A DNA stretch of 64,000 nt from Pediococcus inopinatus (GTDB lineage Bacteria; Bacillota; Bacilli; Lactobacillales; Lactobacillaceae), in assembly GCF_002982135.1 (NCBI RefSeq), contig NZ_CP019981.1, forward strand, positions 248,001 through 312,000. Reading direction: 5' to 3'. The notes beneath the pieces are model-generated. The model ran no database searches, was not told where the DNA came from, and saw only the letters and a program-made list of their open reading frames with translations. Numbering within the stretch: position 1 is the stretch's first letter; each line of letters opens with the position of its first letter. The position numbers were made by a program, and so were the translations under genes. This document shows, in pieces, positions 1 through 64,000 of the stretch.

Positions 1-95
1 ACAGTGAAGCAGCCATTTGGAAAGCATGGCAGCAGGTGGTTGATAATGCCGATCAATTTTTTGATCAAATTCAAACGAAAGGGACGGTGGAGTAG
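1..95 (+). CDS. 3' end of an upstream gene (partial, unidentified)
   Basis: An open frame enters the window (first full codon at position 3) and stops with TAG at 93-95, directly before the ATG of the next gene at 96. The visible 30 residues end in KGTVE and show no recognisable motif. The zero-base spacing suggests translational coupling with the glycosyltransferase that follows. In lactobacilli such glycosyltransferases often come in pairs, so a partner glycosyltransferase is a reasonable guess, but nothing visible proves it. Confidence 0.6.
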   Translation, partial: SEAAIWKAWQQVVDNADQFFDQIQTKGTVE

Positions 96-1625
96 ATGAT
101 TTATTTTTTAAATGAGTATTTGATGGCTTTAAACTCTGGTCTAGAATATGCTGAAATTAATCGGATTAAACTGCTCAAAAATAATCATGTCCCAGCCAAA
201 ATTGTAACCCGAGATTACAATCAGGAATTGCATCGTAATATGCAGACTCTGGGTTTAGAAGCGGATGACATGGTCAACATGTTTGACTATTTCCAGCATG
301 CAGAACATGTTGAAACACCAAAAGTCCTCAAAACGATTGATTTAAATTTGCCAAAAAGTTACGAAATTGATCAAGGGGCCGATTTTAGTCGCGTAACTGA
401 TGGTGATCGCGTGGTGGCCGATGTTCATTTTGCCAGTGGCACCTTTGGCCGCGTTTCGTATGTGAATTATTTTGATGCCTATATGAATGTTGCCAAAACA
501 GAGTATTATGATTGGCGTGGGTTTAAGTCGATGGATAAGTACTTCACGCCGACGGGAGCTCCGGCAGCCGAATTTTTATTTACACCCGAAGGAAAACGCG
601 TTTACGAGTCATATTACATGAATGATGTGAACGGAAATCCTGTAAATTCTTTATTGAAACTAGTTGATTATAAAGGTGAAGACCATAATTTTGATAATTT
701 AGAGGAACTATTCACGTTCTTTTTAGATGAGTTAAATCGTCGTGATGGGAGTCACCAGACCTTTATTGCGGATCGACCAGCCCAGACAAACATGCCAATG
801 ATGAATATGGTGACGTTGGCACATAAATATGTTTCTCTACCAATTGTGCATGGTGTGGATCCAAATGATCAGGTCCATAGCAATTTTGATCCTGCATACA
901 CAACCGTGTTTGGTCCCCGAATTGATGAATTAGATGGCATTATTGTCATGACTCAAGCGCAAAAACGTGACTTAGGTAAACGTTTGAATCATCCCAAAAC
1001 GCCAATCTATGTTATTCCTGGAGCGGTTGTTCTTAATGAAACCCGAAATGAACCACATGTTTTGTACCGAAATCGAGTACAAGATCGTTTATTGTATGTA
1101 GGGCGTTTGACGCCTGATAAGCAGATTGAGCGGTTAATTCGCGCGGTTCAAATTATTAGTCAAAAGATTCCTGATGTCACTTTGGACTTGTATGGTTATG
1201 GTAGCGAAGAGGATGTCAACGCCTTTAAGAAGCTTGCGCAGGATTTAAAGGTTGATCAGCTAGTCCACTTCAAAGGCTTTGTCTACGATTTGACAACGGT
1301 ATATAACCAGGCGGGGTTGTTTGTTAGTGCAAGTCATTCTGATGCAATGCCACTAGCGATGGTGGAAGCCATGGCTCATGGGGTTCCAGCAGTTGCATAC
1401 GCAAGTCACTATGGTCCAAGCGAAATCATCGATGATAAGCAAAATGGGCGCCTAATTGAAGAGGGCGATGAAGACGTCTTCCTCTTTAGCCGGGCCGTGA
1501 TTGATTTGTTGAGTGATCCGGACTTACTGGCTGAATATAGTGAGAAAGCTTATGAAATTGGCGATCGGTATTCAGAAGAACATGTCCTGGCTGACTGGCA
1601 ATTATTGTTGACACATGATAATTAA
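96..1625 (+). CDS. GT4-family glycosyltransferase (TagE/GtfA-like)
   Basis: A 509-residue retaining glycosyltransferase. The N-terminal half (opening MIYFLNEYL) is of the type seen in poly(glycerol-phosphate) glucosyltransferases (TagE) and in the paired enzymes that glucosylate surface proteins in lactobacilli. The C-terminal half has the GT4 Rossmann domain: LLYVGRLTPDKQIERL around residue 330, and the E-x7-E-type donor-binding segment SDAMPLAMVEAMAHGVP around residue 415. The expected role is sugar transfer from UDP-glucose or a related donor to wall teichoic acid or a surface protein at the cytoplasmic face. It directly abuts the gene upstream, so the two probably form an operon. The acceptor cannot be read from sequence. 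Confidence 0.8.
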   Translation: MIYFLNEYLMALNSGLEYAEINRIKLLKNNHVPAKIVTRDYNQELHRNMQTLGLEADDMVNMFDYFQHAEHVETPKVLKTIDLNLPKSYEIDQGADFSRVTDGDRVVADVHFASGTFGRVSYVNYFDAYMNVAKTEYYDWRGFKSMDKYFTPTGAPAAEFLFTPEGKRVYESYYMNDVNGNPVNSLLKLVDYKGEDHNFDNLEELFTFFLDELNRRDGSHQTFIADRPAQTNMPMMNMVTLAHKYVSLPIVHGVDPNDQVHSNFDPAYTTVFGPRIDELDGIIVMTQAQKRDLGKRLNHPKTPIYVIPGAVVLNETRNEPHVLYRNRVQDRLLYVGRLTPDKQIERLIRAVQIISQKIPDVTLDLYGYGSEEDVNAFKKLAQDLKVDQLVHFKGFVYDLTTVYNQAGLFVSASHSDAMPLAMVEAMAHGVPAVAYASHYGPSEIIDDKQNGRLIEEGDEDVFLFSRAVIDLLSDPDLLAEYSEKAYEIGDRYSEEHVLADWQLLLTHDN

Positions 1626-1630
1626 AAATT

Positions 1631-1678
1631 AAAAACGAGAGTAGCATCAGATTTAAATCTGATCTTACTCTCGTTTTT
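1631..1678. terminator. Bidirectional Rho-independent terminator
   Basis: A 13-bp perfect outer stem (AAAAACGAGAGTA / TACTCTCGTTTTT) encloses a second palindrome around ATTTAAAT. T-runs on both strands suit the convergent glycosyltransferase and oxidoreductase genes. Confidence 0.9.
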
Positions 1679-1694
1679 AGTTTCTTAAGTTTGA

Positions 1695-3050
1695 TTATTT
1701 AACAGCCCCAAACAGATCGTTAAACGCTTCGGTCATAGTTGGATGAGAATAAATTTGATCACGAAGCACTTCATAAGGGATGTGTTGATGCATGGCTAAT
1801 GAAATCGTGTTGATCAATTCTTGAGCGTCCACACAATAAAGAGTTGCGCCTAAGATCTCATGGCTATCTGGTGAAACTAGCACTTTAAGATAACCGGTTG
1901 TGTTCCCAATAACGTGAGCCTTGGGAACTGAAGCTGTCATAATTTTACCGCTGAGATAGGCGACATTTTCTTCTTTGGCCTGTTCCTCGTTCATTCCGAT
2001 TGTTGCGACAGGTGTATCCAAGAACACCACGTGAGGCACAAGGCTTTGTTCTTTAAGTGATCGTTTACCATCACCGACCAATTGATCTAGGACAATGCGA
2101 TAGTCATCTAAGGAGATGTAAGTGAATTGGGCACCACCCCGAACATCACCCATTGCCCAGATGTCTTTGACATTAGTCTGAAGATGATCATTGACGACGA
2201 CACCGTGGTTGTTAGTTTCTATACCGGCTTTATCCAAACCCAAATTGGCAATATTAGCTTTTCGGCCCGTCGCCACTAAGATTGTATCGGCATCAATGGT
2301 CCTAGCCTGGTCGCCCTGTGTAAATGAAATTTGGGCAAAGCCATCATTATCCTCGATTTTTGCAATTTGGGCATTGAATTCAAAACGCACGTTCTTTTCA
2401 GCAAGGTTCTTTTTGACTTCTTGCGCAAGTTCTCGTTCATCGCGAGGCATAAACTTTTTACCTGCATCAATGATGGTCACTTGTGATCCAAAGTTTGCGT
2501 AAATGGATGCAAACTCCAAGCCGATGTAACCACCCCCGATAATTACAAGATGTTTAGGAAGGTGGCGCTGGTCCATTAAGGATTCGCTAGTTTTAACAAA
2601 GGTACTTTGTTGTAAACCAGGAACATCAGGTAAGATTGGCGTGCTTCCCGTGTTGATAAAGATGTGGTCTCCTGAAATTTCATCAGTTTTTCCATTTTGA
2701 TAAGTAACTTTAAGTTGTTTGGGAGCTTCAAATTCAGCGCGGCCATTCAAAACAGTTACGGTTGATTTGTCGGCAATTTTGTGCAAATTACTTTCACGAA
2801 GCGTGCCAGTTACATCATTTTTATTAACAATAGCATGGGTATAATTTTCTTGAGCATTGCCAAGTTGATTATTTTGGGAACTAGTTAGTAGTGTTTTAGT
2901 TGGAATACAGGCGACGTTAATACAGGTTCCGCCGTACATTTTGTCGGACGCTTCAATCATAATGACCGATTCACCTCGAGAGGCAAGGGCACCAGCGAGC
3001 GTTTTCGCAGCTTTACCAAATCCGATAAAAACATTTTTTGCTGTAATCAT
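1695..3050 (-). CDS. FAD-dependent pyridine nucleotide-disulfide oxidoreductase (RclA/MerA-like)
   Basis: A 451-residue flavoprotein of the class I disulfide reductase family. It has an N-terminal dinucleotide site (GFGKAAKTLAGALASRG), the redox pair in GGTCINVACIPTK near residues 40-50, a second NAD(P) site (VIIGGGYIGLEFASI) near residue 170, the FAD motif IWAMGDV near residue 300, and a C-terminal dimer domain with HPT at the active site. Relatives reduce hypothiocyanous acid, metal ions or other reactive species. The start at 3050 is chosen because AAAGGAGG lies at 3059-3066; an upstream in-frame ATG (3077) has no such site. It is divergent from a MarR regulator, and a good promoter plus repeated operator lie between them, so MarR control by an oxidant is likely. 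The true substrate is not known. Confidence 0.85.
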   Translation of the reverse strand: MITAKNVFIGFGKAAKTLAGALASRGESVIMIEASDKMYGGTCINVACIPTKTLLTSSQNNQLGNAQENYTHAIVNKNDVTGTLRESNLHKIADKSTVTVLNGRAEFEAPKQLKVTYQNGKTDEISGDHIFINTGSTPILPDVPGLQQSTFVKTSESLMDQRHLPKHLVIIGGGYIGLEFASIYANFGSQVTIIDAGKKFMPRDERELAQEVKKNLAEKNVRFEFNAQIAKIEDNDGFAQISFTQGDQARTIDADTILVATGRKANIANLGLDKAGIETNNHGVVVNDHLQTNVKDIWAMGDVRGGAQFTYISLDDYRIVLDQLVGDGKRSLKEQSLVPHVVFLDTPVATIGMNEEQAKEENVAYLSGKIMTASVPKAHVIGNTTGYLKVLVSPDSHEILGATLYCVDAQELINTISLAMHQHIPYEVLRDQIYSHPTMTEAFNDLFGAVK

Positions 3051-3068
3051 GAATAATTCCTCCTTTAA

Positions 3069-3098
3069 TATGTACATACATATTACTGTACATACATA
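3069..3098. promoter_or_regulatory. Probable MarR operator, two direct repeats
   Basis: The 12-mer TGTACATACATA occurs at 3071-3082 and again at 3087-3098, and the first copy lies in the palindrome TATGTACATA (3069-3078). The repeats overlap the -10 box and predicted start site of the oxidoreductase, so bound regulator would block transcription. Assignment to the neighbouring MarR protein is inferred from position. Confidence 0.65.
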
Positions 3099-3124
3099 GT
3101 AAAATGCTGGTATACTTTTGTCAA
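3096..3124 (-). promoter_or_regulatory. Sigma-A promoter of the disulfide oxidoreductase
   Basis: On the minus strand a consensus -35 TTGACA (3119-3124), a 17-bp spacer and a -10 TACTAT (3096-3101) precede the gene. Transcription should start near 3089, inside the repeated operator. Confidence 0.8.
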
Positions 3125-3155
3125 CAGATTAGATTGGTAGAGAGAAGGTTATTGC

Positions 3156-3587
3156 ATGGCATCAGTTTTAGAGTCGTGTACGTATTTTGTGTCGAACCGT
3201 TTGGCACGAGAAACGGAGAAAATTGCAAAAAAAGTTTATCAACCAACGGGGATGAATCCCACGTATAGCTATGTGTTAATGGCAATTGATGAAAAAAAGA
3301 CCGTTTTACTTCATGATTTAGCGGATTTAATGGATTATTCACCGTCTACCATGTCCCGATTTGTGGACAGCCTGGTAAAGAAAGGGTACGTCGCTAGGGA
3401 TTATCAGTGGCGCAAAGTAGCGTTGAGCCTGACTGATTCTGGCAAGCAAATGGTTAAAATTGCGTATCAGTGTTTAGCAAAAATGGATCAAGAAACTTGT
3501 CGCGTGTTTGGAAGTGCTGAACAACGCGATAGGGTGGTCGCAAATTTGAATGAGTGGACGACAACAATTGAGGCCACGGTAAAATAA
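3156..3587 (+). CDS. MarR-family transcriptional regulator
   Basis: A 143-residue winged-helix protein. The recognition helix region is DLMDYSPSTMSRFVDSLVKKGYV (about residues 55-77), followed by the wing (RDYQWRKVALSLTDSGKQMV), which is the classical MarR layout. It has one N-terminal cysteine (about residue 8) and two near the C-terminus, which could sense oxidants, though this is speculative. It is divergent from the flavin disulfide reductase and probably represses it through the repeats at 3069-3098. The start ATG has AGAAGG nine bases upstream. Confidence 0.85.
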   Translation: MASVLESCTYFVSNRLARETEKIAKKVYQPTGMNPTYSYVLMAIDEKKTVLLHDLADLMDYSPSTMSRFVDSLVKKGYVARDYQWRKVALSLTDSGKQMVKIAYQCLAKMDQETCRVFGSAEQRDRVVANLNEWTTTIEATVK

Positions 3588-3619
3588 AATCCACTAACTT
3601 TCACAGTTAGTGGATTTTT
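3588..3619. terminator. Bidirectional terminator
   Basis: Stem AAATCCACTAACT / AGTTAGTGGATTT with a four-base loop and T-run, between the convergent MarR and YbaK genes. Confidence 0.9.
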
Positions 3620-3620
3620 G

Positions 3621-4124
3621 TTATTCAGTTAAATCTGCGAAGGTACCATGGACTAATTTTTTTAGATCTTGCGCATCAATTTTAACAGAGCGGCCAATCT
3701 TTCCAGAGGAGACAATAATCTCACCTTGTTTTTGCGCAATGTCAGAAATATAGATTGGGAAATGTTTAGATTCATAGATTCCGATTGGTGTGTTGGCCCC
3801 GTGTTCATAGCCTGTGGTTTTAACCAGTTCTTTCAGCGGAATCATTCCAATTTTTTTATTGCCAGAAACCTTAGCCAACTTTTTATAACTAAGGTGTTCA
3901 TCAATTGGCAGCACGCCAACAAGCGGACCAGTTTTGTTGCCAGTTAGGGCTAACGTCTTATAGATATGATGTTCATCTTCAGCGAGATGGTCGACTTGCA
4001 GTTGTTCGACGTCACCTTCCTGTTTTGTGGGGAAGATATATTGTTCATACTTCATATTAGCTTTATCAAGAATCTTTTCGACTAGAGTTTTATCAATTTT
4101 ATTTTTTTTGCTTTTTTTAGAAAT
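3621..4124 (-). CDS. ybaK: Cys-tRNA(Pro)/Cys-tRNA(Cys) deacylase YbaK/EbsC
   Basis: A YbaK-type editing protein that hydrolyses Cys-tRNA(Pro) made in error by prolyl-tRNA synthetase. The fold is recognisable from YKTLALTGNKTGPLVGVLPIDEHLSYKKLAKVSG (central) and the conserved lysine and GxxPIG loop (TGYEHGANTPIGIYESKHFPIYIS). The start is uncertain. The only upstream GTG (4131-4133) lies inside the Shine-Dalgarno-like GGAAGGTGA, too close to be used with it, and no ATG, GTG or TTG follows at normal spacing. An ATT at 4122-4124 is five bases beyond that site and is taken here, giving 167 residues; with GTG the protein would have 170. Confidence 0.85.
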   Translation of the reverse strand: MSKKSKKNKIDKTLVEKILDKANMKYEQYIFPTKQEGDVEQLQVDHLAEDEHHIYKTLALTGNKTGPLVGVLPIDEHLSYKKLAKVSGNKKIGMIPLKELVKTTGYEHGANTPIGIYESKHFPIYISDIAQKQGEIIVSSGKIGRSVKIDAQDLKKLVHGTFADLTE

Positions 4125-4246
4125 ATTGTTCACCTTCCTGCAAATTCATTTTAGCATAGTGGCTTAAAAAAGAGGAACCGAGAAATTTTGGGGTATGCTA
4201 TAATTTAAAGGTATAAATTAACGGGTAACTGAAAGGTGGGAATGAT

Positions 4247-4969
4247 TTGGCTGATTTGTTGTATAAAACAATTTTAAAAGATTTGGAAAAACGAATCTTC
4301 AATAATGAATTTCCTGCTAAAAAGTTACCAGATGAACGAACGTTGACGAGCCAGTATGGTGTGAGTCGTAGTTCGATCAAACGCGCGTTAAGTGTATTAG
4401 CAGATGAAGGGATTGTGTTTAAAAAGCGTGGTTCCGGAACTTTTGTGAATCCACTTTATTTAAAGAATCGCTCGTTGTTTACATATGAGGGCTCCAATCT
4501 TGGGGTAACCGACAGTATGCGTGCGGATGGGCGAAAACCTAGCATCAAAGTCCTGGACTTTTCTGTTATTCCGGCAACAAAAGAAATGCAGACAGATTTA
4601 TTCTTGGAAGCAGAAGATTTTGTTTATCAAATTCGGCGGTTACGGTTGTTGGACGATCAACCAGTCATGATTGAGACGGGGTATATTCCCATTAAAATTG
4701 TCCCTGAGTTATCACGAACAATTGTCTCAAAATCAATTTTTAATTATTTAGAAGATAAAAAGAATCAAACGGTCACTAAATCTTTCTTGTCAATTGAAGC
4801 CCAACCTTCAACCTCTGATGATCAAGAACTTTTGCATTTGACACCCCAAGAGCCAGTGGGGGTCATGTCTGGAATCTTTTTCTTGGATGATGGGACGCCA
4901 TTTGAGTTATCAAACATGCGATTGCATTATAAATATATGAAGTATAATGCAGTGGTTGAGCTGAAATAG
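4247..4969 (+). CDS. GntR-family regulator with UTRA ligand domain
   Basis: A 240-residue HutC/GntR-type repressor. The N-terminal winged helix (about residues 1-70) contains KKLPDERTLTSQYGVSRSSIKRALSVLADEGIVFKKRGSGTFV. The C-terminal UTRA domain (about 85-235) binds a small effector, usually a sugar phosphate or similar. It starts with TTG, with GAAAGGTGGG six to seven bases upstream. It lies immediately upstream of the phosphoketolase gene in the same direction but is separated from it by a terminator, so control of phosphoketolase is a reasonable but unproven inference. Confidence 0.85.
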   Translation: MADLLYKTILKDLEKRIFNNEFPAKKLPDERTLTSQYGVSRSSIKRALSVLADEGIVFKKRGSGTFVNPLYLKNRSLFTYEGSNLGVTDSMRADGRKPSIKVLDFSVIPATKEMQTDLFLEAEDFVYQIRRLRLLDDQPVMIETGYIPIKIVPELSRTIVSKSIFNYLEDKKNQTVTKSFLSIEAQPSTSDDQELLHLTPQEPVGVMSGIFFLDDGTPFELSNMRLHYKYMKYNAVVELK

Positions 4970-5007
4970 GAAAATTACTATAAATTTATCTAGCCAGATG
5001 AACGAAT

Positions 5008-5110
5008 CATAACCAACGAGTGGGGTTATGAGGTGAGAATTTCGCGGCACTGTAAGCATAAAAGTTGAACTGTTGATTACATCATGTAACGTGTAATCAA
5101 CAGTTTTTTT
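5008..5110 (+). terminator. Small hairpin plus terminator after the GntR gene
   Basis: A hairpin CATAACC / GGTTATG near 5008-5030 is followed by a strong terminator, stem ACTGTTGATTAC / GTAATCAACAGT with a T-run (5068-5110). It separates the regulator from the phosphoketolase promoter. Confidence 0.8.
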
Positions 5111-5148
5111 ATTTTTAAAAAATTGGACCGTATCAATTTTCAAATTAG

Positions 5149-5177
5149 TTGACCACAAGGAAATATCGGGTTATTAT
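5149..5177 (+). promoter_or_regulatory. Promoter of the phosphoketolase gene
   Basis: -35 TTGACC (5149-5154), a 17-bp spacer, and -10 TATTAT (5172-5177). The predicted start near 5184 leaves a leader of about 290 bases, which holds the tandem 100-bp repeats. Confidence 0.7.
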
Positions 5178-5219
5178 TATGTTGTATTCGGTAACAACTT
5201 CAAAAAAACTAAACATTTT

Positions 5220-5470
5220 GAATGTGAGGTTTTGCGAGAGGCAGAATAGACATTAGCATATGAAAAGGAGCCAATCCGACTAACTGCTTTAGCAGAGTAG
5301 GGAGGATGGACATCCGTTTTGAATATAGGATTTTACGAGAGCAAAATAGACATTTATACATGAAAAGGAGCCAGTCCGACTAACTGCTTTAGCAGAGTAG
5401 AGAGGATGGACATCCGTTTTGAATATAGGATTTTGCGAGAGCAAAATAGACATTTATACATGAAAAGGAG
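5220..5470 (+). repeat. 2.5 tandem copies of a 100-bp unit in the phosphoketolase leader
   Basis: Copies lie at 5220-5320, 5321-5420 and 5421-5470 (the last is a half unit). Copies 2 and 3 differ at one position in 50. Copy 1 is more diverged in its first half but nearly identical in its second half. Each unit carries the ribosome-binding sequence GAAAAGGAG; the two full units also carry a hairpin CTGC-TTTA-GCAG and a small palindrome GGATG-GA-CATCC. The half copy donates its GAAAAGGAG to the phosphoketolase start. Copy 1 ends in an ATG (5306) that opens a 25-codon reading frame running through copy 2 to TAA at 5381-5383. Confidence 0.9.
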
Positions 5471-5477
5471 CAATACA

Positions 5478-7844
5478 ATGGCAACTGATTATTCATCAAA
5501 ATCATATTTTGAAAATCTTGATAAATTTTGGCAGGCTGCAAATTACTTGTCAGTTGGGCAACTTTATTTAAAAGATAATCCGTTATTAAAACGTCCATTG
5601 AAAAATGAGGATGTAAAGGTTCATCCAATTGGACACTGGGGAACAATTCCTGGTCAAAATTACATTTATGCTCATTTAAATCGTGTCATTAATAAGTACA
5701 ACTTAAACATGTTTTATATCGAAGGCCCTGGTCATGGTGGTCAAGTAATGGTTTCAAACTCTTATTTGGACGGTAGTTACACTGAAACTTATCCAGAAAT
5801 TACACAGGATGAATCCGGGATGCAGAAGCTGTTTAAACAGTTTTCTTGGCCTGGTGGTGTGGCATCACATGCCGCTCCTGTAACACCAGGTTCCATTCAT
5901 GAAGGTGGCGAACTTGGCTATTCTCTATCTCATGGAGTAGGTGCAATTTTAGATAGTCCTGATCAAATTGCGGCTGTTGTAGTGGGCGATGGTGAAGCTG
6001 AAACTGGTCCACTGGCAACATCATGGCAATCAAATAAGTTTATTAATCCAATTAATGATGGGGCAGTTTTGCCAATCCTTGATATTAATGGGTATAAGCT
6101 AAGCAATCCAACGTTGTTTAGTCGGATGTCAGATGAAAAAATTAAGCAGTATTTTGAAGGCTTGAATTGGAGTCCAATCTTTGTTGAAGGCGATAACGCT
6201 GAAAAGATGAATCCGGAAATGGCCAAAGCAATGGACACGGCTGTTGAGCAGATCCAAGCGATTCAAAAGAATGCGCGTGAAAATAACGATCCATCTCTTC
6301 CAAGTTGGCCTTTAATCATTTTCCGTTCACCAAAGGGTTGGACAGGTCCAAAGACATGGGACGGTAAGGTCGTTGAAGGAACTTTCCGTGCGCATCAAAT
6401 TCCAATTCCAGTTGACCAAGCAGACATGCAACATGCTGATGCGCTTCTGGATTGGATGGAATCTTATAAACCAGAAGAATTATTTGATGACGCTGGTAAA
6501 CTTAAACCAGAAATTGCAGCGATTGCCCCAAAAGGTGACAAACGGATGGCTGCCAACCCAATTACCAATGGGGGCGTTGATCCAAAAGATTTACGTTTGC
6601 CTGACTTTCGAGATTACGCAGTGGATACCAGCAAACGGGGCCAATCTGTCAAACAAGATATGATTGTTTGGTCTGATTACTTACGCGATGTCGTTAAATT
6701 GAATCCTGAGAACTTCCGGATGTTTGGTCCAGATGAAACCATGTCTAACCGACTTTATGGATTGTTTGAAACAACTGACCGACAGTGGATCGACCCTATC
6801 AAAAAAGATTGGGATGAAGATCTCGCACCTGCTGGGCGGATTTTGGATGCTCAATTATCTGAGCATCAAGCTGAAGGCTGGTTAGAAGGTTATACATTGA
6901 CTGGTCGTCATGGGATTTTCACAAGTTACGAAGCCTTTTTACGGGTTGTGGATTCTATGTTGACCCAACACTTCAAGTGGTTACGTAAAGCTAGTGAGTT
7001 GAAATGGCGGAAAGATTATCCATCTTTGAACGTGGTTTCAACATCGACTAGTTTCCAACAAGATCATAATGGCTACACTCATCAAGATCCAGGTATTTTG
7101 ACCCATATGGCGGAAAAGAAACCAGAATTTGTGCGTGAATATTTGCCTGCAGATGCTAATTCATTGTTGGCAGTTAGCCCGTTAATTATGAATGACCGTG
7201 AAAAAGTCAATGTTTTGGTTACTTCAAAGCAGTTGCGTCCTCAATTTTATTCAATTGAAGAAGCAGAAGTATTAGCGAAAAATGGCCTTGGAATTATTGA
7301 TTGGGCAAGTACGGATCAAGGTGCCAAACCAGATGTCATTTTTGCGGCTGCCGGAACAGAACCTAATATGGAAAGTTTAGCAGCTATCAACATTTTGCAT
7401 GATCAATTTCCAGATTTGAAAATCCGGTTTATCAATGTGATTGATTTACTCAAGTTACAGAGTCCAAAGGTTAATCCACGCGGACTTTCTGATGAAGAAT
7501 TTGATCATTACTTTACCAAAGACACACCCGTGATCTTTGCATTCCACGGCTATGAAGATCTTGTGAAGTCCATATTCTTTGATCGTCATAATCACAATGT
7601 GCATGTGCACGGCTATCGTGAAAACGGAGATATTACCACTCCATTTGATATGCGGGTAGTTAACCAGCTTGATCGTTTCAATTTATCAAAAGAAGCGATT
7701 ATGGCAATTCCTGAGTTTGCTGAAAGTGGCGCTGACTTTATTCAGAAGATGGATAACAAATTGGCTGAACATTATCAGTATATCCGGGATCACGGAGACG
7801 ATCTTCCTGAAGTGAAAGATTGGACTTGGAAAGATTTAAAATAA
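5478..7844 (+). CDS. xpkA: Xylulose-5-phosphate/fructose-6-phosphate phosphoketolase
   Basis: A 788-residue thiamine-diphosphate enzyme that splits xylulose-5-phosphate (and fructose-6-phosphate) with phosphate to acetyl phosphate and a triose (or tetrose) phosphate. It is the key enzyme of heterolactic pentose metabolism. Family marks include [20 protein letters not shown] near the N-terminus, GPGHGG and the [24 protein letters not shown] segment, the ThDP/Mg site [14 protein letters not shown] near residue 169, and the C-terminal [15 protein letters not shown]. The start at 5478 has GAAAAGGAG seven bases upstream; an in-frame ATG at 5406 would add 24 residues encoded by the repeat and is rejected. 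Length agrees with the family. Regulation may involve the adjacent GntR protein and the repeated leader. Confidence 0.97.
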
Positions 7845-7853
7845 AAAATCATA

Positions 7854-7891
7854 AAAATGCACAACGTTAATCATACGACGTTGTGCATTTT
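7854..7891 (+). terminator. Terminator of the phosphoketolase gene
   Basis: Stem AAAATGCACAACGT / ACGTTGTGCATTTT. An ISL3 element is inserted just past it; its left target duplication (7888-7895) overlaps the T-run. Confidence 0.9.
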
Positions 7892-7895
7892 GTTT

Positions 7896-9368
7896 GGCTC
7901 TATACTTTTTCCTGTTGATGAACTACCAATGTGGTAATCTATTAACAGGATTTTTTTGAAAAAAAAGAGGCCCACAGGTCCCCACACACAAAAAAATCCA
8001 CCCACTACAGCATCATCAAAGGATGTGAGAAACCATGAACCCTATAGATAATAATATAAAATTTTCACTCAGTATTAAAGACCCAAATGTTATTTTTTTC
8101 AGTTATAAGCATCAATTCATAAAATCAAAACCTGCTAAAGTCTATGTTGCCAATGTAAAAGCCACTTATACAAGGTGTCCTCAATGTGGTTTTGAAAACT
8201 TTAGTCATAACGGACACTATGTGTCACGCGTTTCATATCCGTCGGCCAACGCTAGTGAGCCCGTCTATCTTGAACTTCATAAAGAACGATTAATCTGTAA
8301 AAATTGTGGAAACTCGGTAATGGCAACAACAGACCTCGTCAATAAGTATTGTAATATTTCCAAAGCTACCAGACAAAAAATATTCATGCATCTTCAGGAT
8401 GATCGTACTCAGACTAGTATTGCTTTAGACAATAGTGTTTCTCCCAGTACCGTTTGTCGCTATTTAGACAACTATGATGATCTATTTCGGAGAAATTATC
8501 ATTCTTTACCTGAGCACTTATCTATGGATGAATTTCGTGGTGTTGGCGGCGATTTCCACTTTCTTTGTATTAACGGTGATGGTGATCATGAAATTCAACA
8601 GATCCTACCGGATCGCTTTAAACAAACTATTATTGATTACTTTAATAAGTTTGACAGCACCGCTAGAAAGCAAGTAAAGACAGTTTCTCTGGACCTTAAT
8701 AGTTACTATCAAGATATCGCCAGATTGGTATTTCCAAATGCCAAAATAATTGTCGATCGTTTTCATATTGTTGCGATGATGACTAGATCTTTTAACCAAA
8801 GTCGCGTTCAAATTATGAAAGAATACAAGAAACAATCCAAGGAATATCGGATGCTTAAATTCTCCTGGAAACTTTATTTAAAACACTTCGATGAGCTTGA
8901 GATTAAAAAAACATTTTTCGATCGACACCTTAGGAAACAAGTAACTCAACTCGAAAGAGTTCAGTTAGGTCTAGATGTTGATGAAAGACTGTTAAATACT
9001 TATAACGCCATGCAAGGCATTATGATATGTCTTAAAAATCACGACAAAGATGGTCTTGTTCAATATTTATATAACAACGATAAGCTTAGCTCGCAAATGA
9101 AAGATGTTTTAACCACATTTAAAAAGAATCTTGAAATAGTCCTCAATGCCAGTGAATCAAAGTATTCTAATGGTCCAATTGAAGGGATCAATAGAATGAT
9201 TAAGCAAATTCAAAGAACTGCCTTCGGTTTCCGAAATTATCACCACTTAGTTTCAAGAGTTAAATTACAACAAATGAGAACCAAACCAAACAAAAAGACA
9301 CTGTTAGAAGTTGCATAACTTCTAACAGTGTCCCAAATTCATCTATCAACAGGATTTGACAAAGAGCC
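7896..9368 (+). mobile_element. ISL3-family insertion sequence (copy a), complete
   Basis: Ends match as imperfect inverted repeats: GGCTCT at each tip and TCCTGTTGAT further in (7896-7920 and the complement of 9340-9368). The 8-bp sequence TTTTGTTT flanks it directly at 7888-7895 and 9369-9376, the size expected for ISL3 transposition, so both boundaries are firm (1473 bp). It carries one transposase gene. Just inside the right end a 16-bp perfect hairpin (9297-9332) overlaps the transposase stop codon and probably ends its transcript. Confidence 0.95.
8035..9318 (+). CDS. ISL3-family transposase
   Basis: A 427-residue transposase. The N-terminal zinc ribbon has CPQC and CKNC pairs, then a helix-turn-helix (SIALDNSVSPSTVCRYLD), then the DDE_Tnp_ISL3 catalytic domain with DEFRG, the IIVDRFHI segment, and the final acidic motif [12 protein letters not shown]. 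All three acidic blocks are present and the frame is open, so the element may be active. It differs clearly from the other four ISL3 transposases in the window. Confidence 0.95.
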   Translation: MNPIDNNIKFSLSIKDPNVIFFSYKHQFIKSKPAKVYVANVKATYTRCPQCGFENFSHNGHYVSRVSYPSANASEPVYLELHKERLICKNCGNSVMATTDLVNKYCNISKATRQKIFMHLQDDRTQTSIALDNSVSPSTVCRYLDNYDDLFRRNYHSLPEHLSMDEFRGVGGDFHFLCINGDGDHEIQQILPDRFKQTIIDYFNKFDSTARKQVKTVSLDLNSYYQDIARLVFPNAKIIVDRFHIVAMMTRSFNQSRVQIMKEYKKQSKEYRMLKFSWKLYLKHFDELEIKKTFFDRHLRKQVTQLERVQLGLDVDERLLNTYNAMQGIMICLKNHDKDGLVQYLYNNDKLSSQMKDVLTTFKKNLEIVLNASESKYSNGPIEGINRMIKQIQRTAFGFRNYHHLVSRVKLQQMRTKPNKKTLLEVA

Positions 9369-9483
9369 TTTTGTTTTGGAAAAGAATATAATCAAACCAA
9401 AAAAATCGTTCAAATCATTGAACTTTTTACGTGGTTAGTGTCATAATATGCGTATATTAATATTGAACGAATAATTAAAGGCG

Positions 9484-9954
9484 ATGATGATAATGGTTCC
9501 AATGCTTGGAAAAAGGTTTGCTCGGCTGCTGGTATTAAAAAGGGCAGGTTCTAATCCGAATAATGGTAACGCGCTGTGGTTATGTCAATGTGATTGCGGA
9601 AATCAAGTTGTGGTTGATGGCTATTCCCTTCGTTGTGGGCAAACAAGAAGTTGCGGTTGTTTAAAACGGGAAACTTCTCGTGAAAGCATCAAACATAACC
9701 CTGCGTTCCAAAAAAATGTGGGAAATGCAAATAACCTTACCGACAAGGACGGTATTAACTATACTTCACGAGATCTGACAAAACGTAATAAAACCGGAGT
9801 GGTTGGTGTGTCATATGATAAGGCATCGGATACTTGGTTTGCGCATTTGATGATTAATTATAAATATGTGCTTGCCAAGAGTTTTAAAGACTTTGATGAT
9901 GCAGTTGCGGCCCGAAAAAAAGCAGAACTTAAATATTATGGAAAGAATCGGTAA
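9484..9954 (+). CDS. AP2-domain DNA-binding protein with N-terminal zinc-binding segment
   Basis: A 156-residue protein. Residues about 30-60 contain cysteines in CQCDCG and SCGCL, a probable metal knuckle. Residues about 100-150 (NKTGVVGVSYDKASDTWFAHLMINYKYVLAKSFKDFDDAVAARKKAE) match the AP2/ERF-like fold found in phage-borne homing endonucleases. No HNH motif is visible, so it is either a nuclease remnant or a stand-alone DNA-binding protein. It stands alone beside an ISL3 copy and no other phage genes are near. Start choice between ATG 9484, 9487 and 9493 is uncertain; AAAGG at 9477-9481 favours one of the first two. Confidence 0.7.
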   Translation: MMIMVPMLGKRFARLLVLKRAGSNPNNGNALWLCQCDCGNQVVVDGYSLRCGQTRSCGCLKRETSRESIKHNPAFQKNVGNANNLTDKDGINYTSRDLTKRNKTGVVGVSYDKASDTWFAHLMINYKYVLAKSFKDFDDAVAARKKAELKYYGKNR

Positions 9955-9967
9955 TCATAGATAGTTA

Positions 9968-10003
9968 AAGGGTGAAAATCAATTTTGATTTTCACCCTTT
10001 TTT
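9968..10003. terminator. Bidirectional terminator
   Basis: Stem AAGGGTGAAAATCAA / TTGATTTTCACCCTT followed by T-runs on both strands, between convergent genes. Confidence 0.9.
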
Positions 10004-10011
10004 GAAGACAA

Positions 10012-10758
10012 TTAATTTTCAAAAAATCCTTGTTGTTTTAAGACTATTAATATCTGTGACCGTTTTTTGGGGCTGACCTGCATGTCATGCAAAATATGAT
10101 GACGATAGGTTTCAACACGATTATTAGTCCCGCGTTGCGCATAGTATTTTTCGATGGTCTGATCGTAAGCATCAAGCGTTTTTTTGTCTGGATCTTGATA
10201 GTAATTATCAAAGTGGACAGCTTCTAACGGCAATCTGGGTTTTAAATTAGGCTTTTCATCTGGATAACCAATCGCAATTCCGAATACTGGAAAAGTTAAT
10301 TTTGGGAGATGAAGGAGGTCAATTACTTGTTGGGCATCATTTAAAATGCTACCTAGAATGACTGCGCCAAGTCCCATACTTTCTGCAGCAGTCACAATAC
10401 TTTGACCAGCCAGAGCGGCATCATCAAATGCAGCAAGGCTTCGGTCACCATCATGAAGTAAGTGCGTATCGGTATCGGCTTCTTGACCGATAAATTCGTT
10501 TCGACGCTGATCGGCAACCATGACAAAGAGGTGGCCACTACTTTTTGTGAAAGGATAAGTTGTAATGTCGGCAAGTTGTTTCTTTAAATTAGCATCAGTT
10601 ACACTTATGACGCTAAATTGTTGCATAAACATACTTGAAGAAGTTCGTTGTGCCGCCTCTAATAAAGTGTGAATAACGTCTGCAGATAAGGCTTGGTTTT
10701 TAAAATGGCGAATGGATCGGTGGTGCGTCAGTAAATGTAAGGTTTTGTTATTTTCCAA
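10012..10758 (-). CDS. NADPH-dependent flavin nitroreductase (NfsA-like)
   Basis: A 248-residue FMN protein of the nitroreductase superfamily, closest in layout to NfsA/FRP. It has the N-terminal HHRSIRHFKNQAL, the FMN-contact SSMFMQQFSV, GAVILGSI near residue 135, FGIAIGYPDEKPNLKPRLP near 165, and a C-terminal extension typical of NfsA-type enzymes. It reduces nitro compounds, quinones or flavins with NADPH in the cytoplasm; the natural substrate is not evident. The start codon is TTG with only a weak AAGAAG upstream. It lies 24 bp downstream of the pseudouridine synthase gene and may share its transcript. Confidence 0.85.
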   Translation of the reverse strand: MENNKTLHLLTHHRSIRHFKNQALSADVIHTLLEAAQRTSSSMFMQQFSVISVTDANLKKQLADITTYPFTKSSGHLFVMVADQRRNEFIGQEADTDTHLLHDGDRSLAAFDDAALAGQSIVTAAESMGLGAVILGSILNDAQQVIDLLHLPKLTFPVFGIAIGYPDEKPNLKPRLPLEAVHFDNYYQDPDKKTLDAYDQTIEKYYAQRGTNNRVETYRHHILHDMQVSPKKRSQILIVLKQQGFFEN

Positions 10759-10782
10759 AGTCAGAATCTTCTTTCTATAAAA

Positions 10783-11673
10783 CTATTTTTCAAACTGGAA
10801 ATAATCAGGAATCGGAGCGGTTACGCATTTAGTTTCGTTTGAAAAAGGAAGTGGAAATTCGATTTTCCAAGAGTGTAAAGCCAATCGTTCACCAGAGTGA
10901 TACTTAGGATTATACAACGGATCGCCAATAATTGGGTGTCCTAAGCTCGCAAAGTGCACACGAATTTGGTGGGTGCGCCCGGTTTGTAATTGAACTTCTA
11001 CTAACGACTGATGGTCAGTTTCTTTGAGAACCTTAAATTCTGTCACAGCCATGGCGGCCTGTGTGCCGTTCACCACACGTTTGCGCTTGTCAGCCAAGGT
11101 TTCACCAATAGGCAGTGAAATAATGCCGTGTGCGTGCTGAAATTTACCTTGTACAACGGCAAGATAGGTTCGATGCACAACCTTTGTTTTAATAAAACGA
11201 TTATAGATAGGAATTAAAACCGGGTTCTTAACTACCAGAATAGCACCGCTTGTTTGTTGATCTAGCCGATGCACATTGTAAGGATAGCTATCGGTATTTT
11301 GTAGATAGGCGGCCAGATGGTTCATCAAACTACCGGTTTCACCTGGTTGGTTGGAATGCGTTTTTACGCCGGTTGCCTTATTTGCGATAAGAAGATCGTT
11401 GTTTTCAAACAAAACTTGAAGATTAGCGGTGCTATCGGGTAAAAAGCTTGGAATTGGAGTGGAAAAATTTTGTGAATCAAAGGTCATTTCAATTTGATCA
11501 TGGGGCGCTAATACCGTGTTCATCGATTGGTAGCGATGATTTACTAAGACACTTCTGTCGATACGTAAAAAGTGGACTTCTTTTTTGGAAAGAGCCCAAT
11601 TTTTTTGAAGAAGTTGTCTTAGAGCGGTTGGTTGAAAATCATCTGATAAAATGCGTTTGTAGGTCCACTTCAT
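10783..11673 (-). CDS. RluA-family pseudouridine synthase
   Basis: A 296-residue rRNA/tRNA uridine isomerase. The catalytic motif VHRLDQQTSGAILVVKN (about residue 134, Asp catalytic) and the RTHQIRVHFASLGHPIIGDPLY block are unmistakable. The N-terminal part has a degenerate S4-like region. Several RluA paralogues usually occur in lactobacilli, so the target base is not assigned. The start has GGAGTGA upstream. The gene follows uspA on the same strand, with that gene's terminator in the 73-bp gap. Confidence 0.9.
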   Translation of the reverse strand: MKWTYKRILSDDFQPTALRQLLQKNWALSKKEVHFLRIDRSVLVNHRYQSMNTVLAPHDQIEMTFDSQNFSTPIPSFLPDSTANLQVLFENNDLLIANKATGVKTHSNQPGETGSLMNHLAAYLQNTDSYPYNVHRLDQQTSGAILVVKNPVLIPIYNRFIKTKVVHRTYLAVVQGKFQHAHGIISLPIGETLADKRKRVVNGTQAAMAVTEFKVLKETDHQSLVEVQLQTGRTHQIRVHFASLGHPIIGDPLYNPKYHSGERLALHSWKIEFPLPFSNETKCVTAPIPDYFQFEK

Positions 11674-11691
11674 TTTAAATCACTCCAATAC

Positions 11692-11728
11692 AAAAGGGCC
11701 ATCGCAAACCAGTGTTTGTGAGGCCCTT
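11692..11728 (-). terminator. Terminator of uspA
   Basis: On the minus strand a stem AAGGGCC / GGCCCTT with inner CAAAC / GTTTG pairing lies between uspA and the pseudouridine synthase gene, followed by TTTTG. Confidence 0.75.
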
Positions 11729-11746
11729 AGGTTTTAAAATCTAAAA

Positions 11747-12205
11747 TTACTTAGCTTCTGCTTCAGGTTTTACAACTAAAACATCGCAAATAGCGTTTCG
11801 GCCCACATATGTAGCTACTGAACCAACCATTAAGCGTTCCAAAGCATTAAGTCCAGTTGAACCAATCATAATAAGTTCATTATGATGATCTTTGGGGAAT
11901 TCGTTAGCAATAACTGGTTTAGGGTTACCAAAACGAACGTGGACACTAACATCTTTTACGCCAGCGTCTTCAGCTTGTTTTTTAAGCTCTGCTAAGCGTT
12001 TTTGAACGTCTTCGGATAGCTTGTAAATGACGTCGCCGCTAACAGCACCCCCATATGTGTCACTGAATTGGTTCACTTCAAGAACATTTAGAATATCAAG
12101 ATGGGTGTCATTCCGTTTGGCAACTTCAATTGCCTTTTTCAAAACGGTGTCTGTAACCTTTGAGCCATCGATTGGAGCTAAAATGTTTTTATATTGTTGT
12201 AACAT
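11747..12205 (-). CDS. uspA: Universal stress protein, UspA family
   Basis: A 152-residue single-domain Usp. It opens with YKNILAPIDGSK and ends with the ATP-binding signature GSTGLNALERLMVGSVATYV (G-2x-G-9x-G-S/T). Such proteins are cytoplasmic dimers induced by stress. The start at 12205 is chosen because GGAAGGTGA lies five bases upstream; an in-frame ATG at 12226 lies before that site. The gene is divergent from the operon at 12853, with an extragenic structured repeat between them. Confidence 0.9.
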   Translation of the reverse strand: MLQQYKNILAPIDGSKVTDTVLKKAIEVAKRNDTHLDILNVLEVNQFSDTYGGAVSGDVIYKLSEDVQKRLAELKKQAEDAGVKDVSVHVRFGNPKPVIANEFPKDHHNELIMIGSTGLNALERLMVGSVATYVGRNAICDVLVVKPEAEAK

Positions 12206-12293
12206 GTTGCTCACCTTCCATTTCATATGGGTTCCTATGAATACTATATCATTTTTTGAAGGAAATGTAAGTGTTTTAGTTCAAAGTGAGTGA

Positions 12294-12605
12294 GGCAAAT
12301 CGCTAGAGAGATAAAAATAGACATGATGGAGGTGGGATCGCATCCCGCTGTGAGTCGTGTCTATTTTTATCTCTCTGATTTGCCGAGCTGTCCTAAGTTT
12401 TAGCAGAAAATTGCCGAGCAGGCGACGGATGCAGGATCGCATCCCGCTGCGATTTTTTGCGGCTGGTTTGTGCCACAAAAATCGACAACGACCGAAGAAC
12501 AGGAGGTTTTCTGTATGAAAACCACCAGCAAGGCGAAGCAGTGTGAGTCGTGTCTATTTTTATCTCTCTGATTTGCCGAGCTGTCCTAAAGCTTAGCAGA
12601 AAATT
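12294..12605 (+). repeat. Extragenic structured repeat element A
   Basis: Left arm 12294-12323 pairs with right arm 12358-12384 and again with a second right arm at 12551-12577 (27 paired bases, only GCT unpaired). Between the arms lie a hairpin GGGAT-CGC-ATCCC (12334-12346; copy at 12434-12444), a stem CGATTTTT / AAAAATCG (12450-12457 with 12477-12484), and a hairpin GGTTTTC-tgtat-GAAAACC (12505-12523). After each right arm comes a tail GAGCTGTCCTA...TAGCAGAAAATT (12385-12412, 12578-12605). A 64-bp direct repeat (12349-12412, 12542-12605) shows an internal partial duplication. The core and tail recur at 54288-54490. Nothing suggests coding. It lies between divergent genes. Confidence 0.85.
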
Positions 12606-12672
12606 CTGGCAATTTATTTAAAATTCGTAGTTTAACCAGAACTAATTACTATACTTTTCAAAAGAATACGGT

Positions 12673-12761
12673 TACAATATGTGTATATAGATGATGGCGA
12701 TACAAATACCGCCATTAATATTTAAGCACCGGGCTAGTTTCGATTAGCGCGGTGTTTTTTT
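12673..12761 (+). ncRNA. Possible small RNA or leader attenuator
   Basis: A possible -10 TACAAT (12673-12678, no good -35) is followed by a hairpin ATGGCG / CGCCAT (12694-12715) and a terminator-like hairpin AAGCACCG / CGGTG with seven T's (12724-12761). It could be a small RNA of about 80 bases or an attenuator upstream of the gene at 12853. Both readings rest on two hairpins only. Confidence 0.35.
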
Positions 12762-12852
12762 GTTCAATTGAAATATAAATGTAAGTTGTAACTTTTTATT
12801 GAGATGTTAGACTATGTAAGTAGGCTTTAACCAATATTAGGACGGTGCAAAA

Positions 12853-13311
12853 ATGAAAATTAAACCAAGTGATTTACTAGAAAGTATTCGAGACGAAAAA
12901 ATTGAACGAGAGACATTTAAGATTACAAGCACGAAACTTAAAAAGGATCCAAAAATGGCCTTAACACCAGTTTTTGGATATTTACAAGAAAACCTAAAGA
13001 ATCCAACTGCTGTGGAAGCAACTGTCACAATTAAAAAGGACGTTGTGTGCAAGTTTCAAACAAATATTATTAATCTACCGTACAATTATCCAAACAAGAT
13101 TGAGCAACTAACAGACGCCGACACAGAATATGAGCTTCAACTCTATGCAATTTTTGAAGCAGAAGATATTAATGCTTCACACCTCAGAATTGATTTGATG
13201 GGCACGGTAGATAATTTTCTAGCTGGGGATGCGGATGTGTATAAAAATATTACGGATTGGCTAGCATTGCAATTCGAAAAACTAGATTCAGATAAAACAA
13301 AACAGGAGTAA
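12853..13311 (+). CDS. Conserved hypothetical cytosolic protein
   Basis: A 152-residue soluble protein with no signal peptide, membrane segment or motif I recognise. It is lysine-rich at the N-terminus (KLKKDPKMALTPVFGYLQENLKN) and acidic later (EAEDINASHLRIDLMG). GGACGGTGC precedes the ATG. The stop is two or eight bases before the start of the L,D-transpeptidase gene, so the two are almost certainly co-transcribed. A cell-envelope role is only a guess from that neighbour. Confidence 0.7.
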   Translation: MKIKPSDLLESIRDEKIERETFKITSTKLKKDPKMALTPVFGYLQENLKNPTAVEATVTIKKDVVCKFQTNIINLPYNYPNKIEQLTDADTEYELQLYAIFEAEDINASHLRIDLMGTVDNFLAGDADVYKNITDWLALQFEKLDSDKTKQE

Positions 13312-13319
13312 AGGTGCCT

Positions 13320-13964
13320 ATGAATCGTTTACTTAAAATGTTAACAGTAGCCGGGATTTTGTTTCTGGCTGTGTTCTTGATTAGCTTACGGTTTCATCCG
13401 GCAGCTACAAAAACAAAGCAACAAAATTTGAATCAGGTTTCGGTCTCTAATTTACCAAAAGAAAAGAAATCAAGTTCAAAGTCTAAAGCTAAGAAAAAGG
13501 CAGCCCGCCCCGCGTACATGCGGGCAGTTAATTGGAAAAAATCTTCAGAAACTAAAGCTTATCCGGATTTAAAAAAATATAGTGATGTGTGGATAAAAGT
13601 GTCAATTGCTAAACAACGTGTTTACATTTTTAACAATAAAACTCGTTTATACACCATGTATGCCTCTACAGGGTCAAAGAGTTCGCCAACACCAACCGGA
13701 ACTTATCATATTCAGGCTGAACGGGGAACGTTCTTTTATAACGCGCAATCTAAAGAAGGCGCGAAATACTACGTTTCTTGGAAAGATCATGGCGTGTATT
13801 TATTCCATTCCGTCCCAACTAATGAACAAGGGCAGTTTCTGGTGAAAGAGGCTGAAAAGCTTGGAAAAGAAGCTAATTCGCATGGGTGTATAAGATTGGC
13901 AGTACCAGATGCAAAGTGGTTGTACACTAATATTCAAGAAGGAACGAAAGTTGTCATTCACTAG
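13320..13964 (+). CDS. L,D-transpeptidase (YkuD domain), membrane-anchored
   Basis: A protein of about 214 residues. It has an N-terminal signal-anchor (LLKMLTVAGILFLAVFLISL), a Lys/Ser-rich linker, then a YkuD domain with the catalytic signature SHGCIRL near residue 187 (Cys nucleophile, His and Ser-His conserved) and the upstream conserved histidine in YLFHSV. It acts outside the membrane, cross-linking or modifying peptidoglycan, or anchoring proteins to it. Two starts are possible: ATG 13320 after AAAGGTG, or GTG 13314 after AGGAG. The former is listed. The next gene, 11 bp downstream, is interrupted by insertion sequences. Confidence 0.9.
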   Translation: MNRLLKMLTVAGILFLAVFLISLRFHPAATKTKQQNLNQVSVSNLPKEKKSSSKSKAKKKAARPAYMRAVNWKKSSETKAYPDLKKYSDVWIKVSIAKQRVYIFNNKTRLYTMYASTGSKSSPTPTGTYHIQAERGTFFYNAQSKEGAKYYVSWKDHGVYLFHSVPTNEQGQFLVKEAEKLGKEANSHGCIRLAVPDAKWLYTNIQEGTKVVIH

Positions 13965-13974
13965 GGGTTAAGTT

Positions 13975-14021
13975 ATGAAAAATAAAATTCGCGAATTTTT
14001 AAATAAAAAAAGAAAATGGTT
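13975..14021 (+). pseudogene. 5' fragment of a small membrane-protein gene split by insertion sequences
   Basis: ATG at 13975 opens MKNKIREFLNKKRKWLK and the frame is cut by the left end of an IS3-family element. The rest of the gene resumes after the element at 17079. Together they would encode about 78 residues: a basic N-terminus followed by two hydrophobic stretches. It follows the L,D-transpeptidase gene by 11 bp and was probably the third gene of that operon. Confidence 0.75.
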
Positions 14022-14054
14022 GAAGTGAACCCCCAAGATTGGACAGATAAAATC

Positions 14055-15607
14055 GGAAGTTTGTCAAATGGTGTTGAAGGATAGTTTCTATCCTTTGGAG
14101 ATCTCCTCGTGTGGGAGATCTTTTTTGTTGTTTTATTAGTTGCAGCGTTTAATCTGGTGTGTTGTCTGAATATCGTACTTGAAGGCATAACAAATAAGCC
14201 TACCATCGTGACGTTATTGTGGTAGATAATCTAGGCAATCAGCTGGTAGACGCGTGTGAACATATTGGCCTGATTGGAGAAGCCATAACAAGCACGTTTG
14301 AGCTCCTTGATCTTACGGTTGATGCCCTCTATCGGTCCGTTAGAGTAGGACGATTTGGCGGCGTTAATTACTCCATTAAGATTCTTTCGTAGGGTATGCA
14401 TGGCCGTATCTAGGGGCGTGCCGTTAGGCTGATAGTTAGTGATGATATTCTTGAGTTCATCAGCGTGACGCCCCATCAAAGCATCGTGGAGATCGATGTA
14501 GGTTTCATAAGCTGTTTTGAAGGCCGGAAACGTATCGGTTCCAATATCAATAGCGTTCTGTTCGGTCGAGTACTCATTCAGGCCGAAGAGGTAGCGGCTC
14601 TTTTGTGCGTCAGGGGTGGCCTTGTGGAATAGGCGCCATAGTGATTTCAGTACTTTATATTCCCGCGAATGCTTGTCGAGTTGCTTTAAACATTGAGTGC
14701 GAATGGTATCCATCGTCCGGCCCATTAATTGAATAATGTGGAACCGATCAATAATGAGTTCGGCGTTAGGGAATAGTTCGTGCACGAATGCCTGATAGGA
14801 GGCGTTCATGTCCATGATGACGCGTTGAACCGCGGCCCGTTCTGCGGTGCTGTACTGACTAAGAAAGAACTGTTTGATGGTTCTATTAAGGCGGTCGCTA
14901 AGTACTTTAACTGATTTGTGAGTGTCGGCGTCAATGCAAATAAACGACATGGAGCCGTGCGTGGAACGGAATTCATCAAAGCATAGATTAATCGGTAACC
15001 GGCGGCTCGCGTGTGGATGAATATTAGCCGTCAAAATACGCTGAACTGAGTTTGTCGAAATACCGGTGAGACTGGCGATAGTCTTAGCCGGGAGTGATTT
15101 ACTGGCTAGCTTCAGCACATGAGTCGCTAGTCCGTGACCGATGGCGTGGTTGGTTGATACCACTGGAGTGGTGGCCGTACAAGTGCTATGGCAGTTACTA
15201 CAACGCCAGCGTTGCTTGTTTAGCTCTAGAATTACGGGCCGGTCCATGGGTCCTGCAATGTGGACATGAGTGAGCTTGTGTCCGTTAGGGTGCAACGTAT
15301 TGTATCCACAGCTGGGACAGCGCCTGAGTGTGTAGGTAAGCTCTGCCTGGATGACCAAATACTTTTTGCGACCCGAGCCCCGACCATGAAATTCATCACG
15401 AGTACCGAACACCTGAATGTTTGTGTCTGTAATTCCCAGTAATTTAAGTGTATTATCTAGTTGAGACATCTATTCCTACCCCGCTTATCTTGAGTTTCGT
15501 CGCTTAAAGCATAGCACTAGGGAGGCTTAGATGCCTTTTTTTGTTATCAAAAAGGGCCTAGTACTTTTGGAATGGAAATACTTTCCAACACCAAAAATTT
15601 TAGACCC
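14055..15607 (-). mobile_element. ISL3-family insertion sequence (copy b), nested in the IS3 element
   Basis: Both ends have GG...GGTGTTG at the same 15-base offset (14055-14076, and the complement of 15586-15607). The direct repeat ATAAAATC at 14047-14054 and 15608-15615 is a perfect 8-bp target duplication lying wholly inside the IS3 leader, so this insertion is younger than the IS3 element. It carries one transposase on the minus strand. Confidence 0.95.
14231..15469 (-). CDS. ISL3-family transposase
   Basis: A 412-residue transposase of a third ISL3 subtype. It has N-terminal CPSC and CSNC zinc pairs, the [17 protein letters not shown], then [20 protein letters not shown] and [12 protein letters not shown] as the acidic catalytic blocks. 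The frame is intact. Its GC content appears higher than in the flanking genes, in line with recent arrival. Confidence 0.95.
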
Positions 15608-15634
15608 ATAAAATCTAATCTTGGGGGTTCTTTT

Positions 15635-16171
15635 ATGGTTAAATTTAATTTTGATTTCAAAGTGAAAGTAGTAACTGAATATTTAGGTGGTCTGCCCGTT
15701 AATTCATTAGCACACAAATACAGGATTGGTAGTAGTGCCACAGTTTTAAATTGGATTCAAAGATATGAGAAATTTGGCCTTAACGGTCTTAAACGCAAAG
15801 CAATGGATTTAGAATATGCTAGCCAGTTCAAAGTCGATGTATTAAACTGGAGAAAACAAAATCAGGCCTCGCTTCCAGTAACTGCCTTACATTTTAATTT
15901 ATCCTCGCCGAGTACCATTTGGCAATGGGAAAGTCGGTTTAAGGCATTAGGAATTGTGGGTCTAGAGCGAAAGCGAGGCAACGCCAAGAACATGGTAAAA
16001 CACAAGAATAAAAGTCGCAAACCCATTGTCCAAAAGGACAATTCCACAGCCAAAGAGGATTTAAAACAGCTTCAAAAAGAAAATGAAATGTTAAAGATTG
16101 AGAACACCTACCTAAAAAAATTAGAGGCCTTAACTCGGAAAAAATCAGTACAAAAGAAATCTCAGAAATAG
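15635..16171 (+). CDS. IS3-family transposase OrfA
   Basis: A 178-residue helix-turn-helix protein (IS150 type). It contains two related HTH repeats ([21 protein letters not shown] and [19 protein letters not shown]) and a C-terminal leucine-zipper segment ([21 protein letters not shown]). The A-run in CGG-AAA-AAA-T near 16138-16145 is a plausible -1 frameshift site that would fuse it to OrfB. Start ATG 15635 follows the left-end hairpin. Confidence 0.9.
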
Positions 16172-17049
16172 CCATCGAGTTAAGGCAACTATTCCAAACT
16201 TCTATCAAACTGATTCTTAAAGTAATCCAAATTCCACGCAGTACCTATTACTACACTCAGAGTCATGAGAGACGTAAATTTGATGATGACCAGATTATTC
16301 AAGCAATAGACGAGATTCGCCAAAAAGATCCAAAATACACCAAAAAATACGGCTATCGAAGACTTACAAATGCATTACATGATTTAGGATTTAAAGTTAA
16401 TCATAAACGCGTTTTGCGAATTATGCAGGAACACGGGTGGTTGTGTCATGCCTTTAATCGACAAACTAAAAAATATAATTCATATAAAGGTTTAGTGGGT
16501 AAAATCGCCGCTAATCGCTTAAAGCGACGCTTCAAAACCGATAGACCTTATCAAAAGCTCGTCGCAGACGTTAGTGAATTCAGATATGGAAGCATGGGAA
16601 TGAACGAACGAGTTTATCTCGAACCAGTTCTTGATTTGTTTTCTGGAGAAATTCTAGCATTCAATATTAGTGAACATCCAACAGTTAAATTCGCAATTAA
16701 ACCACTTAAGGAGGCTTTAGAAAAACTACCAAAACTAAATTACCGGACAACAGTCCATACTGACCAAGGCTTTCAGTATCAACATCGACACTGGCAGCAG
16801 GTTTTAAAGAAACATCACGTTTATCAAAGCATGTCACGTAAAGCAACTTGTCTTGATAATGCGGTGATGGAGTCTTTCTTTCACATTATGAAGGCTGAAA
16901 TGATGGATGAACATTTTGAAGATAAAGCTAGCTTAGTCCAAGCAATGACCGAATGGATAGGTTTTTATAATAATCGTCGAATTAAAACAAAATTGAACGG
17001 CAAGTCCCCGGTAAAATACCGAGAACTCGCCGTTCAAAAAGCAGCATAA
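16139..17049 (+). CDS. IS3-family transposase OrfB (catalytic part, made by -1 frameshift)
   Basis: An rve-type integrase core. The frame is open from within the end of OrfA (about 16139; exact junction not known) through IRQKDPKYTKKYGYRRL, YQKLVADVSEF (first D), TVHTDQGFQYQ (second D) and ATCLDNAVMESFFHIMKAE (E), ending NGKSPVKYREL. Its first ATG is at 16423, far inside the domain, so expression as an OrfAB fusion by programmed frameshifting is expected. All catalytic residues are present. Confidence 0.85.
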
Positions 17050-17078
17050 ATATTTGTCCAATTTTATGGGTTCACTTC

Positions 17079-17264
17079 AGGTATCAAGATGCTGGAATCA
17101 GCATTTTGAGCCTTTTTCTCCTTTTGGTTTTATATCGTCTCATTGGTTATGTCTTCACAAGAATTGTTTTCTTGAGTTGGCCAAAGATTATTGGAGTCAC
17201 CATATTTTACATGGTGCTTTTAGTAGCCTGGCATAGTTGGGAAATCTATCAAGCAAAACGGTAA
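17079..17264 (+). pseudogene. 3' fragment of the split small membrane-protein gene
   Basis: After the IS3 right end the reading frame resumes as RYQDAGISILSLFLLLVLYR and stops with TAA at 17262-17264. It contains two hydrophobic segments (SILSLFLLLVLYRLIGYVF and IIGVTIFYMVLLVAW). The family is not recognised. It ends eight bases before the convergent DedA gene. Confidence 0.7.
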
Positions 17265-17271
17265 GATCAGC

Positions 17272-17898
17272 TTATTTTTGGAAAAGGTGCTTGAATACTG
17301 GTTTAAAAATGGCTGGTATTATAGCCAATAGGAAGAAAATCAAGCTGAAATACTTTTGGACAAACGGGGTGGCACCTAAATAATAACCTGCCAAACAACA
17401 AACACCAACCCAGATTAAAGCGCCCAGAAAGTTTAATTTATTGAATCGTTGTAAACTCATGTCGGAATTACCTGCAATAATAGGGACAAACAGGCCGACA
17501 AAGGGAACAAAGCGGGACAATAACAGGGAGCTTTTTTCGTTACGATCAAAGTAGGCTTGGGTTTTTTCCATTTGATCTGAGGCTTGGATTTCTTGTGAGA
17601 GCTTAGAACGTTGATTTAAAGTGGCTCCGGCGTGATATTTCACATTGGCACCAGCAGTAGCTGCGGTTAAAAAGATAATAAATAAACAAATAACATTCAG
17701 GCTGGAATGTGGGCTGGCGGCGATGGTACTAGTTAGAAATAGGACTGACTGCCCAGGTAAAAACGAAAAAATAACGTACGCCGTTTCTAAAAAAATCCAA
17801 ATAAATAAGAATAAGTAAATCCAGCCGTTTAATTGGTCTGCGATTGGCACAATATAAGCGAGTGGATGTATAAAGAAATTAATGATTAAATTTAACAT
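17272..17898 (-). CDS. DedA-family membrane protein
   Basis: A 208-residue polytopic protein of the DedA/VTT family. Marks are ETAYVIFSFLPGQSVLFLTSTIA near residue 40 and the re-entrant segment SRFVPFVGLFVPIIAGNSDMS near residue 125, with the conserved Arg and Gly/Pro pattern. Members move undecaprenyl phosphate or phospholipids across the membrane and affect envelope stress tolerance. GGAATGGAG lies upstream of the ATG. It is transcribed alone, opposite to the structured RNA candidate that begins behind it. Confidence 0.85.
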   Translation of the reverse strand: MLNLIINFFIHPLAYIVPIADQLNGWIYLFLFIWIFLETAYVIFSFLPGQSVLFLTSTIAASPHSSLNVICLFIIFLTAATAGANVKYHAGATLNQRSKLSQEIQASDQMEKTQAYFDRNEKSSLLLSRFVPFVGLFVPIIAGNSDMSLQRFNKLNFLGALIWVGVCCLAGYYLGATPFVQKYFSLIFFLLAIIPAIFKPVFKHLFQK

Positions 17899-17969
17899 GA
17901 TGGAACTCCATTCCCGTAAAAATCTACCCTAATCATATAATGAAACGTCTTAAAAGACTAGGGGTGTGT

Positions 17970-17997
17970 TTGCAAAAGGATAAAACTGTGTTATTAT
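17970..17997 (+). promoter_or_regulatory. Promoter of the structured RNA candidate
   Basis: -35 TTGCAA (17970-17975), a 16-bp spacer, and -10 TATTAT (17992-17997). Transcription should start near 18005, and no coding frame follows on this strand. Confidence 0.65.
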
Positions 17998-18004
17998 AAA
18001 TTTA

Positions 18005-18202
18005 TGCGATGAGTCGAGTAAAAACCAGATAACTTCGGTTGTTTCACTTTCGAGTGACTAGTGGTTTGCTTGGAACGGGATACTTTTCTTCCACCGGATT
18101 GTGTGGCGTATCTGATTAAACATGTGTGAACCGTGCGAGATCTATTTGAGAAATCAAGTACCGTTCAAAAAAAGGTTGGGACATTAGTCTCAGCCTTTTT
18201 TT
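18005..18202 (+). ncRNA. Unidentified structured non-coding RNA
   Basis: A predicted transcript of about 200 bases. A closing stem AAACCA / TGGTTT (18022-18027 with 18062-18067) encloses two hairpins, ATAAC-TTCG-GTTGT (18029-18042) and TCACT-TTCG-AGTGA (18044-18057). Next come a two-part hairpin GATAC...CCAC / GTGG.GTATC (18079-18112), a hairpin TTGA-GAAA-TCAA (18046-like layout, at 18146-18157), and a terminator (18167-18202). UUCG and GAAA tetraloops are typical of stable RNA. It does not match tmRNA, SRP RNA, RNase P RNA or T-box motifs that I know. A 6S-like role is possible by size only; no long closing helix or central bubble was found. Confidence 0.6.
18167..18202. terminator. Bidirectional terminator of the RNA candidate and the methyltransferase gene
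   Basis: A 16-bp stem AAAAAAAGGTTGGGAC / GTCTCAGCCTTTTTTT (two G-T pairs) around ATTA. It serves the plus-strand RNA and the minus-strand gene ending at 18211. Confidence 0.9.
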
Positions 18203-18210
18203 ACGTCCTT

Positions 18211-19098
18211 TTATTGAATTAAATAAACTTGATCGTGAACTAAATCAAACCGAGCAAAATGCTGGTTTAACTGTTCGGTAGCCTTGGGATTAACGTAGTG
18301 CGCACCTTGCCAAAAGGGCTTACTACCAGAACTACCAAATTTTTCACCAATACATATAAGCGTTACATCGGGATTTGTTTCACGCATTTTCTGTAACAAG
18401 TTCCAGTCAATTGAGACACCATCTGGTGACCATGACATAATCACAAACTTAACTTGATCTTGGTATTTCTTCCAGGCTTCCAGAGCATCTAATTTTTCAA
18501 TTTCAGTAACAGAATGTTTTCCTGTTTCATTTTCAGCAATCCAGCCTTTATTATCAGTCGCAATCACTGGCTGGTCTAATTCACGAAGGCCTGCAGAAAT
18601 CGTCCCGTTACCAGCCATTACTTCTAGGGTTGGAGCACCATTGAGGAACTTAGCCAGATCTTTGATGAATGGTGCAGAAATATAAGCCCACATTCCGTAA
18701 TGATTTTCTAAATAGTCTCGGAATGAGCGCAACAATTTGTCTAATTTAGGAAGAGCCTGTGAGTACTGATTCCACAACTCATCGCCCTTAGGATCGCCCA
18801 TTGGATATTTTTGGAGCAGACTTTGGAAAAGTGTGTCTTGAAAATCATCTGGGACTTGCAGGACAGGTAATGACTGGGGAAGGAGATTCTGGGCAATTAA
18901 TCGATCACTTTCTAACACATTGTGGGTTAAAAAAGTAATTTGCGGAAACTCCTGAAATAAGTTATCATACTTTTTTATTTGGCCGATATAATCGGGTTCT
19001 TGCTCCTGCTTCTTGCTAATTTTAGCTTGATGGCGAAGCTTTTTTAATTTTTTTGAGTTCAAACTATCAATCCATTCTGTTGGTCGATTGGTGAGCAA
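18211..19098 (-). CDS. SAM-dependent methyltransferase-like protein
   Basis: A 295-residue protein. The N-terminal about 120 residues are charged and helical (KKLKKLRHQAKISKKQEQEPD). The C-terminal half has a Rossmann methyltransferase core with the SAM motif LEVMAGNGTISAGL near residue 158 and an acidic end of the second strand (IATDNKGW). The later segment VIMSWSPDG sits where catalytic motif IV would be but is not a DPPY or NPPF sequence, so the substrate is open. It starts with TTG four bases after the XRE regulator's stop, implying translational coupling. Confidence 0.7.
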   Translation of the reverse strand: MLTNRPTEWIDSLNSKKLKKLRHQAKISKKQEQEPDYIGQIKKYDNLFQEFPQITFLTHNVLESDRLIAQNLLPQSLPVLQVPDDFQDTLFQSLLQKYPMGDPKGDELWNQYSQALPKLDKLLRSFRDYLENHYGMWAYISAPFIKDLAKFLNGAPTLEVMAGNGTISAGLRELDQPVIATDNKGWIAENETGKHSVTEIEKLDALEAWKKYQDQVKFVIMSWSPDGVSIDWNLLQKMRETNPDVTLICIGEKFGSSGSKPFWQGAHYVNPKATEQLNQHFARFDLVHDQVYLIQ

Positions 19099-19101
19099 AT
19101 T

Positions 19102-19527
19102 TTATTTCTTACTGTCGTCCAAACCAAGGTCCAGTTCTTCTTGTTGATCATTTTCATCATGAACTGTTCGGCGCTTTTTACCGTGCAGGTATCCTTCAAT
19201 TAACTGAAATAAACCATAGCGGTCTTCACTAGTAAGAAGTTTATGGTTGAAGGAGAGCTGTTTACCAGACAAGAACAATTTACCAAGATCATATTCGTCG
19301 TGATCCGCTTTACCACTTAAGTAATCCATGGTGACATCAAAATACTCAGCTAATTTGCGGATCTCAATATAAGAGGGAGTTCGAACGCCACGCTCCCAAT
19401 TTCCAATTTGTGAAGAAGTGTTGGCCCGTTCGTCAGGTCCAGGATATTGTTTATTTAAGTCCGCCGCTAGTTGTTCCAAAGTAATACTTTGACCATGGCG
19501 GAGTGCACGAAGTCTTTCAGGAAACAT
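19102..19527 (-). CDS. XRE-family transcriptional regulator
   Basis: A 141-residue protein. An N-terminal Cro/C1-type helix-turn-helix (ERLRALRHGQSITLEQLAADL...SQIGNWERGVRTPSYIEIRKLAEYFDVTMDYLSG, residues 1-70) is followed by a charged C-terminal part ending in an acidic stretch (DENDQQEELDLGLDDSKK). AAAGGGAG lies seven bases before the ATG. It forms a two-gene operon with the methyltransferase-like gene and probably regulates that operon. Confidence 0.85.
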   Translation of the reverse strand: MFPERLRALRHGQSITLEQLAADLNKQYPGPDERANTSSQIGNWERGVRTPSYIEIRKLAEYFDVTMDYLSGKADHDEYDLGKLFLSGKQLSFNHKLLTSEDRYGLFQLIEGYLHGKKRRTVHDENDQQEELDLGLDDSKK

Positions 19528-19777
19528 ATGATTACTCCCTTTCTGTTATCTCAATTTTAGCATAACCACAGGCTGTTAGGTGGCTTGAAAGGCGAATTTT
19601 CTTTTTTAGGTGCGACAGTTTTATGTATGTGTCACACTTTGTTAAAAAAGTTTTAGTGGCATCAGAAAAGGGATTGATGGCGAATACAATCCAGCAAACG
19701 GTTCTGGGTACTTTGCATAAAAATTAAAATCGCGGAATAATAATCAAGCAACGTTTTTTTGAATCTAAGTATGAGGG

Positions 19778-20722
19778 ATGAAACTAGTGAAAAAATTTTG
19801 GAAATGGTTTTTAATTGTAATTGCAATTCTACTTGTGGCAGATATTGGTGCGACTGCCTATTTTTACCACGTGGCGGTTGTCCCGGGGCACAAAGATTTT
19901 TTGAGTAGTCAAACGGCTCTGAAAAAAAGTGATCCGCTATATAAACAAAAAAGTTGGTTTCAAAGCGCTCATAAGCAGGTATGGCATGAGACTTCAGCTA
20001 CAGATAACTTAAAGTTGGATGCCTATTATATTCCGGCGGCACATAAAAGTACAAAAACGGCCGTCATTGCTCATGGATTCATGGATGATAAGACCAAAAT
20101 GGGGGCATCTGCAGCAATGTTTCATAAGATGGGATACAACGTTTTGATTCCCGATGATCGTGGTCAAGGAGACAGCCAAGGTAATTATATTGGATTTGGT
20201 TGGCCGGATCGCCTTGATTATATTAAATGGATGAACCTTTTGCTTAAAAGAAATGGGCAGAATCAACAACTTGTCATGTATGGTGTGAGCATGGGCGGTG
20301 CCACAACGATGATGGTTAGTGGTGAAAAGAACGTCCCTAAGCAGTTAAAAGCATACGTTGAAGATTGTGGATATACGTCAGTTAATGATGAAATCACGTA
20401 TGAAGCTAAATCGATGTATCACTTACCATACTGGCCACTTGTACCATCATTGAGTGCAATGACACAAGTGAGAGCTGGGTATAACTTTAAAGAGGCAAGT
20501 GCTTTAAAACAAGTTGCAAAAAATCATCGACCAATGTTATTTATTCACGGTAGTAAGGATAAGTTTGTGCCAACGAGAATGGTATATCCACTGTACCGAG
20601 CGGATAACGGACCAAAACAGCTTCTGATTATAAAGGGTGCAGCACATGCCAAATCAATGGCAACTCAGCCGAAACTATATATTAGAACAGTTAAAAAATT
20701 CTTGAGCCAGTACGTTAAATAA
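19778..20722 (+). CDS. Membrane-anchored alpha/beta hydrolase
   Basis: A 314-residue serine hydrolase with an N-terminal membrane anchor (FLIVIAILLVADIGATAYFY region, residues 8-30). The nucleophile elbow is YGVSMGGATT near residue 171, the acid is probably in HGSKDKFVP, and the histidine in GAAHAKS. It has the layout of extracytoplasmic lipase/esterase-like proteins of lactobacilli; the substrate is unknown. ATG 19778 follows GAGGG with no gap, so GTG 19787, nine bases downstream, may be the real start. Confidence 0.85.
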   Translation: MKLVKKFWKWFLIVIAILLVADIGATAYFYHVAVVPGHKDFLSSQTALKKSDPLYKQKSWFQSAHKQVWHETSATDNLKLDAYYIPAAHKSTKTAVIAHGFMDDKTKMGASAAMFHKMGYNVLIPDDRGQGDSQGNYIGFGWPDRLDYIKWMNLLLKRNGQNQQLVMYGVSMGGATTMMVSGEKNVPKQLKAYVEDCGYTSVNDEITYEAKSMYHLPYWPLVPSLSAMTQVRAGYNFKEASALKQVAKNHRPMLFIHGSKDKFVPTRMVYPLYRADNGPKQLLIIKGAAHAKSMATQPKLYIRTVKKFLSQYVK

Positions 20723-20730
20723 GACTTATT

Positions 20731-20782
20731 AAAAACAGGATTGAAATTGAAGGTGGTTCCTTCTAATTTCAATCCTGTTTTT
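20731..20782. terminator. Bidirectional terminator
   Basis: An 18-bp stem AAAAACAGGATTGAAATT / AATTTCAATCCTGTTTTT between the convergent hydrolase and antiporter genes. Confidence 0.92.
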
Positions 20783-20786
20783 ATGG

Positions 20787-22784
20787 TTAGTCGTAAATTT
20801 CGTCGTTTTGCATATAAACAAGTTCATCATTTGAAATTTGTTCGTACAAAGCACTGGCGAGTTCTCTTGTAATCTTGTTTTCATTTAACTGGTTTTGAAC
20901 AAAGTTATATTCAAACTGAAAAGCATTGATAAATAATTCCTCTTGAATTTCATTACTATCGGGATTATTTTGGTAGCGGCGCTGACGTTCGCGATAATAG
21001 CGCTGCACAATTGAGATATCAGTTTTACTTTCTTTATTAACTTTCGGACTCCGGAGGTATTTAAATATTTCCTGAGAAGTTTGGTTCTCAATTTGGGCAA
21101 GAAGTTCATGCTTACTCTTAAATTTTTTGGCTAAAGCTGGGTTATGACTAAGTTGTTGCTGCTTGTTTTTAAGCTTTTTGCCATGGGTAATTCGTTTGAC
21201 GGTGTAGATAAACCGATAAGAGATTTGCAACCAGATACTGCGTAACAAGCTATTATCTAAGTGAAAGTCACGGGTAAACATGGTCCGCTGGTAAAGCCGC
21301 CGGTCTTTTTCGGTAATGTCGCCATTAGAAACCAAATCGGTCAGAACTTCGTTTTCAACATCTCGGGTTTGTGCAAATAGTTGCTTTAAAATTCGTCTGT
21401 TTTTTATAATTTCCGGTCGGTTTTGACTATGAATAGTGGCAATGACGGCTTGTGTTTCCAGTGGATTTTGATTTAAGTCTTTAATTTTTTTAATTGTATA
21501 GTTAATCATTTGCTTACGAGCTCTTTTAGCGTCCGCCGCGGAATATGGCTGCTTTTGTTTGGGGAGTAGAATTGGCAAAATGACGGATGGCACTAACATA
21601 CTTAAAACAATTACAACGGTTGCGATGTATAAGAGATCATTTCGATAAGGAAATGTGACGCCATGAAAGGTCAAAGGCAGCGAGAAGGCCATTGCTAAAG
21701 TAATGGTTCCGTGAATCCCATTGAGGGCAATAATCCAAGAATTAGTGTTTTTATATTCTGGACGGACACGGACCGTTGCTAATCCAAACCGAACCCATAA
21801 GTAACGTAGGACAGTCATGATTGCATATAGTAAAGCAGCCAAGCCGGTTAAAAATAGTAAAAAAGAGTTGTTTCGATAGGAAATATCAGAAATAACGGTT
21901 GGTAAAGAAACTCCCAAGAGCACGAACACAAAACCATTTAAATTATCTGAAAGGACTTCCCACGTGGTGTTTCCGACCACCTGCAGTTTTGTGGAAGTCA
22001 AACGGAGACGTCCTTGTTGAACCCCGTGAACAAGTCCGGCAGCCACCACTGCCAAGATACCAGAAACGTGAATAGATTCTGCGACAAAGTAAACAAAAAA
22101 CGGTGTTAAGATGCCTAGGGTCACAATGACGGAAGAATTATCCATGCGATGGTTGATTAGTAGTGTCCGTAAAGAAACCAACAAACTTCCCAATACAAGA
22201 CCTAATAGTAAGCCACCTATAAACACATACAAGAAATCGAAGAACCCATATGTAAAGGAAAATTTCCCGGTGGCAAAAGCTTGTAAGGCTAAATCAAAGA
22301 TTACAATTCCAGATGCATCATTAAACAGAGATTCATTTTTCAAAGTTTCCATGGCCTGTTCGGGCATCGCAATGTTGGCGGTGACAGAGGAAACGGCTAC
22401 CGCATCGGTTGGCGTGATGATCGCGGCAAGGGCAAATGCCAGAGGTAAGGCTAATTCACTGAGTGCTAAATGAGTTACGACACCGACGATGCTGACGGTA
22501 ACCAGCGCTAAACCAACAGCTAATGAAAAGGTTGTCGACATCGAGCGACGGAGGACCCGCATATTGGTATTTAGGCCTTCGTAAAACATTAAAGGTGCCA
22601 AAACGGCTAACATAAAAAGTTCAGGATTCATGGTGTAGTGACGATAATAAGGGACAAAAAAGGCCATCAACAGGCCCACTGCAATTTCAATGAAAGCTAA
22701 TGGGATCTGCGTAATTTTGCTGGCAATGACATTGGAAATGAGCACAGCAATCACGAGGACTAGAACTAGAATAACAACTTCCAT
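20787..22784 (-). CDS. CPA1-family Na+(K+)/H+ antiporter
   Basis: A 665-residue protein with about 12 membrane segments in residues 1-400 and a long soluble C-terminal tail. The ion-binding region is recognisable from IITPTDAVAVSSV near residue 123 and NESLFNDASGIVIFD near residue 150 (the ND pair). The hydrophilic tail (about 260 residues, helical and charged) is a regulatory domain in related NhaP/NhaK proteins. It acts in pH and sodium homeostasis. ATG 22784 is preferred over GTG 22793 because GGAGTGA lies directly upstream of the ATG and overlaps the GTG. Confidence 0.9.
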   Translation of the reverse strand: MEVVILVLVLVIAVLISNVIASKITQIPLAFIEIAVGLLMAFFVPYYRHYTMNPELFMLAVLAPLMFYEGLNTNMRVLRRSMSTTFSLAVGLALVTVSIVGVVTHLALSELALPLAFALAAIITPTDAVAVSSVTANIAMPEQAMETLKNESLFNDASGIVIFDLALQAFATGKFSFTYGFFDFLYVFIGGLLLGLVLGSLLVSLRTLLINHRMDNSSVIVTLGILTPFFVYFVAESIHVSGILAVVAAGLVHGVQQGRLRLTSTKLQVVGNTTWEVLSDNLNGFVFVLLGVSLPTVISDISYRNNSFLLFLTGLAALLYAIMTVLRYLWVRFGLATVRVRPEYKNTNSWIIALNGIHGTITLAMAFSLPLTFHGVTFPYRNDLLYIATVVIVLSMLVPSVILPILLPKQKQPYSAADAKRARKQMINYTIKKIKDLNQNPLETQAVIATIHSQNRPEIIKNRRILKQLFAQTRDVENEVLTDLVSNGDITEKDRRLYQRTMFTRDFHLDNSLLRSIWLQISYRFIYTVKRITHGKKLKNKQQQLSHNPALAKKFKSKHELLAQIENQTSQEIFKYLRSPKVNKESKTDISIVQRYYRERQRRYQNNPDSNEIQEELFINAFQFEYNFVQNQLNENKITRELASALYEQISNDELVYMQNDEIYD

Positions 22785-22866
22785 AATGTTCACTCCTAAA
22801 AATTAATCTAATTCTAGTTTACCATAGCGATTATAAAATGATGGTGGACAACGGTCTGCAGTGTCT

Positions 22867-22917
22867 AAAAAAGCCCCCATAAACAAAGTTTCTTACACCT
22901 TTGCCTAGGGGGGCTTT
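22867..22917 (-). terminator. Terminator of the nucleoside hydrolase gene
   Basis: On the minus strand a stem AAAGCCCCCC / GGGGGCTTT is followed by TTTT. It ends the gene at 22931. Confidence 0.85.
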
Positions 22918-22930
22918 AAATTAGAAATAA

Positions 22931-23890
22931 TTAGTTTTTAGAGAAGAGTTTGGTAAGATAATCCATAAAGCGGGCCAGATATTTATCTTGGTCAACGGTT
23001 AAAGCGACAGTTACGTTTGGATTTTTATCTGTTAGTCTAGCGGGATCACCGATGGTACGGCCCCACATTTCTTTTGTGGTATCGACAAACATATTTAAAT
23101 CTAGCGTTGAAACCAAGGAAGGATCTAAGGCAACGCCAACAGCCAGTGGATCATGAAGGGCACACCCATGTAAATGGGGACTTGTAATTTTGTAAACATC
23201 AATGTAATAATCAACGATGTCAGCAAACTTTTCCCCGGCTGCAGTTTTTAGTGCTCGCCATTTGGCAGTCTCTGATTTAGTTAGCAAGGTGCGCAAGGTT
23301 ACATCTAAACCGACCATAGTAAGATTGAGCCGACTCTCAAAGACTTCATCGGCAGCTTGAGGGTCTTGGTTGATATTAGCCTCTGCCACTGGTGAAACGT
23401 TACCCGGAACGGTTAATGCACCGCCCATAAGTGTGACGTTACCGATTTCGTCTTGAATTTGTGGGGAGATTTTTAAAGCTTTTGCTAAATTAGTCATGGG
23501 ACCGGTTGGCACCAAAATCAAATCTTTACCATAGGCATGCGCAGACTGAATTAAAAAGTCGACTCCAGATTCAGTTTCTGGTTGGCGTTTTGCAGTTGGT
23601 AGAGGCACTTCTCCGATCCCGTTTTTGCCATGAATTTGGGCGCTAATTGGCATCACATCGAAATGAGTAGTTGTTGAAGAATATAATTCACCAAGGTAAA
23701 CTGGAATGTCAGAGTGACCCAATAACTCAAGAATTTTTAAACTATTTTGAGCTGCCAACGGGGTTAACACATTTCCATATGAAGAGACGATTCCAATTAA
23801 GTCAACATCTGGGGCTGCCACTGCATATGCGATGGCCATTGCATCATCAATACCAGTATCTAAATCTAAGATCATTTTGCGTGTTGCCAT
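22931..23890 (-). CDS. Inosine/uridine-preferring nucleoside hydrolase
   Basis: A 319-residue enzyme that hydrolyses the N-glycosidic bond of nucleosides to base and ribose for salvage. The calcium-binding signature ILDLDTGIDDAMAIAYA is at residues 6-22, TGPMTNLAKAL near residue 120, and HDPLAVG with the active-site histidine near 235. The start at 23890 has GGGAGG twelve bases upstream. Two further in-frame ATGs upstream (to 23953) lie before that site and are rejected. It is a single-gene transcript from the promoter at 23958-23986. Confidence 0.92.
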   Translation of the reverse strand: MATRKMILDLDTGIDDAMAIAYAVAAPDVDLIGIVSSYGNVLTPLAAQNSLKILELLGHSDIPVYLGELYSSTTTHFDVMPISAQIHGKNGIGEVPLPTAKRQPETESGVDFLIQSAHAYGKDLILVPTGPMTNLAKALKISPQIQDEIGNVTLMGGALTVPGNVSPVAEANINQDPQAADEVFESRLNLTMVGLDVTLRTLLTKSETAKWRALKTAAGEKFADIVDYYIDVYKITSPHLHGCALHDPLAVGVALDPSLVSTLDLNMFVDTTKEMWGRTIGDPARLTDKNPNVTVALTVDQDKYLARFMDYLTKLFSKN

Positions 23891-23957
23891 GAGGAGCCTC
23901 CCAAATTTTATTTTTAACATCTTAATCATACGAAATAAGTATCCTAAATACAATCAA

Positions 23958-23986
23958 AAAATAGTTGTCTATTAGGTATGTGTCAA
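23958..23986 (-). promoter_or_regulatory. Promoter of the nucleoside hydrolase gene
   Basis: On the minus strand: -35 TTGACA (23981-23986), a 17-bp spacer, and -10 TATTTT (23958-23963). Confidence 0.7.
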
Positions 23987-23989
23987 GAT

Positions 23990-24614
23990 TTAGTAAGTAG
24001 TACCTCTAATTAGATTTTATCTGCTTTTGGTTCCGTTCCGGCGCTGATGTGGGTCGTGTGGGTCGCTTACGAGCTAACTTCTCGCCCTTCAGGCCAGAAG
24101 TGGATCTCTCCAGTCTTCCCATGTCACTAAGCGATAAAATCGCCAAGTGACATCGACACACTCTCTCATCAACGCCTCCACTACACCTAATTAGAAGATT
24201 AACGGTCTTCTCGTGTTTTAAAAAGGCTTTTTTCACTTGGCCGTGTGGCTAGCTTATCAGCCTCGCATGTTTTTTAGTGATAAGTTGCTAAACTACGTAT
24301 GCACATTCTTTATACATAAGCCGCCATGTCACTAGTTTTAAAATTTTGCTTACTTGGAGTAATATTTATTAGATTAGTCATTTTTTATCCTTGGGCTTTC
24401 CGCCTTGGTCATGTAAAATTAAGAAGCAAAAACAAAAGCTTCGGGAAAAATCTTTCAAAAAAAATGGTGAGAGGTTTTTCCAAATTCAGGATCACCGATG
24501 GGAAACGCATATGAAGTGAAAGCTGGTTTTTGAGGCTATTAGAATTACGCCATTCCCCAAAAACTAAATTATGATCGAAATAAACTGTTAGCTAAAAAAG
24601 AAAGAGGGATAAAC
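23990..24614. other. Gene-free structured region between divergent genes
   Basis: About 620 bp with no convincing coding frame. It has many hairpins: ACTTCT...AGAAGT around CCTTCAGG (near 24074-24100), GTCACT..GCGAT-aaa-ATCGC..AGTGAC (near 24122-24154), AGAAGA / TCTTCT followed by CGTGTTTT (near 24192-24217), TAGC-TTATCA / TGATAA..GCTA (near 24250-24295), GGAAAAA...TTTTTCC (near 24441-24482), and GTTTTTG.GG / CC.CAAAAAC (near 24524-24566). No riboswitch or known RNA was recognised, and strand cannot be decided. It may be one or two non-coding RNAs. Confidence 0.4.
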
Positions 24615-25598
24615 GTGTCCGAAATTTATGACATTACAATCATTGGTGGGGGCCCCGCTGGGATGTTCGCCGGTTTTTATAGCGGATTGCGAGGAGCTAA
24701 AGTTCAAATTATCGAAAGCCTTTCTCAATTGGGTGGGCAGGTTAGTGCACTTTATCCCGAAAAGTATATTCATGATGTGGCTGGTTTTATGGGGATCAAG
24801 GCTAATGATTTAGTCGCGCATCTCCAAGAACAAGTCGAACAACTACCAATTGATATTCGGTTAAACGAAACGGTCACTAATTTAATTCAACAAGAAAATA
24901 ATTTTGAAATTGTGACCAATCATGATACTTATCACTCAAAATCTGTCATTGTGGCAACTGGTGTGGGGGCTTTCAGTCCGCGGCGCTTGGCCGTAGACGG
25001 CGCCGATAAATTAGAAAACACCCATGTTTTTTACACAATCCCTGATCCACAACGGTTTCGAGATAAAACTGTGTTGATTGCTGGCGGTGGCGATTCAGCG
25101 ATTGATACGGCACTGATGCTTGAAAAGGTTGCAAAACACGTTTACTTAATGCATAGACGGACTCAATTTAGAGGGATGGAACATAGCGTTAAAATTCTGG
25201 AACAATCAAATGTTGAACTGTTAACCCCCTATTTGTTAAAACAAATTGATCCAACTGACGGTCATCTTTTATTAACGATGAAAGAAGTTAGAGGAGAACG
25301 TCTGCTTCAAAAACAAGTGGACGATGTCGTGGTGAATTATGGATTTATTTCGAACAACAAAACAATTCGGCAATGGGAGGTTCAACCCGAACAACAACAC
25401 CGGATGTTTACCGTAGATCGCCAAATGAAAACAAACATCCCCTTAATTTATGCAATCGGTGACGGAGTAGATTATGACGGGAAACTAGATTTGATTGCGA
25501 CCGCTTTTGCTGAGGGTCCAATGGCAGTAAGTGCAATTATGAAGGAACTCTATCCGGACCGGCGAGGACCATTGCACAGCACTTCTATGGAGTTATAA
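24615..25598 (+). CDS. Ferredoxin/flavodoxin-NADP+ reductase, type 2 (YumC-like)
   Basis: A 327-residue thioredoxin-reductase-like flavoprotein. The FAD site is IIGGGPAGMFAGFYSG at residues 8-23, the NADPH site AGGGDSAIDTALML near residue 155, and the C-terminal FAD motif YAIGDGVDYDGKLDLIATAFAEGP. The CxxC redox pair of thioredoxin reductase is absent, which marks it as a ferredoxin-NADP+ reductase of the Bacillus YumC type. It passes electrons between NADPH and ferredoxin or flavodoxin. It starts with GTG preceded by AGAGGGA. It is transcribed alone and ends at a bidirectional terminator. Confidence 0.92.
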   Translation: MSEIYDITIIGGGPAGMFAGFYSGLRGAKVQIIESLSQLGGQVSALYPEKYIHDVAGFMGIKANDLVAHLQEQVEQLPIDIRLNETVTNLIQQENNFEIVTNHDTYHSKSVIVATGVGAFSPRRLAVDGADKLENTHVFYTIPDPQRFRDKTVLIAGGGDSAIDTALMLEKVAKHVYLMHRRTQFRGMEHSVKILEQSNVELLTPYLLKQIDPTDGHLLLTMKEVRGERLLQKQVDDVVVNYGFISNNKTIRQWEVQPEQQHRMFTVDRQMKTNIPLIYAIGDGVDYDGKLDLIATAFAEGPMAVSAIMKELYPDRRGPLHSTSMEL

Positions 25599-25645
25599 AA
25601 AAGTTCTAGATTTCAAGAATTTACTTGAAGTCTAGAACTTTTTTT
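25597..25645. terminator. Bidirectional terminator
   Basis: Stem AAAAAAGTTCTAGA.TTCAAG / CTTGAA.TCTAGAACTTTTTT between the convergent reductase and LTA synthase genes. Confidence 0.92.
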
Positions 25646-25658
25646 GATCACCCTACTG

Positions 25659-27818
25659 TTAGTTTCCTGAAGTGGAATCTGGATTTGTGATTTCAATTCG
25701 ATTATTCTTTGACTTTGAATGCGTTGCTTCCGGAGCATCAGTTTTATATAGATCCTCAAGGGAACGATCTCGGTTTTTAGAGTACATCGACGTGGACTTT
25801 AAGCCTAATTTCTTTTGGATAGCGAGTTCTTTTTCTAAACCGTTTGAATAATTATAGGCTGTCGAATTAACCTTTTTAAAGCCTTTAGGTGTATAGAAAC
25901 GGAGTAAATTTTTCTCGTTCAAAGCATCAGACATATTAAGCTGTTTATTGACTGCCGTTTGAGCCTTGGCAACTTGTTTTTTTAAAGCACCAGTTGGCGT
26001 GACGACTTGGCCAGTTGAGTTGTTGTAAATGGTACCACCAATCGATGTATAGTTTGGGGTAATGAAATCTTGATTACGGAACGCGACAACTTGATCATGT
26101 TCTGAAGAGAAGAGATCAGTCCCAAACTGCATGTAAGGTTTTGAGTTAATTCCCAACAAATGCAATAAGGTAGGTAAGACATCAATTTCGCCACCATATT
26201 GTTTCTGAATGCCACCGTTTTTAACTCCTGGAATATGAATCATAAACGGCACTCTTTGTAACTGGGTATTATCCCAATCAGTCCAGTTATCAACAGGGTC
26301 TTTGCCATACGAAGTGAAATGACTTGGGTCCTGACTAAATGTTTTCGCTAGATCTTTATTTGCAGAATCAGAAATCCCATAATGATCCCCGTATAAAATG
26401 ATGACGGAATTATCGTATAGGCCTGATTTTTTTAAGAAAGTGAAGAATTCTTTGACTGACTGGTCAAGGTAATTAGCTGTTTTAAAGTAGTTGTTCACAG
26501 AAGTATTTCCAGTGTCAGGAACTTTAAAACTTGAATCTTCTGAATCTAGATCATAAGGAAAATGGTTAGAAACTGTAATATATTTGGCATAGAAAGGCTG
26601 CTGTAAAGCTTGCAGATACTTGATGGAATCCTTAAACAGTAACTTATCCTTTAGGCCGTAACCAGTGGCCTTGTCACCAGAAGTATCATAGTAACTAGCT
26701 GAGAAGAAGTACTGATAACCCATATTTTTGTAAACATTATTTCGGTTCCAGAAACTAGCTACGTTGCCATGGAAAACGGCAGACGAGTAACCTTGTTGCT
26801 GTTTTAAAATGGCCGGCGCCGCTTGGAAAGTCTGATCATTTCCAAGCTGGGCAAATAAGGAACCTTGGGGTAAACCGAATGTACCAGTTTCAAGCATATT
26901 TTCAGCATCACTGGTTTTCCCTTGGCCAACTTGGTTAAAGAAATTAGAAAACGAATAGGTACTCTTGCTGTGATAAAGACTGTTTAAAAATGGGGTTACC
27001 GTCTGGCCTTCAACCTTATCATCAATCAAGAATTGTTGGAAACTTTCCAGATGAATCACGATGACATTTTTACCTTTAGCAATTCCGTAATACTTCTTGT
27101 TGGAATTTGCGTAGTGTCCTTTAACGTACTTTTCAACGTTTTTTAATTCACTTTTGGTGGCACTAGAACGCATCTTACTCGTTTGTTCAGTTTTAGCACC
27201 ATCGTAAATTGTGAATGGATCAATCCCTAAATATTTAACGATGTAAGAACGATCAAAGGTTCTGGTGATCAACTGAGGCCGATCAATTTCGGCAAACATC
27301 AGGTTAAAGCCAAAAAGCAAAACAGATAATGAAGTTACTTGAAAGCCTAACCGCTTAGGTAAACTATTTTTGTCCCACTTGATTTTGCGCATGAGCATTA
27401 AAACTAAAATGATGACAATATCGAGCCAAAACAATAAATCGTGTGGTTCAGTTAAGGCTAGGGAACTACCACTTAGTCCTTGGTTAACTTTGGAGTAACC
27501 TAACATGGTGTTAACCGTCATAAAATCTGTAAATTCACGATAGTAGATGACGTTCAAATAGAGTAACAGTGTATTACCGATATCGATCAATAAGATTAAT
27601 GGGTAGAAAATTTTTGCTTTTTTTACGTAAAGCGCTAACCCGAATAGGAAAAAGGTGGTTGCCAACGGATTAATTAAAAGAATAAACCACTGAAAAACAC
27701 CAGTTACCCCAAGAGAAAAATCAGCGAAATAAGCGAGGAGTGTTTTTAGCCAGAAAAGAAAGACTAATAGAAAGAAAAACCCCATTCTGGTGTTAATTTT
27801 TGCAATAAACCGTTTCAT
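25659..27818 (-). CDS. ltaS: LTA synthase family protein (glycerol-phosphate transferase)
   Basis: A 719-residue membrane enzyme that polymerises glycerol phosphate from phosphatidylglycerol into lipoteichoic acid outside the membrane. Five N-terminal membrane segments (within residues 1-190) precede an extracellular sulfatase-fold domain. It has the metal/substrate segment VIVIHLESFQQFLID near residue 250, the catalytic threonine in GQGKTSDAEN near residue 299, FHGNVASFWNRN, and VILYGDHYG near 475. The C-terminal tail is Lys/Ser rich. Paralogues (primases, extra synthases) exist in this family, so ltaS itself is probable rather than certain. Confidence 0.88.
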   Translation of the reverse strand: MKRFIAKINTRMGFFFLLVFLFWLKTLLAYFADFSLGVTGVFQWFILLINPLATTFFLFGLALYVKKAKIFYPLILLIDIGNTLLLYLNVIYYREFTDFMTVNTMLGYSKVNQGLSGSSLALTEPHDLLFWLDIVIILVLMLMRKIKWDKNSLPKRLGFQVTSLSVLLFGFNLMFAEIDRPQLITRTFDRSYIVKYLGIDPFTIYDGAKTEQTSKMRSSATKSELKNVEKYVKGHYANSNKKYYGIAKGKNVIVIHLESFQQFLIDDKVEGQTVTPFLNSLYHSKSTYSFSNFFNQVGQGKTSDAENMLETGTFGLPQGSLFAQLGNDQTFQAAPAILKQQQGYSSAVFHGNVASFWNRNNVYKNMGYQYFFSASYYDTSGDKATGYGLKDKLLFKDSIKYLQALQQPFYAKYITVSNHFPYDLDSEDSSFKVPDTGNTSVNNYFKTANYLDQSVKEFFTFLKKSGLYDNSVIILYGDHYGISDSANKDLAKTFSQDPSHFTSYGKDPVDNWTDWDNTQLQRVPFMIHIPGVKNGGIQKQYGGEIDVLPTLLHLLGINSKPYMQFGTDLFSSEHDQVVAFRNQDFITPNYTSIGGTIYNNSTGQVVTPTGALKKQVAKAQTAVNKQLNMSDALNEKNLLRFYTPKGFKKVNSTAYNYSNGLEKELAIQKKLGLKSTSMYSKNRDRSLEDLYKTDAPEATHSKSKNNRIEITNPDSTSGN

Positions 27819-27996
27819 AATTAGATTGTTAACCTTCCCGTGTAAATCGACTTTTTAGTGTAAATTTGATTCACAAATATAGAGTCATTTTAACATAATT
27901 TTATTAAGCAAATTCTTAAATTTGGGTTCAGTTTGTTTTCCCAGGCAAAAAAAGCTTATAATTCAAAATAAATACAAATTATGAATGGGTGATCAA

Positions 27997-28425
27997 ATGG
28001 ATATAAAGTCAGCGTTTGGAAATAACGGAACCGTTTATGAAGATGGGATGAAAATAAGAAAGGCCGTTTTTATTGAAGAACAAAATATTGATGCTGCGTT
28101 AGAACAAGACGAAAATGAAAGTCGGTGTCGATACTACGTCGGCTATGTAAATCAGGAGCCAGTCACGACGGCTAGAGTCATGCAAACAGATGAAGGAACC
28201 CTAGTTCAGCGGGTGTGTACCTTGAAAGCTTATCGCCACCAAGGATTGTCTTCGCAAATTTTTCAAGCTATTGAACAAGATGCAAAAGCAAAGGAAATTA
28301 AGCAGGTCTGGCTATTTGCGCAAGATCACGCCCAAAAGTTTTATTTAAATAACGGATTTACAGTGGTTGGGGATCAAGTTATGGAAGCTGGAATTCCGCA
28401 CCACAAAATGGTCAAAGAAATTTAA
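27997..28425 (+). CDS. GNAT-family N-acetyltransferase
   Basis: A 142-residue acetyltransferase of the YjcF/ElaA type. The acetyl-CoA motif A is VQRVCTLKAYRHQGLSSQIFQAIEQDA (about residues 70-96) and the late strand is FYLNNGFTVVGDQVMEAGIPHHKM. The substrate is unknown. ATG 27997 is chosen because GGGTGATC precedes it directly; ATG 27985 overlaps that site. It is followed by the YibE/YibF pair on the same strand after a 44-bp gap. Confidence 0.85.
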   Translation: MDIKSAFGNNGTVYEDGMKIRKAVFIEEQNIDAALEQDENESRCRYYVGYVNQEPVTTARVMQTDEGTLVQRVCTLKAYRHQGLSSQIFQAIEQDAKAKEIKQVWLFAQDHAQKFYLNNGFTVVGDQVMEAGIPHHKMVKEI

Positions 28426-28469
28426 TGGATTTTGTGGTTTAGTTAAAATTGAATTGAGATGAAGATATC

Positions 28470-29588
28470 GTGAATAAAATTCGACCCAAATATTCAGTGA
28501 ATTGGGTGACGATTTTGTTAGTATTGGTACTTGGAGGAATTTTATGTTTCTTAACGCAGCATGATGCGCAATTGTATAAAGCACCGGTTGCCCAAATAAC
28601 GCACGTGACAAACCAGAAACGTGTTTCTCAAGTAGATAACTTTCATAATCATGATTATGAGCAAAAACAGATTTTAACCGTGAAGGTGCTTAATGGCAAA
28701 GATCGGGGCAAGGTGTTACGCGCACAAAACACTTTTTCTGAGTCTAAAGCAATGGATCAGGCTTTTCGTGGCAATCAGCAGGTGTTTTTACACATTCAAA
28801 AAGGATCAAACGGAAAATTACAAGCAACGGTTACGGATTTAAAACGGGATACAGTGATTGTATTTTTAAGTTGGCTAGCAATTAGTTTGTTATTGTTAAC
28901 GATGAAATTTAGTGGCTTGATGGCATTGCTGAGCGTTTTATTGAATGGTGTGCTGTTCTTTTTGGCCATTAAATTGGATGTCATGTTGCAGGCAACTAAT
29001 GTCCTAGCAATTTTTAGTGTTTTAGCTTTTATCTTTGCCGGACTCACTTTATTTTTAGTACTTGGCAAAACAAAGCAAATGCTTGTGACATTTGGTGCTA
29101 CGGTGTTAGGCACGGTAGGATCAGTCCTGGTCACTTTGTTAGTGTTAGCCGTGACGCATGAAAAGTGTCTTCATTTTGAGACGATGGAGTATGTTACCCA
29201 GAATCCGGAAACGGTTTTCTTAGCAGAAACTATTTTAGGATCTCTAGGGGCTGTGATGGATGAATCCACGGATATTATTTCCAGTTTATTTGCCCTTCAC
29301 CGAGAGACACCAAGCCTGACCAGATGGCAATTGTTTCTATCGGGCAGAGAAATTGGCAAATCGATTATGGGACCATTAATCAATGTGTTGTTTCTTATTT
29401 TTATGGCCGACACATTTGGGATGATGGTCTTGTACTTGCGTAACGGTAATAGCTGGGCATATGCATTTACAATGAATATGTCGTTAGGAATGGTTCAAAG
29501 CTTGGTGAGTGGAATTGGGATCGTATTGGCAATTCCTGCCGCCAGTTGGTTTGCCAGCAGTATCTTAAAAAGAGGTGACCAACTGTGA
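28470..29588 (+). CDS. YibE/F family membrane protein (first of pair)
   Basis: A 372-residue protein with one N-terminal membrane segment (VTILLVLVLGGILCFL), an extracytoplasmic domain of about 100 residues (QITHVTNQKRVSQVDN...), then about seven membrane segments with the family block LAETILGSLGAVMDESTDIISSLFALH. Function is unknown for the family; it is nearly always paired with a second, shorter member. It starts with GTG. The stop overlaps the start of the partner by four bases. Confidence 0.88.
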   Translation: MNKIRPKYSVNWVTILLVLVLGGILCFLTQHDAQLYKAPVAQITHVTNQKRVSQVDNFHNHDYEQKQILTVKVLNGKDRGKVLRAQNTFSESKAMDQAFRGNQQVFLHIQKGSNGKLQATVTDLKRDTVIVFLSWLAISLLLLTMKFSGLMALLSVLLNGVLFFLAIKLDVMLQATNVLAIFSVLAFIFAGLTLFLVLGKTKQMLVTFGATVLGTVGSVLVTLLVLAVTHEKCLHFETMEYVTQNPETVFLAETILGSLGAVMDESTDIISSLFALHRETPSLTRWQLFLSGREIGKSIMGPLINVLFLIFMADTFGMMVLYLRNGNSWAYAFTMNMSLGMVQSLVSGIGIVLAIPAASWFASSILKRGDQL

Positions 29589-30349
29589 GTACCATTTCAG
29601 CTTTAATTTTGATCTTATTTGTTCTCATGCTCATTGTTGGTGGTGGCCAAGGCTTAAAATCATTTTTGAGTTTAACAATTAATTTTGCAGTTATTTTTAT
29701 GACTGTCGTCTTGATCGGGCTGAATTTTCCGATCATGTGGGTTACGCTTTTAAACGCCACAATTATTTTAGCCGTGACAATTTATTTGGGGGATGATGAT
29801 CCATTGACAACCGAAACAGCGTTTTACGGGTCTGTCTTGGTGATGGTTATCATTGTGATTCTTATTATTCCGGTTGAACACTGGGCCACGGTTCAAGGGT
29901 TTGGTAATGAAAATACCGAAGACCTGGAAGGCTTATCACTATTGGTGGGCATTAAATTCTTAGATGTCAGTATTGCAACCACCATTCTAAGTAGTTTAGG
30001 GGCAATCGCAGAAGCAGCAATTGCTATTTCTGCGGGGTTAGGAGAAATTTTGGCACAGAAGCCAGAATTAGAAGCTAAGCAGCTCTTTAAAGATGGCATG
30101 GCCATTGGCAAACAAATTATTGGAACAACCTTCAATACGCTATTTTTTGGATTCTTTGGAGGCTTTTTAGGATTGTTCATTTGGTTTGAACGGTTGAATT
30201 ATACGTTTGGTGAGCTTTTAAATAATAAAATATTTGTCTCAGAGCTTTTAATGATTTTAATTTCGTTTATTGGGGTTATCTTGACAATCCCGATTACTAC
30301 GTGGGTGATTCGCTTAAAAGTGGGTCATCAAAAACGCGCCCATCAATAA
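29585..30349 (+). CDS. YibE/F family membrane protein (second of pair)
   Basis: A 254-residue, seven-segment membrane protein. It shares with its partner the block LDVSIATTILSSLGAIAEAAIAISAGLGEIL and the GKQIIGTTFNTLFFGFFGGFLGLF segment. It starts with GTG after AGAGGTGACC, four bases inside the preceding gene, so the two are translationally coupled and probably form one complex. The transcript ended at a hairpin that is now split by an ISL3 copy. Confidence 0.88.
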   Translation: MSTISALILILFVLMLIVGGGQGLKSFLSLTINFAVIFMTVVLIGLNFPIMWVTLLNATIILAVTIYLGDDDPLTTETAFYGSVLVMVIIVILIIPVEHWATVQGFGNENTEDLEGLSLLVGIKFLDVSIATTILSSLGAIAEAAIAISAGLGEILAQKPELEAKQLFKDGMAIGKQIIGTTFNTLFFGFFGGFLGLFIWFERLNYTFGELLNNKIFVSELLMILISFIGVILTIPITTWVIRLKVGHQKRAHQ

Positions 30350-30380
30350 TATTAAAAAAGACATCTCAGCAGAAAAAATT

Positions 30381-31815
30381 GGGTCTACACTTTCTGGTAT
30401 TGGTGAATAACTGATACCAGTTTTTATTTTGAAAATTAAAAGGACATCTGTCCTCTTTGTGCTACGATTTAATCACCAAACAAAATCGAAAAGAGGAAAA
30501 ACAGATGTCCCTAACTAATTCTATCTTAAGCTTGTTTGAAATGACAGACCCAAATATAACCGTAACTGGTGTTACCAAGAAACGTTGCCCGAATGGACAA
30601 CGAATTCATGTCGTTCACGCCAACCTTTCTTATCAGCTTGTGAAATGTCCCCATTGTGGCCATAAAAGTCTAATTAAAAACGGTACCCACGTTAGTCATC
30701 TAAGGTTGGGAACCTTATCAGGCGGACGTTATGAAATGCAGCTAAGAAGACAAAGATATCAATGCCAACATTGTTTAAAAACCTGTGGAGCTAAAACTAA
30801 CCTCGTTAGACGTAATGAAACTTTTACCCACAATGTTAAACATCAGGTCATTGTGCTAGCTCGTGACATGCTGACCAGTAAAGAAATCGCTAAAATTTGT
30901 GGCATTTCACCAAGTAGTGTGCAACGTATTTTAAATGCAAATATTCACTTGGCTTACCGTGTTAAGCAACTTCCACCAAATCTTTGTTTCGATGAATTTC
31001 GTTCCTGTAATCATCTAATGTCCTTTAACTGTTGCGATGCCGTTAGTCATCGCCGCATTGTGACCCTCGAAGATCGTCTCAGTAAGGATATCATTGATTA
31101 CTTTGAAGCTCGTTATTCAGTTCAAGAACGTGCGAAAGTTCAAACAATTACTATTGATATGAACGCCGAATATGCCAGCTTTATTCATCGTTTATTCCCG
31201 AACGCTGTCACGATTATTGACCGTTTCCACATTATTCAGCTTGCTGGTCGTGCACTAGACAATGTACGTACACGCATTATCCGTACTTTTCAAGATAAGC
31301 ATTCACGCATTTACCGCATCCTTAAATCTCAATGGCGTTTATTTCATTTGGCAGAAGAGAAAATCAATGACACTAAGCTTATCTATTTACGAGGCATTAA
31401 CGAGTATATGACCCAACAGAACGCCATCGACCTTGCCTTAGATGAATTTCCAGAATTCAAAACTGTGTATCAAACTTATCAAGGCATTCTAACTGCTATC
31501 CACCAAAAGAATGCCACGGGATTTAAAAATTTGATTACCAACTACCAAGTAGCTGGTAATCAAATGGACGTCACCATTTCAACCTTCGTTAAGAACGGCT
31601 CAGCAGTGCTCAACAGTTGTCGTTATCCGTATTCTAACGGTCCTATTGAAGGACTTAATCGCAAAATCAAGGTATTAAAGCGTAGCTGTTTTGGTTTTCG
31701 AAATATTCATAACTTCTTCATTCGTATCAGTTTAATTCATGAGTAAACAAAAAGCACATTCACCGAAGTGAACATGCCTTCAAAAATCTCTACCAATACA
31801 GTTTGACAGAGACCC
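30381..31815 (+). mobile_element. ISL3-family insertion sequence (copy c), complete, 1435 bp
   Basis: Ends begin GGGTCTACACTTT...GGTATTGGTGA and, from the right, GGGTCTCTGTCAAAC...GTATTGGTAGA. The direct repeat AAAAAATT at 30373-30380 and 31816-31823 is a perfect 8-bp target duplication. Near the left end CTGGTAT / ATACCAG followed by T's (about 30393-30430) acts as a terminator against incoming transcription. It is nearly identical to copy d at 44704. Confidence 0.96.
30505..31746 (+). CDS. ISL3-family transposase
   Basis: A 413-residue transposase: CPHC and CQHC zinc pairs, HTH EIAKICGISPSSVQRIL, then [19 protein letters not shown] and NGPIEGLNRKIKVLKR. ATG 30505 is used because AGAGGA precedes it; an upstream ATG at 30457 has no such site. 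It differs from the copy-d protein at only a few positions (for example EDRLSK versus KDRLSK). Intact. Confidence 0.95.
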   Translation: MSLTNSILSLFEMTDPNITVTGVTKKRCPNGQRIHVVHANLSYQLVKCPHCGHKSLIKNGTHVSHLRLGTLSGGRYEMQLRRQRYQCQHCLKTCGAKTNLVRRNETFTHNVKHQVIVLARDMLTSKEIAKICGISPSSVQRILNANIHLAYRVKQLPPNLCFDEFRSCNHLMSFNCCDAVSHRRIVTLEDRLSKDIIDYFEARYSVQERAKVQTITIDMNAEYASFIHRLFPNAVTIIDRFHIIQLAGRALDNVRTRIIRTFQDKHSRIYRILKSQWRLFHLAEEKINDTKLIYLRGINEYMTQQNAIDLALDEFPEFKTVYQTYQGILTAIHQKNATGFKNLITNYQVAGNQMDVTISTFVKNGSAVLNSCRYPYSNGPIEGLNRKIKVLKRSCFGFRNIHNFFIRISLIHE

Positions 31816-31845
31816 AAAAAATTCTGTCTGAGATGTCTTTTTAGA

Positions 31846-34539
31846 TCACACTTTATCGTAAGTTACATGCAGGGCAGCCGAAATACCAAGTGGAAATAAG
31901 AACAGCCAAATAACCTCTGCAACGAAAAGTACCAGTGCAATTTGAATGAACGAAAGTAGTTGCGTAAAACCAAGTGCAAGCAATGGAATTAAGCTTAATA
32001 GGCCAATAAAACCAAGAATTTTATCAAAACTATTCATGGCATTTAAATATTGCGTGGTTGAGGAACGAGCCGTTCGTAAAATAATTGGAATGATCAAAGC
32101 TAAATTGACATAGGTAAAAAGAATTCCAGCAAGCATGGGAACATCCGCTAATAAAGATTCTTTTAAAAGACTAGTCGATAATAGATTGATTAATCTAAAG
32201 CTTCCTCCAAAGGCGACTAATAAAGTACCACTCGCATAAATAGCAAACAAAGACTGTGAAATAGCCAATAAATAAATGATCAGAAAACCAATTAGCCAAG
32301 GTAACAGATGAGTAACATCATGTTTAAGAGCTTGTTTTTGATTGGTAACTGAAACAGTCTCACCAGAATAGGCTAAGTTGCTTTTTGATAACGACGTTCC
32401 TTGCAAGGTCGAATTCGTGGTTGTTTTTAATTGTTTAAGTGTTTTTACGCCAGAATTGGAAGAAGGTTCTTTATTTAAAACAATTGAGATGGTTGTTGTT
32501 TTGTTCTTATTTAGATTAAATTGATTTAATGCATTTTTCATTGGGGCCGTTTTTAAGTCTGCTGCCGTCATGTACAGGGTGCTAACAATACCAGATTTGC
32601 TTAAGCCAGTTAGGTAACTATTATCAGCAGCCAAGTTTTGTTGGGCAATTTCTACGTTCTTACTATCCTTTGATAGGGCAGTCTTAGTATTTTCAATGGC
32701 CGTTTCAGCATCTTGAAAATCATCATTAACGGTTTGTTGGTCATCTTCAACTTGACTGATATTATCAGCAATGACCGAGTTGTTGGAACTGATCACTTTG
32801 ATGTTGCGATGCAATGTTTTAAGATCACTTAATGGATTTCTATTATGTGTTTTTAAAGAAGTCAAAACTTGTCGCGTGTTTTTTGATCCCTGTGATAGGC
32901 TTCGTGAGTTAAGCAAATTAGTCAATGTGGTTTGTTGGTCTTCAATCGTGGTAATATCACTAGCCAAGTCACTTGCTTGTTCGGATACCTGTGAGCTTTG
33001 AGATCCGATGGCATCTAAATTGGTGAGACTTTCTGATAAGGTCTTTAAAGTGGAACTAAGTTTTAAGGATTTTAATTGTTTTTGAGAATTTTTAAGTGAC
33101 GTTTGTGTTTTAGTTAAGTTCAAGTTGGCCGCCGAAAGCTGGCTGGTAATGAGTTTAAGTTGTTGATTCACGTATAAACTGGATAACGGTGTTCCGGCAG
33201 GTTGCACTACAGAGAAAACAGCTGCCACGTTTGGTACGGGTTTTAACTTTTGGGTCAACTGATTAATCACCGCTAGATCCTGAGTTGTGGTTATTGCAGA
33301 TTGATTGGTTAGCGAAATGGTGATTGGTGAAAGCTTTCCGGTCGGATAATGACTGGAAACAACATTTGCGCCTGTCTTAGCTTGGCTTGAAAACGGCGTG
33401 TCTGTCGAAGAAGACCAGTTAAGCGGCCGAGTTTTTATGAAAAGACCCGCACAAATAACAATAAAAATACCAACTAAGGTTAAAATAGCATGTTTATTTC
33501 CTAGAGTGGTATTGAAGTGCCAAAAATTCACTGTAGTGGATAGCTTTCTTGCGGAACCGGGCCAGAAAAATAAATCTTCCAAAAACTCGGTTAAAGCAGG
33601 CATTAAAGTGTAAAAAATTAGCCAGCCTAAGCCCAAAGAAACGCCAATAATCCACAACGAACTAAGGGTTTCGTTCTTTGCTAAAAGTAAAGCGGATCCA
33701 GTGATGATTAAAGGAACAATTGTGATCAGCGAAGGTAGCCACGACCGTTTGTAAAGTGGATCAGCAGATTGAAGAGTCTCAAAATGATTACTGTAAGAGT
33801 GATAGAAAACAGCAATAACAATTGGCAAGATGCCAAAGCTGATAAATGCCATAATCAAATCGGTTTGAGCAGTGTAGGGTGCATTAAAAAAATGAGCTGC
33901 ACTTGCTGCAACGGAAAGACTGGTTAGGTAGGTAATTCCAGAGAGTAACAGCGTGATTAATGGGGCGATCACTGATCGAAAAATGAGTCCTATTGAAATT
34001 AGCATCAGTACACAACAAATACCAATCATAATTTTTGTGGCCGTCTGAATGGCCTGAGCTCTTGCAACCTGGAGGACATCATTTCCAGTTACGTAGGTCG
34101 TAACACCGGGTGTATGAACCAAACTATAGACTTGGGGAATGAGAATATGAAACTGAGATTGTTTATTTTTGAAATGAAGAATGGTTAGTTCGGTTGACTT
34201 ATCTGCCGAATTTAAACGATGGGATGCATTCGAATCGTTAGCAGACTCAATGGTTTGGATGCCCAGAAATTTTTTGTTTGCTTGTAATTTTTCTTGAGTA
34301 TCTTGGATAGCCTTTTTTTGTTTACTTGTCAGTGAACCATTAGGATTTGTATAAACAATGGTCGCCGAGGTTCGTTGCTGCTTCTTATTTGTGCTTGTGT
34401 CGGTAGGCAATTGCTGACTGTAACGATTGTTCCAAGTCAGTGAATTGGGAAGTAAGACGATCAAGCCAACCAGAAGAACGGCCCACGTGATCAGACTGGC
34501 AATTTTAAGTTTTTTTGTCTTTGACATTTCGTTATTCAT
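31846..34539 (-). CDS. MMPL/RND-superfamily exporter
   Basis: An 897-residue membrane protein with the two-half layout of MMPL transporters: one N-terminal segment, an extracytoplasmic domain with a periplasmic-type VVYTNPNG region, five to six membrane segments (about residues 165-370), a second extracytoplasmic domain that is strongly coiled-coil (about 440-660), and a final set of five to six segments. These proteins export lipids, lipoteichoic-acid precursors or peptides using proton force; the substrate is unknown here. Start is ATG 34539 or, four codons later, 34527; AAGGA lies just upstream. Confidence 0.82.
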   Translation of the reverse strand: MNNEMSKTKKLKIASLITWAVLLVGLIVLLPNSLTWNNRYSQQLPTDTSTNKKQQRTSATIVYTNPNGSLTSKQKKAIQDTQEKLQANKKFLGIQTIESANDSNASHRLNSADKSTELTILHFKNKQSQFHILIPQVYSLVHTPGVTTYVTGNDVLQVARAQAIQTATKIMIGICCVLMLISIGLIFRSVIAPLITLLLSGITYLTSLSVAASAAHFFNAPYTAQTDLIMAFISFGILPIVIAVFYHSYSNHFETLQSADPLYKRSWLPSLITIVPLIITGSALLLAKNETLSSLWIIGVSLGLGWLIFYTLMPALTEFLEDLFFWPGSARKLSTTVNFWHFNTTLGNKHAILTLVGIFIVICAGLFIKTRPLNWSSSTDTPFSSQAKTGANVVSSHYPTGKLSPITISLTNQSAITTTQDLAVINQLTQKLKPVPNVAAVFSVVQPAGTPLSSLYVNQQLKLITSQLSAANLNLTKTQTSLKNSQKQLKSLKLSSTLKTLSESLTNLDAIGSQSSQVSEQASDLASDITTIEDQQTTLTNLLNSRSLSQGSKNTRQVLTSLKTHNRNPLSDLKTLHRNIKVISSNNSVIADNISQVEDDQQTVNDDFQDAETAIENTKTALSKDSKNVEIAQQNLAADNSYLTGLSKSGIVSTLYMTAADLKTAPMKNALNQFNLNKNKTTTISIVLNKEPSSNSGVKTLKQLKTTTNSTLQGTSLSKSNLAYSGETVSVTNQKQALKHDVTHLLPWLIGFLIIYLLAISQSLFAIYASGTLLVAFGGSFRLINLLSTSLLKESLLADVPMLAGILFTYVNLALIIPIILRTARSSTTQYLNAMNSFDKILGFIGLLSLIPLLALGFTQLLSFIQIALVLFVAEVIWLFLFPLGISAALHVTYDKV

Positions 34540-34670
34540 TCCTTATGTATTACGTATTTGCTATTCTGAGTTTACCATAGACGATGCTTTGTGTTTAAGC
34601 TGAAAATAAAAGATTGGTTACGCTATAAAGAGAAAATACGTAATTTAGATGCATATTTTTTATAATGCCA

Positions 34671-35591
34671 TTATTTTTTGAAAAAGTTATTCAAATTCAA
34701 AATGAGCAGGACAATCAAAATGAGGATCACAGTGATTAAAATGGTGAGTTCCCAGCCAATGATGGAGTGACTAAAAGGAACAAGGACGTTTTGACCAAAA
34801 AAGCCAAAAACGATTGAAGGAACTGCCAACACAATTGAAAAGACAGTTAAAAATTTCATGGTATTATTTAAATCGCTATCGAGAACATTTGAATTGGCGT
34901 TTGCGACCCGTTCAATAATGTCGGTCGCTAACTGCGCCATTTCCTCGCCTTGTTGTGATTCAACAATGACATCTTCTAGTTGTTCATGTTGGCCAGTGGT
35001 CATCTGAATTTCTTGCATCCGGTTCATACTGGTTAAAAGGGCATTATTAGATCTTAGAGAGGTTAAATAATAAACTAAACTAGTTTCTAAACCCAACATG
35101 TCAGAAATAGATTTTCGTGAAATGCGATGAGTCATCGATTTTTGAATTTGTTGCCGTTGCCGATTAATGTTATTTACAGCGTCAAAATACTGAACCGAAA
35201 GCTCATAGAGGGTCCGGAAAATGATGGTTAATGGCGCAACTTCTTCTTTACTATGAAGTAAGGCGTTGTTGAGATGACGGGCAAAAACCGTATTAACAAA
35301 TTCTGTAGAAGATCGAGTAAAAGTTAAAACATAATCATTAACTAACATGATCCCGATAGGCTCTGTACTCCCACTGGCAGTAATATCTTTAGAAAGAACA
35401 TCGAAAATAAGCAAAAAAATATTTGCGTCACGATCGGTTTCGATGCGGGCTCTTTCATTTGGATCAATTGCGTAACCAATCATTTCATCAGTTACCTGGT
35501 AGTGGTGAATTAATTTTTCTTTTTCTACCTGAGTTGGTTCATTAATTGCAACCCAAGTGTGTTGTTTATTGATCTTTTTTTCAGTAATCAT
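34671..35591 (-). CDS. CorA-family divalent cation transporter with altered GMN motif
   Basis: A 306-residue protein with the CorA plan: a cytoplasmic funnel domain (about 1-230), a long helix, and two C-terminal membrane segments (LTVFSIVLAVPSIVFGFFGQNV and ILITVILILIVLLILNL). The usual YGMN pore signature reads FFGQN here, so methionine is replaced by glutamine, which may alter ion choice. The start at 35591 has GAGGAT seven bases upstream; a further in-frame start to 35642 is rejected. It is divergent from the TerC gene. Confidence 0.85.
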   Translation of the reverse strand: MITEKKINKQHTWVAINEPTQVEKEKLIHHYQVTDEMIGYAIDPNERARIETDRDANIFLLIFDVLSKDITASGSTEPIGIMLVNDYVLTFTRSSTEFVNTVFARHLNNALLHSKEEVAPLTIIFRTLYELSVQYFDAVNNINRQRQQIQKSMTHRISRKSISDMLGLETSLVYYLTSLRSNNALLTSMNRMQEIQMTTGQHEQLEDVIVESQQGEEMAQLATDIIERVANANSNVLDSDLNNTMKFLTVFSIVLAVPSIVFGFFGQNVLVPFSHSIIGWELTILITVILILIVLLILNLNNFFKK

Positions 35592-35773
35592 AATTTTTAT
35601 CCTCATTTGAAGTGGAAATTGTAAAATCTTGCACCACCCCAATTTTAATCCATTAAAACGCCGCCGTCTATGCGATGTAAAAACAAAACTTAATTTTGAA
35701 AGAATATTCGTGAATGTGGTATGATTCTACTCAATGAAAGTTTCGAAATATAGTGAACAAGGAGTGCAGAAAT

Positions 35774-36514
35774 GTGCAAATAATTTCAAAATTATATGGT
35801 CCCTTTTTTGATCTACATAATTGGGAAACCGTCTTAACATCCAGTAGTGATTGGATGATTATTTTATCGTTAATTATGATTGAATGTCTATTGTCCGTTG
35901 ATAATGCCGTTGTGCTTGCAACACAAACGCAGGCCTTAACAAACTTAAAAGAACGAGAAAAATCTTTGTTTTATGGACTTTGGGGAGCGTATATTTTTCG
36001 TTTTCTAGTAATTGGAATTGGGACGTATCTAATTCATATCTGGGAGATTAAAATTGCTGGGGCCCTGTACTTACTGTACATGGTTTATCGTTATTTTGCG
36101 CCTAAAACGAAAAAAACGAGCAAAACACCACAAAAATCAATCAAAAAGAAACGTCACATATCGTTATTTTGGTCCGTTGTTATTCAGATTGAAATGATGG
36201 ATATCATTTTCTCAGTGGATTCTGTTTTAGCGTCCCTGGCGATTTCGTCCAATCCAGTTGTAGTACTAATTGGTGGAATGATCGGAATTTTATGTATGCG
36301 GGGAATTGCCGAAGTGATCATGAATGTGATGCGTAAAATCCCAGAATTGGAAACAATGGCCTATGTGTTAATTGCAATTATTGGTGTGAAACTGTTTGTG
36401 TCCATTCCAATGATTGGTTGGGAAATTCCATCTGGCATATTTGCGCTGATTGTGGTTTTTGCGGTATTGATTACATTGGTTATTCATTACTTTAGAGTTC
36501 GTAAAGCACGGTAA
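35774..36514 (+). CDS. TerC-family membrane protein
   Basis: A 246-residue protein with about seven membrane segments and the two family acidic motifs ECLLSVDNAVVLA and MDIIFSVDSVLASLA, each with an Asp-Asn/Ser pair inside the membrane. Members (YkoY, YceF type) export manganese during exoenzyme metallation. The start is probably GTG 35774, nine bases after GGAG; GTG 35753 lies before that site. No Mn-sensing yybP-ykoY riboswitch was seen upstream. Confidence 0.88.
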   Translation: MQIISKLYGPFFDLHNWETVLTSSSDWMIILSLIMIECLLSVDNAVVLATQTQALTNLKEREKSLFYGLWGAYIFRFLVIGIGTYLIHIWEIKIAGALYLLYMVYRYFAPKTKKTSKTPQKSIKKKRHISLFWSVVIQIEMMDIIFSVDSVLASLAISSNPVVVLIGGMIGILCMRGIAEVIMNVMRKIPELETMAYVLIAIIGVKLFVSIPMIGWEIPSGIFALIVVFAVLITLVIHYFRVRKAR

Positions 36515-36552
36515 ATTTGAAAGGGGGTTTGCAGTTTTGTGAGACTTCTTGC

Positions 36553-36651
36553 AATTCCGTAACTCCCAACTTACTTCGCTCACTATTCAAGGACAGTTCA
36601 GTAAGTCAGTTACGAATTTGTAAGCATGCTAACCGCGAGATGCAATCTCGC
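36553..36651 (-). repeat. Extragenic palindrome C, possible relative of elements A and B
   Basis: Inverted arms AATTC.GTAACT..ACTTAC (36553-36574) and GTAAGT.AGTTACGAATT (36601-36618) flank a loop. Beside them a 17-base hairpin (36635-36651) reads, on the minus strand, GCGAGATTGCATCTCGC. That matches the GCGGGATCGCATCCCGC hairpin of element B with a compensatory A-T for G-C exchange. The loop on the minus strand contains CTGTCCT..TAG as in the A/B tail. The order of parts differs, so kinship is tentative. Confidence 0.45.
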
Positions 36652-36742
36652 TAACGACATTCTTAAACCTCAAAACAAAACGTCTGAATTCACTCACTAT
36701 GCTATAATTTACCCATAAGATTTGAAAACGGAGGAAAGCAAT

Positions 36743-37063
36743 TTGGCTGTAACACTTACAAGCTATAATATTGATAAAGAGACAGACCAAGGCCTGACCA
36801 TTGTTGATTTTTGGGCTCCTTGGTGTGGCCCTTGTAAAATGATGGAACCTGTTTTGGATCAGCTCGAAACTGAGTATACTGGAAAAATTAAATTTGCAAA
36901 ATTAAACGTCGATCATCAACAAGAAATTGCTGAGCAGTATAAGATCATGAGTATTCCGGCCCTGGTCTTATTTCGAGACGGGAAAGCTGTTGAAAAAGTG
37001 ACAGGCTATTATCCAAAAGACAAATTAACGAAATATCTGGATTCCAAAGTAGAGACAAGGTGA
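36743..37063 (+). CDS. trxA: Thioredoxin
   Basis: A 106-residue thioredoxin with the active site WAPWCGPCKMMEPVLDQL and the cis-proline loop MSIPALVLF. It reduces protein disulfides in the cytoplasm with thioredoxin reductase. It starts with TTG at 36743 because CGGAGGAAAG lies seven bases upstream; an in-frame TTG at 36722 precedes that site. The next gene (degV) follows after four bases, so both are in one operon. Confidence 0.95.
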   Translation: MAVTLTSYNIDKETDQGLTIVDFWAPWCGPCKMMEPVLDQLETEYTGKIKFAKLNVDHQQEIAEQYKIMSIPALVLFRDGKAVEKVTGYYPKDKLTKYLDSKVETR

Positions 37064-37067
37064 CAAA

Positions 37068-37967
37068 ATGAAAACCGCAATTGTGATTGATAGTTCTGCG
37101 TATGTTCCGGAAGCACTGGTCAAACAATATCATTTAGTTGTAATTAACCAACCGATTTTATTTGGTAATCATCTTTATCGTGAAGGAGTTGATCTAACTT
37201 CAACTGAATTTTACGAACGACTCACAAAGGATAAAACTGTTCCTACTGCTTCACAAGTGGCGATGACGGAAATGCAAAATGTTTTCACAAAATTGGCTAG
37301 TGAAGGGTACCAAGCAGCAATTTGTTTTGGAATCTCTAGTGGTTTAAGTGGATTTATTTCTAATTTGGCAGCCTTTGCGCCATCTGTAAAAGACTTAGAG
37401 GTCTACACAGTTGATTCTAAATTTGCCGGAACGGCTGAAGGCAATTTGGCCCTGTTGGCCGCAGAGCTGGTTGCTAGGGGTTATGCCGTTCATGACGTTT
37501 TGAGTAAGGTAGAGGACTTACAGAAAGCCACGCATTTTTTGTTAATTGTTTATAATATGCGGGCATTATCTAAAACCGGTCGCATTGTGAGTCGCTCGCC
37601 ATTAATGGGGGCAATTCTTGGAACGAGAACAATTTTAACCTTTAATGAGGCCGGCCGTTTGGAGTTAGTTACCAATGCGCATCGGATGAATCGTGCCTTT
37701 AAGAAAGCTAAACTGAGACTAGATACTGACCTTCAAAAACAAAAAACACATGTCCGGATCAGTGTTTTGGATGCTGATAACGAAGAATTAAGTCAGCAGT
37801 GGAGTGATGAACTTGCGAAGACTTATTCCCAATCGGTTGTTGAAACAGGAAAAATTGGTCCTTTTTTAGGTGTTCACGCAGGATACAAATCAATGGCGAT
37901 TGTTTGGGCGCCTGACTGGCGAGACATGATTGAGGATGGTCAGGGTCAGGCTAAACCAAAAGTGTGA
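37068..37967 (+). CDS. DegV-family fatty-acid-binding protein
   Basis: A 299-residue DegV protein. It has TAIVIDSSAYVP at the N-terminus, the ligand-site serines in TASQVAMTE and GISSGLSGF, and the TGRIVSR block in the middle. Family members of the FakB type hold a fatty acid for phosphorylation by FakA; others are of unknown use. It follows trxA directly and is cotranscribed with it. Confidence 0.9.
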   Translation: MKTAIVIDSSAYVPEALVKQYHLVVINQPILFGNHLYREGVDLTSTEFYERLTKDKTVPTASQVAMTEMQNVFTKLASEGYQAAICFGISSGLSGFISNLAAFAPSVKDLEVYTVDSKFAGTAEGNLALLAAELVARGYAVHDVLSKVEDLQKATHFLLIVYNMRALSKTGRIVSRSPLMGAILGTRTILTFNEAGRLELVTNAHRMNRAFKKAKLRLDTDLQKQKTHVRISVLDADNEELSQQWSDELAKTYSQSVVETGKIGPFLGVHAGYKSMAIVWAPDWRDMIEDGQGQAKPKV

Positions 37968-38015
37968 CTTGTGCTAAGATAGTATTGTTGAATTAAAAAA
38001 TTGGGAGATATAGAA

Positions 38016-38831
38016 ATGATTACATTAAAATCAGAACGAGAAGTAAAAGGGATGCAAAAATCTGGCGCAGTGCTTGCCGGCATGCATCTTGGCTTACGTG
38101 ATATTATCAAGCCTGGAATTTCGAGCTGGGATATTGAAAAGTTTGCTGTTCGTTACCTTGCAGAAAACAATGCTAAAGCTGAAGAAAAAGGTTTTGAAGG
38201 CTATGAATATGCAACTTGTGTGAGTGTTAATAACGAAGTTTGTCATGGCTTTCCCCGCAAAGATTTGCTGATCAAAGACGGCGATTTGGTTAAGGTTGAT
38301 ACAGTGGTTAGTGTTGATGGCTACATGTCAGACTCATGCTGGGCATACGCAGTGGGCGATGTGAGCGATGAAGTTAAAAAGTTAATGGACGTGACAAAAA
38401 AGGCTTTGTACCTTGGAATTGATGCCGCTGTTCCGGGTAACCGAATTGGCGATATTGGTCATGTAATGCAACACTATATTGAAGATGAAAATGGCTATGG
38501 TGATGTACGTGAATTTGTCGGACATGGTATTCAACCAACCATGCATGAAGATCCAATGGTCCCGGGTTATGGTGATGCTGGTCGTGGCTTGCGTTTGAAG
38601 GCGGGTATGACAATTACCATCGAACCAATGGTGAACACTGGTGATTGGCGTTGTGACACCTCTGCTCCTGATGGCTGGACAGTGACCACCATGGATGGCA
38701 GCTTAAGTTGTCAGTATGAACATACTTTGGTAGTTACAAACGATGGTCCAAAGATCTTAACGTCACAGGATCCTGAGTTTGATGCTAAGTATTTATTAAA
38801 GCCAGAATTTGATGCTAAAATTCTAAAATAA
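38016..38831 (+). CDS. map: Type I methionine aminopeptidase
   Basis: A 271-residue enzyme that removes the initiator methionine from nascent proteins. Metal ligands are in VKVDTVVSVDGYMSDSCWAY (two Asp), the GHGIQPTMHE histidine and the MTITIEPMV glutamate, plus the last glutamate in SCQYEHTLVV. ATG 38016 is chosen after GGGAG; an upstream in-frame TTG (38001) overlaps that site. It contains a short insertion typical of the lactobacillus enzyme. Confidence 0.93.
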   Translation: MITLKSEREVKGMQKSGAVLAGMHLGLRDIIKPGISSWDIEKFAVRYLAENNAKAEEKGFEGYEYATCVSVNNEVCHGFPRKDLLIKDGDLVKVDTVVSVDGYMSDSCWAYAVGDVSDEVKKLMDVTKKALYLGIDAAVPGNRIGDIGHVMQHYIEDENGYGDVREFVGHGIQPTMHEDPMVPGYGDAGRGLRLKAGMTITIEPMVNTGDWRCDTSAPDGWTVTTMDGSLSCQYEHTLVVTNDGPKILTSQDPEFDAKYLLKPEFDAKILK

Positions 38832-38849
38832 ATATTCACTTAAAATAAT

Positions 38850-38884
38850 AAAAGTTGGTTTACTTTTAAGTAGCCAACTTTTTT
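38850..38884 (+). terminator. Terminator of map
   Basis: Stem AAAAGTTGG.TACTT / AAGTA.CCAACTTTTTT. Confidence 0.88.
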
Positions 38885-38989
38885 GTATCCGCAAAAGACG
38901 AATACTTGGACAAACACAGAAATTTCGGTATGATAGTACGCGTGTAGAACATTACGATTTAAACTTTATAAATGAAAAACGGTGGCAGT

Positions 38990-39820
38990 ATGAATAAAAG
39001 AGATTTAGAAGCAAAACGCATTGTAATTAAAATTGGGACCAGCTCATTACTTTATCAAAATACCAGCCAACTAAATTTGCGAGCCATTGAGCGCTTAGCA
39101 TTTGTGCTCAGCGATTTGAAAAATCAAGGCAAAGAAGTTGTCTTGGTTTCTTCGGGAGCTATTGGGGTCGGAATGGGTAAATTGGGATTAACTAAACGAC
39201 CGGAAACAATTCCTGCTCAACAAGCAGTGGCGTCTGTTGGTCAAGGTGAGTTACTTGGGATCTATGAGCGTGAATTTCAGAATTATGGAAAATCAGTTGC
39301 CCAAATGCTGTTAACTCGCGACGTTTTGGTTTATCCGCAAAGCAAAAAGAACGTCTTTAATGCTTTTCAGGAGTTATTGAAGCTAAATGTGATTCCGATT
39401 GTAAATGAAAATGATACAGTTTCGGTTGATGAATTGGACCATAAAACTAAATTCGGTGATAATGACCAATTATCAGCAGTTGTTGCAGACTTGATAAACG
39501 CAGATTTGTTAATTATGTTGTCAGATATTGACGGATTTTATTCTAGCAATCCGTTAACAGATCCTAACGCAGAGTTGTATCATACCGTGACTAGTATTGA
39601 TAGCTCAATCATTCAATCAGCTGGTGGCCGGGGAACTAAGTTTGGCACAGGCGGAATGGTGACTAAATTAAAAGCCGCAAAACGGATTTTAAGTAATAAT
39701 CAGAAAATGGTTTTGGCAAATGGAGAGAATCCGCGGATAATTTATAATATTTTGGCCGGTGAACCGGTGGGGACGCTTTTCGAACCCAAACAGGTAGCTA
39801 CGAAAGAAGGATTAGCATGA
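38990..39820 (+). CDS. proB: Glutamate 5-kinase
   Basis: A 276-residue amino-acid kinase that makes glutamyl-5-phosphate, the first step of proline synthesis. It has IVIKIGTSSLL, VLVSSGAIGVGMGKLG, PIVNENDTVSVDEL, FGDNDQLSAVVA and GTGGMVTKLKAAK in order. The C-terminal PUA domain of the E. coli enzyme is absent, which is usual in this lineage. ATG 38990 follows GGTGGC. Its stop overlaps proA by four bases. Confidence 0.95.
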   Translation: MNKRDLEAKRIVIKIGTSSLLYQNTSQLNLRAIERLAFVLSDLKNQGKEVVLVSSGAIGVGMGKLGLTKRPETIPAQQAVASVGQGELLGIYEREFQNYGKSVAQMLLTRDVLVYPQSKKNVFNAFQELLKLNVIPIVNENDTVSVDELDHKTKFGDNDQLSAVVADLINADLLIMLSDIDGFYSSNPLTDPNAELYHTVTSIDSSIIQSAGGRGTKFGTGGMVTKLKAAKRILSNNQKMVLANGENPRIIYNILAGEPVGTLFEPKQVATKEGLA

Positions 39821-41064
39821 TTACTTTAATAGAAATGGGTAAACAGGCGCAAGCTGCAGAACAACAGCTTTCTCAGTTAGCGACTGTCAAGAAAAATCAA
39901 GTTTTAAAAACCATGGCTAAACAAGTTCGTCAAGCCTCCCCTGAAATTTTGAAAGCTAATGCAATTGATATGCAAAATGCTGAAAAAAATGGTGTTCGAA
40001 AAGTGATGTTGGACCGTTTGCAACTAGATAAAGAGCGGATCAATAGCATGGCCGAGGGCCTAGAACAAGTTGCTGGGTTAGCTGATCCAATTGGCGAAGA
40101 ACTGAAAGGCTGGACGACTGAAGCTGGACTAGATATTTCTCAGGTACGGGTTCCTTTGGGTGTGATCGGGATGATTTACGAAGCTCGGCCAAATGTGACC
40201 GTCGATGCTGCAGCACTGACTTTTAAAGCTGGTAACGCGGTTATTTTAAGGGGTGGAAAAGAAGCCATCAATTCTAATCAGGCGTTGGTTACCGCCCTAC
40301 GTCGGGGATTGCAAACTGAAGAGGTTTCTGTGGACAGTATTCAACTAATTACTGATACTTCACATGAAACGGCGACGGCTTTAATGCAGTTGACAGACTA
40401 TTTGGATGTTTTGATTCCTCGTGGGAGCGCCAAATTTATCAAGATGGTTGTGGACAAGGCCAAAGTTCCGGTAATCGAAACAGGAGCCGGCAATTGCCAC
40501 GTATATGTGGATGAAGGTGCTGATTTGCAAATGGCCACAGATATTGTGGTTAACGCCAAAACGCAACGACCTTCTGTTTGCAACGCGATGGAAAAATTAG
40601 TTGTGAACCAAGCTGTTGCAGCTAAACTGTTACCAATGGTTGCTGAGGCGCTGAAGCCTTTTAACGTGGATTTGCGTGGTGATGAACGTGCCAAGCAAAT
40701 TTTGCCAGAAATCAGTTCAGCGACAGAAGCCGACTGGGGTACGGAATACAACGATTATATAATGGCAATCAAAGTGGTGGATGATTTAGACCAGGCAATT
40801 GCGCATATTAATCGCTATAACACCAAGCATAGTGAAGCCATCATTACCAACAATTATGCGCATAGTGAACGATTTACAAAAGAAATCGATGCTGCAGTTG
40901 TTTACGTAAATGCTTCAACCAGATTTACGGATGGGGTGGAATTTGGATTTGGTGCCGAAATTGGCATTAGTACTCAAAAGCTACACGCCCGTGGACCAAT
41001 GGGCTTAAACGAAATTACATCTACGAAGTATGTGGTTCGTGGAAACGGACAAGTTCGAAAATAA
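39817..41064 (+). CDS. proA: Glutamate-5-semialdehyde dehydrogenase
   Basis: A 415-residue enzyme reducing glutamyl-5-phosphate with NADPH to glutamate semialdehyde. Signatures are VPLGVIGMIYEARPNVTVDAAALTFKAGNAVILRGGKEA, VIETGAGNCHVYVD, the catalytic cysteine in QRPSVCNAMEKL near residue 254, and EFGFGAEIGISTQKLHARGPMGL. It overlaps proB by ATGA, so the two are translationally coupled. Length matches the family. Confidence 0.96.
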   Translation: MITLIEMGKQAQAAEQQLSQLATVKKNQVLKTMAKQVRQASPEILKANAIDMQNAEKNGVRKVMLDRLQLDKERINSMAEGLEQVAGLADPIGEELKGWTTEAGLDISQVRVPLGVIGMIYEARPNVTVDAAALTFKAGNAVILRGGKEAINSNQALVTALRRGLQTEEVSVDSIQLITDTSHETATALMQLTDYLDVLIPRGSAKFIKMVVDKAKVPVIETGAGNCHVYVDEGADLQMATDIVVNAKTQRPSVCNAMEKLVVNQAVAAKLLPMVAEALKPFNVDLRGDERAKQILPEISSATEADWGTEYNDYIMAIKVVDDLDQAIAHINRYNTKHSEAIITNNYAHSERFTKEIDAAVVYVNASTRFTDGVEFGFGAEIGISTQKLHARGPMGLNEITSTKYVVRGNGQVRK

Positions 41065-41070
41065 AAATAA

Positions 41071-41118
41071 AAAAACAGCTTTCGGTTTTAGAATTTTTCT
41101 AAACCAAAAGCTGTTTTT
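41071..41118. terminator. Bidirectional terminator
   Basis: Stem AAAAACAGCTTT..GGTTTAGAA / TTCTAAACC.AAAGCTGTTTTT between proA and the convergent VOC gene. Confidence 0.9.
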
Positions 41119-41133
41119 AGTATCAATGGAAAA

Positions 41134-41511
41134 TTAATAGTTACTGATTTCAATCAAGTTACCATCGGGATCGCGGACGTATACGGAAGTCAGTTTTCCG
41201 TGAGCACCGGTTTTTTGAACTGGGCCTTCAATGATATCAACGTAGTAGCTCCTGAGGTGATTAATGACCTCAGGTAACTTGTCTTTTACCACAATACACA
41301 AGTCTGCTGATCCAGGGGTGGGCTCGGATGCGACCGGATTGTGAGGGTGATCGCTGAGTTGAAAATTAATTTTTTGTTTCCCACATAAAACTGCCTTCCG
41401 ATCATCGTCAAAGGTCATGATTGGCATATCGAAGACCTCGTGATAAAAACGGAGGCTCTTTTCAATATCGGTAACAGTTAAGACAATGTGGTCAATTTCA
41501 CGTACATTCAT
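41134..41511 (-). CDS. VOC-superfamily (glyoxalase/bleomycin-resistance fold) protein
   Basis: A 125-residue single-module VOC protein. It starts REIDHIVLTVTDIEKSLRFYHEVFDM (metal-ligand His), and ends SVYVRDPDGNLIEISNY (metal-ligand Glu). Members include glyoxalase I, thiol transferases and dioxygenases; the substrate is not evident. AAGGAAG lies before the ATG. Confidence 0.88.
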   Translation of the reverse strand: MNVREIDHIVLTVTDIEKSLRFYHEVFDMPIMTFDDDRKAVLCGKQKINFQLSDHPHNPVASEPTPGSADLCIVVKDKLPEVINHLRSYYVDIIEGPVQKTGAHGKLTSVYVRDPDGNLIEISNY

Positions 41512-41650
41512 AATAGATAACTTCCTTACTGAATTTAATTACCAATAGTATAGCATATTTCCTGATTGTGAATTGCTGTAGTTGACGCTGTTTGGCCGTT
41601 TGTGATACGGTTGATGATAGTAATTTACGAACGGATAGAAAGTGAGAAAT

Positions 41651-43198
41651 ATGAGTATACTAGCAGTTGAAAATTTATCACATGGATTTGCGGACAAAAG
41701 ATTGTATGACGATGCCAATTTTGACCTCAATAAACAGGATCATATGGGGATCGTTGGTCAAAATGGGGCTGGAAAAAGTACCTTAATCAAAATATTAACT
41801 GGTGCCATCTTGCCTGATGAGGGATCAATTAAGTGGCAGAATAAAGTTACTTATGGTTATTTGGATCAATATGCAGATATTCCGGCTGGCGATACGCTTT
41901 ACCAATTTTTAACAACAGCCTATGCTCATTTGTTTGAGTTGAAAGATCGTATGGATCAAGATTATGCCGATTATGCAGAGAACTTAGACGACGATCTGCT
42001 TGAAAAAGCTGGTCGGATTCAAGAAACTTTGGAAGCTAAGAATTTTTATGAAATTGATACCGAAATTGCGCGGGTAATGAGTGGACTTGGGTTAGATGAC
42101 ATCGGTAGAGATAACATTGTGAGTGAGATGAGTGGGGGACAACGGTCAAAGATTATTTTGGCAAAATTGCTTTTACAAAATCCTGATGTTCTTCTCTTGG
42201 ATGAACCGACTAACTACTTGGATACGGCGCACATTGAATGGTTAGAGAACTATTTAACCACTTTTGATGGTACTTTTATTGTAATTTCTCATGATTATGA
42301 TTTTTTGCAAGAAGTAACTAATTGTATTTGTGATGTGGCGTTTGGCAAAATTATTAAGTATCGTGGTAATTTCAAGTCTGCTATGCGTCAAAAAGAAGCT
42401 CGGAAAGAAGCCCAACTAAAGGCTTTTGAAAAACAACAGGTTGTGATTGAAAAAGCCGAGAAATTTATTCGCAAGAATAAGGCTGGATCTCATTCGACGA
42501 TGGCCAAATCACGGGAAAAGATGTTGTCACATATTGATCGGGTGGATCCACCAAGCGAAAATCTACGTGCGCATTTTGATTTTCCATATTTGGAAACTGG
42601 TTCTCAGAATTCCGTAACTGTTAAAAAGTTAGCAGTTGGTTATGGCAAACGACAATTGCTGGAACCTGTCACCTTTAGTTTGACGGCTGGTGAAAAAATT
42701 GCCTTTTCTGGTTTTAACGGTGCCGGTAAGTCTACCTTGATCAAGTCGATCTTGGGAAAAATTCCAGCACTTAGTGGTACGACTTCATTTTCACCTTCGG
42801 CTAAGGTTAATTATTTTAGCCAAGAATTAGTTTGGGAAAAGCCTGAATTAACGCCGCTACAAACGATTCAAAATGTGTATCCAGATATGCAGCCAAGAAC
42901 AATCCGCACAAAGTTAGCCAAATGTGGCATTAATGCGGCGGATACCCAAAAGGCGATGAGTATTTTAAGTGGTGGGGAACAGACGAAGGTTAAAATTTGT
43001 TTGTTGGAATTGGTTGAAGCAAACTTCTTAGTTATGGATGAACCAACAAACCATTTGGACGACGAAACGAAATCAGCTTTGAGTGAGGCTTTGCAGAGAT
43101 TTAAGGGTAATTTGATTGTCGTCAGTCATGAAGATGGGTTTTATACTGACTGGATTGACAAAGAATTGAACGTTGAAAAATTACGAATTGATAAGTAA
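41651..43198 (+). CDS. ABC-F family ATPase (ribosome-associated)
   Basis: A 515-residue soluble protein with two ABC modules and no membrane segments. Walker A motifs are GQNGAGKS near residue 36 and GFNGAGKS near 355. Signatures are MSGGQRSK and LSGGEQTK. Walker B regions are LLLDEPTNYLD and LVMDEPTNHLD. The charged linker between modules (FEKQQVVIEKAEKFIRKNKA) is the P-site tRNA interaction motif of ABC-F proteins. Such factors rescue stalled or antibiotic-blocked ribosomes; it resembles the YbiT/YkpA group more than known resistance proteins. Its terminator is interrupted by an IS3 element. Confidence 0.9.
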   Translation: MSILAVENLSHGFADKRLYDDANFDLNKQDHMGIVGQNGAGKSTLIKILTGAILPDEGSIKWQNKVTYGYLDQYADIPAGDTLYQFLTTAYAHLFELKDRMDQDYADYAENLDDDLLEKAGRIQETLEAKNFYEIDTEIARVMSGLGLDDIGRDNIVSEMSGGQRSKIILAKLLLQNPDVLLLDEPTNYLDTAHIEWLENYLTTFDGTFIVISHDYDFLQEVTNCICDVAFGKIIKYRGNFKSAMRQKEARKEAQLKAFEKQQVVIEKAEKFIRKNKAGSHSTMAKSREKMLSHIDRVDPPSENLRAHFDFPYLETGSQNSVTVKKLAVGYGKRQLLEPVTFSLTAGEKIAFSGFNGAGKSTLIKSILGKIPALSGTTSFSPSAKVNYFSQELVWEKPELTPLQTIQNVYPDMQPRTIRTKLAKCGINAADTQKAMSILSGGEQTKVKICLLELVEANFLVMDEPTNHLDDETKSALSEALQRFKGNLIVVSHEDGFYTDWIDKELNVEKLRIDK

Positions 43199-43258
43199 AA
43201 AAAGGAACCTGAACTGAACCCCGATAATTGGAGTAATCCAAATTATCGGGGTTTTGTT

Positions 43259-43744
43259 ATGTTCTCAAAGGAAAATAAAATAAATGCAGTTTTAGAATTA
43301 ACTAGTGGCCTGCCGCAAAGTATTATCATGAAAAAGTACGGTATCAAGGGCTCTGCCACTTTATATGAATGGAAACGCAGGTTAGAACAGTTCGGTGTTG
43401 AAGGTCTAAGTTTAAACCATAAGAAGACTTACTTTGATTATTCGTTTAAAATGAAAGTAATTAAATGGCGTTTAGATCAAAATGCATCCTTGCCGATAAC
43501 TGCTAAGCAGTTTCGAATTAAACATCCAGCTGTAATTTGGCAATGGGAACGAGCTCTTGAACAAGGACGCCTTAATCCTAATCAAAGGCGGTCAAATACC
43601 ATGTCAGATAGTAATAATGAAAAGTCTAAAAAGGAATTAGAAGAAGAAAACCGTGAATTGAGAGTTAAATTAGCTTATTTGGAAAAATTACACGCCTTGG
43701 TTCAGAAAAAGAAAGCATTAAAAACCAGGAAAAAGCACAAATAG
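43259..43744 (+). CDS. IS3-family transposase OrfA
   Basis: A 161-residue helix-turn-helix protein with two HTH modules (KKYGIKGSATLYEWKRRLEQFG and RIKHPAVIWQWERALEQG) and a C-terminal leucine zipper (LEEENRELRVKLAYLEKLHAL). The heptamer A-AAA-AAG in CAG-AAA-AAG near its end is a typical -1 slippery site leading into OrfB. No ribosome binding site is visible at the ATG, which follows the left-end hairpin. Confidence 0.9.
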   Translation: MFSKENKINAVLELTSGLPQSIIMKKYGIKGSATLYEWKRRLEQFGVEGLSLNHKKTYFDYSFKMKVIKWRLDQNASLPITAKQFRIKHPAVIWQWERALEQGRLNPNQRRSNTMSDSNNEKSKKELEEENRELRVKLAYLEKLHALVQKKKALKTRKKHK

Positions 43745-44613
43745 TTGCTGAATTAAGGCGTGATTTGAACGAAGTGCTTAGCTTTATTTTAAAAGTTGTC
43801 GGTATGTCAAGTAGTAGTTATCATGATGCACTTAACCGACAATATAAAACTAATTATTCCCAGGACTTAGTGGATGAAATTCTTCAAATTAGACAAGATA
43901 ATCCAGATTTCGGGTATCGTACGGTTACCGATGCATTAAGGAACAACGGTAAAATTGTTAACCATAAAGTGGTATTAAAGATCATGAAACAAAATGACGT
44001 GCTTTGTCATGCTTTTGATCGAAAAACTAGAAAATATAATTCTTATCGAGGTACTGTTGGTAAACTTGCTAAAAACAAACTGAATCGCAGATTCAATACG
44101 GATCGACCTTATCAAAAAGTAGTGACCGATGTGACTGAAGTTCGCTGGGGTTCTGGTTCGATTTCTGAGCGTGCTTATTTTACTTCATTTGTTGATCTTT
44201 ACAGTAACGAGATATTGTCATGGAATATTGGTCTTAGCCCTAATGTAGCGTTTGTCACAAAACCTTTAATGGATTTAATTCGTTCAAAACCACAATTACC
44301 TTATAAGATGACAATTCATTCAGATCAAGGTTTTCAATATCAGAATTATCAGTATGTTTCCAAGCTAAAGAAAAACCACATTATGCAGAGTATGAGTCGC
44401 AAAGCGACTTGTCTGGATAATGCGGTTGCTGAGAGTTGTTTCCATATTTTAAAAGTTGGAACGGTGCATAATAACCACTATTCCTCCTACGAAGAATTAA
44501 GAATAGCCATAACTGAATACGTTAGTTATTATAATAATAAAAGAATTAGAACAAAACTGGCCGGAAAAACTACGGTACAATACCGAAACCTATCCGACCA
44601 GTTGGTTGCTTAA
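43702..44613 (+). CDS. IS3-family transposase OrfB (catalytic part)
   Basis: An rve integrase core, open from the slippery site (about 43702; junction approximate). It has IRQDNPDFGYRTVTDAL, VVTDVTEV (first D), TIHSDQGFQYQ (second D), ATCLDNAVAESCFHILK (E) and AGKTTVQYRNL at the end. The first in-frame start-like codon is TTG 43765. It is probably made as an OrfAB fusion by frameshift. All catalytic residues are present. Confidence 0.88.
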   Translation, partial: SEKESIKNQEKAQIVAELRRDLNEVLSFILKVVGMSSSSYHDALNRQYKTNYSQDLVDEILQIRQDNPDFGYRTVTDALRNNGKIVNHKVVLKIMKQNDVLCHAFDRKTRKYNSYRGTVGKLAKNKLNRRFNTDRPYQKVVTDVTEVRWGSGSISERAYFTSFVDLYSNEILSWNIGLSPNVAFVTKPLMDLIRSKPQLPYKMTIHSDQGFQYQNYQYVSKLKKNHIMQSMSRKATCLDNAVAESCFHILKVGTVHNNHYSSYEELRIAITEYVSYYNNKRIRTKLAGKTTVQYRNLSDQLVA

Positions 44614-44827
44614 AATTCACTCCAAATTATGGGGTTCAGTTCAACCTGAGAAAAAATCTCAGGTTCCTTTTTTGTGATCTTTAGATTTTATTGTCGAAAA
44701 TGTGGGTCTACACTTTCTGGTATTGGTGAATAACTGATACCAGTTTTTATTTTGAAAATTAAAAGGACATCTGTCCTCTTTGTGCTACGATTTAATCGCC
44801 AAACAAAATCGAAAAGAGGAAAAACAG

Positions 44828-46069
44828 ATGTCCCTAACTAATTCTATCTTAAGCTTGTTTGAAATGACAGACCCAAATATAACCGTAACTGGTGTTACCA
44901 AGAAACGTTGCCCGAATGGACAACGAATTCATGTCGTTCACGCCAACCTTTCTTATCAGCTTGTGAAATGTCCCCATTGTGGCCATAAAAGTCTAATTAA
45001 AAACGGTACCCACGTTAGTCATCTAAGGTTGGGAACCTTATCAGGCGGACGTTATGAAATGCAGCTAAGACGACAAAGATATCAATGCCAACATTGTTTA
45101 AAAACCTGTGGAGCTAAAACTAACCTCGTTAGACGTAATGAAACTTTTACCCACAATGTTAAACATCAGGTCATTGTGCTAGCTCGTGACATGCTGACCA
45201 GTAAAGAAATCGCTAAAATTTGTGGCATTTCACCAAGTAGTGTTCAACGTATTTTAAATGCAAATATTCACTTGGCTTACCGTGTTAAGCAACTTCCGCC
45301 AAATCTTTGTTTCGATGAATTTCGTTCCTGTAATCATCTAATGTCCTTTAACTGTTGCGATGCCGTTAGTCATCGCCGCATTGTGACCCTCAAAGATCGT
45401 CTCAGTAAGGATATCATTGATTACTTTGAAGCTCGTTATTCAGTTCAAGAACGTGCGAAAGTTCAAACAATTACTATTGATATGAACGCCGAATATGCTA
45501 GCTTTATTCATCGTTTATTCCCGAATGCTGTCACGATTATTGACCGTTTCCACATTATTCAGCTTGCTGGTCGTGCACTAGACAATGAACGTACATGTAT
45601 TATCCGTACTTTTCAAGATAAGCATTCACGCATTTACCGCATCCTTAAATCTCAATGGCGTTTATTTCATTTGGCAGAAGAGAAAATCAATGACACTAAG
45701 CTTATCTATTTACGAGGCATTAACGAGTATATGACCCAACAGAACGCCATCGACCTTGCCTTAGATGAATTTCCAGAATTCAAAACTGTGTATCAAACTT
45801 ATCAAGGCATTCTAACCGCTATTCACCAAAAGGATGCCACGGAATTTAAAAATTTGATTACCAACTACCAAGTAGCTGGTAATCAAATGGACGTCACCAT
45901 TTCAACCTTCGTTAAGAACGGCTCAGCAGTGCTCAACAGTTGTCGTTATCCGTATTCTAACGGTCCTATTGAAGGACTTAATCGTAAAATCAAGGTATTA
46001 AAGCGTAGCTGTTTTGGTTTTCGAAATATTCATAACTTCTTCATTCGTATCAGTTTAATTCATGAGTAA
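44828..46069 (+). CDS. ISL3-family transposase
   Basis: A 413-residue transposase nearly identical to the one at 30505. Substitutions include Glu to Lys in the KDRLSK segment, DNVRTR to DNERTC, and HQKNATGF to HQKDATEF. All zinc and catalytic blocks (FDEFRS, IIDRFHI, NGPIEGLNRKIK) are intact. The nested insertion falls after its stop codon, so the gene itself is not broken. Confidence 0.95.
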   Translation: MSLTNSILSLFEMTDPNITVTGVTKKRCPNGQRIHVVHANLSYQLVKCPHCGHKSLIKNGTHVSHLRLGTLSGGRYEMQLRRQRYQCQHCLKTCGAKTNLVRRNETFTHNVKHQVIVLARDMLTSKEIAKICGISPSSVQRILNANIHLAYRVKQLPPNLCFDEFRSCNHLMSFNCCDAVSHRRIVTLKDRLSKDIIDYFEARYSVQERAKVQTITIDMNAEYASFIHRLFPNAVTIIDRFHIIQLAGRALDNERTCIIRTFQDKHSRIYRILKSQWRLFHLAEEKINDTKLIYLRGINEYMTQQNAIDLALDEFPEFKTVYQTYQGILTAIHQKDATEFKNLITNYQVAGNQMDVTISTFVKNGSAVLNSCRYPYSNGPIEGLNRKIKVLKRSCFGFRNIHNFFIRISLIHE

Positions 46070-46112
46070 ACAAAAAGCACATTCACCGAAGTGAACATGC
46101 CTTCAAAAATCT

Positions 46113-47562
46113 GGGTCTACACTTTCTGGTATTGGTGAATAACTAATACCGGTTTTTTGTCTGTTTTGAAAATCAGAAAAATAAAAAAGGACATCTGTCC
46201 TCTTTGTGCTACGATTTAATCGCCAAAACAAATCGAAAAGAGGAAATTCAGATGTCCCTAACTAATTCTATCTTATGCTTATTCGAAATAACAGACCCAA
46301 ACTTAATTGTCACTGGTATTTCTAAAGAACGGTGTTCCACAAACCAACGTATTCATGTCGTCCATGCAACTTTGTCTTATCAACTTTTAAAGTGCCCACA
46401 TTGTGGCCATAAAAGCTTAATTAAAAACGGAACTCACATGAGTCACCTGCGTTTAGGAACCTTATCCGGTGGTCGTTACGAAATGCATTTAAAACGTCAA
46501 AGATACCAATGTAAAGATTGTTCAAAAACCTGTGGTGCTAAAACTAAGTTGGTTAATCGTAACGAAACTTTCACACATAATATCAAACATCAAGTGATCG
46601 TTTTGGCACGCGATATGTTGACGAGTAAAGAAATTGCTAAACTTTGTGGAATTTCGCCAAGCAGTGTTCAACGAATCCTAAATGCCAATATTCACTTAGC
46701 CTATCGTGTTAAACATCTCCCAGAGAATCTTTGCTTTGATGAATTTCGTTCCTGTAATCACTGTATGTCCTTTAATTGTTGCGATGCCGTTAGTCATCGC
46801 CGAATTGTTACTTTAAAAGATCGGCTAAGTAAAGATATCATTGACTACTTTGAAGCTCGTTTTTCGGTTCAAGAACGTGCCCAAGTTCAATCAGTGACGA
46901 TTGACATGAATGCTGAATATGTCAGCTTCATTCATCGCTTATTTCCCAATGCGGCCACGATTATCGATCGTTTCCATATTATTCAACTGGCTGGGCGTGC
47001 CTTAGATAATGAACGCACGCAGACCATTCGTACTATCCAAGATAAGCATTCACGAATTTATCATATTTTAAAATCTCAATGGCGTTTATTTCATCTTGAT
47101 GAAATAAAAGTTAATGATTCTAAGGCTGTTTATTTACGCGGAATTAACGAGTATATGACGCAACAAAACGCCATTGATTTAGCTCTAGACGCTTTTCCCA
47201 GATTTAGATCTGTGTATCAAACCTATCAAGGTATCTTAAGTGCCATACACCAAAAGGATGCTAATGCGTTCCAATCCTTACTTACTAACTACCAACCCAC
47301 TAGTAATCAAATGGACATAACGATCAACACGTTTATCAAAAATGGTTCAGCCCTTCTAAACAGTTGTCGTTATCCATTTTCCAACGGTCCAATTGAAGGA
47401 CTTAATCGTAAAATCAAGGCATTAAAGCGTAACTGTTTTGGTTTTCGAAATATTGACAACTTCTTTATCCGGATTAGTTTAATTCATGAGTAAACAAAAA
47501 GCACATTCACCGAAGTGAATGTGCCGTTCAAAATCTCCACCAATACGATTTGACAGAGACCC
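46113..47562 (+). mobile_element. ISL3-family insertion sequence (copy e), nested in copy d
   Basis: Ends GGGTCTACACTTT (46113) and GACAGAGACCC (47562). The direct repeat AAAAATCT at 46105-46112 and 47563-47570 is a perfect 8-bp target duplication lying within copy d, 27 bases from its right tip. The element is 1450 bp. It is a diverged relative of copies c and d, so it did not arise from them recently. Its left-end guard hairpin (CTGGTAT / ATACCGG plus T's) is conserved. Confidence 0.96.
46252..47493 (+). CDS. ISL3-family transposase, diverged subtype
   Basis: A 413-residue transposase clearly homologous along its length to the copy c and d proteins but with many substitutions, for example CKDCSKTCGAKTKLVNRNE and FQSLLTNYQPTSNQMDITINTF. 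It has zinc pairs CPHC and [23 protein letters not shown] and NGPIEGLNRKIKALKR. Intact. AGAGGA precedes the ATG. Confidence 0.95.
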   Translation: MSLTNSILCLFEITDPNLIVTGISKERCSTNQRIHVVHATLSYQLLKCPHCGHKSLIKNGTHMSHLRLGTLSGGRYEMHLKRQRYQCKDCSKTCGAKTKLVNRNETFTHNIKHQVIVLARDMLTSKEIAKLCGISPSSVQRILNANIHLAYRVKHLPENLCFDEFRSCNHCMSFNCCDAVSHRRIVTLKDRLSKDIIDYFEARFSVQERAQVQSVTIDMNAEYVSFIHRLFPNAATIIDRFHIIQLAGRALDNERTQTIRTIQDKHSRIYHILKSQWRLFHLDEIKVNDSKAVYLRGINEYMTQQNAIDLALDAFPRFRSVYQTYQGILSAIHQKDANAFQSLLTNYQPTSNQMDITINTFIKNGSALLNSCRYPFSNGPIEGLNRKIKALKRNCFGFRNIDNFFIRISLIHE

Positions 47563-47602
47563 AAAAATCTCTACCAATACAGTTTGACAGAGACCCGAAA
47601 AT

Positions 47603-47713
47603 GTGTTCGATAAGGCAGCTTCCTCCGCTTAGCTACGATTAACAAACGGTCCCAAGTGCGGACCATTCGTCAATCTAGGCTATGCTCAGAAGCTAACCGC
47701 CTTGTCTCACACT
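47603..47713. repeat. Long interrupted palindrome (D) downstream of pepI
   Basis: Outer arms GTGT..GA.AAGGC (47603-47616) and GCCTT.TC..ACAC (47699-47713), then AGCTTC / GAAGCT, enclose an inner hairpin GGTCC-CAAGTGC-GGACC. No T-run follows, so it is not a standard terminator. It lies between the right target duplication of ISL3 copy d and the end of pepI. Confidence 0.6.
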
Positions 47714-48622
47714 CTAAAATTTGCCACTTTCGACATCACGGAGATAATCTGCCAAATGTTTGAAGTAAACAGGGGCATTATCAATCATATGATGGTGACC
47801 ACCGTTTGGCGTTGTGACCAAACGTGAATTTGGAATTGCTTGTGCCATTCGTTGTGCGGACTTCAGTGGCATTGTTTCATGTTCACCGAAAGTTAACAAC
47901 GTTGGGACTTTAATCTTGTGGATTTGATCACGAATATCCCATTCTTTTAGTTTCCCAGTAACAACAAATTCATTGTCACCTTGGAAAGCGTTATAAACAG
48001 GGACAGCCATTGTGTCAACCAAATGAGAAATTGCTGGTGGCTGCTTACGATCGACGTAGCCTTCGTTTAAAACCTCAACAAGCTCTTGGTAACGTTCATT
48101 ATGCCAATCACCATTCTTTTCGCAATCGCGCATGAATTGGGCATCTTTAGGAGAAAGAGCTTCATCACGGATAGCGTCTTGGTGCTCTAAATATTCATCA
48201 ATGTTATCTACCATGCTGGAAATGATGGCACCCTTTAAATGGCTACCGTATTTTAAAGCGTAAAGCATGGTTAATGCACCGCCCCAAGATTGACCAATCA
48301 AGTAGAAGTGGTCAATCCCTAACTTTTGACGAACTTCTTCAACTTCATCCAAGAAGTAGTCGTAAGTTAGGTATTTAGCAGCAATTTTTGGATCTGAATA
48401 ATCAGGTTGGTCAGAATACCATGATCCTAATTGATCATAATAATGAACCTGCACGTTTAAGCCTTGTTTCTTGAGCTCATCATGGAAATTTTCCCAGTAT
48501 TCATGATTCCCACCAGGGCCACCATGCAATGCTAGTAAATGAATCTGACTATCTTCGCCATCTGTGTGTGACCACAAATGGTAGCCGTTGTTCAACGTTA
48601 AAATCTTTGTTCCTTGTTTCAC
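47714..48622 (-). CDS. pepI: Proline iminopeptidase
   Basis: A 302-residue S33-family peptidase that removes N-terminal proline from peptides. It has the oxyanion motif LALHGGPGGNHEYW near residue 32, the nucleophile in YLIGQSWGGALTM near residue 110, an Asp/Glu-containing TFGEHETMPL, and the final histidine in NGGHHHMID. It starts with GTG after AGGGTGATC. With PepX and OppA elsewhere in the window it fits growth on casein-type, proline-rich peptides. Confidence 0.93.
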   Translation of the reverse strand: MKQGTKILTLNNGYHLWSHTDGEDSQIHLLALHGGPGGNHEYWENFHDELKKQGLNVQVHYYDQLGSWYSDQPDYSDPKIAAKYLTYDYFLDEVEEVRQKLGIDHFYLIGQSWGGALTMLYALKYGSHLKGAIISSMVDNIDEYLEHQDAIRDEALSPKDAQFMRDCEKNGDWHNERYQELVEVLNEGYVDRKQPPAISHLVDTMAVPVYNAFQGDNEFVVTGKLKEWDIRDQIHKIKVPTLLTFGEHETMPLKSAQRMAQAIPNSRLVTTPNGGHHHMIDNAPVYFKHLADYLRDVESGKF

Positions 48623-48675
48623 TAGATCACCCTATTTCGTTTTAGTTAACCCTTATTCTAGCAAAACTAAGGCAA

Positions 48676-49230
48676 CTACTCAATGTTTCGGTTTTGTTTT
48701 TGAACCCGTTTTCGTAAATTTTTGCGCCAAAAGCCACCCTTAATGAATTTTGGTTCATAAGAAATAATAAAAGCGTCTGGATTGTTGGCCTCGATAAAGT
48801 TGTAGAGATGTTGTTCTCGTTTACGAGGGGTTAAGATTTCAAATTCTAAGCGAGCACCTTCACGTCCTTGGGCATTTTTGACAGTTACACCATAACCTTC
48901 GTCACGGATGTTTTCAGCAAACTTTTTGCTTTCGTCCGTTTTAGGTAGAATGACATTTACATTCAATAATCCGAGGCGTAGTCTGTCCTCCAGCCAGGTT
49001 CCAAAATAAATACCGGCGCCATAACCGAGGGCGTAAGCAGCAATATTCCAGACATTATTAAGTTTGCTTAACACCAAGCTTAAACCCACCACGTAGGTCA
49101 CAATTTCTGCAATCGAAAGTAAGGAAGCCCATAGTTTATAGCCTTTCATCTCTAAAAGAGTTCGGATAGTGTTCATGGTAATGTAAGCAAAACTAAGGGT
49201 AAAAATAAGTGCAAGTTGTCCGTAATTCAT
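48676..49230 (-). CDS. UPF0316 membrane protein (DUF5698/DUF2179)
   Basis: A 184-residue protein. Three membrane segments in residues 1-85 include AYITMNTIRTLLEMKG and YALGYGAGIYFGTWLEDRL, typical of UPF0316. A DUF2179-type soluble domain (about 90-165) with EGYGVTVKNAQGREGARLEFEILTPRKR follows. The family's function is unknown; DUF2179 resembles ligand-binding modules. AGAAGG lies before the ATG. It is followed closely by pepI on the same strand. Confidence 0.85.
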   Translation of the reverse strand: MNYGQLALIFTLSFAYITMNTIRTLLEMKGYKLWASLLSIAEIVTYVVGLSLVLSKLNNVWNIAAYALGYGAGIYFGTWLEDRLRLGLLNVNVILPKTDESKKFAENIRDEGYGVTVKNAQGREGARLEFEILTPRKREQHLYNFIEANNPDAFIISYEPKFIKGGFWRKNLRKRVQKQNRNIE

Positions 49231-49401
49231 GGTGCGGGCCTTCTTTCAAGAAATTTGAATATTAGGAAAGTATACCAAAGTGCAAGGAAATCATGCAAGG
49301 TGTTTGGAAGTGAATTTTTGTTAAAATCACTAAAAGACGTTTGCTTGTTCTTATCTCAATCAATTGATAAGATTAAGAAAAAAGTAGAGGAAGTTTTCGC
49401 A

Positions 49402-50196
49402 ATCAAATTTAATTTTAAAAAACTTCAACAAAAAAGTATCGCAGCGGGATTTAATATTGACTTTCACATCTTTGATCAGATTGATTCGACTAACTCAGAG
49501 GCCAAACGAGTGGGTCGGCAACTTGAACGCATAACCCAGCCGCAAATTTTTATTGCGAATCATCAAACAGCAGGATATGGACGATTAAAACGTGATTTTT
49601 ATTCACCTGAAGACAGTGGCTTATACATTAGTTTTTTAATTCCAGTGGTGGGGAAGACATTTAATCCGGGATTATTGACAACAATGACTGCGGTGGCCAG
49701 TGCAGAAGCGATTCAAAAACATTTTTCGGTTCAGTTGCAGATCAAATGGGTAAATGATTTGATTTTAAATAAGCGAAAAGTGGGCGGAATTCTGGCTGAG
49801 GCAATCACTGATCCGATAACCAATCAATTAGCAGGAGTGGTGATCGGGATTGGTGTAAATTTATATACCCAATCTTTTCCAGCAGAGATTCAACAAATTG
49901 CGACCTCTTTAAGTGATCAAGCGGAGGCTAAGGACCAAACGGACTTTTTGGCTGATTTTGTGAATAACTTTTTAAACCACCTAAAAACTTATCAAAACGC
50001 AGATTTTATGTCGAAGTATCGGCAGCTATCATCTGTAATTGGCCAGCAAGTTCAAGTTCAGTTTCAAAATAAGACCGTTGTTGGCGTCGTTGAAACGATT
50101 GATGACCAAGGAAGACTAATTTTACAAACCACACAACAAAGGCTAGTCATCTCAAGTGGCGAAATTATTCACGTAAGTCCAACTAAATCCAATTAA
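49402..50196 (+). CDS. birA: Biotin-[acetyl-CoA-carboxylase] ligase, single-domain type
   Basis: An enzyme joining biotin to the carboxylase carrier protein. It has FDQIDSTNSEAKRVG, the biotinyl-AMP loop NHQTAGYGRLKRDFYSP (GRGxxxR-like), LQIKWVNDLILNKRKVGGILAEA and VVIGIGVNLY. The N-terminal DNA-binding domain of bifunctional BirA is missing, which is common in lactobacilli. The start is doubtful. A good ribosome site GAGGAAG (49387-49393) is followed by no ATG, GTG or TTG at normal distance; ATC 49402 is in frame and eight bases away (264 residues). The frame is open back to 49216, but those residues look random. Confidence 0.82.
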   Translation: MKFNFKKLQQKSIAAGFNIDFHIFDQIDSTNSEAKRVGRQLERITQPQIFIANHQTAGYGRLKRDFYSPEDSGLYISFLIPVVGKTFNPGLLTTMTAVASAEAIQKHFSVQLQIKWVNDLILNKRKVGGILAEAITDPITNQLAGVVIGIGVNLYTQSFPAEIQQIATSLSDQAEAKDQTDFLADFVNNFLNHLKTYQNADFMSKYRQLSSVIGQQVQVQFQNKTVVGVVETIDDQGRLILQTTQQRLVISSGEIIHVSPTKSN

Positions 50197-50233
50197 AAAA
50201 GCGTTCGGAAATTAATTTTCCGGACGCCTTTTT
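50195..50233. terminator. Bidirectional terminator
   Basis: Stem AAAAAAGCGTTCGGAAA / TTTCCGGACGC.TTTTT between the convergent birA and pepX genes. Confidence 0.9.
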
Positions 50234-50235
50234 AT

Positions 50236-52674
50236 TTATTTGATTGGTAAAGTTATTTTGCATTGATTAATTTGTAATGAATATTGTAATTCTTGGTTAC
50301 CACGAACAGTTGTTGCAAAATCAGTTGCATAAACGACTAAGCCAAGCTGGTGACCAGCTAACAAATGGTAAAAAGTGGGTTGTAAATCGACGGTCAAATC
50401 ATAAAAATCATTTGCCTTCAGTTCATCTACTTGATAAGCATTATGACGATTTTGCAAATTAATATGGCCCTTGGTAATCATCTTCCAAGGGGTGGCCTCT
50501 TTTTGCAAGGTGAACTCGCGGAGATTATCACGACGCCAATCATAAGCACCACTCAATGATTTTCCTGCTAGAATCGTTGGGCTTACGGTGAGGCGTTTGG
50601 CATCGCCGTAATCAACCAACTGAAAACTCAGCATTCCAAATGGTTCGTTGACGGCTACACGAATTTTGAGTTGTGCACACCCATCAATATAAGTGTCATG
50701 ATCGTAGCGACTGGTTTTGAAGATCAAGCGATTATCACGCAATTGATTTTCACCTTTTGTGTCATGGTTTGTGGTTAGTAAATCACGTTCCCAGACATTT
50801 AAATGTTTTTTATAGAAGTCGAATACTTCAGGATCAAGATGATCGCTAAACGAAGCTGCGGCAGTCCGAACTGGAACGGTTTCTGGAACCAACTCTTTGG
50901 CTTCAAAATTGAAAACCTGTTTTTGATCAGTTGGTGCTTGCCAATCTTCATAGCTAGTCCATGTTTCAGGCTGCACGTTATCTTGAATTAGCACATCAGG
51001 TAATAAATCTTCTGCATGATTATCTAAACCAAAGAGTTCATGACTAAACCAAAGATTCATCATGTCAGTGAAATCGAGGGAACGAAATCCATTGACGTAA
51101 ATGTGTTGACCTTGATGCAGAATCAACTTTTTAGTGATTGGGGCATCTCTTAAGGCGTTCCATAAATTACCAACGTTACGTGGCTTAACATTCCAGTCAT
51201 TTAAACCATGCACCATAATCATATCAGCTTTAATGTTTTTAACATTGTTGACATAATTACGTTCGTCCCAGTAGTGACTGTAATTCCCAGTTTGACGATC
51301 CTGATCTTTGGTCATGGTTTGTAAAACTTGATCAAAGAAGTCCTTGATCTTTAAATAGTCACCAGGCTTTTGCATCCGGCTAAATACTTCCGTAGCGAGG
51401 ACATCCATGTCTTCACCCTGGAAAGTATCGGGCGCGGCAACTAAACCGCCATCACGATAATAGTCGTACCAACTTGAAATTGCTGCTTCAGACACGACTG
51501 TCTTTAGTCCATCCACGCCGGTTGTGGCAGCTGCGACAGCTAAAGTACCTAAATAAGAGCGGCCGGTCATCGCAATCTTACCGTTAGACCAAGAAGCTTT
51601 GATTTCAATATTATCAGTTTTGTTAGTGAAAGCCGTCCGATTTCCAGCGAGCCATTCAATAACGGCAATGGTTGAAACTGTTTCGGAAACGGCCCCTGTG
51701 TCCCGAATTCCGTCAGAATCTTTAGTTCCAATTCCAGCTGCATAAACAACGGCAAATCCGCGGGTTAGGAAATAATCATTTAAAGTATAAGGCGATTCCA
51801 TCGCAAAGGTTTCGTCGGCTTCTTGTTGTTCACCAGCAATTTTGCGTTTAGCAGGTAACTTCTTTGGTGTCTCTTGATAATGGACGTCTGCGTAAGTGAG
51901 TTGATTGGGTTCTTTAGGTTCTAAAGGTACGTCAACATTATGCATAGCTGCACTGCCAGCTTCGTCGTTAATACCTTGATTGTAAGGACTAGCCGTATAT
52001 AAAACTGGTGCACGATAGTCATCTGCGGTTTGTTTAGCCCGAAGGATTTCGACCTTCAATAGATCTCGTTTGCCATCCTCATCGGTGTCTAGCGGCGCCT
52101 CCACATAAACAACGTCACGAATTAATTGGTGAGGATCAAAAACAGCTTGGGCCTTGCCGTTGAAAAATAAAGGTTTAGTGGTTGTTGCATAGAAAGATAC
52201 AAAATAGCCGGCCTGTGCTAACTTGTCTAAGTAAGTCTGGCCCTTTTTCGTATGGGTACAAAGCAATAGATACCAGGCATGCAGTAAGTCAGACTTGGTT
52301 TTGATTGGCTCACCAACGATGGGGAGCTTAATTTGTTTCATGGCTTCAATGGGGTTATCAAGCTTAAAATCGATATCTACATCGAATTCAAGAAGCTGCA
52401 TAGCCACACGATAAAAAATGTCATTGGTAAGTGCCTGTTGGGAGTCTAAAAAGTCTCCCAAGGTCATTTCTGGGGTAGCTAAATAATTATTCAATTTTTG
52501 TTTGAAGACGGTTTGGCTTTTTGCTTCAAGGACTGTTTTGTGTAAAAGCTCTTGCCAAACTGCGATTGGATCATCTAATTGATCAATTGAGTCATCGATA
52601 AAGTGGGTCGCTCGTAACTCTTTAAGTTCGGTTGTTCTATCGACAGGTTCAATTGCAAATTGGTTATTTTTCAT
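50236..52674 (-). CDS. pepX: Xaa-Pro dipeptidyl-peptidase
   Basis: An 812-residue S15 serine peptidase releasing X-Pro dipeptides from casein-type peptides. It has the helical N-terminal domain, the catalytic serine in GRSYLGTLAVAAATTG near residue 371, the Asp in MIMVHGLNDWNVKPRN near 490, the His in HQGQHIYVN near 520, and the C-terminal jelly-roll domain. Length matches lactobacillus PepX. The ribosome site GGAGG forms one arm of a long hairpin upstream (52684-52739). Confidence 0.96.
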   Translation of the reverse strand: MKNNQFAIEPVDRTTELKELRATHFIDDSIDQLDDPIAVWQELLHKTVLEAKSQTVFKQKLNNYLATPEMTLGDFLDSQQALTNDIFYRVAMQLLEFDVDIDFKLDNPIEAMKQIKLPIVGEPIKTKSDLLHAWYLLLCTHTKKGQTYLDKLAQAGYFVSFYATTTKPLFFNGKAQAVFDPHQLIRDVVYVEAPLDTDEDGKRDLLKVEILRAKQTADDYRAPVLYTASPYNQGINDEAGSAAMHNVDVPLEPKEPNQLTYADVHYQETPKKLPAKRKIAGEQQEADETFAMESPYTLNDYFLTRGFAVVYAAGIGTKDSDGIRDTGAVSETVSTIAVIEWLAGNRTAFTNKTDNIEIKASWSNGKIAMTGRSYLGTLAVAAATTGVDGLKTVVSEAAISSWYDYYRDGGLVAAPDTFQGEDMDVLATEVFSRMQKPGDYLKIKDFFDQVLQTMTKDQDRQTGNYSHYWDERNYVNNVKNIKADMIMVHGLNDWNVKPRNVGNLWNALRDAPITKKLILHQGQHIYVNGFRSLDFTDMMNLWFSHELFGLDNHAEDLLPDVLIQDNVQPETWTSYEDWQAPTDQKQVFNFEAKELVPETVPVRTAAASFSDHLDPEVFDFYKKHLNVWERDLLTTNHDTKGENQLRDNRLIFKTSRYDHDTYIDGCAQLKIRVAVNEPFGMLSFQLVDYGDAKRLTVSPTILAGKSLSGAYDWRRDNLREFTLQKEATPWKMITKGHINLQNRHNAYQVDELKANDFYDLTVDLQPTFYHLLAGHQLGLVVYATDFATTVRGNQELQYSLQINQCKITLPIK

Positions 52675-52683
52675 AATATAAAA

Positions 52684-52739
52684 ACCTCCGAAAAGTTGTA
52701 TGGCACCAATTATACGCCATTCTGCAACTATTCGGAGGT
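52684..52739 (-). promoter_or_regulatory. Hairpin covering the pepX ribosome site, with a -10 box in the loop
   Basis: Arms 52684-52698 and 52725-52739 pair over 15 bases with one mismatch; the pepX-proximal arm contains CGGAGGT, its Shine-Dalgarno. The loop on the minus strand holds TATAAT (52709-52714). Transcripts started upstream (from the permease gene) would fold and hide the site or terminate at the following TTTTT, while transcripts from the loop promoter would lack the left arm and be translated. Confidence 0.6.
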
Positions 52740-52770
52740 AATTTAACTAATTAATTTTTAATGATCTAAT

Positions 52771-54174
52771 TTACTTTTTTTCGTTATCTTTTTGTGCCAG
52801 TTGGCTGTGATGAATTCCGTAAGTAAAGTAAATTAGTAGACCAAATGCAAACCACAATAGAGACGCAATCCAGGTTTCCTTAGATAAAGTGGTCATTAAG
52901 AAGATACATAAGAATCCCGAAATGATTGGTAATACTGGATAAAATGGGACTTTAAATCCATGATTAGGGATATCTTTTCGTTTCCGAAGGGGAATAATTC
53001 CAAAGGATACAACGGCAAACGCAATTAGTGTACCAATGTTAACAAGGTTAGTTAATTGGTCCAAAGGAACTAGACCACCCAAAATGGCAATGACAATTGT
53101 GACAACCGTCATGGCATGGAGTGGCGAATGATTAGCACTAACTTTGCCCAATGTTTTTGGCAATAAGCCATCACGACCAGTGGAATAAACTAATCGGGAG
53201 CTACTAAAGATCATTGTCACCATCATGGTGGTCATCCCGGCTAATGCGCCTAAAGATAAAAGACCAGCTAGCCAGTTTTGATTAACAGCTTGTAAAGCAA
53301 AGGCCACGGGATCTGCGACGTTTAATTTGGTGAATGGAATCATCCCAGTCAATACGATTGAAACGCCAATGTACAGGACGGTTGCGATAATCAAAGTCCC
53401 GATAATTCCAAATGGCATGTTGTGATCTGGATCTTTTACTTCGGCTGCCGAAGAAGAAACGGCATCGAACCCAAGATAAGCAAAGAAAACGGTAGAAGCG
53501 CCTTGGAACATCCCTTTAACACCAAAGGGCATAAAGGGATGCCAATTACTTGGCTTGACGTAAAATGCGCCAATTAGTAAAAATAGCACGATAATCACAA
53601 GTTTGACGATGACCATGATGTTGTTAATTCGAAGGGATGATTTCAATCCTTTCGATAGAAATAACGCAATGATACAAACGATTATGATGGCCACAATATT
53701 TATGTAAGTCCCATGGGCAGGATCAAATGGGCCAGACAAGGCTTGAGGAATATGAAGGCCAAATCCTGATATAAATGAACTAAAGTAGGCCGACCAACCG
53801 GTGGAAACCGCCGCGACGGCCAGGACATACTCTAAAATGAGGGCCCAACCTAAAATCCAACCGACGATTTCACCAAACACGACGTTCCCATAAGAATAGG
53901 CGCTACCGGCAACGGGCAACGCGGAAGAAAATTCAGCGTAACACATGGCAGCGACAGAACAAACAATGGCAGCAACCACGAAGGAAAGAATAATGGCAGG
54001 ACCAGCTTTGGTTGCGGCGACGGTTCCAGGTAAAATAAAGATTCCGGTACCAATGACGGCACCAATTCCAAGGGCAATTAAATCCCAACCGTTCATGGTT
54101 TTTTCGAAACGGTTGTCGCGCTCAATGTAACGATCACGACTTTCTTTGCGGAAAATTCGTCCGCGTAATGACAT
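52771..54174 (-). CDS. APC-family amino acid permease
   Basis: A 467-residue transporter with about 12 membrane segments. It has LIALGIGAVIGTGIFILPG near residue 30 (substrate/sodium-site loop of the APC fold), FFAYLGFDAVSSSAAEVKDP near residue 230, and TMMVTMIFSSSRLVYSTGRDGLLP near 320, features of the cationic amino acid transporter group (YfnA-like). The substrate is not fixed. ATG 54174 follows GGGAGTG; an upstream ATG at 54183 overlaps the site. No gene shares its transcript except possibly pepX by read-through. Confidence 0.9.
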   Translation of the reverse strand: MSLRGRIFRKESRDRYIERDNRFEKTMNGWDLIALGIGAVIGTGIFILPGTVAATKAGPAIILSFVVAAIVCSVAAMCYAEFSSALPVAGSAYSYGNVVFGEIVGWILGWALILEYVLAVAAVSTGWSAYFSSFISGFGLHIPQALSGPFDPAHGTYINIVAIIIVCIIALFLSKGLKSSLRINNIMVIVKLVIIVLFLLIGAFYVKPSNWHPFMPFGVKGMFQGASTVFFAYLGFDAVSSSAAEVKDPDHNMPFGIIGTLIIATVLYIGVSIVLTGMIPFTKLNVADPVAFALQAVNQNWLAGLLSLGALAGMTTMMVTMIFSSSRLVYSTGRDGLLPKTLGKVSANHSPLHAMTVVTIVIAILGGLVPLDQLTNLVNIGTLIAFAVVSFGIIPLRKRKDIPNHGFKVPFYPVLPIISGFLCIFLMTTLSKETWIASLLWFAFGLLIYFTYGIHHSQLAQKDNEKK

Positions 54175-54287
54175 AAACAACACTCCCTAAATGTAGTGAC
54201 TCAAACTGTAACCAGTTTATTAGACTATATCCAGAAAAATATTAAAAGTCAATGAGAAAAAATAAAAGTGAACGTAACAAGTCGTTA

Positions 54288-54490
54288 AGCAATGAATATA
54301 TAAGTGAGGTGGAAGCGGGATCGCATCCCGCTGCGAGTTATTGCGGCCGAACTTTGCCACAAGAATCGACAACGACCGAAGCATAAAAGGTTTTCGTTCC
54401 GAAAACCAACAACTGAAGCGTAGCAGTGGGAACCTTACTTATATATTCATTGCTGACTTGTGGAGTTGTCCTACTGCCTAGCAGAAACAT
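54288..54490 (+). repeat. Extragenic structured repeat element B
   Basis: Left arm AGCAATGAATATATAAGT (54288-54305) pairs perfectly with 54437-54454, extending to 22 bases with one mismatch. Between the arms are a hairpin GCGGGAT-CGC-ATCCCGC (54315-54331), a stem like the CGATTTTT stem of element A, and a hairpin GGTTTTC-gttcc-GAAAACC (54389-54407). The conserved text AATCGACAACGACCGAAG lies between them. After the right arm comes the tail GAGTTGTCCTA...TAGCAGAAA (54463-54487). Core and tail match element A at 12294, but the arms are unrelated in sequence. It lies between divergent genes. Confidence 0.85.
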
Positions 54491-54587
54491 TAACAGTGAT
54501 TGCAGACCACCAAAACAACATCTACCATTAGCTATTCGTCTTCATGGTATAATGAAAAAAATTAAAATCTGAGCAAAGGTGGCGGTC

Positions 54588-55424
54588 ATTACGGCAAATG
54601 AAGCATTGTTAATCGAAGACTTATCTACAGTTGGATCAGTTTCTATGAGTATTGCCACGCCAGTCGTAACTGTATTCGGGGAACAGCCAGCCATTTTGCC
54701 TTCAATCCTTTTGTCCACACACACCGGTGGTTTTGGGCAACCTGCCTCAGTATCCATGGAAACAGCAATCCCAGAATTTCGTCACCATTGGCAAACAGCC
54801 GATGTTCGTTTTAAAAATGTTTTAATTGGATATCTAGGTAATAATCAAAAAGTCTATCATGAAGTAAACAACTTGTTAAAGGCGGATCAGCCTAATCTGG
54901 TGGTTTTAGATCCCGCATTTGCCGATCATGGAAAGTTGTACACAGGGATGACTGCGGTAGTTGTGGAGAACTATTTGCAGTTGTGTAAGCATGTTCAAGT
55001 GTTTCTGCCGAATTTTACAGAAGCTTGCTTGATTTTGAATCGGAAAGTACCTGAGCATGTCACTAAATCAGAATTGGCTATAATTCTTGCCGAGCTTTCA
55101 AAAAAAACGGGTCTCTCTAAAGTTGCCATCACTGGAATTGAACGAGATAACCAAATTGGCATGGTATTTATGAGTGACCAACAAGTTAAATATGTTTCTT
55201 CCCAAAAAGTTTCCGGAGATTATTTTGGTACTGGAGATCTTTTCTCGAGTTTGGTATTTGAATTTCTTTTAAATCAAGAATCATTTGAGACTGCTTTAAC
55301 CCTTGCCAATCAATGGACAAGTGAAGCAGTAGCTGATACAATCAAACAAATTTCACGAGACCCACGAATGGGAGTTCGGTTACAAACTGTTTTTTCAAAA
55401 ATATTAGCATACAAGGGGAGTTAA
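54588..55424 (+). CDS. pdxK: Pyridoxal/pyridoxamine kinase
   Basis: A PfkB-fold kinase phosphorylating vitamin B6 vitamers. It has LLIEDLSTVGSVSMSIATPVV at the N-terminus, FGEQPAILPSILLSTHTGG, VVLDPAFADHGKLYTG, and the catalytic GDYFGTGDLFSS near residue 215. It sits four bases before an ECF S-component gene, which indicates uptake and trapping of pyridoxine. The start is uncertain. GTG 54579 lies inside the ribosome-site-like AAAGGTGG, and ATT 54588 lies six bases beyond it; the latter is listed. Confidence 0.87.
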   Translation: MTANEALLIEDLSTVGSVSMSIATPVVTVFGEQPAILPSILLSTHTGGFGQPASVSMETAIPEFRHHWQTADVRFKNVLIGYLGNNQKVYHEVNNLLKADQPNLVVLDPAFADHGKLYTGMTAVVVENYLQLCKHVQVFLPNFTEACLILNRKVPEHVTKSELAIILAELSKKTGLSKVAITGIERDNQIGMVFMSDQQVKYVSSQKVSGDYFGTGDLFSSLVFEFLLNQESFETALTLANQWTSEAVADTIKQISRDPRMGVRLQTVFSKILAYKGS

Positions 55425-55428
55425 CGTT

Positions 55429-55980
55429 ATGCATAACAATCAATTAAGAAAAATTATCGTTACGGCGTTATTTGCTGCAATTATTTTTATTGGTATTTCA
55501 GTATTTCAAATTCCAATTCCTGCCATGATTGGCCGGCCATTTGTCCACTTTGGCAATGCCTTGACCGCTTTAGCAATTATGTTTTTAGGTTTCGGATACG
55601 GATCGTTAGCAGGGGCAATTGGGTTGGGACTGTTTGATGTCACCCATGGATATGCAAGTACGGCCTATCTCACAATCATTGAAGTGATTATTGTGGCGGC
55701 AGTTGTCACCTTGGTGTTCCGACTTTTGCGGCGTGATGATACAAAAAAATGGCATATTGTCCTTGTCGCATTTGTAGCTGGATTCACGAAAATTTTTACT
55801 TCATTTGGGAACTCAGTGATTGAAGGGGTTGCGTATGAAGGGATGCAATTACATGCGGCAGTTGTTGGGGCGATTGCCAGCGAACCCGCGACCATCGTTA
55901 ATTCGATTACCACGTTTGTACTAGTGATGATTCTTTATTATCCATTAAAAAATATCTTAAAACGCTCAGGATTAGGTTAA
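55429..55980 (+). CDS. ECF transporter S component, probably for vitamin B6 (PdxU-like)
   Basis: A 183-residue integral membrane protein with about six segments. FPIPAMIGRPFVHFGNALTALAIMFLGFGYGSLAGAIGLGLFD (near residues 20-65) is typical of S components that bind a vitamin and dock on the shared EcfAA'T module. Adjacency to pyridoxal kinase points to a B6 vitamer as substrate. GGGGAG lies before the ATG. Confidence 0.88.
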   Translation: MHNNQLRKIIVTALFAAIIFIGISVFQIPIPAMIGRPFVHFGNALTALAIMFLGFGYGSLAGAIGLGLFDVTHGYASTAYLTIIEVIIVAAVVTLVFRLLRRDDTKKWHIVLVAFVAGFTKIFTSFGNSVIEGVAYEGMQLHAAVVGAIASEPATIVNSITTFVLVMILYYPLKNILKRSGLG

Positions 55981-56031
55981 ATAAATAGGGATCAGAGAAA
56001 TGATAAAATTTCTCTGACCCCTTATTTATTT
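55979..56031. terminator. Bidirectional terminator
   Basis: Stem AAATAAATAGGG.TCAGAGAAAT / ATTTCTCTGA.CCCTTATTTATTT between the ECF gene and the convergent small gene. Confidence 0.9.
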
Positions 56032-56033
56032 GG

Positions 56034-56213
56034 TTAGGCATCCTGTAGATTACCTTGAATGGCCATAATCGTTTTTAAGTTTTGAACAGCTGATTCAATG
56101 GTGATTCCAGTCGCTTCAAATGTTGGGTCAGCTTTGTCATTGGCGATAAAAACTTGTTTTTCCGTATCAAGAGCAATGCTGAACCAGTTGTGGCTATATT
56201 TTTCAAAGGTCAT
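56034..56213 (-). CDS. Small hypothetical protein, 59 residues
   Basis: A short gene running from ATG (56211-56213) to TAA (56034-56036), with AAAGGAGGG nine bases upstream, a strong ribosome site. The protein begins MTFEKYSHNWFSIALDTEKQ and ends AIQGNLQDA. It is soluble, acidic, without cysteine or membrane segment, and not recognised. It ends at a bidirectional terminator shared with the ECF gene. The good start signals and exact fit between hairpins support it as real. Confidence 0.75.
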   Translation of the reverse strand: MTFEKYSHNWFSIALDTEKQVFIANDKADPTFEATGITIESAVQNLKTIMAIQGNLQDA

Positions 56214-56264
56214 AATGTTGACCCTCCTTTGTTTTAGTGTCGCAAAAGGCTTAGCGGTCAGAGA

Positions 56265-56315
56265 AGCTTAGATAGTCAAATGATCCTAATTGGGAATCGT
56301 TTGATTATCTAAGCT
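56265..56315. repeat. Long hairpin upstream of the guanylate-kinase-like gene
   Basis: Arms AGCTTAGATAGTCAAATGATCC (56265-56286) and its near complement ending AATCTAAGCT-type sequence (56292-56315) pair over about 22 bases with three mismatches around TAATT. No T-run follows. It lies between divergent genes; a regulatory or repeat role is unknown. Confidence 0.6.
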
Positions 56316-56467
56316 AATCGGATAGAAGCAGCTTTTTGACACATTTATTTTATTAAGTTGAAAAGATTTCAGAAAACTTTAGAAATCGCTTACATCTAAC
56401 TTTATTTTTTTATTCTACAGCATGTTACAATAAAAGACAAATGAAATAACTATGGAGTGGAAAATTG

Positions 56468-57037
56468 ATGAATAAAATCATTGTCATTACTGGTGCCACG
56501 GGGACTGGTAAAACAACTGTTAGTGACTACTTAAAAACTTATTATCGGATCCCGCAAGTCATCACTCACACAACAAGACCTGCGCGCAAGGATGAAATTT
56601 CTGGAAAAGACTATTATTTTGAAACGGATAAAAGTTTTTTCGATAATCATTATCTTGAAAATGTGGTTTATGCAGGGTATCATTATGGTTCTTCGTATGA
56701 AGGATTAGAGCGGGGCTGGAAACGAAATGCGCTTGCCAGTATCGTGTTAGATACCAAAGGTGCTGTGACCTATGTAGAAAAACTTGGCGCACAAGTGGTC
56801 GTTTTGTACATGACAGTTTCAAATCATAAAAGTTTGGCCAAACGCCTCCATGAACGCGGGGATGATGCCGAAATGGTTGAAAAAAGGCTCGCGAGTGAAG
56901 AATATCAGCGTGATCTTCAGTTGCCGACAGCGCTTCGAGGTAAGGCACACGTGATTTTAAATGATCAATGGGAAGATGCCCGCAAACAAATTGACGAGAT
57001 TGTTCAGAATTTACAAAAAGTTGTGGCCAATCAATAA
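56468..57037 (+). CDS. Guanylate kinase-like protein
   Basis: A 189-residue P-loop kinase. It has VITGATGTGKTTVSDYL at residues 5-21, HTTRPARKDEISGKDYYF (GMP-binding region), and VVLYMTVSNHKSLAKRLHERGD later. The fold is that of guanylate kinase. The GMP-binding arginine pair and the usual GxxYGT segment are changed (YHYGSSYEGLERGW), so it may be a paralogue rather than the essential Gmk. GGAGTGG precedes the start. Confidence 0.78.
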   Translation: MNKIIVITGATGTGKTTVSDYLKTYYRIPQVITHTTRPARKDEISGKDYYFETDKSFFDNHYLENVVYAGYHYGSSYEGLERGWKRNALASIVLDTKGAVTYVEKLGAQVVVLYMTVSNHKSLAKRLHERGDDAEMVEKRLASEEYQRDLQLPTALRGKAHVILNDQWEDARKQIDEIVQNLQKVVANQ

Positions 57038-57077
57038 TCTATCAAGTTTGGCTTAGGTATGCTAAACTTTTATAAAG

Positions 57078-57090
57078 AGTAATTATTACT
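57078..57090. promoter_or_regulatory. Candidate Fur/PerR box
   Basis: The perfect palindrome AGTAATTATTACT lies 24 bases before the Fur-family gene. Its core TAATTATTA agrees with the known PerR/Fur box core (TAATNATTA). Autoregulation is inferred. Confidence 0.5.
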
Positions 57091-57113
57091 ATTTAGGATT
57101 AGAGGAGTTAAAA

Positions 57114-57551
57114 ATGGATACCAAGTTAACCGCTGCAATTGAAGTACTAAAACAAAATAATTTAAAAATCACGCAACAACGTCAAACCTTAATTCAGATT
57201 ATGACGCAACATGAAAACAAATATATTGATGTCACTCAAGTAGATGAACAAATGCGGACCCATTATCCTAAAATGAGTCATAACACCGTTTATCGTAACT
57301 TAAAAGAATTTGAATCCATCGGCTTGGTAGAGCAAATTATTCAAGGTGAGCATGCCCAAGTAAAGTATCAGTGTGACGTCACTCAACAACATCATCACCA
57401 CTTTATCTGTACGAATTGTGGCAAGGTAGAAGAAGTGGAGATGTGTCCACTTGATTTCTTTGAACGCCAATTACCGGGCTATCAGATTTCAGGGCATCGC
57501 TTTGAGTTATACGGACTATGTGCCAACTGTGCAAAAAAGCAGCAAGCCTAA
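57114..57551 (+). CDS. Fur-family transcriptional regulator (PerR-like)
   Basis: A 145-residue metalloregulator. The N-terminal winged helix has ITQQRQTLIQIM and MSHNTVYRNLKEFESIGLVEQI (recognition helix). The metal site region is VKYQCDVTQQHHHHFICTNCGKVEEVE, with the structural zinc pairs CTNC and CANC. The histidines and Asp near residues 85-95 match the regulatory metal site of PerR/Fur. Peroxide sensing is likely but Fur or Zur cannot be excluded. GAGGAG lies upstream, and a candidate operator at 57078. Confidence 0.88.
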   Translation: MDTKLTAAIEVLKQNNLKITQQRQTLIQIMTQHENKYIDVTQVDEQMRTHYPKMSHNTVYRNLKEFESIGLVEQIIQGEHAQVKYQCDVTQQHHHHFICTNCGKVEEVEMCPLDFFERQLPGYQISGHRFELYGLCANCAKKQQA

Positions 57552-57562
57552 TAAGATTAAAT

Positions 57563-57593
57563 TTGCCGTTCTGATAATTTGTACGGCATTTTT
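57563..57593 (+). terminator. Terminator of the Fur-family gene
   Basis: Stem TGCCGT / ACGGCA followed by TTTTT. Confidence 0.75.
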
Positions 57594-57717
57594 AATGTCT
57601 TTAATATTCAAATAATAGTTTTAAAGAATTACTATGTTTTTTAAGTTTTGAGATGCAAATACCGTTTGGTTTGTTAAAATTTAAGTAACTAAGAAATAAC
57701 CGTGAAGGAGAAATGTT

Positions 57718-58185
57718 ATGGTCTATCGAACACCACCTTTTATTACGCCGTTTGCCATTGTAAGTATTCTAATTGCTTTGAGTGCCACAAACGTTGTGGT
57801 CAACAAGGTTACGGGCACGACGGATGGTGGATCCGCAAGAACAACACAAACAGTTAATAAAACTTCTGATTCAGACTCAAGTAGTTCTGCTTCAAAAAAG
57901 AAGAGCTCTGATGATAGTAGTAAAAAAGAAGATAGCAGCTCGAGCGACGATAGCTCAAGTTCGTCTTCTGATTCTAATAGCTCGTCCAGTTCTGCACAAA
58001 ATAGTGGGTCCTCGTCGGCCGCAAGCAGTAGTGTCTACTCCAGTAGTAGTTCTTCAACTGCTCCGACAACCAATAGTTCAAGTGCAACTTCGGCTTCGTC
58101 TAGCGCAGCGAGTTCGGCAACTACAAAAGCGGCTAGCTCATCAAGTAGCACGGCGACAACGACTCAAAATGATACGGGTGACTAA
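57718..58185 (+). CDS. Serine-rich, membrane-anchored surface protein
   Basis: A 155-residue protein. Residues about 8-28 form a signal-anchor (ITPFAIVSILIALSATNVVV). The remainder is a low-complexity Ser/Ala/Thr/Asp/Lys region with no fold, like a spacer or mucin-like glycosylation target outside the cell. No LPxTG is present. The ATG has GGAG upstream. The next gene starts 20 bp downstream with its own strong ribosome site, so they are probably one operon. Another long frame within it (57782-58198) is an artefact of the biased composition. Confidence 0.75.
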   Translation: MVYRTPPFITPFAIVSILIALSATNVVVNKVTGTTDGGSARTTQTVNKTSDSDSSSSASKKKSSDDSSKKEDSSSSDDSSSSSSDSNSSSSSAQNSGSSSAASSSVYSSSSSSTAPTTNSSSATSASSSAASSATTKAASSSSSTATTTQNDTGD

Positions 58186-58204
58186 AAGGGAGGAGTGATC
58201 AGAC

Positions 58205-59062
58205 TTGTTTTCAATTATTGATATGATTAACCATTACTTAGGTTATATTAACGTTAATCTAAAACTAAAAAATCGCATTTATACCATTGTTGGTTTTGTC
58301 GGTAACTTTTACATGTTATATCTGGCATATCGCTTCTTCGAAAATGGTCGCTGGCTCCGGGGCCTTGGATTTATTGCGGTTTTTATTATTTTTCTCTACT
58401 TTTTGATTATGAATATTTATTATTATTTCACCACTAAAAAGGCGCCGTTTGATATTTCGCCCAAAATCGAAAAAATATTAGGCGGAAAGCCACGAGAAGC
58501 AATCGAAAACGAAAATCTGCGTAACCGGGCAAACCGAGGTCGAACAGCAATTGTGCCCTCCACCGGAATTTTTGAGAAAAATTCAATTTTACCAGCCACA
58601 ATCAAATCTAATCAGAGCGATCTACACAATATTCAGCAACTTGCAGAACAAATGATTCAAAATAATTTTGCGATGGCAGACTATGAAGGCCTTAGCGATG
58701 ATGAAATTTTAAATCATTTGCAGGAATCTAACGAAACGGAAATGAATGCCATTGGTCAAGGGATGCCTTTTCCATATTTTGAACTTCGTGAAGAAGATGG
58801 TGAGGCTAATGTGTACGCTGGGATGAATCAGATGAGCTTAGTGCGAATTGGTAAAGTAGCTAGTGTTGGCCTATCAGATTACTTTAGCGCCAAAAAACAA
58901 TATGAGTTATATTTGGCACAGGCCGTTTTGATTGGTGGACAGCGAAAATTTGCCGGGCGTTCCAGTTTGATGACTGAAGAAGCACCTTATCAAGCAAAAA
59001 TTCAAATGGCGTACAAAAAAAGGGAAGATGAAACTACCCAAGTAAGAAGAAAATCGTATTAA
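58205..59062 (+). CDS. Conserved membrane protein of unknown function
   Basis: A 285-residue protein with two N-terminal membrane segments (about residues 25-45 and 50-72), a basic patch, then a cytoplasmic or surface region with SDLHNIQQLAEQMIQNNFAMADYEGLSDDEIL and a C-terminal globular part (MPFPYFELREEDGEANVYAGMNQMSLVRIGKVASVGLSDYFSAKKQYELYLAQA). Family not recognised with certainty. It starts with TTG after AGGGAGGAG. It pairs with the Ser-rich protein before it. Confidence 0.7.
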   Translation: MFSIIDMINHYLGYINVNLKLKNRIYTIVGFVGNFYMLYLAYRFFENGRWLRGLGFIAVFIIFLYFLIMNIYYYFTTKKAPFDISPKIEKILGGKPREAIENENLRNRANRGRTAIVPSTGIFEKNSILPATIKSNQSDLHNIQQLAEQMIQNNFAMADYEGLSDDEILNHLQESNETEMNAIGQGMPFPYFELREEDGEANVYAGMNQMSLVRIGKVASVGLSDYFSAKKQYELYLAQAVLIGGQRKFAGRSSLMTEEAPYQAKIQMAYKKREDETTQVRRKSY

Positions 59063-59091
59063 AAGCATGAATTATAAATGTATAAGAATGA

Positions 59092-59136
59092 GAAAAAGCC
59101 TATCAAAATTATTAAATTTTTGACAGGCTCTTTTTT
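59092..59136 (+). terminator. Terminator after the membrane protein gene
   Basis: Stem AAAAAGCCTATCAAAA / TTTTGACAGGCT.TTTTT with one mismatch. Confidence 0.88.
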
Positions 59137-59149
59137 GTACCTTAAAATT

Positions 59150-59157
59150 GATATAAT
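59150..59157 (+). promoter_or_regulatory. Extended -10 promoter of the amino acid ABC operon
   Basis: TGATATAAT (extended -10, TATAAT at 59152-59157) without a clear -35, which would fall in the T-run of the preceding terminator. It predicts a leader of about 100 bases. Confidence 0.5.
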
Positions 59158-59266
59158 AGATAATGAACATTAATTTTCATTTTGCTAAGGAGTACCAAAC
59201 ACGACGAGTAAATGCAGAGATGAATTTAAGCACAAGTCGTATATTGAAGAAAAAGAGGAAGATTAC

Positions 59267-60007
59267 ATGTCAATGATTGAATTTCACGATGTTGAAAAGT
59301 ACTATGGAGATTTCCATGCCTTACACAATATTAATTTGACAATTGAAGCCGGAGAAACAGTTGTTTTAATTGGACCATCTGGTTCTGGAAAAAGTACGTT
59401 GATTCGAACAGTCAACGGATTGGAACGCATCAATCAAGGCCAACTAATTGTTGATGGATTTGATCTGGCTGATAAGAAAACGGATATGAACAAAATCCGT
59501 AAAAATGTCGGAATGGTATTTCAACATTTTAATCTTTATCAAAATAAAACGGTTTTGGAAAATATTATGTTAGCTCCTCGAATTGTTTTAAAAAAGGATG
59601 AAGCTAAGAATAAAGAACTTGCTATGCAGCTTTTGGACAAGGTAGGGTTGGCCGACAAGGCACAAAGTTATCCTGCTCAAGTTTCTGGTGGCCAAGCACA
59701 ACGAATCGCCATTGCTCGTAGTTTAGCCATGGAACCTAAGTGTATCTTGTTTGATGAACCCACAAGTGCCCTTGATCCAGAAATGATCGATGATGTTTTG
59801 AACGTTATGAAAGATATCGCGCGAGATTCCAGCATGACAATGTTGGTTGTTACACATGAAATGGGATTTGCGCGTGAAGTGGGTGATCGGGTTATTTTCA
59901 TGGCTGATGGACATATTTTGGAAGATGATACCAAGGAGAAATTCTTTGATGGGCAGCCTTCAAATGAACGAGCAAAGCAGTTTCTTAGCAAGATTATTAA
60001 GCACTAG
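59267..60007 (+). CDS. glnQ: Polar amino acid ABC transporter, ATP-binding protein (GlnQ-like)
   Basis: A 246-residue ABC ATPase with Walker A GPSGSGKST near residue 35, Q-loop GMVFQHFNLY, signature VSGGQAQRIAIARSLA near 140, Walker B CILFDEPTSALDPE, and the switch histidine in VVTHEMGF. It is the first gene of a four-gene operon with a binding lipoprotein and two permeases. Likely substrates are glutamine, glutamate or aspartate. Confidence 0.93.
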   Translation: MSMIEFHDVEKYYGDFHALHNINLTIEAGETVVLIGPSGSGKSTLIRTVNGLERINQGQLIVDGFDLADKKTDMNKIRKNVGMVFQHFNLYQNKTVLENIMLAPRIVLKKDEAKNKELAMQLLDKVGLADKAQSYPAQVSGGQAQRIAIARSLAMEPKCILFDEPTSALDPEMIDDVLNVMKDIARDSSMTMLVVTHEMGFAREVGDRVIFMADGHILEDDTKEKFFDGQPSNERAKQFLSKIIKH

Positions 60008-60019
60008 AGGGGGATCCGC

Positions 60020-60853
60020 ATGAAAAAAATAATTCGATATTTAGGATTGCTGACCTCGCTGTGTGCGCTCGTCATGATTCTTAGTAGTTGTGGTGCAACG
60101 ACAACCAAGAGTCAAAGTGTCTTGAGCAATGCAGAGAAGAGCAACACAATTGTTTGGGGTGTCAAAGCTGACACCAAACTGTTTGGGTTGATGGACGTAA
60201 ATGATTCGACCATTAAAGGGTTTGATGTTGATATGGCCAAGGCGCTCACAAAACAAATTCTAGGACCAAGTGGAAAAGCTAGTTTTATTCAGGTTTCTAG
60301 TCAAACTCGGATTCCACTGTTGAAGAACGGTAATATTGATGCCATTATTGCCACAATGACCATTACACCTGAACGTCAAAAAGTGGTTGATTTTTCTGAT
60401 CATTATTTTAATGCCGGTCAATCCTTGATGGTAAAAGACGGCAGTTCAATTAAAAGTGTCAAAGATTTAAACAAGACAGGAACTCAGGTTTTGGCTGTTA
60501 CAGGTGCTAATTCGGTTGAAAACTTCCAAAAAGTGGCGCCTAAGGCCAAAGTTTTGGAATTACAAGATTACGCCCAAGCACTACAAGCCTTGAAGTCTGG
60601 TCAAGGAAAGGCCCTGACAACGGATAATGGGATTCTTCTAGGAATGGCTGCTGAAAACCCAGGATATAAAGTTGTGGGTGGCGCCTTTACTAAGGAACCT
60701 TATGGAATTGCCGTGAACAAGGGACAAAAACCATTTGTAAATAAGATCAATCAAGCCATGGTAAAACTTCGCGAAAATGGTGAGTACGATCGCATTGTTA
60801 AAAAGTGGTTTGGTAACATTTCTGGATTTGACTATAAGGAGGCAGAGAAATGA
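60020..60853 (+). CDS. Amino acid ABC transporter substrate-binding lipoprotein
   Basis: A 277-residue SBP_bac_3 protein. It has a lipoprotein signal with lipobox ILSSC (Cys24), then VWGVKADTKLFGLMDVNDSTIKGFDVDMAKAL, TRIPLLKNGNIDAIIATMTITPERQKVVDFSDHYF (the family signature), and PYGIAVNKGQKPFVNKINQAM. After lipid attachment it captures the amino acid outside the cell. GAGGGGG precedes the ATG. It overlaps the next gene by four bases. Confidence 0.93.
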   Translation: MKKIIRYLGLLTSLCALVMILSSCGATTTKSQSVLSNAEKSNTIVWGVKADTKLFGLMDVNDSTIKGFDVDMAKALTKQILGPSGKASFIQVSSQTRIPLLKNGNIDAIIATMTITPERQKVVDFSDHYFNAGQSLMVKDGSSIKSVKDLNKTGTQVLAVTGANSVENFQKVAPKAKVLELQDYAQALQALKSGQGKALTTDNGILLGMAAENPGYKVVGGAFTKEPYGIAVNKGQKPFVNKINQAMVKLRENGEYDRIVKKWFGNISGFDYKEAEK

Positions 60854-61488
60854 TTAGTATTATCGCGAATCATTGGCAAGACCTCCTCTATGGATTAGGT
60901 CAAACGTTGTTATGCAGTATTTTAGCGCTCTTTTTTAGTCTGATTATTGGTTCGTTTTTTGCCATTTTTGAAGTGGTTCCCAGTAAAACACTGAGAATTA
61001 TTGCGAGAGTCTATATTGAAATTTTCCGAAACATTCCTTTATTGGTAATTACCATGTTCTTTTACGTGGTCATTCCAATGTTCTTTGTGAAGGTAAACGG
61101 CTTTACTGCCGGAACGATCGGCCTGACGATTTATACATCGGCATTTATTGCAGAAACCGTCCGTTCGGGAATCCAGTCAGTGGATCCTGGCCAAATGGAA
61201 GGGGCCCGCGCAAACGGGATGACCTTTTCGCAAGCAATGCGGTTTGTTGTTTTACCACAAGCATTCCGAATTGTTATTCCACCATTGGGTAACCAATTTA
61301 TTAATTTAGTGAAGAATTCCTCTGTCTTGGCCTTTGTGGCGGGATTTGATTTGATGTATCAAGGTAATACAATCGCTTCAACAAGTTTTGATACACTGAA
61401 TGCCTACTTTGTAGTAGGAATTTTGTACTTAATTATCACGATGCCGCTTAGCTATTATATGCGATATCTTGAAAAACGTTTGGATTAG
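60850..61488 (+). CDS. Amino acid ABC transporter permease (first)
   Basis: A 212-residue permease with about five membrane segments, the HisM/GlnP fold, and the EAA coupling loop VDPGQMEGARANGMTFSQAMRFVVLPQAFRIVIPPL. ATG overlaps the binding-protein gene (ATGA) and is preceded by AAGGAGG. It forms the membrane channel with the next protein. Confidence 0.93.
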   Translation: MISIIANHWQDLLYGLGQTLLCSILALFFSLIIGSFFAIFEVVPSKTLRIIARVYIEIFRNIPLLVITMFFYVVIPMFFVKVNGFTAGTIGLTIYTSAFIAETVRSGIQSVDPGQMEGARANGMTFSQAMRFVVLPQAFRIVIPPLGNQFINLVKNSSVLAFVAGFDLMYQGNTIASTSFDTLNAYFVVGILYLIITMPLSYYMRYLEKRLD

Positions 61489-61501
61489 GGGGTGAAGAAA
61501 A

Positions 61502-62155
61502 TTGCAAAATTTTATTAATGCTTATTCTTGGGTAAATATTCATTATCTCCTTGAAGGACTTTGGATTACGATTGAGGTTTCGGTGGTTTCGATTGTATTT
61601 AGTTATATTTTAGGAGCTATTTTAGGGCTGATTCGTTATATCAAAGTTAAATACTTATCAGCTGTTGTTGGCTTTGTCATTGATTTGATTCGTAATTTAC
61701 CATTGTTGCTGATTATTTTCTTCACTTACTTTGGTCTTCCAAACATAGGGATTCGTTTAAATCCGATTTGGTCATCCATTTTAGCGATGACGATCTTTGA
61801 ATCAGCCATGTTAGCAGAGATTATTCGTAGTGGGATTGGTGCAGTGGACTCTGGTCAAATGGAAGGGGCCCGGGCAAACGGGCTTTCATACTGGGCGGCC
61901 ATGTGGCACATTGTTTTGCCACAAGCACAAAAGAAAATGATTCCAACAATTGTGAGCCAATTCATTTCATTGATTAAGGATACTTCCTTGGCGACAATCA
62001 TCGTGTTACCGGATTTAATGTATCACGCACAAATTATTTACGGACAAAACAGTAATTATATTTTACCGATGTTTCTGGCATTAGCTGTTATGTATTTTGT
62101 GGTGTGTTATATGCTTTCAATTTTGTCACACTATTTGGAAAAACGCTTGGCTTAA
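61502..62155 (+). CDS. Amino acid ABC transporter permease (second)
   Basis: A 217-residue permease with the same fold; its EAA loop is VDSGQMEGARANGLSYWAAMWHIVLPQAQKKMIPTI. It starts with TTG after GGGGGTGA. The two permeases probably form a heterodimer, each contacting one GlnQ subunit. A strong terminator follows. Confidence 0.93.
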   Translation: MQNFINAYSWVNIHYLLEGLWITIEVSVVSIVFSYILGAILGLIRYIKVKYLSAVVGFVIDLIRNLPLLLIIFFTYFGLPNIGIRLNPIWSSILAMTIFESAMLAEIIRSGIGAVDSGQMEGARANGLSYWAAMWHIVLPQAQKKMIPTIVSQFISLIKDTSLATIIVLPDLMYHAQIIYGQNSNYILPMFLALAVMYFVVCYMLSILSHYLEKRLA

Positions 62156-62166
62156 AAAATCGATTG

Positions 62167-62200
62167 AAAAGGATGCATGCGAAAGCATGCATCCTTTTTT
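62167..62200 (+). terminator. Terminator of the amino acid ABC operon
   Basis: A 14-bp perfect stem AAAAGGATGCATGC-GAAA-GCATGCATCCTTTT followed by TT; GAAA tetraloop. Confidence 0.93.
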
Positions 62201-62311
62201 ATCTCATTTGTTTCTAATCTTTCTAACTTTTTAAAATCATTTTTAATCCCTTTATAAAGGCATTTATCTAATATAGTATTAGACAAAATTTAAAAAATAT
62301 TAAATTTATCA

Positions 62312-62340
62312 TTGACATTAAAAAAAAGTGAAGCTATTAT
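62312..62340 (+). promoter_or_regulatory. Promoter of the oppA-like gene
   Basis: Consensus -35 TTGACA (62312-62317), a 17-bp spacer, and -10 TATTAT (62335-62340), leaving a leader of about 58 bases. Confidence 0.8.
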
Positions 62341-62404
62341 TTAAATAATCTCATAAAAAGAGCACGGGCGTTTGAGGAGATAAAAAAATAAGGGAGTTGG
62401 GCGT

Positions 62405-64000
62405 ATGAAGGTAAAAAAAGGATGGCTAGTCGCAACGTTTTTGGTTGGCGCACTTGTGTTAGCTGGCTGTGGTAATAGCAAAGCAAACTCAGGTAGTTCT
62501 AGTAAATTAGCTTCAAGTTATAATTATGTGTATACACTTGATCCAGATAATTTGGATTATACAGTGTCATCACGGGCATCAAATAGTGACATTTATTCAA
62601 ACTTTGAGGACGGACTTTTGGAACGCAATCCAGAGGGGCAACTTAAAGGGGCCTTAGCTAAATCATGGTCAGTCAGCAAAGATGGCAAGACTTATACATA
62701 TCATTTGCGTAAGGGCGTCAAATGGGTTGATAGCGAAGGTAATGATTACGCCGACGTCAAAGCTCAGGATTTTGTAACTGGTTTGAAGCATGCGGTTGCT
62801 GCTAAATCAGAAACCTTATATGTGGTTCAAGACAGCATTAAAGGCCTTGACGATTATGTAAGTGGCAAGACAAAAGACTTTTCAAAGGTTGGTATTAAAG
62901 CAACTGGCAAATACACAGTGCAATACACTTTGAATCAACCAGAAACATATTGGAATTCTAAATTAACTTATGGGGTTATGTTCCCAGTTAATGCTAAGTT
63001 CTTAGCTCAAAAGGGTAAAGACTTTGGTAAGGCACAAGCCGATGGAATTCTCTATAATGGCCCATTCGTCTTATCCAACTTCACTTCTAAATCAGTTATC
63101 GAGTTTAAGAAGAACAGTAGTTACTGGGATACAAAGGATGTTCATCTTAAAACTGTAAAACTCACATACAATGATGGTAGTAATCCAGATGGTCTCTACA
63201 AATCATTTAAGAGTGGCGATTACACTGCCGCTCGAGTTTACCCAAGCTCTGCTGGTTACAAAGATGTTGTTAAACAAAGTAAAAATAACATTATCTGGTC
63301 TGATCAAGATGCATCTGTATATAACTTTACGTTTAACTTAAATCGTCGTGCTTACAGTGCAACATCTAAGAAAACATCTAAGGCTAAAGCTAATACTAAA
63401 AAAGCTATTTGGAACCGTGATTTTCGTCTAGCTGTTCAATTTGCCTTTAATAAGACCAACTACGCGGCACAAATTAACGGTAAGAGCGGTGCCAATAAAG
63501 CCTTACGTAACGAGATGACTCCTCCTTCATTCGTTACAATTGATGGTAAAGACTACGGCTCACAAGTTGAAACTGATTTGAGCAAGAACGATTCTGATGC
63601 ATTTGGCAGTGTTAACTTAGCAGATGCTCAAGATGGAACTTACAAACCAGCAAAGGCAAAAGAGTATCTTGCCAAAGCATTAAAGACACTCAAATCTGAA
63701 GGCGTCACTGGCACAATTCATTTAGATTTACCAGTAGATGAGAAATCTACAACTAACTTGAATGAAGCAAAATCATTTAAAAATTCAGTTGAAAAAACAC
63801 TTGGTAAAAAGAATGTCACAATTGATCTTCAAATGTTAAATGAAGACAAGTTTAATGCTGCAACATACGCAGCAACCACTGGTGCAGCAAGTGATTTCGA
63901 TATTAGTAATGCTTCTGGTTGGTCTCCAGATTATGATGATCCTTCATCATATCTTGAAATCTACAACCCTGAATCAGGTTCAATGTTACAAACAATTGGA
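62405..64000 (+). CDS. oppA: Oligopeptide ABC transporter substrate-binding lipoprotein (OppA), 3' end outside window
   Basis: At least 532 residues are encoded before the window ends. It has a lipoprotein signal with lipobox VLAGC (Cys22), a short Ser/Asn linker, then the SBP_bac_5 fold: LDPDNLDYTVSSRASNSDIYSNFEDGLLERNPEGQLKGALAKSWSVSKDGKTYTYHLRKGVKW (start of the family signature) and later DLPVDEKSTTNLNEAKSF. ATG 62405 has AGGGAG upstream. It takes up peptides for nutrition, which links with PepX and PepI in the window. Partner permease and ATPase genes would lie downstream or elsewhere. Confidence 0.93.
   Translation, partial: MKVKKGWLVATFLVGALVLAGCGNSKANSGSSSKLASSYNYVYTLDPDNLDYTVSSRASNSDIYSNFEDGLLERNPEGQLKGALAKSWSVSKDGKTYTYHLRKGVKWVDSEGNDYADVKAQDFVTGLKHAVAAKSETLYVVQDSIKGLDDYVSGKTKDFSKVGIKATGKYTVQYTLNQPETYWNSKLTYGVMFPVNAKFLAQKGKDFGKAQADGILYNGPFVLSNFTSKSVIEFKKNSSYWDTKDVHLKTVKLTYNDGSNPDGLYKSFKSGDYTAARVYPSSAGYKDVVKQSKNNIIWSDQDASVYNFTFNLNRRAYSATSKKTSKAKANTKKAIWNRDFRLAVQFAFNKTNYAAQINGKSGANKALRNEMTPPSFVTIDGKDYGSQVETDLSKNDSDAFGSVNLADAQDGTYKPAKAKEYLAKALKTLKSEGVTGTIHLDLPVDEKSTTNLNEAKSFKNSVEKTLGKKNVTIDLQMLNEDKFNAATYAATTGAASDFDISNASGWSPDYDDPSSYLEIYNPESGSMLQTIG

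Follow-up and report, generated by a model that had tools for sequence, protein, structure and literature searches.

Hairpin repeats of ~110 nt, many at stop codons, form a large family in Pediococcus and its lactic acid relatives and keep their fold while their letters change

The window analysed here, 64 kb of P. inopinatus DNA, contains two extragenic elements, A and B, each lying between divergent genes in the ORF list. Both were found where an earlier note had placed them, and the text it described as common to the two is present: GGGATCGCATCCC, the exact 18-mer AATCGACAACGACCGAAG, GGTTTTC/GAAAACC and a tail reading GAGYTGTCCTA..TAGCAGAAA. The bounds it drew do not hold, the true unit starts being 12286 and 54268. 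A search of the window with R1 returned two more units beyond A and B, both on the minus strand, giving the following features.

12286..12395, plus strand: complete hairpin unit forming the first half of element A (R1 104.2 bits, E 9.9e-28; fold)
12396..12588, plus strand: half-unit of element A (read from sequence)
12453..12542, plus strand: core module, an independent repeat, in element A (R2 87.7 bits, E 5.3e-16)
36589..36697, minus strand: diverged hairpin unit (R1 48.6 bits, E 1.6e-11)
47598..47714, minus strand: sister-type unit, GAGTGTGAGACAAGGCGGTTAG..GAACACATTTTC (R1 24.6 bits, E 1.5e-4)
54268..54473, plus strand: hairpin unit of element B, its apical part holding the core module (sequence; fold)
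54337..54427, plus strand: core module, an independent repeat, in element B (R2 88.9 bits, E 3e-16)

Element A is thus one complete unit followed by a half-unit, the latter running from a tail (CTTAGCAGAAAA..) through an apical hairpin, the core module and a second copy of the first unit's 3' arm to GAGCTGTCCTA. Pairing exceeds chance in the first unit of A (-61.4 kcal/mol, z -11.05) and in element B (-80.1 kcal/mol, z -7.86), with 0 of 200 shuffles equal in either case. The unit at 47598-47714 has as its first letter the G of a TAG stop, that of the ORF at 47714-48622, which Pfam identifies as an alpha/beta hydrolase.

Here we report that these units belong to a large family of hairpin repeats of ~110 nt, most of which start with GTGAG, GTGAA, GTGCG or GTGGG and end with CTGTCCTA. 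The P. inopinatus genome carries at least about 60 full or partial copies: 91 matches less 27 antisense shadows leave 64 on the sense strand at E <= 0.1, partials included, a total that takes in two apical pieces and, on contig C3, one sister-type unit, and this is a lower bound because 150 of 937 candidates were scored. Related units occur in at least 55 of 378 Lactobacillaceae genomes, and R1 units are absent from 6 of 12 Pediococcus genomes; because the R1 and R2 surveys scored no more than a set number of candidates in each genome, copy numbers are again lower bounds. The suggestion that an extragenic family with kept pairing and diverged arms would recur in other genomes is therefore borne out in Pediococcus and across the Lactobacillaceae set, and, as the earlier note supposed, we found no account of it in the open-licence PMC literature. 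Rfam 15, run on the whole window, returned only Ref68 at 18005-18135 above the gathering score and nothing for the element; when 12200-12700 was scanned with E relaxed to 5, the sole match was to a microRNA model and fell far short of that model's cut-off. Searches of a phage collection with element A and of a plasmid collection with one hairpin unit gave no match.

The text shared by A and B is itself a module of ~90-100 nt, present in at least 16 of the 378 Lactobacillaceae genomes. In P. inopinatus it is nested in hairpin units, while in the genus labelled g33 the core occurs alone and in high copy, with R1 matching 2 of 8 core-bearing genomes by one match each. The core module is a second, independent repeat family, separate from the hairpin unit. 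Its nesting in some units gives the impression, as first proposed, of a single element in which private arms enclose a conserved core, whereas core and arms come from different repeats. For annotation it matters that what looks like one element may consist of two repeat families, one nested in the other. The covarying CTAA/TTAG tail stem, seen in two sequences only, does not extend to many other tails: a GCTCAGC-like tail follows 37 of 104 arrays, and many read CTAARGCTCAGC by eye, which breaks the stem.

Two alignments describe how the fold is maintained. In A1 (32 hand-chosen full units of P. inopinatus, decayed units left out and one row starting late), 32 of 36 consensus pairs have changed on both sides. 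In A2, which holds the best 150 units only, pairing is intact in 97.2% of cells, compared with 69.6% after shuffling; none of 500 shuffles attains any of the five measures of pairing, and structures slid along the alignment pair at 39-48%. G-U pairs far outnumber A-C mismatches among the 150 units (271 versus 21, or 127 versus 16 once the three G-U-richest pairs, at columns 6, 39 and 40, are dropped), indicating that it is the sense strand whose fold has been preserved; the bias fits single-stranded DNA of the same sense equally well as RNA. The arms are not devoid of common sequence, as had been claimed: the mid-stem UAA/UUA (columns 34-36/81-83) is the same pair in at least 142 of the 150 units, and what stays recognisable is mainly the outer GTGAG/CTGTCC, the mid-stem AUAAG/CUUAU and the fold itself.

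Across classes of decreasing stem identity, single changes stand to Watson-Crick double changes as 34:2, 42:14, 53:32, 70:114 and 95:194. The closest units thus differ mainly by single changes, and compensating doubles build up with divergence. Such graded, strand-specific covariation makes the family a good natural test case of compensatory evolution. Two observations fit less well with a purely stepwise history: one third to one half of the doubles cannot pass through G-U, and where orthologous first units with stem identities of 0.78-0.93 are compared, doubles (28) exceed singles (12), so that single steps are not seen there.

Whole units have evidently been copied, since similar arms recur at unrelated loci, with 46 same-species pairs of non-orthologous units 88-97% identical. 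The earlier note had proposed that the arms were taken over from the target or formed anew with every insertion, and units with different arms at the usp site in five species are consistent with this. We nevertheless regard it as scarcely credible. Capture is contradicted by conserved sequence outside the arms (GTGAR, found also in the units of A and B, and CTGTCC in A1) and by arms common to different loci; renewal is contradicted by the recurrence of similar arms at non-orthologous loci of one species and by the stepwise change seen in the closest units. The closest precedent for captured arms is EFAR of Enterococcus faecalis, modular palindromes that insert into stem-loops and retain portions of the stems they enter; unlike EFAR as described, the units reported here have conserved sequence outside their arms and inherit the arms with the unit.

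Copying between loci raises the question of whether the unit is a purely selfish mobile hairpin, with the gene-end position a choice of target and no host function. The sense-strand fold would then be the substrate of a transposase acting in trans on single-stranded DNA, as in REP/RAYT or IS200/IS605, or of RNA-based copying. The strand bias agrees with this, as do tandem arrays of up to 8 units, the absence from half of the Pediococcus genomes, and an A that precedes the unit in 105 of 105 first and 89 of 90 internal units. A candidate enzyme is harder to name. PF01797 (Y1/RAYT) gave a single partial match in 12 Pediococcus genomes (positions 70-121, in an 85-codon ORF on contig C2 of P. inopinatus, which is 89 kb long) and none in the other 11, five of which carry R1 units; RVT_1 occurs in 2 of the 12 and not in P. 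inopinatus. We therefore set aside spread driven by a RAYT, of which no full-length copy was found across these genomes, and by a reverse transcriptase; neither profile yielded a mobilising gene. Moreover, pairing at orthologous sites survives arm divergence, which calls for upkeep after insertion or repeated replacement. We consider the purely selfish account rather unlikely.

The units show a clear preference for gene ends. A survey of 195 units (200 matches, less four antisense shadows and one partial), taken from stretches of five species chosen around matches and so missing arrays that lack a listed match nearby, gave 105 arrays, of which 76 begin at the stop of a same-strand ORF, from 9 nt behind to 21 nt before it. 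A laxer ORF rule raises this to 86 of 105, at the cost of counting spurious ORFs such as one antisense to usp at element A. The arrays are not independent; they fall into 52 upstream-gene groups (sites without an upstream ORF probably being split too finely), and 32 of these groups have a unit starting at a same-strand stop codon. Between co-directed genes, sense outnumbers antisense 41:9 when arrays are counted but only 14:9 when groups are. At three sites where empty and occupied versions could be compared, the junction lies at the stop codon and the protein end is unchanged; only these clear sites were kept, as the missing-unit pattern gave many false absences and weak paralogues, and the empty sites could represent losses rather than the pre-insertion state. 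Elements A and B are among the 29 of 105 arrays away from same-strand stops, and they are atypical members: a setting between divergent genes, true of both, is the exception and applies to 10 of 105 arrays. Stop codons in all three frames at the 5' end do not appear to be a selected trait; they are similarly frequent in first (20/105) and internal (13/90) units (44/2000 in shuffles) and hence not particular to units at gene ends.

Placement directly at stop codons, with units kept at one gene in up to five species, could also indicate a native, immobile cis-acting RNA of the 3' untranslated region, copied by recombination only. Units behind unrelated genes and between divergent ones, arrays of mixed arms, near-identical copies at non-orthologous loci and genes that lack units in other species make this quite improbable. 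Strong hairpins immediately behind stops, and the 40 of 105 arrays between convergent ORFs, likewise recall transcription terminators. The 3' side, however, reads CTGTCCTAA and is then A-rich, with no T run in the flanks examined, and hairpins with T runs that look like terminators can be seen by eye ~20-40 nt downstream of several arrays, so that a terminator role is very unlikely.

Based on these observations, we suggest, with a probability of roughly one half, that A and B are two members of a dispersed repeat, REP-like or MITE-like, that acts as sense RNA at gene ends. Selection would keep the sense-strand fold of the ~110-nt hairpin. Whole units would be copied to new sites and multiplied in tandem, often at stop codons and in the sense of the gene, and their arms would then change by point mutation with compensation. 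In the 3' untranslated part of the mRNA the hairpin would most likely slow 3' exonucleases and/or affect terminating ribosomes, as E. coli REPs near stops can do, while A, B and other copies not located at gene ends would be passengers that the host tolerates. The presence of some decayed units counts against this reading.

MITEs, ERIC, BOX/RUP and Correia elements are likewise short, non-coding and present in many copies, with inverted repeats or a modular build. In comparison with these, no parent transposon was found for the hairpin units. Tandem spacers are A-rich and 3-7 nt long in 79 of 80 cases, and the flanks are too A-rich and diverged to prove a target duplication of the kind that MITEs make. 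With the REP/BIME sequences of E. coli and other bacteria, whose GTAG class is linked to RAYT, the units share the character of dispersed, high-copy extragenic palindromes, single or in arrays. Many REPs have a stop codon no more than 15 nt away (260 of 496 according to earlier work cited in PMC12306157) and can there act on translation or mRNA stability (PMC12306157), in line with the stop-codon position of most arrays here. In contrast to REPs, given as 20-40 bp in PMC3733652, the units are ~110 nt long with arms free in sequence, no full-length RAYT, and no GTAG or CGTC tag at one end. CGTC-type palindromic repeats and Rickettsia palindromic elements resemble them as repeated palindromes without a dedicated transposase (PMC3733652), and differ in being shorter and bearing a conserved tag, while hairpin units start at stop codons.

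A more specific idea is a mobile element that targets sites of translation termination: the structure of its folded sense RNA or DNA strand would be what is recognised, and active genes would receive the insertion at their stop codons. We hold this to be unlikely; if true, it would be a SINE-like passenger of 3' untranslated regions with arms almost free of sequence constraint and a second structured repeat nested aboard. Dozens of structured repeats at stop codons in easily handled bacteria would offer a clean way to ask two questions that are still open: what a hairpin right behind a stop does to expression, and by what means small repeats spread when no transposase is known for them. On contig C3 the sister-type unit adjoins copper genes (a P-type ATPase and CopY), and the 461-base stretch that contains it occurs in 89 plasmid records.

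Both elements of the earlier note, A and B, are real and lie where it had placed them, each between divergent ORFs:

12286-12588, hairpin unit and half-unit of element A
54268-54473, hairpin unit of element B

Blast searches with each element returned numerous related loci in the window's own genome (2.31 Mb), and inspection of these loci distinguished two separate modules, a hairpin unit and a core. An alignment of 32 full hairpin units, all from this genome (103-111 nt, 111 columns), was folded by RNAalifold into 36 pairs, 32 of them changed on both sides. The unit begins at its 5' end with GTGAR and a 3-bp foot, continues through a 7-bp stem with a short 5'-side bulge, a 23-bp main stem including AUAAG/CUUAU and an asymmetric internal loop to a GGGAT..ATCCC hairpin, and ends 3' in CTGTCCTA. 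The unit copies listed on the 2.14-Mb chromosome contig (G000:C1) lie mostly within 47-320 kb and 1.6-2.06 Mb. Half-units, in which only the 3' arm of the preceding unit is repeated, are present at window positions 12396-12588 and at 136034 and 319514 of that contig; with one 5' arm and two rival 3' arms, they could conceivably harbor competition for pairing.

Both modules recur in related Lactobacillaceae. With 10 candidates scored per genome, the hairpin-unit model R1 matched 55 of 378 genomes in 13 of 40 genera (E <= 1e-4); within Pediococcus, R1 matched 6/12 genomes (E <= 0.01). The core model R2 matched 16 of the 378, in 4 genera. By eye, nearly all of 28 printed loci, distant or from P. 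claussenii, carry either the frame GTGAGCGGAGCAAAGCGGTTA..ATAAG..CTTAT..GCTTTG.GGAGCTGTCCTA or the ends of a related, sister-type hairpin, such as GAGTG..CACGTTT and GAGAGC..GCTCATTT.

The fold is conserved well beyond one genome. In an alignment of the best 150 units, drawn from five species, standard pairs fill 97.2% of cells (69.6% in shuffles), and 34/36 pairs have changed on both sides. None of 500 shuffles attained any of five measures, a test inflated by kinship among units; sliding the structure along the alignment, a control that retains kinship, left only 39-48% pairing. Cells with G-U numbered 271 versus 21 with A-C, and 127 versus 16 once the three most G-U-rich pairs were removed, an excess to which the model's inherent G-U preference could contribute slightly. 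Correction between arms at the DNA level, or a double-stranded cruciform, predicts equal G-U and A-C; the folded form is therefore a sense single strand, either RNA or single-stranded DNA of the same sense.

The position of the units was surveyed in stretches around matches from five species. These stretches contain 105 arrays, each with 1-8 units, which fall into 52 groups by upstream gene. In 76 arrays the nearest upstream ORF runs in the unit's direction and its stop codon falls between 9 nt before the unit and 21 nt inside it, a placement seen in at least one member of 32/52 groups. The most frequent junction, TA|G (20 arrays), makes the last base of the stop codon the first base of the unit. 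Two unit-direction ORFs flank 41 arrays and two opposite-direction ORFs flank 9, while 40 arrays are convergent, 10 divergent and 5 undetermined; counted by groups the first two classes become 14 versus 9, and the arrays taken singly therefore overstate the orientation bias. In 35/40 convergent arrays the unit's other end lies at least 40 nt from its gene. In 16 of 30 loci that are distant or from P. claussenii, an ORF of 60 codons or more terminates close to the unit's start, at most 7 nt ahead of it or 22 nt into it. At three sites one species lacks a unit that others carry, and the protein end is unaltered; the difference may be one of gain or loss:

Site 1: unit in P. damnosus and P. parvulus; empty in P. 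ethanolidurans
Site 2: unit in P. ethanolidurans and P. parvulus; empty in P. cellicola; decayed unit in the window's species
Site 3: unit in the window's species and P. damnosus; empty in P. cellicola
Site 3, same stop codon: sister-type unit in P. ethanolidurans; core in P. parvulus

The window also holds one sister-type unit:

47598-47714, minus strand, sister-type unit whose first base is the G of a TAG codon

This unit adjoins an ISL3-family transposase gene (ORF 46204-47493, plus strand), and two further ORFs, 44780-46069 and 30457-31746, equal that ORF in length (429 codons).

How the arms change was read from disjoint unit pairs, binned by stem identity.

Single versus Watson-Crick double changes by stem identity
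0.95 and above: 34:2
0.90-0.95: 42:14
0.85-0.90: 53:32
0.80-0.85: 70:114
0.75-0.80: 95:194

Since singles come first and doubles later with divergence, the arms evolve by stepwise compensation, and 178 of the 294 single changes retain a standard pair. Two observations count against the simplest stepwise picture: one third to one half of doubles are non-transitions, with no route through G-U, and orthologous first units (stem identity 0.78-0.93) show 28 doubles versus 12 singles. The Usp (Pfam) encoded next to element A is 96% identical to those of P. damnosus, P. cellicola and P. ethanolidurans, which places the host in Pediococcus. At this usp site, units whose arms differ are present in four other species, and four further Pediococcus species were judged by eye to have no unit. 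Similar arms (10 of 12 nt or more) were found in 24/89 same-array pairs, 12/186 orthologous pairs, 54/2260 non-orthologous same-species pairs and 68/8344 others. Of the non-orthologous same-species pairs, 46 are 88-97% identical over the whole unit; in at least one (P. cellicola L227/L228) the flanks are common too, resembling a larger duplication. The proposal that arms are renewed at each insertion is not borne out by these near-identical pairs or by the single-then-double order of changes.

The core, GTTCTTGCGG..CCACAAGAATCGACAACG..GATTTTCG..CGAAAATC..GAGTAGT, with 35 copies among the stretches inspected, is a repeat in its own right, because core-rich genomes of one genus (g33) are nearly without R1 matches: each of eight has 10-11 scored core matches, and just two have R1, one match apiece. 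Thus the core of the earlier note does recur, but its reading of shared core and private arms as one element gives way to two repeats. By eye, several printed g33 copies sit inside sister-type hairpins on the opposite strand. Core copies also stand head to tail in arrays that repeat about every 98 or 198 nt, at G000:C1:2042894-2043120, G006:C136:5015-5703 and G175:C1:79606-80089.

The stop-codon position and the sense-strand fold together point to the mRNA 3' end as the units' probable site of action. E. coli REPs closer than 16 nt to a stop codon are described, in a passage citing earlier work, as lowering translation and as able to stall ribosomes (PMC12306157). By analogy, the hairpin units would lower translation and could stall ribosomes, and we suggest such REP-like action as their most likely mode. 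They may resemble REP-type repeats in mode of working, although two of the tests that define the REP/RAYT system set them apart from it. The boldest reading, of an element aimed at sites of translation termination by way of a folded strand, seems to us quite unlikely, and the group-level orientation count slightly reduces the odds of both that reading and the best explanation. In the window's genome, searches found only a partial match to a Y1 transposase and no reverse transcriptase, and plasmid and phage collections gave no match to unit or element. Spread through a transposase acting in trans, an enzyme since lost, or recombination is possible; CGTC-type palindromic repeats without a dedicated transposase are reported in PMC3733652 and, as far as that account goes, lend precedent to this lack alone. 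We found no description of the hairpin-unit family in the literature searched, which comprised open-licence PMC papers.

Another sister-type unit, L223, lies near copper genes (P-type ATPase and CopY) on a 46-kb contig of the window's genome (C3), and its 461-base stretch is present in 89 plasmid records from several genera, including Listeria. The window also contains an Rfam match:

18005-18135, plus strand, Ref68 (Enterococcus sRNA 68, Lacto-3 RNA), 76 bits
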